A DNA stretch of 35,499 nt. It comes from a virus. The notes beneath the pieces were generated by a model. That model worked only from the letters and a program-made list of their open reading frames with translations. It was not told where the DNA came from and ran no database searches. The translations under genes were made by a program, and so were the position numbers. Of this stretch, positions 1 through 35,499 are shown one piece after another (within the stretch, counting starts at the first letter, position 1; each line of letters begins with the position of its first letter). The DNA is taken from positions 1-35,499 of the IMG/VR virus record IMGVR_UViG_3300008120_009499. The stretch is one strand, 5' to 3'.

Positions 1-1806
1 TGTTATGATCAACCAGATTTTGATAACATGGGAAATGCAATTACATCAGGAAATTATAAAACCGGAAATACTGAACCATTAATAGTGTTAGCTATTTCAG
101 GAAATGCAATTTCTTCAAATGTTTATTCTCCAACGTTTCCAAATCATACAATAAAGTATGATATAGATTTTACAACAACTGAAGTCACTAATAACTTAGC
201 AAAGGGTAGAATTACAGAACGTATTGACGAGTATGGTAATAGAGCTGATTATGATTTTGTCGCAGTTCAATTTAAAAGATATAGTACATATTATTGCGAA
301 AGATTTTATCAAGGTACAGTATCTATTGATAGTGGGAACGGATTGGTAACAGGTATAGGTACTACATTTAGTTCAGATTTTATAGAAGGAGATGTATTGG
401 CAGTTTATACACCGTACAATTCTCCAATTGGTTGTTTTATGTATTATGAAATAATTGCTGTTAACGATAATACTAGTATGCAAGTTACAGGAACAACAAT
501 TGTATCAATGACTAATGTTGGTTATTCTCGTGGAGAGTATATGGGACAATTGAATCCATTTCAGTGTAATTTGTTTACATCCTCAGGATATAGTGAATAC
601 TATACTTTTAATAATAATCAAAATTATAATACTTATTTAGGAAATTATGCGTCTCTTTATAATAGTGATGAAAATACATTTTTATTATCAAACAACGTTT
701 TTTTAAATGGGAACTATGAAAATAATGTATTCGGAGATGGAGTATTTAGTAATACTTTTGATGATGATATGGATTCTAATACTACAGGTACATATTTTCA
801 ATATAATATTATAAACGATGATTTTGATAGAAATAAAGTAGGGGTTAGATTTAGAAATAATATTATAATTTGTGATATGGCAGATAATAGAATTGGAAAT
901 TATTTTGAATATAATATGTTGGGAGATGATGATGGACAAGATTTTGATAATAATTTTATTGGAGATGGATTCGCAAGAAATTTCTTGACTTTCAGCAATG
1001 GTGATTTCTATAATAATAATATTGGAGATGATTTTTATGAAAATCTAATTGATAGAAGTTTTCAGAATAATTCGATGATAGGAACTGTATATCAGAATTC
1101 ATTTATAGGTAATTTTAATGAAAATAAAGTAGGTTACAACTTTTATCAAAATTCTATATATAATAATTTTTGGAAAAATAATATTGGCGACAGTTTCAAT
1201 ACTAATACAATAGGAATAATTAATAATATAGGAGGATATTTGTTTGAGAATAATGAAATTATGAATAATTTCAAAGGAAATTTAATATTGACAAATTTTT
1301 GGAGTAATAGATTAAAAACAGATTTCAAAGGAAATCAGATATTTCAAGAATTTGGATATAACAATATAGGTTTCGGTTGTACGGTTAATAATTTTTCTGG
1401 TCAAACTAATCAAAACACAATTGGTGATTATTGTTATTTAAATAATTTAGGTGATTTTTCTCATAATTCTATTGGTGTAAATTTTTCATCAAATGAAATA
1501 CAGGATGGATTTGGTTTTGGAGGAGGTCAATATAAAGGAAATATTATAGGAAATAATTTCTATGATAATACAATAGGAGAATATTTTTATGATAATTTTA
1601 TAAGAGATAATTTTACAAACAATACTGTAGTAGATTATTTCCAACAAAATACTATTACAAACGATGTCGCTTTCATAGATTTTACAACTGCAACTACGGT
1701 TTATGGTTATTATAACTGTAATATATTCAGAAGATCGGATCAGGCTTTGAGACTTTCTTATTATGATGAAAATGATGTTTTAGTAATAACAGATATAACA
1801 AATTAA
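1..1806 (+). CDS. Repetitive beta-helix-like fibre/spike protein, 5' end outside the window
   Basis: The frame is open from base 1. The first ATG (28) lacks the A-rich leader seen at other starts here, so the gene probably begins upstream. After a non-repetitive N-terminal part (to about nt 560), most of the protein is a degenerate 9-residue repeat, N-x-[IVL]-x-x-x-F-x-x, often with Gly after the Ile (for example NKVGYNFYQ, NSIYNNFWK, NNIGDSFNT). Such regular short repeats with stacked Asn, Ile and Phe suggest a beta-solenoid, as in many phage fibres and tailspikes. The last ~45 residues drop the repeat and share a motif with the C-terminus of the gene at 3058. Both proteins also carry a G-[RI]-[IL]-x-[EI]-[RE]-type segment before the repeats. 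I infer a virion surface or receptor-binding role; no enzymatic motif was seen. The exact family is unknown to me. Confidence 0.72.
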   Translation, partial: CYDQPDFDNMGNAITSGNYKTGNTEPLIVLAISGNAISSNVYSPTFPNHTIKYDIDFTTTEVTNNLAKGRITERIDEYGNRADYDFVAVQFKRYSTYYCERFYQGTVSIDSGNGLVTGIGTTFSSDFIEGDVLAVYTPYNSPIGCFMYYEIIAVNDNTSMQVTGTTIVSMTNVGYSRGEYMGQLNPFQCNLFTSSGYSEYYTFNNNQNYNTYLGNYASLYNSDENTFLLSNNVFLNGNYENNVFGDGVFSNTFDDDMDSNTTGTYFQYNIINDDFDRNKVGVRFRNNIIICDMADNRIGNYFEYNMLGDDDGQDFDNNFIGDGFARNFLTFSNGDFYNNNIGDDFYENLIDRSFQNNSMIGTVYQNSFIGNFNENKVGYNFYQNSIYNNFWKNNIGDSFNTNTIGIINNIGGYLFENNEIMNNFKGNLILTNFWSNRLKTDFKGNQIFQEFGYNNIGFGCTVNNFSGQTNQNTIGDYCYLNNLGDFSHNSIGVNFSSNEIQDGFGFGGGQYKGNIIGNNFYDNTIGEYFYDNFIRDNFTNNTVVDYFQQNTITNDVAFIDFTTATTVYGYYNCNIFRRSDQALRLSYYDENDVLVITDITN

Positions 1807-1945
1807 AATAATGTTAACAAGATATATAATAAATAAGCTTATTATTAACAATACCGACAAATAAAGCAAATCAATTTTGTTCGAGTGGAATATTGTCATT
1901 TGAAGTTTATGCAGATTAAAACAAAAAATTTTAAAAAATATAAAA

Positions 1946-2182
1946 ATGATAAAATTAATAAAAAGGACTACGGATAATAAATTTTTAAAATCCATAGATA
2001 ATGATAATTGGGTTGATGATTCAAGAGATGGTTTCGAAATGACTTATTTAGAATGTGAAAATATTAAATCAATACTTTTAAACTCATATTCCGAAGAACA
2101 AATCAAAGAAATAGTAAATTTAACTAAGTCTAAATTCACTACAAAACAAGAAAGAAAGATTATTAAAAATTTACTTAAATAA
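1946..2182 (+). CDS. Small hypothetical protein (78 aa)
   Basis: A lysine- and asparagine-rich soluble protein with no signal peptide or membrane segment. It begins at an ATG after an A-rich leader, which fits local start sites, and ends six bases before the next gene. The C-terminal half (residues ~45-78) is highly charged and probably helical. It lies with two further genes between the two large repeat proteins, apparently in one unit. I do not recognise the family. The reading frame is credible from its spacing and composition, but nothing indicates its role. Confidence 0.55.
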   Translation: MIKLIKRTTDNKFLKSIDNDNWVDDSRDGFEMTYLECENIKSILLNSYSEEQIKEIVNLTKSKFTTKQERKIIKNLLK

Positions 2183-2188
2183 ATAAAA

Positions 2189-2440
2189 ATGAGAATAAAT
2201 ATATTAACTGAAAATTCAAAAGTTGAACAAGTTAGAGAAGCTTGGGTTAGCAAAGATATTATGAAGATACCTGTTTCTCCAACTGGTGAATATCCGGCAA
2301 CCCATTGGTTTTGCACTATGGCTGGAGAAGAGTCAAAAATGAATCAAATTTTAGCAAAACAAAATTTATCAATAATGGAAGCAAATATTGGTCCAAAAGA
2401 ATTCTTAGATAAATGGGGTCTGAAACTTATAAAAAAATAG
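2189..2440 (+). CDS. Small hypothetical protein (83 aa)
   Basis: This follows the previous gene by six bases, and its last 28 bases overlap the start of the oxygenase-like gene, so translation is probably coupled. The middle contains a compact segment with PVSPTGEYPATHWFCTMAG (residues ~28-46), rich in Pro, Trp, His and Cys and suggestive of a small folded domain. There is no membrane segment. I do not recognise the family. Tight packing with neighbours on both sides supports a real gene, perhaps working with the downstream oxygenase. Confidence 0.6.
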   Translation: MRINILTENSKVEQVREAWVSKDIMKIPVSPTGEYPATHWFCTMAGEESKMNQILAKQNLSIMEANIGPKEFLDKWGLKLIKK

Positions 2441-3045
2441 AGAATTTTATCAGTGATTCACAAGTTGAACAAATAATAGTTTGGACAAAATCTTTGAATC
2501 ATTCCTATAAAAAACCAAATCATCATTTAAATGAAATATCTAAAACATTAAATGGTAATTCATTTATTTTTGATATATCTAACAACGAAATGACTAATTA
2601 TATAACTGAATACCAATCAATTGGAGAAATTTTTTATAATAAACCTCCAGAATTTATACTCGATTTACAAAAAAAAATAGCAGATCATTTTAACTTTGAT
2701 TTGAACAATACTTTTTTACAAGTTGTAAATATGGATAAAGGTGGTGAAGTTAGTCCTCACTACGATGCTTCAGTAGATGGTTTTATAAATTATAAATGTA
2801 ATTTATCTGTTTTGTCAGAAGACTATGATTTTTTTGTTGAGAAAGATAAATTTTTAGTAAAAAATAAAGATTTGTATTGTTTTGAAGCCTCTTTGTTCAA
2901 GCATAAAACTGGAAAATTTAATTCACAAAGAATAATGTTAAGTTTTGGTTTTATGATTCCTTATGAAAAAATGAACAGAAATGAAAATGATCCAAGAGTT
3001 AGATTAAGTAAAAGAATTAAAAAATATTTTCAAAATAATAAATAA
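2413..3045 (+). CDS. 2-oxoglutarate/Fe(II)-dependent oxygenase-like protein
   Basis: This 210-residue protein matches the layout of prolyl-4-hydroxylase-type 2OG-Fe(II) oxygenases. An N-terminal segment starts with YKKIENFIS. The iron-binding pair is in SPHYDAS (His116, Asp118), the distal histidine is His164 in FKHKTG, and Arg173 in SQRIMLSFGF is the expected 2-oxoglutarate anchor. The family couples 2OG decarboxylation to hydroxylation of a protein or small molecule. The ATG at 2413 overlaps the upstream gene by 28 bases; it is chosen because the conserved N-terminal segment begins right after it and the next Met is internal. The gene sits between two fibre-like genes. Oxygenases of this class are common in large phages, usually with unknown substrate. 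Modification of a virion protein is possible but only inferred. Confidence 0.75.
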   Translation: MGSETYKKIENFISDSQVEQIIVWTKSLNHSYKKPNHHLNEISKTLNGNSFIFDISNNEMTNYITEYQSIGEIFYNKPPEFILDLQKKIADHFNFDLNNTFLQVVNMDKGGEVSPHYDASVDGFINYKCNLSVLSEDYDFFVEKDKFLVKNKDLYCFEASLFKHKTGKFNSQRIMLSFGFMIPYEKMNRNENDPRVRLSKRIKKYFQNNK

Positions 3046-3057
3046 AAAAAATAAACT

Positions 3058-4902
3058 ATGGCTACAGTTACATATAACGTAAATATTGAAACTACATACG
3101 AGAATTTAAAGAGTTTAATTACTGGCTCAACACTTTCTCCCGGTTCAACATATAAAATAACAGGATTTAATAAAAATAGATTAAGTGGTTCCACGGATAA
3201 CCCATTTGGTCACTTGCCAGAAATTTTATATGATGATGGTAATGATTTGGGAATTACAATCTATATGCAAGCTATTTCGACATCAGAAATATCTGATGCT
3301 GGTTTTGGGGAATTTTATAATCCAAAATACATAACTGATCCAAATAGTTACTTAAACAATGATGGTTCTGGTTTAATGGGAATATGGGACGGTGATAATC
3401 CAGATTTATCAGCAATTCCTATTTACACTATTGGTCAAGTTGTTTACTGGGGTGGATATGCTTGGGAAAACATAAGCGGTAATACGGGTAGTTCAGTTGA
3501 TGCTTTTGAATTGGATGGTACAGATTGGTTAAAATTGCCTTATTCAAATGTAACACATTACAACAAAATTATTGATGAAATAAAAGTAGATTGGACTAAC
3601 GGAATTTTAATAGAGAGATATAATGCTGATAATCAAATTTTAGCTAAATATGATCCATCACAATATTCATGGTGGATAAACGAAACACAGTTATATTTAA
3701 AATATAATCCAATTGTTGGCATTCCATTTGGTCTATATTCTGATGTTTTATTTGCTGAAACTAATAATTATTTTTTAGGAATATCAAATTTGAAAATAGT
3801 AAACTCACGTTGCGAATTAATTAATTTTAAAGGAGATTTAGCAATTAATATAAGTTTAGATCATTCATATTTATATGATAACTATTTTGGTTTACAAACT
3901 AGATTAAATGCAATTGAATTGGATAGTTTTTGTTATTTTCAAAATAATAGCCTTAATAGTGGCAGTACTATTGAGTCTTGTAAATTATATTCATCATGTG
4001 ATATATATGGTAATTTTTTGACTGCTAGTACTATGAACCGCTTATTTATGAATGAAAGCTGCAATATAAATCAAAATATATTTCTAAATAATAATTTGTA
4101 TAATAATATTTTAAACTTCGAATCATCAATATATAGTAACAATGCTAGTAATTCAAACATAAGTTATAATAATATTAATAATAGTTCGCAGATATATAAT
4201 AATATTTTACAAAATTCTAGCAATATAGTTGAAAATTTTATTGATAATCACAGCAAAATTGCTGAGAATAATTTAACCTCAAGTCAAATAAATCAAAATT
4301 ATTTAAAAAGTTTTTCAGAAATAACCTATAATCAATTTAGTAGTGTTTTTTGTAATTTTAATCATTGTCAAAATGCTTCTTTAATAAATTATAACATATT
4401 TGATGGGTCAAATATTTCTGAAAATACTTTGAAAAATAGTTGCAATATTAATTACAACACAGGTATTACTACATCACATATTTATAGAAACGAATTAAAT
4501 GACAGTGTCATTTCATTTAATTATAATAGGACATATTCTCTTATAGCATCAAATATTTTAGCTGCTTCATCTATTAGTTATAATCAGTTATTAGATTCTG
4601 AAATATTGTATAATAAAATAATGCCTGAATCCAGTATTGATCAATGTCTTTTGGATACAAGTGATATTGTTAGAAATTATTTAGAAAATTCTGATCTTAA
4701 TACAAACTCTTCTGGTATATTAACAGGTAAAATAATTCAAAATAATTATTGTGAAAATGCTACTGTGGTTGGAGATTTTACAAGTTCTACATACATATAT
4801 GATTCTCAAACTAAAAAAATATTTACTAGAGAGGGTGGTGTATCGAAGTTAGGCTTTTATGACACTTCGAATAATTTTGTAGTATTTGATGTAAATGCTT
4901 GA
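3058..4902 (+). CDS. Repetitive beta-helix-like fibre/spike protein (614 aa)
   Basis: The first ~230 residues form a non-repetitive head containing IGQVVYWGGYAWENISGNTG, a W-rich segment like the small sugar-binding or fibre-attachment modules of tail proteins, then GILIERYNADN, which resembles a segment of the protein at 1-1806. Residues ~270-560 are a looser 10-11-residue repeat of the type SS-x-I-x-x-N-x-[IL]-x-N, which should form a beta-solenoid. The C-terminal ~45 residues contain GDFTSSTYIY, KIFTREGG and KLGFYD, the same order and spacing as in the upstream repeat protein. The start follows an A-rich leader 12 bases after the oxygenase gene. I infer a virion fibre, spike or adhesin. 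Host-surface binding is likely but unproven. Confidence 0.72.
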   Translation: MATVTYNVNIETTYENLKSLITGSTLSPGSTYKITGFNKNRLSGSTDNPFGHLPEILYDDGNDLGITIYMQAISTSEISDAGFGEFYNPKYITDPNSYLNNDGSGLMGIWDGDNPDLSAIPIYTIGQVVYWGGYAWENISGNTGSSVDAFELDGTDWLKLPYSNVTHYNKIIDEIKVDWTNGILIERYNADNQILAKYDPSQYSWWINETQLYLKYNPIVGIPFGLYSDVLFAETNNYFLGISNLKIVNSRCELINFKGDLAINISLDHSYLYDNYFGLQTRLNAIELDSFCYFQNNSLNSGSTIESCKLYSSCDIYGNFLTASTMNRLFMNESCNINQNIFLNNNLYNNILNFESSIYSNNASNSNISYNNINNSSQIYNNILQNSSNIVENFIDNHSKIAENNLTSSQINQNYLKSFSEITYNQFSSVFCNFNHCQNASLINYNIFDGSNISENTLKNSCNINYNTGITTSHIYRNELNDSVISFNYNRTYSLIASNILAASSISYNQLLDSEILYNKIMPESSIDQCLLDTSDIVRNYLENSDLNTNSSGILTGKIIQNNYCENATVVGDFTSSTYIYDSQTKKIFTREGGVSKLGFYDTSNNFVVFDVNA

Positions 4903-5016
4903 TTAATTTTTGAAAGTGTATTTAATCAAAAAAGTTTAATATCATTATTGAATAATTGAAAATATCAATTTTTAAACAATTTTAATTTTTTTTCCTGCGA
5001 CTTTCAAAATTTATTT

Positions 5017-5032
5017 ACTATTTATTTTAAAT
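5017..5032 (+). promoter_or_regulatory. Candidate late promoter motif
   Basis: ACTATTTATTTTAAAT lies 27 nt (from its C) ahead of the TTG start at 5045. Nearly the same sequence occurs 24 nt before the gene at 13176 and 27 nt before the minus-strand gene starting at 34268. All three sites are in the same orientation as their gene and near the head of a likely transcription unit. AT-rich sequence makes chance matches possible. Confidence 0.35.
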
Positions 5033-5044
5033 TGAATAGGAAAA

Positions 5045-5284
5045 TTGAAAGCTCAAAATATATCAGGAAGAAGGATCAAAGTTGAGTATGGGTTCAGAAA
5101 TATCAGAAAAAGAGAACTTTTGGAGCCCGGACAAATCATCGAAATCGATGAATTTGATCAAGATTATCTGAATAAATTGGGTGTTTTTAGGATGGGAGAA
5201 ATGATAATAATTAATGAGGAACCAATCGATAAAATGGCTCAAGCAAAAAAAGATGCTGAACAATATATAAACCAAAATAAATAA
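5045..5284 (+). CDS. Small conserved-looking structural-region protein (79 aa)
   Basis: The best start is a TTG at 5045, preceded by AGGAAAA, and no in-frame ATG lies near. Residues ~1-55 look like a small beta domain with ELLEPGQIIEIDEFD, the L-x-PG turn common in compact phage beta-barrels. A charged helical tail follows. It sits 25 bases before the first sheath gene and probably shares its transcript, which suggests a tail or head-tail role. I do not recognise the family. Good frame use and position support a real gene; the start is less certain. Confidence 0.65.
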   Translation: MKAQNISGRRIKVEYGFRNIRKRELLEPGQIIEIDEFDQDYLNKLGVFRMGEMIIINEEPIDKMAQAKKDAEQYINQNK

Positions 5285-5309
5285 ACAAAAAAATTAAATA
5301 TAAAAATAA

Positions 5310-5387
5310 ATGGCACAAACAGTATTCGTTTCACCGGGAGTATACACAAGAGAGCAAGATTTCACATTCTTCGCTTCAAGAATAGGT
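5310..5387 (+). repeat. Direct repeat: 5' end of sheath copy 1
   Basis: The first 26 codons match 7647-7724 at 76 of 78 bases, the two differences being silent third-position changes. Downstream the two sheath genes differ at many silent sites, so this block is unusually conserved at DNA level. Part of the A-rich leader before the ATG is shared as well. Confidence 0.85.
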
Positions 5388-7277
5388 TTAACCAGACTTG
5401 GATTGGTCGGTTTAACGCCCAAAGGTCCTGCTTTTGAACCAATAAAAATTGCTTCATCAGAAGGGTTTTCTAATAGATTTGGTAATCCAAACTCTGATTA
5501 TCCTTTAACATATGTTGCATACAGATTTTTATCACAATCATCTGAATTGACTCTTACAAGAGTACTTGGTAAGGTTGGTTATTCAGGTTCAAATGCATGG
5601 TTGATAACTTCGGAGGCTTCTGCATATGAGTGGAGTGGTACTACGCTATCTGTTATCAAAAGTAAAAAAGATCCGAATACTGGAAATTTTTATTATACTG
5701 GTTCTACAGATTTAACATTATTTGGAACAAGTACTTTATTAAATTCATTTGGAATTTCTGGAACAACAGGACCTATCACTGGATTTTCTAGTTCAGCTAT
5801 AACTGTATCACTTAATGAAGCTGATGATACTTATATTTTGAAATTAGTGGGTCAAACCCCTAAAAGTTTTGATGGTGATACTGGTTTTTATGTAGATTCA
5901 ATTTTCCCACACTTAATTGGTCAATGTGCTACATATACAGCATCAACAATTGCTGGTAACATAGGAACAGCATTGACAACTTCATTTGAATTTAAGTCAA
6001 ATGATGCATATAAGGATTATACAGAACAATTCAGGAATTCTATAACTCCAATGATTGTTGGTCAGGTTGTAGGAAGTACGGTTAGGGATTTGTTTAAAGT
6101 TGAAACTATATCTGATGGTGATGCTTCTGCTGCAGAAATAAAAGTTTCTTTTGTAAACTTAGATCCTGCCAATAATACATTTGATTTAGTTGTAAGAAGA
6201 TTTTTCGACACTGATGCAAGTACTTTGACTAGTGGTAGATTAGAATTGTTCCGTCAATGTACAATGGATAGAACTAAGCCAAACTTTGTTGGTAAAATGA
6301 TAGGTACAACGGATGAAATATATCCAAGACAATCAAATTACATAACAATAACTTTAGCAGATAATTTCCCACAAGATCAAGTTCCTGCTGGTTTCAGAGG
6401 TTATACATTAAGAACTGGCACAACTGCTAATGTTCCTCAAATTCTTTATAAAACAAGTTACCTTTCTTCAGATACTGTTTCTAAAACATATTTAGGTTGT
6501 TCTGAATTAGCATATACTGGTTTAACATCTGTTGTTGTAGGTGTAAAAAATGCAATACAAACTTTAGAAAAAGATATTTTTAAATTCCAAGGTTCTGATT
6601 CAACAGATGTAGCTACTGTTAAAGGTTTTCATATGGAAAGCACAGCTCCAACATCTACTTTCTATACTGGTATTGAAACAAGTTTGACTGATTATGAAAA
6701 ACCAGAAAGAAAATTCACAGTAGCTCCTTTTGGTGGATTTGATGGATGGCAACCTTATACAATTCCAACCTTCACTAATGATGTTGCTGATGAAGACAAT
6801 TTAGACGCATTTAAACTTTGTGTTGATTTAATGGCACCACCTGAGTCTGTGGATATAAATGTATTTGCTGCTCCAGATGTAAATTATTCAGATAATTTGA
6901 ATGCTGTTAATTATTGCTTGACTATGGTTGAAGATAGAGCAGACTCTATATATGTAATAGAAAGTCCAAGATTGTCTACTGATTCTGCAAAAGCAACCGC
7001 TTCACAAGCTGCTGCTGCTGTAGAAGAATCTGGTATTGATTCTAGTTATGCAGCTACATATTGGCCTTGGATTCAAATTGAAGACCCAACAAGTAATAAA
7101 TTCATTTATATTTCTCCAACTTCAGAAGTTGTAAAAAATATAGCTTTAACTGATAATATTGCATATTCTTGGTACGCACCAGCAGGTCTAAATAGAGGTC
7201 AAGTGACTTGTGTTAGAGCTGACATAAATCTCTCTAGAGATGATCGTGATACTTTGTATACAATCTGCTTTGGATAG
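5310..7277 (+). CDS. Contractile tail sheath protein, copy 1, truncated by a deletion/frameshift
   Basis: The N-terminus (MAQTVFVSPGVYTREQDFTF) and overall layout are those of T4 gp18-type sheath proteins, which polymerise around the tail tube and contract to drive injection. The protein aligns end to end with the sheath at 7647 up to residue 650 (TLY, ending at 7259). There the intact copy continues with NINPINTTIQEGVTIQGQKT, part of the conserved sheath core, but this copy jumps within one base to the codons for QSALDRINVRR in another frame and stops five residues later at TAG 7275. Compared with copy 2, 26 codons are missing and one extra base is present, a net loss of 77 nt. The lost segment includes the GQKT element that precedes the C-terminal handshake domain, so this product would probably not assemble normally. 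Either a real recent lesion or an assembly error fits. Confidence 0.85.
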   Translation: MAQTVFVSPGVYTREQDFTFFASRIGLTRLGLVGLTPKGPAFEPIKIASSEGFSNRFGNPNSDYPLTYVAYRFLSQSSELTLTRVLGKVGYSGSNAWLITSEASAYEWSGTTLSVIKSKKDPNTGNFYYTGSTDLTLFGTSTLLNSFGISGTTGPITGFSSSAITVSLNEADDTYILKLVGQTPKSFDGDTGFYVDSIFPHLIGQCATYTASTIAGNIGTALTTSFEFKSNDAYKDYTEQFRNSITPMIVGQVVGSTVRDLFKVETISDGDASAAEIKVSFVNLDPANNTFDLVVRRFFDTDASTLTSGRLELFRQCTMDRTKPNFVGKMIGTTDEIYPRQSNYITITLADNFPQDQVPAGFRGYTLRTGTTANVPQILYKTSYLSSDTVSKTYLGCSELAYTGLTSVVVGVKNAIQTLEKDIFKFQGSDSTDVATVKGFHMESTAPTSTFYTGIETSLTDYEKPERKFTVAPFGGFDGWQPYTIPTFTNDVADEDNLDAFKLCVDLMAPPESVDINVFAAPDVNYSDNLNAVNYCLTMVEDRADSIYVIESPRLSTDSAKATASQAAAAVEESGIDSSYAATYWPWIQIEDPTSNKFIYISPTSEVVKNIALTDNIAYSWYAPAGLNRGQVTCVRADINLSRDDRDTLYTICFG

Positions 7278-7593
7278 AATAAATGTTAGAAGATTGTTGT
7301 TACAAGTTAGAAGATTAGTTGCAGCTGCTTCACAGACATTGTTATTCGAACCAAACGATCAAACAGTGCGTGACCAATTCTTAGCAAAAGTTGAGCCTAT
7401 ATTGTTACAAATACAAAATCAGAGAGGTATATTCGCATATAAAGTTACAGTAGATGATTTTAATACAGCTACTGAAGATTCTGATAGAAATACTTTAACT
7501 GGTAAAATAGCAATTAAACCTACACCGGCTCTTGAATTTATAGATCTTACATTCCAAGTTCTTCCTACTGGAGCAAATTTTGAAGATTTCTAA
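7261..7593 (+). CDS. C-terminal remainder of tail sheath copy 1 (shifted frame)
   Basis: These 110 codons encode the sheath C-terminal domain (QSALDRINVRR through PTGANFEDF), nearly identical in protein sequence to the end of the intact sheath at 7647-10286, although many codons differ silently. An ATG at 7240 opens this frame, but its first seven residues are the wrong-frame reading of the upstream gene, so it is unlikely to be a natural start. The strong match at protein level despite silent changes means this part was under selection as sheath until very recently, or the frameshift is a sequence error. It should be read as one broken gene with 5310-7277. Confidence 0.75.
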   Translation, partial: QSALDRINVRRLLLQVRRLVAAASQTLLFEPNDQTVRDQFLAKVEPILLQIQNQRGIFAYKVTVDDFNTATEDSDRNTLTGKIAIKPTPALEFIDLTFQVLPTGANFEDF

Positions 7594-7646
7594 AAAAATC
7601 AAAAAAATAAAAAATAATAACATAAAATATAAAAATATAAAAATAA

Positions 7647-7724
7647 ATGGCACAAACAGTATTCGTTTCACCGGGAGTATATACAAGAGAGCAAGATTTC
7701 ACGTTCTTCGCTTCAAGAATAGGT
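7647..7724 (+). repeat. Direct repeat: 5' end of sheath copy 2
   Basis: Partner of 5310-5387 (76 of 78 bases identical). It could seed recombination or gene conversion between the two sheath genes, or reflect constraint on translation initiation of both. Confidence 0.85.
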
Positions 7725-10286
7725 ATAACTAGATTGGGAATGGTGGGATTAACCTTAAAAGGTCCCGCATTTGAACCAGTAAAAGTTCCATCACAAGAGA
7801 ATTTCTTGTTCAGATTTGGTGGTACCAATCCAGATTATCCTTTGCCTTACGTGGCAAATGCATTTTTGAATCAATCGTCTGAGTTGACGATGACAAGAGT
7901 GTTAGGAAAAGTTGGTTTCACAAATTCTCCTGCATGGATCATCTCTGCACCTACTGGAGCTTTATATTCTGGTACAACATCTAGATCTGGAATAACTTTT
8001 AATGCAAATACCACATCAGTTATAAACTTTACAATTAATACATTAGAGGATTATATTGGTGGTGTTAGTGGTGATATTTCTGGTAATACCGCTGGTGGTA
8101 ACACTGTAAATATTCACTTCAGTGGTTCTGTAACAACAGCTGTTTATTCTGCAGCATTCAATGTTGTAGCATCTTCGCTTGGTATTATATCTACTGGTGG
8201 TAATGGGACTGATTTGATAATTCCAGATACTTTCTCATTGAACAGTAACGTAAGTATATCGAATGACTATTCTGGAGCAACTTTATGTGTTATTAGAAGT
8301 AAAAAAGATGGAAATGGTACTCCATATTATTCGGCAGAAACAGATTTGACTGTGTCTGGTTTAGGATCTCCTCTAGGTGTATTTAGTTTATCCGGTGGAT
8401 CTAATACACCATTGACTGCTTTAACTAATTCAACTCTTAATGTTTCTTTAGATGAAACACAAAAAAGTTATATAGTAAATTCTTTAGGTACTAATCCAAA
8501 AAATGTAGCAGGCGATTATGGTTTATTTGTTGATGTTGTGACACCTCATTTTATAAGACAAGCATTTTCGGCAGGAACTTTAAATCTACTTGAAGGTTTA
8601 TCGTATTCCAATACGGTTAATTTTACAAATTTTGCAGATTCATATAAGAATTCTACAACACCGATGATTGTTTCAAAAGTTATAGGTTCATCAGTAAGAG
8701 ATATGTTTTATTTTGAAACAGTTTCTGATGGAGATGCCTCATCTAGAGAAATAAAAATTTCTATAGCTAATATAGACAACACAAATAAAGTATTTGATGT
8801 TGTTATTCGTAAATTCGAGGATACAGATGCTAATACTTTAACTAATGGAAGATTGGAATTATATAGGGGTCTTACAATGGATGACACTCAGCCGAATTTC
8901 ATAGGTAAAGCAATAGGTACAACAGATGAAACATATCCAAGAGTTTCCCAATTCGTAACTGTGACTTTGGCTGATAATTTCCCAAGAAACACAGTTCCGG
9001 CAGGTTTTAAAGGTTACAATTTGAGAACATTCGCAGATTCAGGTTTAACTTCTACTCAATTATTATACAAAACATCATATGCTGCTACTGATACTGTTTC
9101 TAAAACATATTTAGGAATTTCTGAATTAGCTTATACTTTGTTTACTGCTAATTTAGTAGGTCAAAAGGCTTCAATAAAATCAATAGAAGCAGATTTATTT
9201 AAGTATCAAGGTGCTATCACAACTGGTGTTACAACAATAAAAGGCTTCCACATGGAAAGTGGTGCAACAACAGATTTGTTTGTAACTGGTACAAAAGGCT
9301 CTATTTCAGATTATACAAAATCTCAGGCTAAATTCACTGTAGCTCCGGCTGGTGGTTTCGACGGATGGAATCAATTTAGAACAGTTACATTTACTGATGA
9401 CGCTAATGATTTAGACAACGTTCAAGCATTCAAAGATGCTGTAGATTTAATGGCAATCCCTGAAACAGTAGATGTTAATTTATTTGCCACTCCTGATTTA
9501 AATTGGTTTGATCATTATAAATCAGTAGAACATTCATTGACAATGGTTGAAAATAGAGCTGATGCAGTTTATATTATAGATGCTCCTCGTTATGCATCTG
9601 ATGGTTCTCAAGATAGTGCTGCAATAGCAACCGATTTACAAGGAGTAGGATTAGATTCAAATTATGCAGCAACATACTGGCCTTGGATTCAAATTTTCGA
9701 CGCTACATATCAACAATTTGTATTTACTTCTCCAACATCTCAAGTTGTTAAAAGCATAGCATTAACTGATAACATTGCTTATCCATGGTTTGCACCTGCT
9801 GGTTTAACAAGAGGTAAAGTTGATTGTGTGAAAGCTGATGTTAAATTAACTAGAGATGATAGAGATAATCTTTATGATGTAAATATCAACCCTATAAACA
9901 CAACAATTCAAGAAGGTGTTACAATTCAAGGTCAAAAAACTCTTCAGGTTAAGCAATCTGCTCTTGATAGAATTAACGTAAGAAGACTCTTGTTGCAAGT
10001 TCGCAGATTGATTGCTGCAGCTTCTCAGACCTTGTTATTCGAACCTAACGATCAGACTGTACGTGACCAGTTCTTAGCTAAAGTTGAACCTTTGTTATTA
10101 CAAATTCAAAACCAAAGAGGTCTTGCAGGATTCAGAGTAGTAGTTGACGATTTTAATAATGCTTCTGTAGATAGTGATAGAAATACCTTAACTGGTAAGA
10201 TTCAAATCAAGCCTACTCCAGCTCTCGAATTCATTGACTTAACTTTCCAAGTTCTTCCTACTGGTGCTAATTTTGAAGACTTTTAA
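7647..10286 (+). CDS. Contractile tail sheath protein, copy 2 (intact, 879 aa)
   Basis: A full-length gp18-type sheath. It has the N-terminal VSPGVYTREQD motif, the conserved core with YAATYWPWIQI and AYPWFAPAGLTRG, then NINPINTTIQEG and GQKT, and the C-terminal domain with RINVRRLLLQVRR and ALEFIDLTFQVLP. The subunits form the contractile tube outside the gp19-type tail tube encoded at 12566. Compared with copy 1 it has roughly 95 extra residues at about 105-205, a Gly/Asn/Thr/Ser-rich beta-type segment probably exposed on the sheath surface. The ATG follows a run of A-rich sequence, and a terminator begins 22 bases after the stop. With copy 1 disrupted, this is the likely working sheath; alternatively the two copies once formed a mixed or alternative sheath. 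Confidence 0.95.
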   Translation: MAQTVFVSPGVYTREQDFTFFASRIGITRLGMVGLTLKGPAFEPVKVPSQENFLFRFGGTNPDYPLPYVANAFLNQSSELTMTRVLGKVGFTNSPAWIISAPTGALYSGTTSRSGITFNANTTSVINFTINTLEDYIGGVSGDISGNTAGGNTVNIHFSGSVTTAVYSAAFNVVASSLGIISTGGNGTDLIIPDTFSLNSNVSISNDYSGATLCVIRSKKDGNGTPYYSAETDLTVSGLGSPLGVFSLSGGSNTPLTALTNSTLNVSLDETQKSYIVNSLGTNPKNVAGDYGLFVDVVTPHFIRQAFSAGTLNLLEGLSYSNTVNFTNFADSYKNSTTPMIVSKVIGSSVRDMFYFETVSDGDASSREIKISIANIDNTNKVFDVVIRKFEDTDANTLTNGRLELYRGLTMDDTQPNFIGKAIGTTDETYPRVSQFVTVTLADNFPRNTVPAGFKGYNLRTFADSGLTSTQLLYKTSYAATDTVSKTYLGISELAYTLFTANLVGQKASIKSIEADLFKYQGAITTGVTTIKGFHMESGATTDLFVTGTKGSISDYTKSQAKFTVAPAGGFDGWNQFRTVTFTDDANDLDNVQAFKDAVDLMAIPETVDVNLFATPDLNWFDHYKSVEHSLTMVENRADAVYIIDAPRYASDGSQDSAAIATDLQGVGLDSNYAATYWPWIQIFDATYQQFVFTSPTSQVVKSIALTDNIAYPWFAPAGLTRGKVDCVKADVKLTRDDRDNLYDVNINPINTTIQEGVTIQGQKTLQVKQSALDRINVRRLLLQVRRLIAAASQTLLFEPNDQTVRDQFLAKVEPLLLQIQNQRGLAGFRVVVDDFNNASVDSDRNTLTGKIQIKPTPALEFIDLTFQVLPTGANFEDF

Positions 10287-10307
10287 TAAATAAAAGTTTT
10301 ATAAAGA

Positions 10308-10335
10308 AAAGGGATCTGAAAAGGTCCCTTTTTTT
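10308..10335 (+). terminator. Rho-independent terminator after the sheath genes
   Basis: A 9-bp stem (AAAGGGATC with GGTCCCTTT, one T-G wobble) and a six-base loop are followed by a T-run. It starts 22 bases after the sheath stop and separates sheath transcription from the mobile-gene island. Confidence 0.85.
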
Positions 10336-10387
10336 ATTTTATGTATGAAAGTATTCACTATTTTTTTATATAAATTATTTTTATTAT

Positions 10388-10729
10388 GTGTCAAATAAAA
10401 ATAAAATTATTTATTTATTTTTCATTCCTGAATTGAATATAAGTAAGATTGGAATAAGCAGAAATGCTACTAAAAGATTAAGTCAATTACAAACTGGTTG
10501 TCCTTATCAAATACAATTAATTAAAACATATAGTTCAGAATTTTCTACTAAAATTGAAAGAGTATTACATAGGTCATTCAGAACAAAAAAAGTTGATTCG
10601 TTTGAATATGCCTTGTTAGGAGAATGGTTTAATTTAGAAATAGATTCAATATTAAAATTCGAGGAAATTTGCTCTGAAATAGAGAAAAATATTATCTATT
10701 TAAAGAAAGAAAACAATCCTTTTCTATGA
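10388..10729 (+). CDS. GIY-YIG-like nuclease-domain protein (T5orf172/Mug113 type)
   Basis: The 113 residues carry the small GIY-YIG-superfamily layout of T5orf172/Mug113 domains: IIYLFFIP (Tyr9), then SKIGIS (20-24) as the YIG-like strand, Arg30 in the first helix, Glu57 in KIERVLHRSF as the likely metal-binding glutamate, and GEWFNLE (78-84). Such domains are found in phage selfish or DNA-processing genes. The start is GTG at 10388; the nearby ATG (10386) is in another frame. Its last six bases overlap tail to tail with the endonuclease gene on the other strand. The pairing suggests a mobile island placed between sheath and tube genes. Catalytic activity is inferred only. Confidence 0.7.
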   Translation: MSNKNKIIYLFFIPELNISKIGISRNATKRLSQLQTGCPYQIQLIKTYSSEFSTKIERVLHRSFRTKKVDSFEYALLGEWFNLEIDSILKFEEICSEIEKNIIYLKKENNPFL

Positions 10730-12451
10730 TATGTGAAGTACAAATTTCATACTTCCGCAATCCCAAATTCTATCCATTCTATTTTTTTTTGCTATTTGCC
10801 ATTCAGTCAATTCAGAATTTTCATTGAATAATTTTATTAATTTTTGTTTATTATATTTGAAACGGTGATATCTTATAAAATAGTTACTTTTTTCGAAGTA
10901 AAAATAATTAGGTTTAGTTGTATTGATATATTCGAAATTGCATTTATGGTAAACAGTATTTTCCGGATTTAAACCACTCCAACGACAATCTGCATAAGTG
11001 AAAATCTCTTTAGTTTCAGGATTGTTTTTTAAAAAATGATTTAAAAGTTTTTCAAAACCCCCAATAATATTATAGTCAATTTTAGAGCAAAAACGAGATA
11101 ATTCTACTGAATTTTCTTTGTCCTGATTATTTTTTAATTTGTTTCCAAGGGCTAGTCTAGGTTTACAAAAAGTCATTACTGAAACAATTTCATTTTTTAA
11201 AAATAAACCATAACTTTTGAAGTTCACATCATTTCCCTGTATATGATTTTCTTCTAAAAATAATTTCTTTTCCATAAATGTGATTTCTTTTATTTCACAA
11301 TTTCTTGCATAAATTTTATTAGGCGTTAAATTCAAATAATTCTTAATTCTACTTTTCACTATATCCTTTTTAAACATCCATTCATCTTCAAAAATATGTA
11401 TCAATTTAATATTTTCATTATTACATAATTGAGATTTTTTTAAATGATAATTGGGAAGTTTGTTTCCACCCATTTCAGAGTGAAAATAATTCCCATTCAA
11501 TTCAAATGCTATTTTGTGATCTTGTAAGTAGAAATCTAACTCCAGAGGAGCAATAATTTTTTTTGTATTCTCAACATATTCTAGATTTAGTGAATCTAAA
11601 AAATCTTTGAATTCACCTTGTTGTTTTGAAATGCTAGTTAATGGATAACATCTTCTACAAATTGGTATAGAATCAAAAGACCATTCGAATATATTGTCAC
11701 ATAATTTACAAGTAAGTTGATATTTCAAATAGTGTAATTTGCCTTCATCTGTCTTTATTCTTAATTTATTGTATTGATTAATATCGAACTTCAAATCATT
11801 TTTAGCTAAAATTTCCTTTATTTTATTTGTTTTGTTTAGCTTTTGGATGCCCAAATAAAGATCAGAGCTAAAATAATAATCTGAATTAAATTTATTTTGG
11901 TTTGTTTTTTTTAAATTATCTTTGCATTTATCAGTTTGTAAAGTATAATCAACTCCGTATTTATCTCTATTTGTTTGTTTGAGTTTGTCTAAGGACTCTT
12001 TAGTTTTGAGGTGATGATCAACTTTATATTTATCTAAAGTTGTTTTTTTTGCTTTCTCTCTATTATTAAAATTTGGATCATTATATTTTAATAATTTTGT
12101 TTGATCAGATTTTTCTTTATAATCCTTTATTTTAGATGGGTGTTCTACATCATACTTCTCTTTCAAAGAGCTCTTTATTTTTTCATAATTATTATATTTC
12201 TCATCTCCGTATTTTTCCTTCTTGATTTGTTTTAAATTATCATAATAATTATCAGTTTCAAAAAAACTTTTTTTACCATATTTTTTTTCTATGGTATCAA
12301 AAATTTTTTTCATCCTTTCGTCTTTATGGTTTTTTCTATATAATTCAGTGCATTTTTCACTGCAATTTTTTTTGTTTTTCTTGTTACCAGCATCGAATTC
12401 CTTTTTGCATGTTTCACAAACTTTAACTCGTTGAATTTTAGGTCTTCCCAT
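10724..12451 (-). CDS. Homing endonuclease-like protein with Vsr-like nuclease domain
   Basis: Domains in order: an N-terminal zinc finger (Cys12, Cys15, Cys30, Cys34); about seven ~20-residue repeats (55-215) of the type KYGVDYxLxTxExxxxLKxTN, the DNA-binding repeats of phage homing endonucleases; a zinc ribbon (Cys248, Cys251, Cys265, Cys268); then a Vsr-like PD-(D/E)XK-type nuclease region (~278-375) with LELDFYL, FELNGNYFHSE (Glu317, His324) and FEDEW (355-358), as in the EDxHD homing endonucleases. A C-terminal domain ends with DRIWDCGSMKF. The gene opposes its structural neighbours, is very Lys/Asn-rich, and sits between sheath and tube genes that are adjacent in T4-like phages. This strongly suggests a freestanding homing gene. 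It would cut the intron- or gene-free allele of its target site, spreading itself. The exact target is unknown. Confidence 0.85.
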   Translation of the reverse strand: MGRPKIQRVKVCETCKKEFDAGNKKNKKNCSEKCTELYRKNHKDERMKKIFDTIEKKYGKKSFFETDNYYDNLKQIKKEKYGDEKYNNYEKIKSSLKEKYDVEHPSKIKDYKEKSDQTKLLKYNDPNFNNREKAKKTTLDKYKVDHHLKTKESLDKLKQTNRDKYGVDYTLQTDKCKDNLKKTNQNKFNSDYYFSSDLYLGIQKLNKTNKIKEILAKNDLKFDINQYNKLRIKTDEGKLHYLKYQLTCKLCDNIFEWSFDSIPICRRCYPLTSISKQQGEFKDFLDSLNLEYVENTKKIIAPLELDFYLQDHKIAFELNGNYFHSEMGGNKLPNYHLKKSQLCNNENIKLIHIFEDEWMFKKDIVKSRIKNYLNLTPNKIYARNCEIKEITFMEKKLFLEENHIQGNDVNFKSYGLFLKNEIVSVMTFCKPRLALGNKLKNNQDKENSVELSRFCSKIDYNIIGGFEKLLNHFLKNNPETKEIFTYADCRWSGLNPENTVYHKCNFEYINTTKPNYFYFEKSNYFIRYHRFKYNKQKLIKLFNENSELTEWQIAKKNRMDRIWDCGSMKFVLHIS

Positions 12452-12533
12452 TGTTTTTATATATGATATATAATATTGTGTTAATGTAAATATACATAAA
12501 AAAATAAAAAAAACTCAAATTTTTTTTTTTTAC

Positions 12534-12553
12534 TTTATTTATTAATAAATAAA
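12534..12553. other. 20-nt perfect AT palindrome before the tail tube gene
   Basis: TTTATTTATTAATAAATAAA is a perfect inverted repeat ending 12 bases before the tube ATG. It may be part of the tube promoter or leader, or simply AT-rich sequence; it lacks GC pairs and a loop, so a terminator role is unlikely. Confidence 0.4.
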
Positions 12554-12565
12554 AACTTAAATATC

Positions 12566-13057
12566 ATGCCAACACTAATGTTTAGACCGGTTCCAATTGA
12601 TCAGGAACCTAAAATGAAAAACAGATTCGTTCTTGAATTTCCTACGGAATTAGGTATTGAATCTTATCTAGTACAGACTTCCAAGAAGCCTTCGATATCA
12701 ATAGATAAAGTAGATATTCCTTACATGAATACTAAAACATACATTGCTGCGAAATACGCTTGGGATGAAATGGATGTTACGTTTATCGATGTTATCGGAC
12801 CTTCTACGACTCAGAAAGTAATGGAGTGGGTTCGTTTACATGCTGAATCTACAACTGGTAAAATGGGTTACGCAGTAGGTTACAAGAAAAACCTTGTATT
12901 GAAAGCTCTTGATCCAGTAGGTGTAGAAGTCGAAAAATGGACTCTTGTTGGATGTCAAATAGTTAAAGCATCTTTTGATGATTACGATTATGGTGCAGCA
13001 GAACTTGCAAAAGTGAGCATCACAATCCAACCAGATAGATGTTTATTATCAGCATAA
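12566..13057 (+). CDS. Tail tube protein (T4 gp19-like)
   Basis: The 163 residues have the gp19-type tail tube layout: an N-terminal arm, then KNRFVLEFPTELG, the mid-strand PSISIDKVDIPYMN, YAWDEMDVTFIDVIGP, and a C-terminal strand with LVGCQIVKASFDDYDYG. Subunits form the hexameric-ring inner tube inside the sheath, through which DNA passes. Length matches the family. It has its own leader and is followed by a strong terminator 35 bases after the stop, so it seems to be a single-gene unit. In T4-like phages the tube gene directly follows the sheath gene; here about 2.2 kb of mobile genes interrupt that order. Confidence 0.93.
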   Translation: MPTLMFRPVPIDQEPKMKNRFVLEFPTELGIESYLVQTSKKPSISIDKVDIPYMNTKTYIAAKYAWDEMDVTFIDVIGPSTTQKVMEWVRLHAESTTGKMGYAVGYKKNLVLKALDPVGVEVEKWTLVGCQIVKASFDDYDYGAAELAKVSITIQPDRCLLSA

Positions 13058-13091
13058 TAACAAAATAAAATATTTTCGGTTTTTTATTGTG

Positions 13092-13120
13092 AGCGACACT
13101 GAAAAAGTGTCGCTTTTTTT
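13092..13120 (+). terminator. Rho-independent terminator after the tail tube gene
   Basis: A perfect 9-bp stem (AGCGACACT / AGTGTCGCT) with a five-base GAAAA loop is followed by six or more T. It is the most GC-rich hairpin noticed in the window. Confidence 0.92.
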
Positions 13121-13150
13121 ATAACTCATAGTCATCAAACCTTTTTTTAT

Positions 13151-13166
13151 TCTATTTATTTGAAAT
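13151..13166 (+). promoter_or_regulatory. Candidate late promoter motif
   Basis: TCTATTTATTTGAAAT lies 24 nt (from its C) before the ATG at 13176 and directly downstream of the tube terminator, where a new promoter is needed for the fibre operon. It matches the sites at 5017 and 34296. Confidence 0.4.
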
Positions 13167-13175
13167 GAGATATTA

Positions 13176-13577
13176 ATGTCAAAATTAAGAATTTATAAGG
13201 AATTTTACAGAATAGATTATATAGACGGAGTAAATGATAATTATACATTAATTGACCCATTTTCATTAACCGCAGCAACGTATAATTTTAGTACAAGTCA
13301 AGTAGTTGAAAGTTTAACAACTACTCAAGAAAGTTTGGGTAATTATTATATTGAATTAAACGGTTCTCTTTACACGTTTCCTACAGTTTATCAAATAATT
13401 TGGTATGTAGAATATTTGAATAATGGAATTGTAAAACAATTGAGAACTAAATTCTTATTTGATCCTGTTAAAAATTATATAATTTCTGAATTGGATATAG
13501 AATTTTCTAAATATGTAAATATAAATTATGAAATAAGCAATTCTGTTCCTTTAGATTATGAAATTAAAATAAATTAA
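13176..13577 (+). CDS. Small baseplate/fibre-region protein (133 aa)
   Basis: This is the first gene of the long plus-strand fibre operon. The sequence is beta-rich and soluble, with GNYYIELNGSLYTFPTVYQI (about residues 69-88) followed by WYVEYLNNG, the style of the small immunoglobulin-like or accessory domains in phage baseplate and neck genes. There is no signal peptide or membrane segment. The next gene begins one base after its stop and encodes a BppU-N-like protein, so a baseplate or fibre-adaptor role is likely. I do not recognise a named family. Confidence 0.65.
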   Translation: MSKLRIYKEFYRIDYIDGVNDNYTLIDPFSLTAATYNFSTSQVVESLTTTQESLGNYYIELNGSLYTFPTVYQIIWYVEYLNNGIVKQLRTKFLFDPVKNYIISELDIEFSKYVNINYEISNSVPLDYEIKIN

Positions 13578-13578
13578 G

Positions 13579-13932
13579 ATGAACCAAAAACCATTTATAA
13601 TAAAAAGAAATGATACATTGCCAGATTTGCAAATAAACATTAAAACAAGAAGTTGTATAAATGCCATTATACCTTTTGATTTGTCTAATGTAACAGGTTG
13701 CACATTTTCAATGATAGATGAGTGTGGTTCTGTTGTAATAGCTTCTAATACGGCTCAAGTAATTAATGCATCAGCTGGAACAGTTCAATATACTTGGTTG
13801 GAAGGGGATACAAGTATGAGTGGTAAATTTCAAGGAGAATTTGAATTGTTTTTTGACGATGGAAAAAAAATATCCATACCTAGCTTAGGGGGAATTGAAA
13901 TATTCATAGATCAAGATATTAATAATTTATAA
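13579..13932 (+). CDS. BppU N-terminal-like baseplate/fibre adaptor protein
   Basis: The 117 residues resemble the N-terminal domain of BppU-type upper baseplate proteins: FIIKRNDTLPDLQINI at the start, a strand with GCTFSMIDECGSVVIAS, then GTVQYTWLEGDTSMSGKFQG and the closing strand GGIEIFI. In siphophages this domain attaches receptor-binding proteins to the baseplate. Here it stands alone without the C-terminal part and is followed by the fibre genes, so a fibre-anchoring role is reasonable. The resemblance is by motif pattern only. Confidence 0.6.
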   Translation: MNQKPFIIKRNDTLPDLQINIKTRSCINAIIPFDLSNVTGCTFSMIDECGSVVIASNTAQVINASAGTVQYTWLEGDTSMSGKFQGEFELFFDDGKKISIPSLGGIEIFIDQDINNL

Positions 13933-13941
13933 ATAGAATAG

Positions 13942-14886
13942 ATGTCCGGTTATTACATAATACCTGTTGTTGGTGGTTCACAATTTAGCGGAGGTACAGT
14001 ATCTGGAGATACTAACTTTTTGTCTAATTTATCAGCTAATACTTTTTATTTAACCAATACACCCAATAACAATAATTCATCTAATTATGTACTTGTTTAT
14101 AATAACACAACAAATGTAATTGAATACCGAGACGCATCCTCGATTGGAGTGTTGGGTAATTTCTTACCAATAAGTGGTGGGACTTTGACAGGTCAATTAA
14201 ACGTACCTTCAATTTCTGGAAGTTCAATAACTGGATTTACTTTTTATTCAGGATCAACTCCTTTACAAAATATATTCCCTTACAGTGGAACAAATATAGG
14301 ATCAGGATCAACTGGAATTTTTGCTCAGAAAAATAATGATTTATTAGAATTTAAAACCTTATCTGCTGGAACAAAAGTTTCAATAACAGGAACCTCTGAT
14401 ACTGTAATTATTTCAACATCCGGAATAAATAACTATTATATCCAAACCATTGCACCATCTGGAACTACAAATTCTCCACTATACGATGGAGATAGATGGT
14501 TCAATACAGTTAACGGTTTAGAGTTTGTTTACATAGATGATGGTAATTCTTCCCAATGGGTTGAGATTTTTGCTGCGACACCACAGTATGAAAATTACGG
14601 AACTTATGAAATAAATGTAAACTCTTTTAATTTATCATTCGATTATTTTTATTATGGAATTATTTATGATGGGGCAGTAAATTTATACTTACCGTCTTGC
14701 ACTGGTTTAGATGGTAAAAAATTAACTATAAAAGATGAATTAGGAAATTGTAATCAATTAGGAAAAAGAATAAGAATATCTGGAGCAACAGGAGAAAATA
14801 TAGATGGAAATAATTATGTGGATATGGCAATATCAAAAATGGCTTTACAAGTAATATCAAGATCAAATAACTGGTATATAATATAA
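13942..14886 (+). CDS. Tail fibre-type structural protein (314 aa)
   Basis: The Gly/Ser/Thr/Asn-rich N-terminal half contains NFLPISGGTLTGQL (about residues 73-86), the classic L-P-x-x-GG-x-x-T-G repeat element of phage tail fibres. The middle contains SPLYDGDRWFNTVNGLEFVY (about residues 182-201), a common short fibre module with the D-G-D-x-W-x-N core. The C-terminal ~100 residues are beta-rich (LTIKDELGNC, IRISGATGENIDG) and end at SNNWYII, typical of fibre tip or lid domains. It starts nine bases after the BppU-like gene. A virion fibre role is well supported; the receptor is unknown. Confidence 0.75.
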   Translation: MSGYYIIPVVGGSQFSGGTVSGDTNFLSNLSANTFYLTNTPNNNNSSNYVLVYNNTTNVIEYRDASSIGVLGNFLPISGGTLTGQLNVPSISGSSITGFTFYSGSTPLQNIFPYSGTNIGSGSTGIFAQKNNDLLEFKTLSAGTKVSITGTSDTVIISTSGINNYYIQTIAPSGTTNSPLYDGDRWFNTVNGLEFVYIDDGNSSQWVEIFAATPQYENYGTYEINVNSFNLSFDYFYYGIIYDGAVNLYLPSCTGLDGKKLTIKDELGNCNQLGKRIRISGATGENIDGNNYVDMAISKMALQVISRSNNWYII

Positions 14887-14893
14887 AAAATAA

Positions 14894-16111
14894 ATGAGTT
14901 ACATATTCAATAGCAATTCAACAGTTTCATTCGCAGATAATGCAACAATAGATGCATTCGGTAGACTTCGAGTTTCTGAAATTACTAGTTATTTAGAATT
15001 AAAATATTTATCTGATAAACAACCACTATTGGTAGATGAAATTATTAGTGGTTCTTCTACCTCTGCTTTTAATTCCAATAACTCAGAAATTAATATGAAT
15101 GTTTTTGGTTCTGGAGATCTTGTAATTAGACAATCGAAATATAGAGGAATATATCAACCCGGAAAGGGTCAATTGTTTGAAGCTAGTTTTTCTGATTTTA
15201 ATATTGAATCTGACGTTATAAAAAGGGTCGGATATTTTTCATCTTCTTTTGATATACCATATTCATCAACTCTAGATGGATTCTTTTTAGAATCAAATGG
15301 AGTTGATAATTCAATATCATTTCAAATATGGAAGAAAGGTACTCAAATTTTTAGTGGTGGAACTGATTCTTGGAATAATAATGAATTTGACATTACAGCA
15401 TTAGATTGGAGTAAAACAAATCTTTGTTTAGTGGATTTTCAATGGCTTGGAGTAGGACGAGTTAGATTCGGATTAAATTTAAGTGGTATAACTTATTTCT
15501 TTGCTGAGCATTCTGGTACTGGTCATTTGGATAATGTATATATGGTTTCTCCAAATCAGCCTATAAGATATGAAATAAGATCTTCTGGTGGTGCTGGACA
15601 ATTCAATCAGATATGTTCTCAAGTAAGTATCGAAGGATCATTAAACTCACTAAATAAAACAGTTGGATTAAGTAATGCTACTGAGATAACATGTTCTACT
15701 TCAGGAGTTACATATCCTATAATAGGATATAGATTAAAAACTGGTTCTACATTTTCAAACGCTATAATTGATTATGTGGCTGTTTTACAAACAACAAACG
15801 ATAATTATTTGGCAAGTATACAGTTTAATCCAACTTTAAGTTCTCAACCTTCATATACTGATGTAAATAATTCATCAATACAATATGCTGTTGGTAATGG
15901 AACTATTACGGTTACTTCAGCTGGTCATATTATTTCTAACTATATAGGTAAAGCAGGAAGTTTAGGAACAGATAAATTTGATTATAAAGATAATTCAATA
16001 AAACCCGGAGTTGGAATAAGTGGAAACCAAGATACTGTTTGGTTTTGTGTTACTCCACTTTCAAATAATAGCAAATTCAGAACTTCAATAAACATAAATT
16101 ACTTTGATTAA
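14894..16111 (+). CDS. Virion structural protein with DAFGRLRVS motif (405 aa)
   Basis: Near the N-terminus the protein reads ADNATIDAFGRLRVSE, a motif common at the start of large structural or fibre proteins of big tailed phages. The rest is beta-sheet-rich with few charges and many Ser/Asn/Gly. Segments such as FQIWKKGTQIFSGG, VDFQWLGVGRVRFGLNLSG and QPIRYEIRSSGGAG suggest a jelly-roll or lectin-like fold. No enzyme motif was seen. It is packed seven bases after the fibre gene and three before the collagen-like fibre. I infer a fibre or baseplate-associated protein; the precise role is unknown. Confidence 0.68.
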   Translation: MSYIFNSNSTVSFADNATIDAFGRLRVSEITSYLELKYLSDKQPLLVDEIISGSSTSAFNSNNSEINMNVFGSGDLVIRQSKYRGIYQPGKGQLFEASFSDFNIESDVIKRVGYFSSSFDIPYSSTLDGFFLESNGVDNSISFQIWKKGTQIFSGGTDSWNNNEFDITALDWSKTNLCLVDFQWLGVGRVRFGLNLSGITYFFAEHSGTGHLDNVYMVSPNQPIRYEIRSSGGAGQFNQICSQVSIEGSLNSLNKTVGLSNATEITCSTSGVTYPIIGYRLKTGSTFSNAIIDYVAVLQTTNDNYLASIQFNPTLSSQPSYTDVNNSSIQYAVGNGTITVTSAGHIISNYIGKAGSLGTDKFDYKDNSIKPGVGISGNQDTVWFCVTPLSNNSKFRTSININYFD

Positions 16112-16114
16112 AAA

Positions 16115-19100
16115 ATGCCAATAAATTTTCCAATAAATCCAACTATAGGTCAAACCTATACCTATGATTCGAAAACATGGGAATGGGAAGGTAGTTATTG
16201 GAAAGCATTGGGGATTGTTCCCGCAAATGGTTCTTCTGGAACAAGTGGTAGTGCAGGTAGTTCTGGTACAAGTGGTAGTTCGGGTAGTTCAGGAACTAGC
16301 GGTAGTTCGGGTAGTGCAGGTACATCAGGAAGTTCTGGTAGTGCAGGTACATCGGGTAGTTCAGGAAGTTCTGGTGAAAACGGAAGTTCTGGTTCATCTG
16401 GTAGTGCAGGTACATCGGGCAGTTCAGGAAGTTCTGGTGCAAACGGCAGTTCTGGCTCATCTGGTAGTGCAGGTACATCAGGTAGTGCAGGTTCTGCTGG
16501 TACAAGTGGTAGTGCAGGTACATCGGGTAGTGCAGGTACATCGGGCAGTTCAGGAAGTTCTGGTGCAAACGGCAGTTCTGGCTCATCTGGTAGTGCAGGT
16601 ACATCGGGTAGTTCAGGAAGTTCTGGTTCATCTGGTAGTGCAGGTACATCGGGTAGTTCAGGAAGTTCTGGTGTAAACGGAAGCTCTGGTTCATCGGGTA
16701 GTGCAGGAAGTGCAGGCACATCGGGTAGTTCAGGAAGTTCTGGTATAAACGGAAGTTCTGGTTCATCTGGTAGTGCAGGAAGTGCAGGCACATCGGGTAG
16801 TTCAGGAAGTTCTGGTGCAAACGGCAGTTCTGGTTCATCGGGTAGTGCAGGAAGTGCAGGCACATCGGGTTCATCTGGTAGTGCAGGTACATCGGGATCT
16901 TCTGGTAGTTCTGGAGTTAACGGAAGCTCTGGTTCAGCAGGTACATCTGGGGTAGATGGTGCTAGTGGAACTTCTGGAACAAGTGGAACTTCAGGATCAT
17001 CTGGTAGTGCAGGTACATCAGGTTCATCAGGAAGTTCTGGTGCAAATGGAAGCTCAGGCTCATCAGGAATAAATGGAAGTTCAGGTTCATCTGGGATAAA
17101 TGGAAGTTCAGGTTCTTCTGGTAGTGCAGGTATATCGGGAAGTTCTGGTTCATCTGGGATTAATGGAAGTTCTGGTTCTTCTGGTGAAAATGGAAGTTCA
17201 GGCTCTTCTGGTAGTGCAGGTACATCAGGAAGTTCTGGTTCATCTGGAATAAATGGAAGTTCTGGTTCTTCTGGTAGTGCAGGTACATCGGGAAGTTCTG
17301 GTTCATCTGGTAGTGCAGGTACATCGGGTTCATCTGGTAGTGCAGGAACTAGTGGTAGTTCTGGCAGTGCGGGTACATCTGGTTCATCTGGTAGTTCTGG
17401 TATAAATGGTAGCTCAGGTTCATCTGGTAGTGCAGGTACATCGGGTTCATCTGGTAGTGCAGGAACTAGTGGTAGTTCTGGCAGTGCAGGTACATCAGGA
17501 TCTTCTGGTAGTTCTGGTATAAATGGAAGTTCCGGTTCATCTGGAAGTTCTGGTACAAGTGGTAGTTCGGGTAGTGCAGGAACATCTGGTTCATCTGGTA
17601 GTTCTGGTACATCAGGATCATCTGGTAGTGCAGGAACTAGCGGTAGTGCAGGTTCATCAGGCACAAGTGGTAGTGCAGGTAGTTCAGGAACTAGCGGTAG
17701 TGCAGGTTCATCTGGCACAAGTGGTAGTGGAGGTAGTTCAGGTATAGATGGAAGTTCCGGTTCATCTGGAAGTTCTGGTACATCAGGATCATCTGGTAGT
17801 GCAGGAACATCTGGTTCTGCTGGTACATCCGGTTCATCAGGTAGTGCAGGTTCATCCGGCATTGATGGTGTGTCAGGCGGACAAAATTACTTTTTGAATT
17901 ATTCGGTAACTCAAAGTCCTTTAACATATAAAGAATTAGGTCGTTTTACGACAGGTGCTGGTCAGCAAACGGTCGCAATTACTTTGACATCAAATCAACA
18001 AGATGTATTGTTTGGTGAGTTCATTACTGATGTTGGAGATCCAAATGTTTTGATTATACCAAATGGTATTTGGCACAGTTATGTTTATTGGACTAAACCT
18101 ACAGACCTTTCTGATTGTGAATATTATTTCACAATAACAAAAAGAGAATCTGGTGGTACAGAAACTTTGTTATTCACATCAGATAGTGTTAAAATAGGTT
18201 GGAATGGAAATAACACAACACCTGTTGAAACAAAAGCAAATGGTGTTGTTCCTACCAATATTTTGGACTTAACGGACAGATTAATAATTAGGGTTTATGT
18301 AAATAACAATGATCCTCTCAATAGGCTTGTAACTTTTTATACTGAAGATGCTACATATTCTTATGTGGTCACAACTTTATCCACGCCATCTGGAACATCA
18401 GGCAGTGCAGGTTCATCTGGTACTTCTGGTTCATCTGGTAGTGCAGGAACAAGTGGCAGTGCAGGTTCATCTGGTACATCAGGTAGTTCAGGATCATCTG
18501 GTACAAGCGGTAGTGCAGGTAGTTCTGGTATAGACGGAAGTTCCGGTTCATCTGGAAGTTCGGGCACAAGCGGTAGTTCGGGTAGTGCAGGAACAAGTGG
18601 TAGTTCGGGTAGTTCAGGAACTAGCGGTAGTGCAGGTAGTTCTGGTATAGATGGAAGTTCCGGTTCATCTGGTAGTTCTGGTACATCAGGTAGTGCAGGA
18701 TCATCTGGTACAAGCGGTAGTTCTGGTAGTGCAGGAACATCTGGTTCATCTGGTAGTGCAGGAACTAGCGGTAGTGCAGGTTCGTCTGGTACAAGTGGTA
18801 GTGCAGGTAGTTCTGGTATAGACGGAAGTTCCGGTTCATCTGGAAGTTCGGGTACATCAGGTAGTGCAGGATCATCTGGTACAAGCGGTAGTGCGGGTAG
18901 TTCTGGTACATCAGGAAGTGTAGTTCTGGTACATCAGGAAGTTCTGGTAGTGCAGGAACATCTGGTTCATCTGGAAGTTCGGGTACAAGTGGTAGTTCGG
19001 GTAGTTCAGGAACATCTGGTTCATCTGGTAGTTCTGGTACATCTGGATCATCTGGTAGTGCAGGAACTAGCGGTAGTGCAGGTTCATCTGGTACAAGTGG

Positions 19101-19123
19101 TAGTGCAGGTAGTTCTGGTATAG
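16115..19123 (+). CDS. Giant collagen-like Gly-X-Y tail fibre, N-terminal part (frameshifted)
   Basis: Residues 1-38 form a fibre-attachment head (FPINPTIGQTYTYDSKTWEW, then WKALG). Residues 39-587 are about 183 Gly-X-Y triplets, X and Y almost all Ser, Thr or Ala with occasional IN, VN, EN or ID pairs and no proline. Residues 588-759 are a globular beta-rich domain (GQNYFLNYSV to YSYVVTTLS), and a second Gly-X-Y block follows. Bacterial and phage collagen-like repeats usually form trimeric triple-helical stalks. After residue 935 (nt 18919) four bases (CAGG of an expected GCAGGT) are missing; the last 67 residues, starting VVLVHQEVLV, are out-of-frame and stop at 19123. The natural frame continues at 18922. 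The intact product would be about 1640 residues. The lesion may be real, a repeat-linked on/off switch, or a sequence error in the repeats. Confidence 0.85.
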   Translation: MPINFPINPTIGQTYTYDSKTWEWEGSYWKALGIVPANGSSGTSGSAGSSGTSGSSGSSGTSGSSGSAGTSGSSGSAGTSGSSGSSGENGSSGSSGSAGTSGSSGSSGANGSSGSSGSAGTSGSAGSAGTSGSAGTSGSAGTSGSSGSSGANGSSGSSGSAGTSGSSGSSGSSGSAGTSGSSGSSGVNGSSGSSGSAGSAGTSGSSGSSGINGSSGSSGSAGSAGTSGSSGSSGANGSSGSSGSAGSAGTSGSSGSAGTSGSSGSSGVNGSSGSAGTSGVDGASGTSGTSGTSGSSGSAGTSGSSGSSGANGSSGSSGINGSSGSSGINGSSGSSGSAGISGSSGSSGINGSSGSSGENGSSGSSGSAGTSGSSGSSGINGSSGSSGSAGTSGSSGSSGSAGTSGSSGSAGTSGSSGSAGTSGSSGSSGINGSSGSSGSAGTSGSSGSAGTSGSSGSAGTSGSSGSSGINGSSGSSGSSGTSGSSGSAGTSGSSGSSGTSGSSGSAGTSGSAGSSGTSGSAGSSGTSGSAGSSGTSGSGGSSGIDGSSGSSGSSGTSGSSGSAGTSGSAGTSGSSGSAGSSGIDGVSGGQNYFLNYSVTQSPLTYKELGRFTTGAGQQTVAITLTSNQQDVLFGEFITDVGDPNVLIIPNGIWHSYVYWTKPTDLSDCEYYFTITKRESGGTETLLFTSDSVKIGWNGNNTTPVETKANGVVPTNILDLTDRLIIRVYVNNNDPLNRLVTFYTEDATYSYVVTTLSTPSGTSGSAGSSGTSGSSGSAGTSGSAGSSGTSGSSGSSGTSGSAGSSGIDGSSGSSGSSGTSGSSGSAGTSGSSGSSGTSGSAGSSGIDGSSGSSGSSGTSGSAGSSGTSGSSGSAGTSGSSGSAGTSGSAGSSGTSGSAGSSGIDGSSGSSGSSGTSGSAGSSGTSGSAGSSGTSGSVVLVHQEVLVVQEHLVHLEVRVQVVVRVVQEHLVHLVVLVHLDHLVVQELAVVQVHLVQVVVQVVLV
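16229..17875 (+). repeat. Coding tandem repeat: first collagen-like Gly-X-Y block
   Basis: About 183 uninterrupted 9-base Gly-X-Y codon units in the fibre gene, with higher-order repetition of 18-54 bases (GGTAGTTCTGG and GGTAGTGCAGG variants). Ser/Thr/Ala fill most X and Y positions. Such near-identical DNA is prone to slippage and mis-assembly. Confidence 0.93.
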
Positions 19124-19323
19124 ATGGAAGTTCCGGTTCATCTGGAAGTTCTGGTACATCTGGTTCATCTGGAAGTTCGGGTACAAGTGGTAGTGCAGGT
19201 TCTGCTGGTACAAGTGGTAGTGCAGGTAGTTCTGGTGTAAATGGAAGTTCTGGAAGTTCTGGTGTAAATGGAAGTTCAGGATCTTCTGGGGCAGCTGGTA
19301 CTTCTGGTTCCTCAGGTGTTTCA
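18392..19323 (+). repeat. Coding tandem repeat: second collagen-like Gly-X-Y block
   Basis: The same 9-base unit resumes after the globular domain. The repeat phase changes at 18920/18921, where four bases are missing; before this the Gly codons fall in frame 2, afterwards in frame 1. Confidence 0.93.
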
Positions 19324-21039
19324 CCTACTTTACCAACTCCTGCTGATTTTATTTGGACTTATGGAAACAGTTATAACACTTCTTTAAAAGTTTTAAGGAA
19401 TAATTATACATTAAATGTTTATAGTAACTGGAGTATCTTGGCTGGAAGAAGTAATTCGATTGCTCAGTTTGCTGATCATGCTGGAATATTAGCCGGTAGA
19501 GACAACACTATAACATCAACTACATATAGACCAAGTCAATACGCTTTAATATTCGGAGGAAATCAAAGTAAAATTAAGAGATCATCTAAAAATTCAGGTA
19601 TATTCAATGGATATAAAAACTACATAGGAAATAATGATGACATTTACTTTAATACAACCAAATACAATAATATTACAACTGGAAAGTTAAATAGAATAAA
19701 TATAAATTTTGTTCCTACTCCTCAAGATAATATTAACATTGATTATAATTTAATTTCAAACGGTATTGGTAATAAAATTTATGCTACAGCCCATACTCAA
19801 AGAAACTTTATAGTAAACGGATACCAAAACTTTTTAGGTTCTGCAAAAGCAAGTTTTATAGATAATGGTGCATACAATAAAATAGAATTAAACATAAGAG
19901 GATATAAAAACAATTCTGATTATTTCAACGTATACAATAGTGTTTATAGTAAATATCATTTTATAAACAATGGATATAGTAACTTAATTTCGGATTACCT
20001 AAGAATATATAAAGTAGATACTAATCAAAAATTCGAAATTAAAGGAAGATCAAACAGTATATTAAACGGGACTGATAACGAGATATATGGTGGATTAAGT
20101 TTTATTACAGATGAAAATGCTACAACAACTTCTTCGCAATCATATTTTAATACTGTTGAAAATGGAAAGCAAAATAAAATCGTAGCTTCAGGAAAAACAA
20201 ATTATAATTTCATACAAAATGGTTTACAAAATACAGTAAATAACACTACTAATTCTGGAATTTTAAATGGGTATAAAAATAGAATAATACAAATAATCAA
20301 TGCAGATATTGATGGAAGGGCAGCCAATAATCTATTAAATAAATATAATAGTATTGGTAATGGAAATAGTAATTTAATTTCTGGACAAAATAAAGCAAAT
20401 TCTGATTATACTTCTAAATACAACACTGTAGCTAATGGTAGATTAAATAAAATAGAAGCTACTTCATATAGAGGATATAGTGCAAATACAGAATATAATT
20501 TTATTGCAAATGGAAGAGGAAATGAAATTTATGCAGCAAAATTTTCTGGTATTTTGGGTGGATCTGGACACACTATTCGTTTTAATCATTCTGTTATACT
20601 TGGAGGTACAAATCTCACATCAACAAGAGATGAAGAAGCTAGAGTTAAGAATTTAACTATTACAAATCAAGTTCTTGGTGGAGATAGATTTTTAACTATT
20701 GACTCTGCAACAGGTTATGTTTATTATACGGGAACTACTGGAGGGGGTAGTGGTTCTGGAACTTCTGGTTCAAGTGGTAGTTCTGGAATTAATGGAAGTT
20801 CAGGATCTTCTGGTAGCTCTGGGGCAAGCGGAAGCTCAGGTTCATCAGGAAGTGCTGGAGAAAGTGGAAGCTCAGGTTCATCAGGAAGCACTGGGGCAAG
20901 TGGAAGCTCAGGTTCATCAGGAAGTACTGGAGCAAGTGGAAGTTCAGGATCTTCTGGTAGTTCTGGTGCAAATGGTTCATCAGGAAGTTCTGGTGCAAGC
21001 TTTCAACAAATGTTAATAATAACATCATTAGGAGTGTAA
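18922..21039 (+). CDS. Collagen-like tail fibre, C-terminal part with beta-roll region
   Basis: The frame is open without stops from 18922 and continues the Gly-X-Y repeats of the upstream gene, so this is the other part of the same fibre. The first start-type codon is TTG 19438, inside a folded region and without an A-rich leader, so independent initiation is unlikely. After the repeats (to 19323), about 480 residues carry a recurring N-x-I-x-x-G-x-x-N-x-I pattern (SGIFNGYKNYI, GILGGSGHTI) like the left-handed beta-rolls of YadA-type trimeric adhesin heads. A third Gly-X-Y block of about 27 triplets follows (20758-21000), and the protein ends with a short hydrophobic tail (MLIITSLGV). I infer a trimeric, receptor-binding fibre tip region. 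Confidence 0.8.
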   Translation, partial: SSGTSGSSGSAGTSGSSGSSGTSGSSGSSGTSGSSGSSGTSGSSGSAGTSGSAGSSGTSGSAGSSGIDGSSGSSGSSGTSGSSGSSGTSGSAGSAGTSGSAGSSGVNGSSGSSGVNGSSGSSGAAGTSGSSGVSPTLPTPADFIWTYGNSYNTSLKVLRNNYTLNVYSNWSILAGRSNSIAQFADHAGILAGRDNTITSTTYRPSQYALIFGGNQSKIKRSSKNSGIFNGYKNYIGNNDDIYFNTTKYNNITTGKLNRININFVPTPQDNINIDYNLISNGIGNKIYATAHTQRNFIVNGYQNFLGSAKASFIDNGAYNKIELNIRGYKNNSDYFNVYNSVYSKYHFINNGYSNLISDYLRIYKVDTNQKFEIKGRSNSILNGTDNEIYGGLSFITDENATTTSSQSYFNTVENGKQNKIVASGKTNYNFIQNGLQNTVNNTTNSGILNGYKNRIIQIINADIDGRAANNLLNKYNSIGNGNSNLISGQNKANSDYTSKYNTVANGRLNKIEATSYRGYSANTEYNFIANGRGNEIYAAKFSGILGGSGHTIRFNHSVILGGTNLTSTRDEEARVKNLTITNQVLGGDRFLTIDSATGYVYYTGTTGGGSGSGTSGSSGSSGINGSSGSSGSSGASGSSGSSGSAGESGSSGSSGSTGASGSSGSSGSTGASGSSGSSGSSGANGSSGSSGASFQQMLIITSLGV
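20758..21000 (+). repeat. Coding tandem repeat: third collagen-like Gly-X-Y block
   Basis: About 27 Gly-X-Y triplets near the end of the fibre, again Ser-rich, with GASGSSGSSGSTGASGSSG-type units. It links the beta-roll head to the last 12 or so residues. Confidence 0.9.
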
Positions 21040-21044
21040 AAATT

Positions 21045-21947
21045 ATGATAATAGATTCAACAACAGATTCAATAAATGTTTTATTGTCGGGTAATGTAAT
21101 AACATCGCAATTGGATATAATATCCTCTTATAATACTATAACTACAACATCTTTAACTCCGGGAAAATTTCAAGGTACAACTAATAATTTAACACCAGTT
21201 ACCATTGTTCCCTCTCCCGGTGTCAACCAACAAAATCAACTGAGATTTTGTTCTATATATAATAATGATAGTACAAACGCTACTGTAACAATTCAATATA
21301 GTGGAAATGCGGGACAATCAATTATATTTATATCTAGTATTGATGCTGGAGATTCCATTCAATTTACTCATGATAAGGGTTGGGGGACTTATGGTGCAGA
21401 AGGGGAGCAAAGAGTTTTGGGAATGAATGATGCTCCCGGAGAATTAAGATTTCCAATAAATCTTAAACCAATAAATTTAACAGATATATTAACCTTGGCA
21501 TCAGGTACAGATTATGGCTTTCATTTAGGAGAGGCAGATAGGGCTTATTCCAAAGTTAGTATTAGGTATAACGTTGTGAGTAATCCCACTCCAACAACTT
21601 ATGCTGAAGTTGCTATATATAAAACTCAATTTAAATTAGCTTCAGCAACTACTGTAGTAAATCTATGTGGATTTGCTGATATATCTGGAGTTATAAATAC
21701 GACCGGAAACAAAACAACAACTATTAATGTTACAGGAATAACAGAAAACGATGATTTATTTGTTGTATTTGGAACTGTTCATACTGGAACATTTACATTA
21801 AGAGCTGGTTTGGTTGATTCATTAGAGTCCGGTGGAGCAGGTTCAGTAGCTGGAAGCTTAAGACCTTCAACAAATTCAAGTTTAACACTAAACACTTCCG
21901 GTGTTTTAAATATTCCTTGGATTGCATATCAACCATCTCAATGGTAA
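21045..21947 (+). CDS. Fibre-associated structural protein, paralogue 1 of 3 (300 aa)
   Basis: First of three tandem paralogues. All begin M-[ILV]-x-D-x-T-[ND]-[ES]-[IL]-[NE]-[VL], continue with an N-terminal beta domain (LTPVTIVPSPG, then SIYNNDSTNATVTI), and end with a domain carrying AEVAIYK, GFADIS and a final RPSTNSSL before a Trp-containing tail. The sequence is beta-rich with no enzyme motif, signal peptide or membrane segment. It starts five bases after the collagen-like fibre gene, so the product is probably a fibre tip, adhesin or decoration subunit. The family name is unknown to me. Confidence 0.7.
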   Translation: MIIDSTTDSINVLLSGNVITSQLDIISSYNTITTTSLTPGKFQGTTNNLTPVTIVPSPGVNQQNQLRFCSIYNNDSTNATVTIQYSGNAGQSIIFISSIDAGDSIQFTHDKGWGTYGAEGEQRVLGMNDAPGELRFPINLKPINLTDILTLASGTDYGFHLGEADRAYSKVSIRYNVVSNPTPTTYAEVAIYKTQFKLASATTVVNLCGFADISGVINTTGNKTTTINVTGITENDDLFVVFGTVHTGTFTLRAGLVDSLESGGAGSVAGSLRPSTNSSLTLNTSGVLNIPWIAYQPSQW

Positions 21948-21959
21948 AAAAAATAAATT

Positions 21960-22898
21960 ATGGTATTAGACGCAACAACAGATTCGCTTGAAGTTATATT
22001 ATCAACGGCACACTCAGTAAGACCGCTGCAATTTTATGTATCTTATAATACTATTAATGTAACCAATTCGACAATAGTTCCCACAAAAAGTTTTGGTTCA
22101 ACAAATGGTATTACATCTGTAACTATGGTTTCTGCACCATCATCTAACGAAGTAGATCAAGTAAAATTTCTTTCAATTTACAACTGTGATAATAGACAAA
22201 ATACTGTTACTGTAAGGATAAATTCATCATCTAATTTTAGAATATTATTTTCAATTCAATTGCTTAGTGGAGAGCAACTTCAATACACAATTGCTGATGG
22301 TTTTAAAGTTTTTAATATGGATGGTATTTTAAAAACTGCAAATGCAACAGTTGGAAGTGCCGGAGTTAAATATGCTGTTTTACCTAATCCATACTCTAAT
22401 GGAACACAAACAATAACCAGTGGAACTGATTATGCATTTTATTTGGGAAAAGCAGATAGAAGATATGATTCTGTAACAATTCAATTAGCTGTTACTACAG
22501 CACTTGGAGCTACAATAACATGGGCAGAAGCAGCAATATATAAAGGTTATCCAGAAATTGCAACAAATTTGACTTTGACCAGATGTGGATTTGTCGATGT
22601 TTCGACTGGTACAAACCACGGCGTAAATGCTACTGGAGGTAAAACTATTGTTATACCAATAGGTGATGGTAATCTTTCTGTTGGAGAGGATATTTGGTTT
22701 GTTATAGGGACTGTTACAAGTGGTACGGCTTTAGTTCTAAGATCTGTTGGGGCTGGTGGTGTAGATACTATAGGTGCAGGCATTGTTCAAACAGTAACCG
22801 GAAGTTTTAGACCATCAACAAATTCATCACTTTCTTTTACACTTCAAACAGCAGTCCAACCAGTACAAGTTGCTTGGTTTGGTGCTATTAATGTTTAA
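21960..22898 (+). CDS. Fibre-associated structural protein, paralogue 2 of 3 (312 aa)
   Basis: Same layout as its neighbours: VLDATTDSLEVIL at the start, ITSVTMVSAPSSNEVDQVKF in the first beta domain, then ITSGTDYAFYLGKADRRYDS (compare LASGTDYGFHLGEADRAYS in copy 1), AEAAIYKG, CGFVDVS and SFRPSTNSSLSF. Copies 1 and 2 are closer to each other than to copy 3, especially in the C-terminal half. The ATG is preceded by AAAAAAATAAATT and lies 12 bases after the preceding gene. I infer that it is another fibre or adhesin subunit. Confidence 0.7.
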   Translation: MVLDATTDSLEVILSTAHSVRPLQFYVSYNTINVTNSTIVPTKSFGSTNGITSVTMVSAPSSNEVDQVKFLSIYNCDNRQNTVTVRINSSSNFRILFSIQLLSGEQLQYTIADGFKVFNMDGILKTANATVGSAGVKYAVLPNPYSNGTQTITSGTDYAFYLGKADRRYDSVTIQLAVTTALGATITWAEAAIYKGYPEIATNLTLTRCGFVDVSTGTNHGVNATGGKTIVIPIGDGNLSVGEDIWFVIGTVTSGTALVLRSVGAGGVDTIGAGIVQTVTGSFRPSTNSSLSFTLQTAVQPVQVAWFGAINV

Positions 22899-22910
22899 AA
22901 ATAAATAAAA

Positions 22911-23825
22911 ATGCTAATAGATAATACCAATGAAACAATTGAACTAGTACTTGCTGCTAGTGTTACGACAAATCAGGCAACATTTTCTTGTTCATTTAAT
23001 GAATTTTCATCTAATACGTTTTCAGGGAATGAAACTAATGGTACAAGTAATAATACCACAGCGGTGACTTTAGTAGCAAGTCCTTCATCAGGTTTTCAAA
23101 GACAAGTTAGAGAATTAATTATTGAAAATAATGATACCGCTTCGATTACAGTCACCATAAGATTTAATAATACATCGGTTACTAGAATAATTATGAAAGC
23201 TATATTAGCAGTTGGAGATAGTTTAACTTATTCAGCACATGACGGTTGGAATTGTAAAGATACAAACGGAGGAATTAGATTTTATAACATACATATCAAT
23301 CCAACTGGAAGTGTTAGAGGTCCTGAATTTTTTCCAGTTTCTGCTGCTGCTACGACTACAACTTTAGGTGCGAATGTTGCAGGTCAATATTTGGGTAAAG
23401 CTGAAAAGGCATATTCATCAATCGATTTTAGGTATAGAGTTGATACGGCTATTGCTGGTACTCAAACATTTTCTGAACTGGCTGTTTATAGGATTTCAAA
23501 TAGAATGAGCATAGGAACACAACAAGTATGGACAAGATTGGGTTTTACAAACTGTGCTGCTGTATGGAATTCCACCGGTTTAAAAACAACTAATGTTGCT
23601 CTTACAGGTTGTAGAACAGGTGATGATTTATATGTAATTTGGGCAAGTAATAATACTACATCTATGGCACCAAGAAGTGGCAACTATGCTGATCCAATAA
23701 GTTCAATATTACAAGTTACAACAACAACCGTAGCAAGCTGGAGACCAAGCACATCACCTCTATATCAAGCTACAAGTTTTACTGCAGCTGCATCAGCTGT
23801 ATGGGTCTTGTGGCAAGGAAATTAA
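22911..23825 (+). CDS. Fibre-associated structural protein, paralogue 3 of 3 (304 aa)
   Basis: Most divergent of the three paralogues: MLIDNTNETIELVL at the start, TTAVTLVASPSS, then YLGKAEKAYSSIDFRY, SELAVYRI, GFTNCA and SWRPSTSPLY, ending in AVWVLWQGN. It closes the plus-strand operon. Its stop codon overlaps the stop region of the opposing glycosyltransferase gene (four shared bases), so no terminator fits between them. A fibre or adhesin role is inferred from position and resemblance to the other two copies. Confidence 0.7.
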   Translation: MLIDNTNETIELVLAASVTTNQATFSCSFNEFSSNTFSGNETNGTSNNTTAVTLVASPSSGFQRQVRELIIENNDTASITVTIRFNNTSVTRIIMKAILAVGDSLTYSAHDGWNCKDTNGGIRFYNIHINPTGSVRGPEFFPVSAAATTTTLGANVAGQYLGKAEKAYSSIDFRYRVDTAIAGTQTFSELAVYRISNRMSIGTQQVWTRLGFTNCAAVWNSTGLKTTNVALTGCRTGDDLYVIWASNNTTSMAPRSGNYADPISSILQVTTTTVASWRPSTSPLYQATSFTAAASAVWVLWQGN

Positions 23826-26185
23826 AATATAATTTTATTAATTTTATCTATTACCATATTTGAAGTAATTGATTTGGTACATTCAAATTGTCTTGAAGTT
23901 CCTTTATGTCTTGGGCACCAATTCCAGTCAGCAGGATCTAATCTAAAATCATTGAAACATCCATTGCAAGTTTTAGTCTGATCTTCTACAAACACTCGTT
24001 CACAATCTGTCATTTCGCAAATAGGTCTAGAAAAACCACTTATTAATACAGTTGGTTTATTCAATGACCAAGATAACCATGATAAACCACTGCCCAATCC
24101 AATAAAACCTTCTGAGTGATAAATATAATTACATATTTCTTGAATAGTCTTACCATCTATTTTAATTACACCTTTAGGGTTTTTATTTCCCATATAATTA
24201 TCAGGTTCTTTTGATAAAAGAAAAACTTCATAATCATTAGATTTCAAATAGTCAACAACTTCTTGCCAGCCGTTTGGATTATTCCAATATTTAGATTGAG
24301 CTGTGGAATGATTAGCAATACAAAAATATTTTTTATTAGTTGGTCTTTCAGATGGAGTAAAATCTATTTTTGGTTTTATTTCTTTGAATTCTAATCCCAA
24401 AATATCACAAGCTGTTTTTTGTAGATGTTGATCTCTGAAATTAAAAGGATTTTTTGATGATACTATTTCGTTTTTATCATCATAAAACCAACCTATAGTA
24501 AACATTTTATATAGATTATGAACTACTGATCCCGGTTGAACAAATTCTATTTCTGGATAATTTTTTTCAAAAAAACTATTATGGAAAGTTGAACATATTA
24601 CTTTACAATTATTTTTTATTCTAAACTCTTCAACTTGTGGAAACCAAGCGATTGTGTCTCCCAGTGATGAGGAATCTAAGTGTATATATATACGTTGATT
24701 TTCAAATGATGGTTTAATGATATGAGTTTTACCTTCAAGTTTATATTGTATATAAAAATCTCTATGATATTCTCTGTTCAACTGAGCGAACATATTATTT
24801 CTTAAAGTGGTTTCGTATAAAAGATCATTTGTTTCATTGTCAAAAAATCTGAATTTCACTTCAAATTTTTCTTCGCATTTTAAATCTATTCTTGGTTCTT
24901 TAAAATATGAAAATAAAACTTCTGTTTTTGTTTTTTTATTTTCTTTAATTGAAATTGGTGTTTTTTCATAAACATCAATTAGTGTATCTTTAAGATTCAT
25001 GTTTTCTTTTTTTTCATTATTTGATCCTTTATCAAGTTCAATAAAAGAAGCTCTAAAGTTTTGGTAATTAAAATAAATTGGAATTTTGTTTTGTATTTTT
25101 TGTTTAATCAATTCTAAATTATTTATGCCACTTCTATTGTTATTGTGTAGGTGAGTGTTATCAGAAAAATAATTTATTTTACAATTTATATTAGAAGCAA
25201 TTTCATATATAGTTTCGGCATCATCAAATGAATTTATTCTTAAAAAAGCATAATCCAAATCAATATATTCATCAAAATAAAGATCATGATCAAAAAAAAG
25301 AATTTTTAGTTTTTCATTTTGTTTTTCATTGTAATTGAAATTAAAGAAACCTATTTTTTTTCTTGAATTTTCCCAGTTTAATGGACTTATATATGTTGAT
25401 TCGGCAGCTTCGTATATATCATCAAAGAATGTGTTTTTTCTCGGATATTCAATATTTGAATTTTTTCTTCTTTCTTTTGCTTCTTTTATGAGAACAACCT
25501 CACCTCTTATATTCCAATTTCTAAAATTTTCAGAATCATAATGTTGTCTAGCCAAATAAACTGTTCTAGGAATAGTCAACCATTTTCCTTTTTCTTCGAG
25601 ATTAATTAACCATTGAGCATCATTAGAAGTACATATTTCATTATCTTCATGTACTTTAAAATTAAGTTCTGGTAAATTTCTAAATATTCTTAAGTAGCCA
25701 AAAATTCCACTTCTTTCTGGTGTCAATCTTTCAAATGCTTCTAAAAATGAATTATTATCTCTTGATATATAAACATTGTCAACAAATCTTTCTAAAAAAT
25801 TTTCTTTAGAGGAAGGTAATGAATCTTGATATTTATTAGCATTAAAATGTAGAAAAATAACTTCTGGAAATTTTTCAAAATAAAAAACAATCTTTTCAAA
25901 TGTATTTGGTAAAATTTTATCATCACCATCAATTGGACATACTATGTCTCCGGTAGCATGTAGTTGTGGATTCCACCAAATTTCTTTTTTATAATTTGGT
26001 TTTTTTAATTTTATTCTGTTATCTAGTCTTGAAAGTTCTTCGAGAATTTTACCTGTATTGTCTGAAGAAAAATCGTCAGCTATAATCCATTCCCAATTAT
26101 TATATCTTTGAGACAGAATTGAACTTGCTAATTCTTGGATATATTTTTCAGAATTATAAAAGGAAGTTATTATAGATAATTTCAT
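23822..26185 (-). CDS. GT2 glycosyltransferase fused to autotransporter-type O-heptosyltransferase-like domain
   Basis: Residues 1-~240 are a GT-A/GT2 domain (SIITSFYNSEKYI, ADDFSSD, DxD-like Asp86-Gly-Asp88). A linker region follows (to ~425). Residues ~430-787 match the bacterial autotransporter heptosyltransferase (Aah/TibC) family: a small beta domain (FEVKFRFFDNETNDLLYET), then IHLDSSSLGDTIAWFPQVEE (501-520), NHSTAQSKYWNNPNGWQEVV, the sugar-nucleotide loop GLGSGLSWLSWSLNKP (696-711) and an iron-finger-like Cys cluster (Cys740, Cys743, Cys757, Cys769). That family transfers heptose from ADP-heptose to Ser in repeat adhesins. It is the last gene of the minus-strand glycan operon and abuts the Ser-rich fibre operon. 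A second sugar could be added by the GT2 half. Sugar and acceptor are inferred. Confidence 0.85.
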   Translation of the reverse strand: MKLSIITSFYNSEKYIQELASSILSQRYNNWEWIIADDFSSDNTGKILEELSRLDNRIKLKKPNYKKEIWWNPQLHATGDIVCPIDGDDKILPNTFEKIVFYFEKFPEVIFLHFNANKYQDSLPSSKENFLERFVDNVYISRDNNSFLEAFERLTPERSGIFGYLRIFRNLPELNFKVHEDNEICTSNDAQWLINLEEKGKWLTIPRTVYLARQHYDSENFRNWNIRGEVVLIKEAKERRKNSNIEYPRKNTFFDDIYEAAESTYISPLNWENSRKKIGFFNFNYNEKQNEKLKILFFDHDLYFDEYIDLDYAFLRINSFDDAETIYEIASNINCKINYFSDNTHLHNNNRSGINNLELIKQKIQNKIPIYFNYQNFRASFIELDKGSNNEKKENMNLKDTLIDVYEKTPISIKENKKTKTEVLFSYFKEPRIDLKCEEKFEVKFRFFDNETNDLLYETTLRNNMFAQLNREYHRDFYIQYKLEGKTHIIKPSFENQRIYIHLDSSSLGDTIAWFPQVEEFRIKNNCKVICSTFHNSFFEKNYPEIEFVQPGSVVHNLYKMFTIGWFYDDKNEIVSSKNPFNFRDQHLQKTACDILGLEFKEIKPKIDFTPSERPTNKKYFCIANHSTAQSKYWNNPNGWQEVVDYLKSNDYEVFLLSKEPDNYMGNKNPKGVIKIDGKTIQEICNYIYHSEGFIGLGSGLSWLSWSLNKPTVLISGFSRPICEMTDCERVFVEDQTKTCNGCFNDFRLDPADWNWCPRHKGTSRQFECTKSITSNMVIDKINKIIF

Positions 26186-26211
26186 TTATATAATTTTATT
26201 TATTTAAAACA

Positions 26212-27693
26212 TTAAAAATTCTTGAGTTTTTTATTTTTAATCTTAATTGCAAAGTTATCCATTTTTAAATTAAAAGGGATTTTATTCACAAAAAACTGAG
26301 TTAATCTATATTGTCCAAAATTTATTCTTAATTCATATAATTCATTTTCTTTAAGAGGTGAACTTGGAACCATATAAAAAGAGTTATTTTTTATTCTACA
26401 CCCAGAAATTACAACTCCATTTTTATTATGTACAGTTGCCATTATAAATAAATTTTTTTCACATAAAAATTCAAATCTTATATAATTTTCTTCCACGTTA
26501 ATTAAAAATGTAGAATTTACAAATTCTTCACTCTCTAAATATTCATTTTTGACAAATGAAATTTTAACTGCATTATCTGCTAACCAAGTTTTACCAAAAG
26601 AATGGTCACAATTTAACCAAGTTTTTTCAATATCTGGTCTAGATTTATAATCTATTAATTTTTTCTCTGTTTCACAATCTTTTGATAAAGTCCAATCTGT
26701 TTCGGTATAACTATTGTAATTTTGATTTTCACCAACCCTTAACCATTTTTCTTCGAATTGAGTGTGAGATAATCCTCTAAAAATTCCCCATGAGCTGACA
26801 CGAGGTAAACATATTGATTCATTACCCCTTTCGAAAAAAGAAATATTATTCATTTTTAATCTAAAAAACCAATCTAAATCTTCACACTCACCTCCAATAA
26901 ATCTTTCATCCATCAAGCCAATTTTTCTAAACAATTGTTTTGAACAACCAAAAAGTCCAAAATTAACCTCTGAAACAAATGCATAACCAGAACACAAGAG
27001 AACTAAAAGATTTTCTATAATTTCAAACGTTGTATTTACTCTTGGATGAATCCAAAAAATAAATTCACTATCATGCATACAAAATACAGACTCATTTATA
27101 ATTTGAGAAAAAGAATTGTATGTGCCTGACCAAATTTCATTTCTAAACCATGTTTCATAAACAAAATTATTTTTTACACAATCTTTTAGAATTATTTTTT
27201 CATTTTCATAATTATTTTTACCTAAAAAAGCTAAACCTATTTTCGATGGTTTTAATTGACGAGCTTTAAGGAATTTGAAGTATTTATCAGTTACATCGTT
27301 CAAAAATGATATTTTTTGAGTTCCATTAAATATTAATATTAAATTTTTTTGATCTGTAATATTTATTTTAAAAGATGTTATATCAATTAAATCTTTTAAT
27401 TTATTCTCAATTAAAAAATATTCTTCATTGTTTTCTGTAATAATAGCTATTGATCCCCAAAGGTTAATTTTATTTATCAAACTATGTATGTCATTATTTT
27501 CATTATCTGATAAATCTTTAAATTTTATTATTATCAAATCAAATTTATGATTCAAAGAATTATAATAAATTTCACTTGATTGATTGCTGTAATCCTTTTT
27601 ATTTTCTAAAATTGAATTTTTGTCTAAAATTTTTGAATAATTTAATAAATTACAAGTTGTAATAAGTAATTCTTTGATAAATATATAATTCAT
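26212..27693 (-). CDS. Glycosyltransferase-like protein, GT-A C-terminal motif (493 aa)
   Basis: The middle (~145-300) has the C-terminal GT-A signature of GT2/GT7-like enzymes: SEVNFGLFGCSKQLFRKIG, then MDERFIGGECEDLDWFFRL (261-279), where the E-D-x-D supplies the catalytic-base region. The first ~120 residues include FDLIIIKFKDL and WGSIAIITEN and resemble a decayed methyltransferase-type Rossmann half. The last ~90 residues are a beta-sandwich-like domain (IRFEFLCEKNLFIMATVHNK). It starts with no gap after the RmlD-like gene's stop (TAA then ATG) and lies 26 bases before the fused transferase, in one operon. The donor sugar is unknown. Confidence 0.7.
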   Translation of the reverse strand: MNYIFIKELLITTCNLLNYSKILDKNSILENKKDYSNQSSEIYYNSLNHKFDLIIIKFKDLSDNENNDIHSLINKINLWGSIAIITENNEEYFLIENKLKDLIDITSFKINITDQKNLILIFNGTQKISFLNDVTDKYFKFLKARQLKPSKIGLAFLGKNNYENEKIILKDCVKNNFVYETWFRNEIWSGTYNSFSQIINESVFCMHDSEFIFWIHPRVNTTFEIIENLLVLLCSGYAFVSEVNFGLFGCSKQLFRKIGLMDERFIGGECEDLDWFFRLKMNNISFFERGNESICLPRVSSWGIFRGLSHTQFEEKWLRVGENQNYNSYTETDWTLSKDCETEKKLIDYKSRPDIEKTWLNCDHSFGKTWLADNAVKISFVKNEYLESEEFVNSTFLINVEENYIRFEFLCEKNLFIMATVHNKNGVVISGCRIKNNSFYMVPSSPLKENELYELRINFGQYRLTQFFVNKIPFNLKMDNFAIKIKNKKLKNF

Positions 27694-28485
27694 TTATAAA
27701 TATTTTTTTTTAAAGTATATCATAGATAAAATTTGCATATCTAGACTTGGTAAATTAATATCACTTTCTAGACATTTGTTTATGTTTTTTTTATTAAGAA
27801 CGGGATTTATTTTTTTATTTAAATGTAGAAAATTATTAAATTTTGATAGTAATTGATATTTGCTTAATTTTTCTGAGCCTACTTGAATTACATTTTCAAA
27901 ATTTTCAGGATTTTCTATAATAAATTCACAAATTTCAGCCCACTGCAATGTAGTTATTCCATTCCAAAAAACATTAGTAAATCCATCAATTATTTGTCTT
28001 TCATTATTAACAAACCAATTCCAAAGAGAAAAATTAGAATTTTTTTCTGGTCCAACGATAGAAGTTCTTATTTGCTTTACATTTTTATAGTTTTTCTCTA
28101 AGAACAATGATCCATATGCTTTGGATGAACCATAATTATCTTCAGCATTTCTTATTGTTTTTTTTGAATAAAATCCATTTTCTTCAATATTACCATTAAA
28201 CTCACAATCTGTGCTAGGATGAATGATCAATCCATTAAAATTATCAGCCAACCATATTGGAAGCATGATGTTAATCGTTAAGTAATCATTAAGTTTTGGA
28301 TTTTTTTGAGGAATAATTCCTATGCAATTAATTAATACATCAGCTTCAGAATTTTTAATTTTCAGTTTAAAATTTTCATCAGGCCATTTCAAATCTAATG
28401 TATCAACTTTGAAACCTTTGATTTTAAAATAACTTAAAACAACATGGCCTAACATACCATTGTGGCCCAATATTAAAATTTTCAT
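27694..28485 (-). CDS. RmlD-like sugar-nucleotide reductase (extended SDR)
   Basis: The N-terminal NAD(P)-binding motif is LGHNGMLGH (Gly7, Gly10, Gly13). LINCIGIIPQ and HPSTDCEFNG are typical of the RmlD substrate-binding family, and the catalytic pair is Tyr118-Gly-Ser-Ser-Lys122. RmlD reduces dTDP-4-keto-L-rhamnose, while relatives (WbjC/CapF/FnlB type) reduce other 4-keto sugars. At 263 residues it is near the usual RmlD length (~290). The neighbouring CapE/PseB-like dehydratase (29048) makes 4-keto sugars, so this enzyme may reduce its product, for example toward an N-acetyl-fucosamine-type sugar. Gap to the upstream gene is three bases. The exact substrate cannot be read from sequence. 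Confidence 0.8.
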   Translation of the reverse strand: MKILILGHNGMLGHVVLSYFKIKGFKVDTLDLKWPDENFKLKIKNSEADVLINCIGIIPQKNPKLNDYLTINIMLPIWLADNFNGLIIHPSTDCEFNGNIEENGFYSKKTIRNAEDNYGSSKAYGSLFLEKNYKNVKQIRTSIVGPEKNSNFSLWNWFVNNERQIIDGFTNVFWNGITTLQWAEICEFIIENPENFENVIQVGSEKLSKYQLLSKFNNFLHLNKKINPVLNKKNINKCLESDINLPSLDMQILSMIYFKKKYL

Positions 28486-28488
28486 TAT

Positions 28489-29040
28489 TTAGTAAATTAA
28501 TTGTTTAAATCTACTGATTTTTTTTACCATGGTAACGCCCGGATTAAATGGTAGTGTTAGAATTTCAAAATCGTCAATTAAATTTTTTTTAATAAATAAA
28601 GGGGTTTTATATGCATCATTACAAAAACCCGGATCAAACATGTAAGGGTCATAAGGGTATGTATCATGAAAGAATATGAATCCATCTTCTATAATGTGTT
28701 TTGAGGCATTCATAAAATCTTTTAAAGATTGTTCATGTGAATGATCAGCATCAATAAAAATCATATCAAACTTAATGTTGGGATCTAGTTCTTCAAAAAA
28801 TTTGTCTGTTGTCATTTGAAAATATTTCATATTACCTTTTAAGTTAAATGGACATGATGATGTGTCTACTCCCCAAGACTCTTGACAAAATTCAGAAATT
28901 GGATTAAAATTTCTTCCATCTCTCACACCAAGCTCTAAATATCTTTCAGGTTTTAAGTATGAACATATAAATGAAAAATAAGATACATGATCAAATGTTT
29001 CAAGTGGTGGTGGTACGTTTCTTAAGTGTATTGGTTTCAT
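28489..29040 (-). CDS. Class I SAM-dependent methyltransferase (Methyltransf_24-like)
   Basis: The 183 residues hold the Rossmann methyltransferase motifs: RYLELGVRDGRN (33-44) is the SAM-binding motif I, and FDMIFIDADHSHEQSLKDF (91-109) has the D-x-D-H-x-H pattern typical of the Methyltransf_24/CmcI-like sugar and small-molecule methyltransferases, followed by GGx-like FIFFHDTYP. It lies seven bases before the dehydratase gene and three after the RmlD-like gene in operon order. A role in methylating a glycan or sugar intermediate is inferred from context; a protein substrate cannot be excluded. Confidence 0.8.
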   Translation of the reverse strand: MKPIHLRNVPPPLETFDHVSYFSFICSYLKPERYLELGVRDGRNFNPISEFCQESWGVDTSSCPFNLKGNMKYFQMTTDKFFEELDPNIKFDMIFIDADHSHEQSLKDFMNASKHIIEDGFIFFHDTYPYDPYMFDPGFCNDAYKTPLFIKKNLIDDFEILTLPFNPGVTMVKKISRFKQLIY

Positions 29041-29047
29041 ATTTTTT

Positions 29048-29974
29048 TTAAATATTGTTGAAGTAATTTTTGTTCAATAAAAATGTATTTAATTCTTCTT
29101 TACTTAGACAGTGATCTTTACTTGAATATTCTTTGAAATTTAATTCATTGAAAACCTTATGATAATGCATTAACAAATAATTATCAATTTCTTTTGTTCT
29201 AGAAACTTCTTCTTCTGCAATCATGATTTCGTGTATTTTTTCAGATATTCTTGGTTCACCTATTTTATATCTCAAACCAAATTTTTTTTGATAAATTTCG
29301 AAAAGATCTTTAATATAAAAACTTTTTATTTTAGGTATTATATTGTAGCTTTTTTGTGTCAAAGAAAATTCAACTAACTCTATAGCTTCATCAATAGTCA
29401 AAATAAATCTTGTCATATTTTCAGAATATAGAGTCAGTTCGTAGTCTTTTTTTATAGCATCCCAAATTAGAGGGATAATACTTCCAGTAGAATTAGCAAC
29501 ATTTCCATAAATTGCACAACTCAATCTTGTTTCTGAGCATTCAGAGTTCACTATAAAACTTTCTCCAGCTACAAATTTCATAGCTCCATATAAAGTCGTA
29601 GCTCCTCTACTCTTATCAGAAGAAATAAAACAAGCTGATTCCATCTTATTTTCCTCTGCTACCCTTCTTGAGTTTAATGCCCCTTCTATAATTATTTTTA
29701 CTGCTTCCTCCACGTTTTGATCAACACTTTCTATTTGTTTTAGAGAAGCTGCAAAAATTCCAATATCATGTTTTGTTGAAGCTCTCTTTAATAAATCATA
29801 GTTTCTAATATCTCCAATTACAGTTTTAATTTTTGGATATTCTTTTTTTAAAAAATAATGCTTTGATTCATCTCTACTATAAACTGTAATTTCGTTATTA
29901 TTATAATATTTTTTTATAAGATTTTTACCTAAAAAACCTGCACCTCCGGTTATAAATATTTTTTTATCTTTCAT
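29048..29974 (-). CDS. UDP-GlcNAc 4,6-dehydratase-like enzyme (CapE/PseB/FnlA type)
   Basis: An extended SDR with ITGGAGFLGKNL (8-19), the family-specific AASLKQIESVDQNVEEAVKI (75-94) that replaces the AALKHVP element of PseB/CapE proteins, SSDKSRGATTLYGAMKFVAG with Tyr129 and Lys133 of the YxxxK pair, and SCAIYGNVANSTGSIIPLI. Such enzymes convert UDP-GlcNAc to 4-keto-6-deoxy intermediates for aminosugars. The Thr of the usual STDK motif is Ser here. At 308 residues it is a little shorter than typical relatives (~330-345). It is five bases after the large multi-domain gene and supplies substrate candidates for the RmlD-like reductase. Confidence 0.82.
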   Translation of the reverse strand: MKDKKIFITGGAGFLGKNLIKKYYNNNEITVYSRDESKHYFLKKEYPKIKTVIGDIRNYDLLKRASTKHDIGIFAASLKQIESVDQNVEEAVKIIIEGALNSRRVAEENKMESACFISSDKSRGATTLYGAMKFVAGESFIVNSECSETRLSCAIYGNVANSTGSIIPLIWDAIKKDYELTLYSENMTRFILTIDEAIELVEFSLTQKSYNIIPKIKSFYIKDLFEIYQKKFGLRYKIGEPRISEKIHEIMIAEEEVSRTKEIDNYLLMHYHKVFNELNFKEYSSKDHCLSKEELNTFLLNKNYFNNI

Positions 29975-29979
29975 AATTT

Positions 29980-32900
29980 TTAAATTAAATCAAATTCATG
30001 GTCTAGGTTTTTTGAATATTGTAAATATCTTTCATATTCCTCCATAAACGGATTTAGATTTCCCCCCTGTGAAGCTCCGGGTTGATAGTACCATCTTTCG
30101 TTCAAATGATATATTTTTGGATCTAGATATTTGTTCGCAATTCTCACTGTTCCATCTATTTCATTTTTCCATGGATTTTCATTCTCTTCTAAAGAAGAAA
30201 TTAGAAATTCTCTATTCCAGATACATGCATTGTGAGTCAAAAGCCATTCACTATTATTTTTTGCTTTTAATACTCTTTTACCTTCAACAAAATGACTTGT
30301 TTTAATAAATTCATATGAACCCCAAAGCTTTTCATGTATTCTTAGACAGTTCCAATCGTTTAACCTAACCTTGTGAAGAGATTTCTTGAAAGTATTATAA
30401 TCAGCTTTTACTGTAAGCCACATATCTTCCTGCATATATAATACATATTTTGTATTCAATTTACTCAAAATATCGAGTAGTCTATTTGAAAATTGAGATG
30501 AGTCAATTGATTTAGGAGATTTAATGTTATTAACCCTGAAATCATTGAATGGTAAATCTTTTTCTTCTGTACAAAAATATACCGGCCAATTCAAACTCCA
30601 ATCCCAATATCTGGAAAAAGATAAATACCAACCATTCCAAAATCTTTCATAATTATCACATGATTGAATAATTACAGTTATATCATCATCAATATTTTCT
30701 TTTCTATATATTGGGGTATTTGGATCGATATCAGTTCCCTCTTTAAATCTCATATCTATTGATGATATTCCGGGCTGTTGAAGAAAATAAGGTATTCTAT
30801 AAATTCCTCTTTTTCTGTTCCAGAAAAATATATTACACCATAGATCATATGCATCCCAATTTGTATTTAATAGTTTATCTGCATATTCATTTATGTGAGA
30901 TTTAGTTATTAAATAACAATGTGCTTCTGATTGTTTGAACGTGAAGAACAAATCATTAACTATATTTTCGTGCTCAACTCCCGGAATTTGTTTACCAAAA
31001 GATGTTGAGATTAAATCATGTTTATTGTTTAAAAAATAGGTATCTATAATTTTTTCATAAACTTCTTTATATTCACCAAAAACTATACAATCACATTCAC
31101 AAATCAATATAGCATCATAATTTTTTATATAATCATCACAAATTGATTTTTTGTGTGAATTATAACATCCATAGTGAGATGGTGTCAACAAATAATCTCC
31201 GGGATTTAAAGATATTGCGTGTGGTCTTTGACAATTTTCATAAGGGGGTAAATCATAATATTTTGGTGTTATTAATTGTTCATAATCTAATCCGTAAGAT
31301 GATAGGTTGCGAAGAGATTCTATAGATTTAATTTCTCTTGGACCTTCGGGATTATTTAATATATGAATTATTTTGATTTTTGGTTTTTTGATACAATAAA
31401 AATTAGATAAATTTTTATCATCTGTATAATTGTCTTGATAATTGAAGCCACAATCTTTTAAAGTTTTTACTATAAAATTATACCCTTCAATTCCTATTGA
31501 ATTAATATGAATCTCTCCTGTTATTTTCTTTATTTTATGTTTTAAAAAATCTTTGTCAATAGTTTCAAAAAATTCTAATTCTGCCCCTTCGCAATCAATC
31601 TTTAAATAATCGATATAATTGATATTGTTTTCAGAAATAAAATCATTTACATTTTTTATTGTGACTTTTTCTTTTTTTCTATTTAAACCCCAATAATGTT
31701 CTATGTTTTCTGTTAATTCTTTCTTACCTGATATTGATGAAACCTCGCCTGTTAAAAATTCTACTTCTTCATTTTTAGCACCTATTCCGAAATTGAAAAC
31801 TTGTATGTTGGATAAATCTTTTGTATTAAATTTTAAATATTCATATGTCTCTTTTATGGGTTCTATTGAATAAACCTTTTTAGCACCCATCGAAGCAGCA
31901 TATAATGTAAAAAGTCCTATATTAGAACCAATATCAACAACTATATCATTATTCTCTATGTTTTTATAATCTTCTCTTATGAAAATTTCATAAAAACTCC
32001 AAAATGAAGAATGATCTATTGGATTACATTTAAGTTCTATTTTTTTATTTTGTATTATTATTTCTGTTGTTGGAAATACATTTGGTTTCCATGTAGTTTT
32101 TTTTAAATCTAAAAAAGATTCACTTTGTATTATGTTTAAATCGTTGTCAAAAAATTCTACACAAATTCCATTTCTATGATTTTGTTGAGCATTTGGAATC
32201 ATCCACATTCCATCTCCCTTATTGAAAGATAAGTCTGAATATAGACTTTGAAAAACTAAATTGGTTAAGGGGTCTCTCATTCTTATATTGTATGTTTTGA
32301 GAGAAGGGTGATTGCTTATTATTGAATAATGTATTTTACCTTCATTTTCATCATAAGACACATCAAAAAATTTTTGTTTAGTTCTAAGTTTTAATTTATC
32401 TTTAATTAATTCAATATTGTTCTCTGAATTAGATAAATAATTTATATTATCAAATTTATCAAAATAATTTTGATATACATCTAAATTATAAAGTAGAATT
32501 GGAATTTTCCAACCGATAGCTTCTCTTAAAACTAAAGGCATTGTCTCTTTATCACCATTATTGCCCCTAGATGTAAAAAGAAATAAATCCATGCAACTGT
32601 AAAAAGTATCTGTATCATTTCTTTCACCCCATATTCTGCAATTTGCAGGTTTGTTAATTAATAAAGGTTCCCAATAGAATTTAAAATTATCAGCCTGATT
32701 TCCTAAAAAATGAAATTCTACAGTATTGTCAAAATATTTAGCTAATTCAAATATTTCAGCTTGATTTTTTCTTGGTGTAAAAAGTCCAACATTTAATATA
32801 TGTTTTTTTTTGGGATCTAATCCTAGTTTTATTAATGTTTCCTCTCTATTGGGTCTTTCTTTGTATTCTATTGGATATTCTGCCAAATATTTAGGAACAT

Positions 32901-33345
32901 CAATATTTTTATATTGTTCAATTTGCCAATTGCTTACAAAAAGAAATGCATCTGGAAAATATTTTTTGTTTTCATCCGGATTGTAAGATGAATCATGACT
33001 AGTTTCAAAAATTTTATATGATCTATTTTTATTATAAATAAAATCAGCAATTTCTTTTGGTAAAAAATATTCCGGAATTTCTTCAATATGAATGAAATCT
33101 GGTTTGATATTATCAATTAAATCTTTAATTTCATATAATTTGTTTTGTCCTAAAGAGAAAAAATGATTTTCATCTAAAATTTTTGTTATTCTGTTTCTTT
33201 GAATTACTAAAACTCCACCAGTAATATTTTCATATTCAATACAGAAAACCTCTAATTTATCCTTAAGAAGTTCTATTTTTTTGAATAAGTATTGTGGTAG
33301 ACCCCCTGTTGAAAGGTGTGGAGCAATAAATATTATTTTTTTCAT
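29980..33345 (-). CDS. Four-domain glycosyltransferase/FkbM methyltransferase polyprotein (1121 aa)
   Basis: Domains in order: 1-~305, a GT-B/GT4 transferase (IIFIAPHLSTGGLPQYL, NVGLFTPRKNQ, and the E-x7-E pair Glu267/Glu275 in KETMPLVLREAIGWKIP); ~325-420, a beta-rich linker domain; ~440-655, an FkbM-type methyltransferase (VVDIGSNIGLFTLYA at 469-483, YLKIDCEGAELEF at 580-592); ~655-880, a GT25-like transferase (THYG-type start, NYDAILICECDCIVFGE at 742-758); and ~888-1121, a further GT-A-like domain (WNGWYLSFSRYWDW, YVLYMQEDMW). The second glycosyltransferase call (GT25-like) is the weakest. One polypeptide with three transferase-type domains and a methyltransferase fits stepwise assembly of a capped glycan. 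It heads the glycan operon; the leader is AT-rich, 41 bases after a structural gene. Confidence 0.82.
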   Translation of the reverse strand: MKKIIFIAPHLSTGGLPQYLFKKIELLKDKLEVFCIEYENITGGVLVIQRNRITKILDENHFFSLGQNKLYEIKDLIDNIKPDFIHIEEIPEYFLPKEIADFIYNKNRSYKIFETSHDSSYNPDENKKYFPDAFLFVSNWQIEQYKNIDVPKYLAEYPIEYKERPNREETLIKLGLDPKKKHILNVGLFTPRKNQAEIFELAKYFDNTVEFHFLGNQADNFKFYWEPLLINKPANCRIWGERNDTDTFYSCMDLFLFTSRGNNGDKETMPLVLREAIGWKIPILLYNLDVYQNYFDKFDNINYLSNSENNIELIKDKLKLRTKQKFFDVSYDENEGKIHYSIISNHPSLKTYNIRMRDPLTNLVFQSLYSDLSFNKGDGMWMIPNAQQNHRNGICVEFFDNDLNIIQSESFLDLKKTTWKPNVFPTTEIIIQNKKIELKCNPIDHSSFWSFYEIFIREDYKNIENNDIVVDIGSNIGLFTLYAASMGAKKVYSIEPIKETYEYLKFNTKDLSNIQVFNFGIGAKNEEVEFLTGEVSSISGKKELTENIEHYWGLNRKKEKVTIKNVNDFISENNINYIDYLKIDCEGAELEFFETIDKDFLKHKIKKITGEIHINSIGIEGYNFIVKTLKDCGFNYQDNYTDDKNLSNFYCIKKPKIKIIHILNNPEGPREIKSIESLRNLSSYGLDYEQLITPKYYDLPPYENCQRPHAISLNPGDYLLTPSHYGCYNSHKKSICDDYIKNYDAILICECDCIVFGEYKEVYEKIIDTYFLNNKHDLISTSFGKQIPGVEHENIVNDLFFTFKQSEAHCYLITKSHINEYADKLLNTNWDAYDLWCNIFFWNRKRGIYRIPYFLQQPGISSIDMRFKEGTDIDPNTPIYRKENIDDDITVIIQSCDNYERFWNGWYLSFSRYWDWSLNWPVYFCTEEKDLPFNDFRVNNIKSPKSIDSSQFSNRLLDILSKLNTKYVLYMQEDMWLTVKADYNTFKKSLHKVRLNDWNCLRIHEKLWGSYEFIKTSHFVEGKRVLKAKNNSEWLLTHNACIWNREFLISSLEENENPWKNEIDGTVRIANKYLDPKIYHLNERWYYQPGASQGGNLNPFMEEYERYLQYSKNLDHEFDLI

Positions 33346-33386
33346 TAATTATAAAATTAATAAAAAAAACTTAAAAAAGAAATTAT

Positions 33387-34268
33387 TTATTCTCCATTAC
33401 CCCTAGAAAGTTGATCAAATTCTTGATCAAAATTCGTTATTGTTCTTTGTTCTCTGACATCGACGTTACCAAATTCAAAATCAGTTTTCCTTGTGAATAA
33501 ATTGTATTGTCTGTAAATGAAATTCTGATCATTAAAATAAGTCAAAATACCATTTTGTAAATCTCTGGTCGAATTTCCATAAAGTGCATAAGAAAGTGTT
33601 TTTATAGTTTGATCAACCATTTCCACTTCAACATAAAAAGGGTCAAAATAAGTATTTGTAATTAATACTTTTTGATTTTTTTGACCAATATCTACTCTGA
33701 CATTATTTGATATCAAACTACCCTGATCTGGTGATACTGTTAAAAACAAAATTGTTCCAGCAGGGTCTAGGACATAAGTTGTTGCCCCTTGATTTACGGT
33801 ATTATTATTTACATTGATGCTTACCAAATCACTTGAAGTTATAATTCTTGTTAAATTATTGATTTTTACATCATTGCTATCAAAATATTCAATTTGATAA
33901 CCTACAAGTGAATTATTTCTAGAAAACTGTAAAGCAGGTATTACTATGCCTTTTTTTGATATATTTAGCTGATTATTATCGTTTGTTACTACGTATGAAC
34001 AATCTAATATCGTGGTTTGAAATGTTTTTGGCTTAATTAATATGCTATAATATCCCAATTTATTAAACACATTTGCCGGAAGTCTTAATTTATACATTCC
34101 GTCAGCACCAATAAGTTTTCTAAAATCTGAATTTGTTATGGAGTTAAAAAGGGGCCTCAGTTGTATGTCGCCAATTTCCTCTCTAGAAGCACTATAGGCA
34201 TAAAGAATGTCAACGTCATCAATTGACACATCTGCTAATTTGTTTACACCATATAGACCAACCGCCAT
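33387..34268 (-). CDS. Putative virion structural protein (293 aa)
   Basis: The sequence is beta-rich and Asn/Ser/Thr-rich with no signal peptide, membrane segment or enzyme motif. It starts MAVGLYGVNKLADVSIDDVD and ends with a charged tail (TNFDQEFDQLSRGN). Segments such as VTVSPDQG-like FLTVSPDQGSLISNNVRVDI and YFDPFYVEVEMVD suggest several small beta domains. Position between a large edge gene and the glycan operon, plus a candidate late promoter 27 nt upstream, suggests a virion, neck or tail-associated protein. I do not recognise the family. Confidence 0.55.
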   Translation of the reverse strand: MAVGLYGVNKLADVSIDDVDILYAYSASREEIGDIQLRPLFNSITNSDFRKLIGADGMYKLRLPANVFNKLGYYSILIKPKTFQTTILDCSYVVTNDNNQLNISKKGIVIPALQFSRNNSLVGYQIEYFDSNDVKINNLTRIITSSDLVSINVNNNTVNQGATTYVLDPAGTILFLTVSPDQGSLISNNVRVDIGQKNQKVLITNTYFDPFYVEVEMVDQTIKTLSYALYGNSTRDLQNGILTYFNDQNFIYRQYNLFTRKTDFEFGNVDVREQRTITNFDQEFDQLSRGNGE

Positions 34269-34279
34269 ATTTTAATATT

Positions 34280-34296
34280 ATTTAAAAATAAATAGT
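34280..34296 (-). promoter_or_regulatory. Candidate late promoter motif
   Basis: On the minus strand this reads ACTATTTATTTTTAAAT, one base longer than the site at 5017, and its C lies 27 nt ahead of the ATG at 34268. It would drive the structural gene and the glycan operon behind it. Confidence 0.38.
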
Positions 34297-34307
34297 ATTT
34301 TAAAAAA

Positions 34308-35499
34308 TTATAGAGATAACATTTCTTGATATACATTATTGATTTTCGGTTGAAAATAAGCTAAAACTTCTTGCCAATTGTTAAATGTGCTATTTCTTAT
34401 CTCTTCTAAGTTATCATTTGATTGTTGAATATCTAAAATTTTACCATTTTTGATTAAATCTATTGACATTTCATAACCTCGGATAACAGACCATAAAGCT
34501 TTTTGGTACCTTTCAAATTCTCTATTTTCAAAAGATTTTTGGGCTAAATTCAAATGAAAATCTCCTCTTTCTTTTTGTTTTGTTTTTATTTTTTGTTTAT
34601 CTAAAACATAATTAAATTTAATTCTTTCTAGGGCTTTAAAATCATATGATTGCGTGTTATAAACTTGCCAAACCCTATCTGTAGGAACGTAGTCTTCTAC
34701 AAATGCACTTCCAGTTACATCGTTTAATTGTTTTTCAAATTCATCTGGGTTGTAAATATAATACTCAACATTGTCCTCTTTTATAATGGTGAGAGGTTCA
34801 GCATTTTGGGCAACAATTATAATATCTATATCTGAAGTATCATTTACAGTACCAAAATAATACGAACCATAAACATAAATGTTATATATACCACTCATGG
34901 GAACACCAATTTTTTTTGCGATATTAAATAAATTTATAGAAGAGAGTTTTAAAATACTCTGTAATTTTGAATTTACTGAATCCTCTAAATTGGGATCAAA
35001 AATGTCTCTACTTAAAATATTTGGGTTTGGTGTTAAATAATTTATATCAATATAATCTTGTCTGTATCTCTCTAAAAAACTGTCACTAAAATTCTCGAAA
35101 ACAAATCCATTATACATTAATTTACACTTGTTTGTGTTTGTAACATCGATTTGTTCATAATAATTATATGTGCTTAAGTCATAAAATTCCTCTAAATAAA
35201 TTATTAAATATTGACAAATTTGATTGGGATTGTTGAAAGGTCTTAAAGATAAAACTATTGGAGATCTAACTCCCCAATTCTTGTAAATGTTTATATTTAT
35301 GGTTTTAACAGTATCTCCTATATCAAATTGCAGTTCATATGTTGGATCTAAAACATCGTTGTTTGGATTGGCTAAGTTAAAAGCACTAATTCCGTCATCA
35401 GGACCCAGAAGGCTTGGTGAGAAGTATTCGTAGTTTAATATAACTTTATCTCTTTTATTTGGGAAATTATGTTTTATTGAAATTGAAAGTTGATTAGTA
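34308..35499 (-). CDS. Nucleotidyltransferase-domain protein with N-terminal extension (5' end outside the window)
   Basis: The minus-strand frame is open from the window edge to the stop at 34308. The first Met (35117) sits mid-frame, with at least 127 coding-looking codons before it (ending TNTNKCKLMYNGF), so the gene almost certainly starts beyond the window. The N-terminal visible part (FDIGDTVKTININIYKNWG, then SPIVLSLRPFNNPNQ) is beta-rich and structural in style. Counted from that Met, residues ~78-100 hold the pol-beta-type nucleotidyltransferase motif YVYGSYYFGTVNDTSDIDII (Gly84-Ser85, Asp96, Asp98), followed by a helical region (KERGDFHLNLAQKSFENREF) like MNT/HEPN-type or kanamycin-nucleotidyltransferase proteins. 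The fusion is unusual, and the substrate is unknown. Confidence 0.7.
   Translation of the reverse strand, partial: TNQLSISIKHNFPNKRDKVILNYEYFSPSLLGPDDGISAFNLANPNNDVLDPTYELQFDIGDTVKTININIYKNWGVRSPIVLSLRPFNNPNQICQYLIIYLEEFYDLSTYNYYEQIDVTNTNKCKLMYNGFVFENFSDSFLERYRQDYIDINYLTPNPNILSRDIFDPNLEDSVNSKLQSILKLSSINLFNIAKKIGVPMSGIYNIYVYGSYYFGTVNDTSDIDIIIVAQNAEPLTIIKEDNVEYYIYNPDEFEKQLNDVTGSAFVEDYVPTDRVWQVYNTQSYDFKALERIKFNYVLDKQKIKTKQKERGDFHLNLAQKSFENREFERYQKALWSVIRGYEMSIDLIKNGKILDIQQSNDNLEEIRNSTFNNWQEVLAYFQPKINNVYQEMLSL

Follow-up and report, generated by a model that had tools for sequence, protein, structure and literature searches.

A TibC/Aah-like transferase encoded beside a serine-rich Gly-X-Y fibre suggests a phage system for O-glycosylation of its own fibre

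Glycosyltransferases encoded by phages are usually explained by modification of DNA or of the host O-antigen. The viral record IMGVR_UViG_3300008120_009499, which belongs to a large phage and is analysed here over its 35,499 nucleotides (the window), raises the question of what such enzymes may act on, since a set of putative glycan genes meets a gene for a serine-rich, collagen-like fibre. An earlier note, made from the letters of this DNA, had proposed that the phage glycosylates that fibre itself. From comparison of sequences and predicted folds, we judge it probable that the phage O-glycosylates its own Gly-X-Y fibre with an enzyme of the TibC/Aah fold, by the full mechanism proposed below. 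If this is true, phages of a widespread class add sugars to the fibres that contact the host, which would bear on receptor binding, fibre stability and the prediction of host range.

The transferase domain and its relation to TibC

The glycan genes end with a gene for a 787-residue protein (23822-26185, minus strand). In a profile search, its residues 418-785 matched TIGR04414 (hepto_Aah_TibC) with 286.9 bits (E 2e-85), the curated family cut-off being 200 bits, and the same residues matched the TibC structure 4rap at 8e-54. By these matches, the domain is assigned to the Aah/TibC O-heptosyltransferase family, as the earlier note had claimed. An AlphaFold model of the domain (pLDDT 89.7) superimposed on TibC (4rap/4rb4) with a TM score of 0.84-0.85 and E 1e-36 over 377 columns, so that the structural likeness expected by that note was found; the model contains the N-terminal barrel, the GT-B catalytic core and the iron finger of TibC.

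The agreement extends to single residues. D510, T628, K632 and W703 correspond to the catalytic base and the sugar-binding residues of TibC (D110, T226, K230 and W305), and Cys740/743/757/769 correspond to Cys339/342/358/370 of the iron finger, a motif whose function has been established in TibC (PMC4358343). These cysteines and the GLGSGLSWLSW loop lie exactly where they had been placed before. D110, K230, W305 and all four cysteines (TibC numbering) are invariant in 64/64 phage relatives, and the hydrophobic pair at the thumb tip, F265 and V266 in TibC, is retained as Tyr-Met in the window protein. The GT2 domain said to be fused to the transferase was also recovered (PF00535, E 3e-20). Most phage relatives either have a GT4 domain in this place or consist of the transferase alone. 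One phage protein is already named 'Glycosyltransferase Aah/TibC' in BFVD, and TibC homology in phages is therefore already present in databases; a literature search returned no paper joining TibC to phage, or a heptosyltransferase to collagen-like proteins.

While the phage enzymes share with the characterised bacterial autotransporter heptosyltransferases (BAHT) a score above the family cut-off, the barrel, the iron finger, the residues D110, T226, K230 and W305 and the four cysteines, they form a separate clade, are mostly fused to GT2 or GT4 and have usually lost Arg286. Their partners differ as well, being an autotransporter in the known systems and a Gly-X-Y protein here: no strand-loop-strand autotransporter was seen among the window ORFs scanned, and the neighbour is the fibre. 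An autotransporter partner distinguishes the characterised BAHT members but is no part of the TIGR04414 sequence model.

The Gly-X-Y fibre and its setting

The proposed acceptor is encoded on the plus strand (Table 1), in a region that also carries tail sheath and tail tube genes (5310-13057), and it combines repeats, a repetitive central domain and further repeats (Pfam Collagen, E 3e-102). The earlier note had spoken of hundreds of triplets composed mostly of Ser, Thr and Ala; our count is 314, with 210 S and 67 T at the X position and 224 S and 59 A at the Y position, so that Ser and Thr make up about 80% of X and Y. Pro, Lys and Arg are absent from all 314 triplets. Such long, uninterrupted runs in a gene of the tail region are those of a collagen-like phage fibre, although a polyglycine-II type bundle is a possible alternative to the triple helix for repeats without Pro. 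The Ser codons are divided between AGY (41%) and TCN (59%).

In the window, the reading frame is broken at about 18922. The break is missing in L003, a record of the same phage (99.8% identical), which is open from the repeats to the stop codon; because L003 reads through, the two ORFs (16115-19123 and 19438-21039) form a single fibre gene, and the frameshift is, from this comparison of sequences, probably an assembly error. The same read-through ruled out two separate genes as well as a programmed frameshift.

Table 1. Positions of the fibre, transferase and neighbouring features in the window
Feature	Position	Strand	Basis
Ser/Thr-rich Gly-X-Y fibre gene, proposed acceptor	~16115..21039	+	Pfam Collagen; 314 triplets; continuous in L003
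Gly-X-Y block 1, 184 triplets	16229..17884	+	
Gly-X-Y block 2, 59 triplets	18392..18922	+	
Gly-X-Y block 3, 44 triplets, shifted frame	18928..19323	+	
Gly-X-Y block 4, 27 triplets, C-terminal	20758..21000	+	
TibC/Aah-like (BAHT family) transferase domain, residues 418-787 of 787 aa	23822..24934	-	TIGR04414; 4rap; fold TM 0.85
Iron-finger motif Cys740/743/757/769	23879..23968	-	invariant in 64/64 phage relatives
GT2 glycosyltransferase domain, N-terminal, residues 4-118 of 787-aa protein	25832..26176	-	PF00535, E 3.4e-20
493-aa protein, GG-EDLDWFFR stretch GT-A-like by eye	26212..27693	-	weak relatives in two phage lineages
RmlD-like sugar nucleotide reductase, lineage-specific	27694..28485	-	PF04321, 3.7e-10
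Methyltransf_24 family methyltransferase, lineage-specific	28489..29040	-	PF13578, 5.2e-10
PseB/FnlA-like UDP-GlcNAc 4,6-dehydratase	29048..29974	-	PF02719, 5.6e-45; PseB model 174 bits, under its cut-off of 408
GT4 (APHLSTGG type) - FkbM methyltransferase - C-terminal GT-like protein	29980..33345	-	PF00534; PF05050

The glycan genes do abut the fibre genes, with an overlap of 4 bases (23822-23825), but the two sets converge on opposite strands and are therefore neighbours rather than one operon. Among the glycan genes, the GT4 enzyme is a recurrent partner of the TibC-like gene, about 25 of 42 phage loci having a relative of the GT4 part close to that gene, and a role in chain extension and methylation is proposed for the three-part protein that contains it. 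The 493-aa protein had no family match in Pfam or NCBIfam; weak relatives lie near the TibC-like gene in two other phage lineages, the L044 and L062-L064 groups. The dehydratase, reductase and methyltransferase had been thought to provide or cap the sugar. The genes are present as described, yet their counterparts occur in 0, 0 and 1 of 42 other phage loci, respectively, so this part of the idea is weakened: being almost never found in related loci, the three would account for lineage-specific decoration at most, and for the dehydratase a lineage-specific supply of sugar may be supposed.

Pairing of enzyme and repeats in phages and bacteria

Viral contigs were chosen solely by their Ser/Thr Gly-X-Y DNA, blind to the enzyme (n = 50), and TIGR04414 scored above its cut-off in 20 of them. 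It was found in 0/43 contigs with proline-collagen, 0/46 random contigs (a 16-mer pattern yielded 10 of these, and a 14-mer was added) and 0/28 relatives of the tail tube, the latter two together giving 0/74; Fisher p values ranged from 3e-5 to 1e-12, with about 1e-12 against all controls pooled. Among records of at least 80 kb, the enzyme was present in 13/18, as against 0/19 controls. The association with repeat fibres anticipated for other phages is thus strong, and it is specific to Ser/Thr-rich, not proline-rich, Gly-X-Y. On the other hand, 60% of the Ser/Thr Gly-X-Y contigs carry no TIGR04414 enzyme, which counts against the proposed glycosylation of the fibre; possible reasons are that these contigs are fragments, use other enzymes or have no glycosylation. 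Two broader explanations were rejected, namely that the pairing is a general trait of collagen-like phage proteins (by the proline-collagen control) or of the tail lineage of the window (by the tail-tube relatives).

In the reverse direction, 42 distinct phage loci were found through the enzyme alone, and 20 of them have Ser/Thr Gly-X-Y within 10 kb of it (median gap 2.9 kb), several contigs breaking inside the repeats. This survey bears on whether another virion protein is the acceptor. The acceptor of TibC, TibA, is beta-helical (PMC4358343), and repeat proteins of beta-solenoid look do occur in the window: two further fibre-like proteins (1-1806 and 3058-4902) with Asn-rich repeats that are not Gly-X-Y, and the central domain at 19438-20700. 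Of the 42 other loci, however, just 0 to 2 have relatives of these proteins close to the enzyme, and several bacterial cassettes hold a protein that is mostly repeat, so we hold an acceptor of this kind to be very improbable.

Related bacterial and archaeal enzymes join those of phages in a clade apart from the classical BAHT enzymes (100% support), and their loci pair enzyme and repeats in 17/24 cases, as against 1/56 for the classical clade of autotransporter type (p 5e-11). Stand-alone bacterial relatives, methanotroph isolates among them, adjoin genes for secreted proteins with GTSGTSG repeats. The gene beside the enzyme in Methylobacter luteus and Methylomicrobium encodes a small GTS/GTA-repeat protein that seems to carry a signal peptide; several other genomes have in this place a small lipoprotein-like product consisting mostly of repeat.

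It could be argued that the cluster remodels a host surface glycan (LPS or O-antigen) against superinfection and lies near the fibre because this is a hypervariable host-recognition region. Such a role is the usual reading of phage glycosyltransferases (PMC7029224), polysaccharide pathways typically include enzymes like the adjoining dehydratase, reductase and methyltransferase, and tail-fibre regions are known as variable islands. But the characterised TibC family targets Ser of proteins and not lipid A or O-antigen, the enzyme specifically accompanies Ser/Thr Gly-X-Y fibres, those of proline-collagen type lacking it, and on bacterial chromosomes the enzyme and its repeat protein sit together amid unrelated genes. 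We consider a host-glycan role unlikely, and the association in phages and bacteria, with the fold match, supports glycosylation of the phage's own fibre.

Donor sugar, proposed mechanism and known systems

Arg286 of TibC, which contacts the adenine, is replaced by Ile in the window protein, and ADP-heptose is therefore not secure as its donor. Arg is present at this position in 12/64 phage sequences, as against 70/85 bacterial ones, and the position varies across most of the phage clade. A variant compatible with fibre glycosylation would keep the acceptor and switch the donor, for instance to a hexose or another nucleotide-sugar, making the enzyme an O-glycosyltransferase but not a heptosyltransferase. 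The loss of Arg286, Gly at residue 300, the PseB-like dehydratase and reductase next to the enzyme, and the lack of an HldE-like kinase in two long records of the window phage all point this way. In about 19 related phage loci, however, an adenylyltransferase (TIGR02199-like) and a heptose kinase (TIGR02198-like), together resembling a split HldE, stand directly behind the enzyme, and these loci likewise lack Arg286; K230 and W305 are, moreover, invariant. The split genes lend indirect, sequence-based support to a heptose donor, and a switch of donor seems to us rather doubtful; in the window phage itself, heptose is uncertain because the kinase homologue is missing and Arg286 is Ile.

The cytoplasm is where BAHT enzymes work, and phage fibres not yet assembled would be within their reach there. 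As a phage protein-O-glycosyltransferase of TibC/Aah fold, the 787-residue protein would work in the host cytoplasm, ahead of virion assembly and lysis, where its C-terminal domain would move a sugar, probably heptose or heptose-like, onto the dense Ser, perhaps also Thr, of the Gly-X-Y fibre whose gene adjoins its own. Extension of the glycan chain would then fall to the GT4 protein together with the fused GT2 domain, and FkbM and other modifying enzymes would decorate it. The phage may benefit by having a proline-free fibre that is stiff, masked or resistant to proteases, and such glycans could explain the folding or solubility of Gly-X-Y fibres of this kind. Counted against this mechanism is that TibC works as a dodecamer, while the window enzyme is a fused protein whose ring is only putative. 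BAHT enzymes modify Ser in repeat proteins (PMC4358343), but the known acceptors of TibC are beta-helical and not Gly-X-Y, which was also weighed against it.

With somewhat less assurance, we lean towards a wider reading, in which a previously unrecognised TibC-like subfamily has exchanged beta-helical autotransporters for Ser/Thr-rich Gly-X-Y repeats as its acceptor and travels as an enzyme-substrate pair among large aquatic phages and bacteria; phages would then bear O-glycosylated, proline-free tail fibres, some lineages encoding an ADP-heptose-type donor pathway themselves. This would give the BAHT family a second class of acceptor, and the minimal bacterial pair of a small enzyme and a small GTSG protein would be a potential simple tool for O-glycosylation.

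Parts of this arrangement are known elsewhere. In Clostridioides difficile spores, the gene of the glycosyltransferase SgtA adjoins that of the collagen-like protein BclA3, whose triplet repeats SgtA O-glycosylates (PMC7157674), but the enzyme is another one and places GlcNAc on Thr of Gly-Pro-Thr at the spore surface. Mimivirus L230, a collagen hydroxylase/glucosyltransferase, likewise adds sugar to Gly-X-Y peptides in proteins of the virus that encodes it (PMC9614988); it is unrelated, belongs to a eukaryotic virus and targets hydroxylysine, whereas the phage repeats have no Lys. The mycobacteriophages Che8, Corndog and Myrna are reported to encode glycosyltransferases that modify their own virion proteins (PMC12363180), although these are capsid and tail tube rather than repeat fibres. 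Both the enzyme and the Gly-X-Y fibre are present in the cultured Microcystis phage Mel-JY01, which makes glycosylation of the fibre testable now.

A TibC-like enzyme and its serine-rich neighbour

The product of 23822-26185(-) joins a GT2 domain at its N-terminus to a C-terminal domain scoring 286.9 bits against TIGR04414 (curated cut-off 200), a model titled "autotransporter strand-loop-strand O-heptosyltransferase". This second domain also aligns at 8e-54 with TibC, whose structure is known. An AlphaFold model of the TibC-like domain, built with 21 phage sequences (pLDDT 89.7), aligns with TibC at a TM score of 0.85 over 377 columns, far above the 0.41-0.50 obtained for the LPS heptosyltransferases WaaC and heptosyltransferase II. 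TibC needs the base Asp110, Thr226, Lys230, Trp305 and four iron-binding Cys (PMC4358343), and the window enzyme keeps an equivalent of every one. Across 64 distinct phage sequences, Asp110, Lys230, Trp305 and the four Cys are invariant, and position 226 is Thr or Ser. The TibC-like transferase with iron-finger Cys described in the earlier note is thus borne out, as is the structural match that it proposed to check by prediction. Its score, fold and catalytic residues place the enzyme in TIGR04414, yet two traits of the characterised members, Arg286 and an autotransporter partner, are missing; judged from sequence and predicted structure, it is therefore a variant within the family. GT4, GT2 or methyltransferase domains are often fused to TibC-like enzymes.

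The adjoining fibre gene has Ser (67%) or Thr (21%) at most X positions and Ser (71%) or Ala (19%) at most Y positions, in agreement with the composition noted earlier, and no Pro, Lys or Arg at either position of its Gly-X-Y triplets. In the window record the gene changes frame at ~18922, most likely through an assembly error in low-complexity DNA, since L003, a 99.8% identical record of the same phage, keeps one frame across the repeats, a repetitive central domain and a second repeat block up to the stop, and contigs of several relatives likewise terminate in Gly-X-Y repeats. Because relatives' contigs often end in this way, enzyme/fibre co-occurrence is undercounted in metagenome assemblies. 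An ARAGORN tRNA-Arg call at 20732-20820 overlaps the Gly-X-Y coding sequence and is probably spurious.

Feature coordinates in the window and in related loci
Feature	Record	Position	Strand	Content
Fibre Gly-X-Y blocks	window	16115-21039	+	184, 59, 44, 27 triplets
Split HldE-like pair	L017 (phage)	11098-12232		
Split HldE-like pair	L042 (phage)	11426-12567		
Cassette	L544 (Methylobacter luteus)	8860-11062		stand-alone enzyme + GTS/GTA repeat protein
Cassette	L550 (Methylomicrobium)	9644-11714		stand-alone enzyme + GTS/GTA repeat protein
Cassette	L559 (bacterial)	10001-11638		stand-alone enzyme + small GTSG/GSSG repeat protein

Enzyme-repeat pairing in viruses and cells

Viral contigs were picked solely by a DNA pattern of 12 consecutive Gly-[Ser/Thr]-[Ser/Thr]-type codons (50 whole records, the surveyed contigs being fragments), and 20 of them encode a TIGR04414 protein above cut-off. 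None was found in contigs picked by a Gly-Pro-X pattern (0/43), in random contigs (0/46) or in relatives of the window's tail tube with the same phage left out (0/28). Fisher p values, from counts that ignore kinship, are 8e-7 for the comparison with the proline control and 1e-12 when all controls are taken together; for records of 80 kb or longer the ratio is 13/18 versus 0/19. The phage survey suggested in the earlier note thus shows the expected association. L404, a proline-pattern locus outside the tested set, encodes the enzyme and also holds Ser/Thr Gly-X-Y. In the reverse direction, Ser/Thr Gly-X-Y lies near the enzyme (up to 10 kb per side) in 20 of 42 distinct phage loci picked through the enzyme, the window included, and a strict six-triplet match occurs in 21/46 whole records. 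In Microcystis phage Mel-JY01 (PP395634), the annotation puts an antisense "hypothetical protein", 739-2298(-), over a Ser/Thr Gly-X-Y coding stretch at 836-2176(+), and the sole annotation of the TibC-like fusion is "methyltransferase FkbM".

Cellular genomes supply an independent line of evidence. Among 80 bacterial or archaeal loci, the enzyme tree splits into two clades with 100% support. The clade of TibC, Citrobacter, Acetobacter, Pandoraea and Caballeronia has Gly-X-Y in 1/56 cellular loci; the other, with the phage sequences, methanotrophs and assorted metagenome-assembled genomes, has it in 17/24 (median gap to the enzyme 836 bases), where "bacterial" loci from metagenome assemblies may include phage contigs and isolates are free of that problem. 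In L544 and L550, an enzyme of 419-432 aa lies 41 to 110 bases from the gene of a repeat protein with an apparent signal peptide (read by eye), amid cellular genes. The neighbour in L558, L559, L565 and L571 is a lipoprotein-like protein of 112-135 aa (lipobox by eye), mostly GTSG/GSSG repeats. In these bacterial two-gene cassettes, the repeat protein stands out as candidate acceptor. Since phage and bacterial sequences are intermingled in the tree, transfers between the two seem to have left the pairing intact.

Sugar donor, partner genes and proposed pathway

In about 19 phage loci, a split HldE-like pair lies directly 3' of the TibC-like gene. Two groups of loci (L006-L020 with L022; L042) show it close behind the enzyme, sometimes with a 4-base overlap. 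One gene of the pair (129-134 aa) fits best to TIGR02199, heptose-1-phosphate adenylyltransferase (90-101 bits), and the other (246-250 aa) to TIGR02198, heptose-7-phosphate kinase (117-132 bits), both below cut-off. TIGR02198 matches 13/43 enzyme-bearing phage records and also 14/14 control genomes; because PfkB kinases match so widely, we limit the label to "HldE-like". In L042, the gene after the pair encodes a Gly-X-Y fibre bearing a Peptidase_S74 chaperone domain, which is a phage-fibre hallmark. This arrangement favours a heptose-type donor in phages with the pair. For the window phage's own enzyme a heptose-type donor is less secure, since two records of more than 200 kb show no HldE-like kinase and the position of Arg286, which contacts adenine in TibC, is Ile; Arg occupies it in 12/64 phage versus 70/85 bacterial sequences.

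Relatives of the GT4 part of 29980-33345 accompany the TibC-like domain, as neighbours or as fusions, in about 25 of 42 phage loci, compared with none for the dehydratase or the reductase and one for the small methyltransferase. The core of the system is therefore fibre, TibC-like enzyme and GT4, with variable decoration.

Fibre monomers would be produced in the host cytoplasm, where the TibC-like domain may place the first sugar on Ser (TibC modified Ser, not Thr; PMC4358343); GT4/GT2 could then extend the chain, FkbM methylate it, and the glycosylated fibre join the tail. The sugars might stabilise or solubilise a proline-free Gly-X-Y rod, or else shield it against proteases and binding proteins. 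C. difficile SgtA, whose gene lies beside the collagen-like bclA3 as the enzyme and fibre genes do here, is a precedent for O-glycosylation of collagen-like repeats by the product of an adjacent gene (PMC7157674). Viral enzymes glycosylate the virus's own proteins in mimivirus (L230; PMC9614988) and in mycobacteriophage virions (PMC12363180). Among open-licence papers, we found none connecting TibC-type enzymes with Gly-X-Y fibres or phages.

The tail region

The window, a 35.5-kb IMG/VR virus record (GC 30%), contains tail sheath and T4-type tail tube genes, and belongs to a large phage, as longer records of the same phage reach 216,699 and 222,069 bases. The product of 2413-3045 has no Pfam match; its HxD...H pattern resembles, by eye, a 2-oxoglutarate/Fe(II) oxygenase, and Mel-JY01 likewise has a gene annotated as prolyl 4-hydroxylase. 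The fibre repeats offer no Pro or Lys for hydroxylation. The tail sheath gene occurs twice in tandem (5310-7277, 7240-7593, 7647-10286), the first copy being shortened, with its C-terminal part encoded in a different frame by an ORF of its own that overlaps it (7240-7593). Between the tail genes lie a MUG113/T5orf172 (GIY-YIG-type) protein, 10388-10729(+), and a DUF7487 protein, 10724-12451(-), possibly homing-endonuclease-like insertions.

Follow-up and report, generated by a model that had tools for sequence, protein, structure and literature searches.

What does a virus glycosylate with a protein that carries a GT2 transferase at one end and a TibC-like domain at the other? The gene lies in a window of 35,499 nucleotides, the whole stretch of DNA analysed here (IMG/VR record IMGVR_UViG_3300008120_009499). 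The source is a freshwater bacterial virus, and our analysis suggests that enzymes of this kind coat the serine-rich tail fibres of the viruses that encode them. A first-pass annotation had described the gene as a GT2 domain with a DGDD motif, joined in one polypeptide by a linker of ~190 residues to an autotransporter-heptosyltransferase-like domain. It had contrasted this with stand-alone Aah/TibC proteins and had proposed that one enzyme combines an initiating with an extending transferase. The open reading frame and its parts are laid out as follows.

23822-26185, minus strand: GT2-TibC fusion protein, 787 aa, ATG start, one uninterrupted frame.
25832-26176, minus strand: GT2 (GT-A) domain core, residues 4-118; PF00535, 73.1 bits (gathering cut-off 23.3).
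25919-25930, minus strand: DGDD (DXD-type) motif, residues 86-89; D86, D88 and D89 invariant in a small GT2 alignment (A3).
25619-25621, minus strand: Asp189, which lines up with ED/DD in other phage GT2s and is a candidate for the catalytic base in this half.
24935-25390, minus strand: middle region, residues 266-417, without a family match and faster-evolving.
23831-24934, minus strand: TibC/Aah-family domain, residues 418-785; TIGR04414, 286.9 bits (curated cut-off 200).

Profile searches matched both families above their cut-offs, so a GT2 domain with DGDD and a genuine TibC-family domain do share a single polypeptide. The proposed linker length is also about right: the Pfam core stops at residue 118, a typical GT2 domain would extend to ~215-265, and ~150-170 residues after that expected end match no family. 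The same fusion is found in three other contigs. Two of them, from other samples, carry a 100% identical open reading frame (L001 and L002), and a diverged virus, L003, has the same continuous frame at 77% amino acid identity. Comparison with L003 gave a dN/dS of 0.12 in both the GT2 and the TibC part and of 0.25 in the middle (NG86; dS about 1.1). Purifying selection thus acts on both halves, with similar constraint. A frame break in the neighbouring fibre repeat of the same record could be taken to favour an assembly or frame-shift artefact. Because the frame is continuous in the identical and the 77%-identical contigs, and selection is purifying throughout, we rule this explanation out and give it practically no chance.

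Does the C-terminal half belong to the TibC family, or could it be a generic GT9 domain? The crystallized TibC sequence (4RAP) matched at E=8e-54 over 350 residues. Generic GT9 profiles scored far lower on the same protein, with 31.6 bits for PF01075 and 27.7 bits for the WaaC profile TIGR02193 (cut-off 185.3). The predicted structure of residues 418-787 has pLDDT values mostly of 83-97, with weaker stretches of 63-76 in the C-lobe. The model superimposes on 4RAP with a TM-score of 0.84 (target-normalised), whereas WaaC and further GT9 structures reach 0.48-0.59, and it has the TibC fold, including the N-terminal beta-barrel. The first-pass annotation had raised a closer match to GT9 families lacking the Cys cluster as the finding that would count against it. 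The opposite was found: 286.9 bits for TIGR04414 against ~30 for generic GT9, four cysteines in place, and a modelled fold nearer to TibC. A generic GT9 or WaaC origin is therefore ruled out, and the C-terminal half belongs to the TibC/Aah family of sequences.

The functional residues of TibC are known from the published structure (D110, T226, K230, R286, W305, the thumb tip, and Cys 339/342/358/370; PMC4358343). We located their counterparts in an alignment with 30 viral and 18 bacterial rows.

24656-24658, minus strand: Asp510, the LGD aspartate, equivalent of the TibC catalytic base Asp110.
24278-24298, minus strand: QSKYWNN motif, in which Lys632 corresponds to TibC Lys230.
24185-24196, minus strand: YMGN, counterpart of the tip of the TibC beta-hairpin thumb (Phe265-Val266).
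24128-24145, minus strand: IQEICN, with Ile in place of Arg286, which contacts adenine in TibC.
23876-23968, minus strand: iron-finger Cys cluster, C740, C743, C757 and C769.

The window protein keeps equivalents of Asp110, Thr226, Lys230 and Trp305. On the viral side the counterparts of D110, K230 and W305 are invariant in 30 of 30 rows, and that of T226 is T or S. The Cys cluster expected in this half was recovered, and its four cysteines (TibC 339, 342, 358 and 370) are invariant in all 30 viral rows, and likewise in the 28 viral rows of alignment A1; iron binding is predicted here. Two positions depart from TibC. The FV of the thumb tip becomes mostly YM or FM in the viral proteins (Tyr-Met in the window), still largely hydrophobic, and in 28 of 30 viral rows Arg286 gives way to Val, Ile, Leu, Ala or Thr, whereas 17 of 18 bacterial rows have Arg there.

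A scan of viral contigs with the C-terminal half returned 126 relatives, of which 80 were kept and grouped into 29 clusters. The TibC domain sits inside a longer protein in 22 of these clusters and stands alone in the other 7. Many of the fusions carry a GT4 module in front; L056 and L078 have GT4 ahead and FkbM behind, L034 has GT2 and GT4 ahead, L070 has a methyltransferase together with a region without a Pfam match (as L047 does, judging by its similar N-terminus), and L059 and L074 have the unmatched region alone. GT2 alone ahead of TibC was found only in the window's own virus group, where it recurs in L001, L002 and L003. Bacterial TibC-family proteins recovered by scanning genomes seem to stand alone, with open frames of 335-554 aa. 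The first-pass view of TibC proteins as stand-alone thus agrees with the bacterial relatives, among which no obviously fused family member was found, and fails among viruses, where fusion is frequent. In the tree, bacterial proteins (including TibC) and viral proteins lie on opposite sides of a 100/100 branch, and the window's group joins L034 (97/94). One contig binned as Polaromonas (L091) may be of phage or prophage origin: its TibC gene is of the virus type, adjoins a GTS/GSS run and falls among the viral proteins in the tree. We also observed that the unmatched region of ~330 residues ahead of the TibC domain (L059:2969-5086, L074:2918-5005) has similar counterparts in L020, L047 and L070, and is possibly an undescribed GT-A-like family.

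The GT2 half is harder to read. Two attempts at modelling it gave low confidence, and a scan for its relatives returned only the same virus group and weak GT2 matches. Sequence does not reveal whether this half is active, the models of it are poor, and the partner modules differ among phages, all of which would suit a degenerate or targeting domain beside a TibC half that alone is active. We regard this as doubtful: neither the DGDD motif nor the candidate base has been lost, and dN/dS equals the low value of the TibC half. A silent GT2 half is in any case compatible with our main explanation for the C-terminal half.

If the TibC half modifies protein, what is its acceptor? The family label inherited from TibC points to autotransporters, which carry the strand-loop-strand acceptor repeat TIGR04415. 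This repeat was found in 0 of 10 window structural ORFs scanned and in 0 of 45 TibC-bearing viral records, so the scanned sequences show no autotransporter-type acceptor, and the 'autotransporter' part of the first-pass label is left without its partner. Since the Arg286 expected of the family is likewise replaced, the name 'autotransporter heptosyltransferase' is not apt. The window does encode a long repeat protein of another kind, ~3 kb from the fusion gene, whose repeat is Ser/Thr-saturated and of the (GSS/GTS)n type.

16115-19123, plus strand: collagen-like tail fibre, the proposed acceptor, with ~241 GXY triplets, nearly all GSS/GTS/GSA.
19438-21039, plus strand: fibre ORF with 27 further GXY triplets by count, mostly GSS; the fibre above probably continues here beyond a break in frame.

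The GXY repeat changes frame at 18920-18930: it stops at 18922 and continues at 18928 in another frame, resumes as Ser-rich repeat to 19323, and appears again at 20758-21000. The fibre gene is therefore broken in this record or misassembled. On the opposite strand, a 555-aa ORF runs over the repeat (16195-17862, minus strand) and most likely arises from the repeat itself and is no gene. Elsewhere in the window, a homing endonuclease gene (phrog_3339; 10724-12451, minus strand) lies on the opposite strand inside the tail gene cluster, and the window end cuts an ORF at 34308-35498 (minus strand) whose C-terminal half contains a nucleotidyltransferase domain (PF01909).

The proximity of fibre and enzyme recurs in other viruses. 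Collagen-like tail-fibre proteins make up 10 of 114 neighbours of viral TibC genes and are among the most frequently matched families. The fetched flank (~4 kb) includes a GXY run at 12 of 29 viral loci and at 0 of 18 bacterial loci, and those 12 runs have, without exception, 67-99% Ser/Thr at X and Y. TibC itself is specific for serine, not threonine, and hyperglycosylates repeat proteins (PMC4358343). We also ran the test in reverse, independently of TibC: a DNA pattern for GSS-GTS-GSS, with a GPX pattern as control, served to gather viral contigs, which were classed by triplet composition into Ser-type contigs of at least 38 kb (n=50) and other GXY contigs of at least 30 kb (n=47). TIGR04414 exceeded its cut-off in 23 of 50 Ser-type contigs versus 1 of 47 others (Fisher p = 1.7e-7), in sets that are unmatched in phylogeny, length and composition. 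The sole positive control contig (G092, locus L142) has GSS repeats too, and among contigs gathered with an unrelated AT-rich pattern 0 of 23 were positive. TIGR04414 is missing from about half of the Ser-type contigs, though most contigs are fragments. Sixteen of the 23 TibC genes lie at most 10 kb from a Ser-type run (combined p 5e-4 versus random placement).

General richness in glycosyltransferases was weighed as a source of this association, since GT4 over cut-off is also enriched (25/50 Ser-type versus 9/47 other GXY contigs). Among GT4-positive contigs, TibC is present in 23 of 25 Ser-type contigs versus 1 of 9 others, a comparison with some circularity in it, as many of the GT4 domains counted sit in TibC fusions. 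The association between TibC and Ser-type fibres is strong, yet it is no proof of an enzyme-substrate relation. The Ser-rich collagen-like fibre is the probable acceptor of the viral TibC enzymes.

The genes next to the fusion raise a different possibility. They form a run on the same strand.

26212-27693, minus strand: 493-aa ORF without a family match, seemingly GT-A-like by eye.
27694-28485, minus strand: RmlD-like sugar reductase (PF04321, 39.8 bits).
28489-29040, minus strand: methyltransferase (PF13578).
29048-29974, minus strand: PseB/FnlA-like sugar dehydratase (PF02719, 154 bits; TIGR03589, 174 bits, below cut-off).
29980-33345, minus strand: 1121-aa protein with profile matches to GT4 and an FkbM methyltransferase.

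PseB-like, RmlD-like and GT4/FkbM genes side by side recall polysaccharide clusters, and glycosyltransferase clusters near tail fibres of pelagimyophages and jumbo phages have been proposed to modify the host surface (PMC7029224, PMC7824862). The enzyme and its neighbours could accordingly remodel the LPS O-chain or the capsule on the host surface, as a block to superinfection for instance, with the tail genes close by simply as the host-recognition region. We think this unlikely here, since the TibC fold and active site are of the protein-serine transferase type, and viral TibC genes follow the Ser content of fibres, not the mere presence of a GXY fibre.

The donor sugar can be approached through the stand-alone viral members. 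In L012 (1794-6229), and also in L005 and L007, an operon encodes a 720-aa multi-domain glycosyltransferase, a stand-alone TibC-like protein, an HldE-like adenylyltransferase and an HldE-like kinase, the latter two both below equivalog cut-offs. Such an operon would be a phage-borne supply of an ADP-heptose-type donor. (At L012:11-988, the start of a tail-fibre-like ORF resembles by eye the C-terminal end of an intein, ...SDDIISHN.) These stand-alone members carry Val at the Arg286 site, which weakens the argument that loss of Arg286 means a non-ADP donor. Because Val-type members adjoin HldE-like genes, an ADP-heptose-like donor is still favoured for the family and is our most likely guess. 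An HldE-like adenylyltransferase was not found in contigs of the window's virus group, and so this virus would rely on host supply or on another sugar. Alternatively, the C-terminal half may glycosylate another phage protein, for example of the tail or capsid, or use a donor unrelated to heptose. The loss of Arg286 would fit this, and 17 of 29 loci are without a GXY run in the flank, although many such records have collagen-like matches elsewhere. Set against the strong co-occurrence with Ser-type fibres and the HldE-like genes beside stand-alone members, this alternative seems to us improbable.

The reading towards which we lean, with the balance slightly in its favour, is that of a two-headed phage glycosyltransferase whose TibC half acts on the phage's own Ser-rich fibre and whose GT2 half then extends the product. 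It builds on the domain matches, the fold of the C-terminal half, the conserved active site and iron finger, the recurrence of the fusion, selection on both halves, the split between viruses and bacteria, and the statistical link to the fibres. The TibC half would start O-glycosylation on serines of the (GSS/GTS/GSA)n collagen-like fibre, probably with an ADP-activated heptose or a relative of heptose. The processive action proposed for TibC would be well matched to a repeat protein of such length, and the enzyme may work as a ring assembly. The GT2 half, probably second in order, would add the next sugar to that glycan, and the PseB-like, RmlD-like and methyltransferase genes alongside may serve to make this sugar. 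In other phages the extra module is GT4, a methyltransferase or unknown domains, and such swaps could diversify the glycan. More tentatively, and somewhat short of an even chance in our view, large aquatic phages in general may hyperglycosylate Ser-saturated fibres through a virus-side TibC branch with exchangeable glycan modules, in parallel with the hyperglycosylation of bacterial adhesins.

Phage glycosyltransferases beside tail fibres are usually taken as host-surface modifiers. If fibre glycosylation by TibC-type enzymes holds true, many such clusters would decorate the virion instead, with consequences for adsorption, recognition and the stability of the particle. Enzyme and acceptor could then be paired from sequence and the pair tried out in laboratory E. 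coli, and the exchanged modules would form a natural series of swaps around a domain that glycosylates protein. In the open-access literature on TibC or O-heptosyltransferases with phage, and on collagen-like fibres with glycosylation, we found no description of a phage TibC-type enzyme and no account of a link to Ser-rich fibres.

How, then, does the protein compare with known systems? TibC and AAH (BAHT, TIGR04414; PDB 4RAP, 4RB4) are alike in fold, in the beta-barrel, in the Asp, Thr, Lys and Trp residues and in the four-Cys iron finger. The phage protein differs from them in its GT2 domain in front, in Ile for Arg286 and YM for the thumb-tip FV, in its place in a viral branch apart from the bacterial one, and in the absence of autotransporter acceptor repeats on the phage side. 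With the GT2 family PF00535 it has the GT2 core and a DXD-type motif in common, and similarity to the nearest solved structure, GalT1 (5HEA), reaches only 1e-9. Closest in plan are the other viral TibC fusions (L020, L034, L056, L070 and WWT39291.1 of Microcystis phage Mel-JY01), which have the same C-terminal domain and a similar multi-domain layout, some of them adjoining Ser-rich GXY fibres; their front modules are GT4, methyltransferase or unknown domains, whereas that of the window is GT2 alone. Mel-JY01 is a cultured phage, and its TibC domain shows 46% identity to the one in the window. A precedent for sugars on the phage particle comes from mycobacteriophages (Freeman et al. 2023, as cited in PMC12619734). 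As far as that citing account goes, particle proteins bear the sugars there, on the C-termini of capsid and tail-tube proteins, whereas here we propose the same fate for Ser-rich collagen-like fibres.
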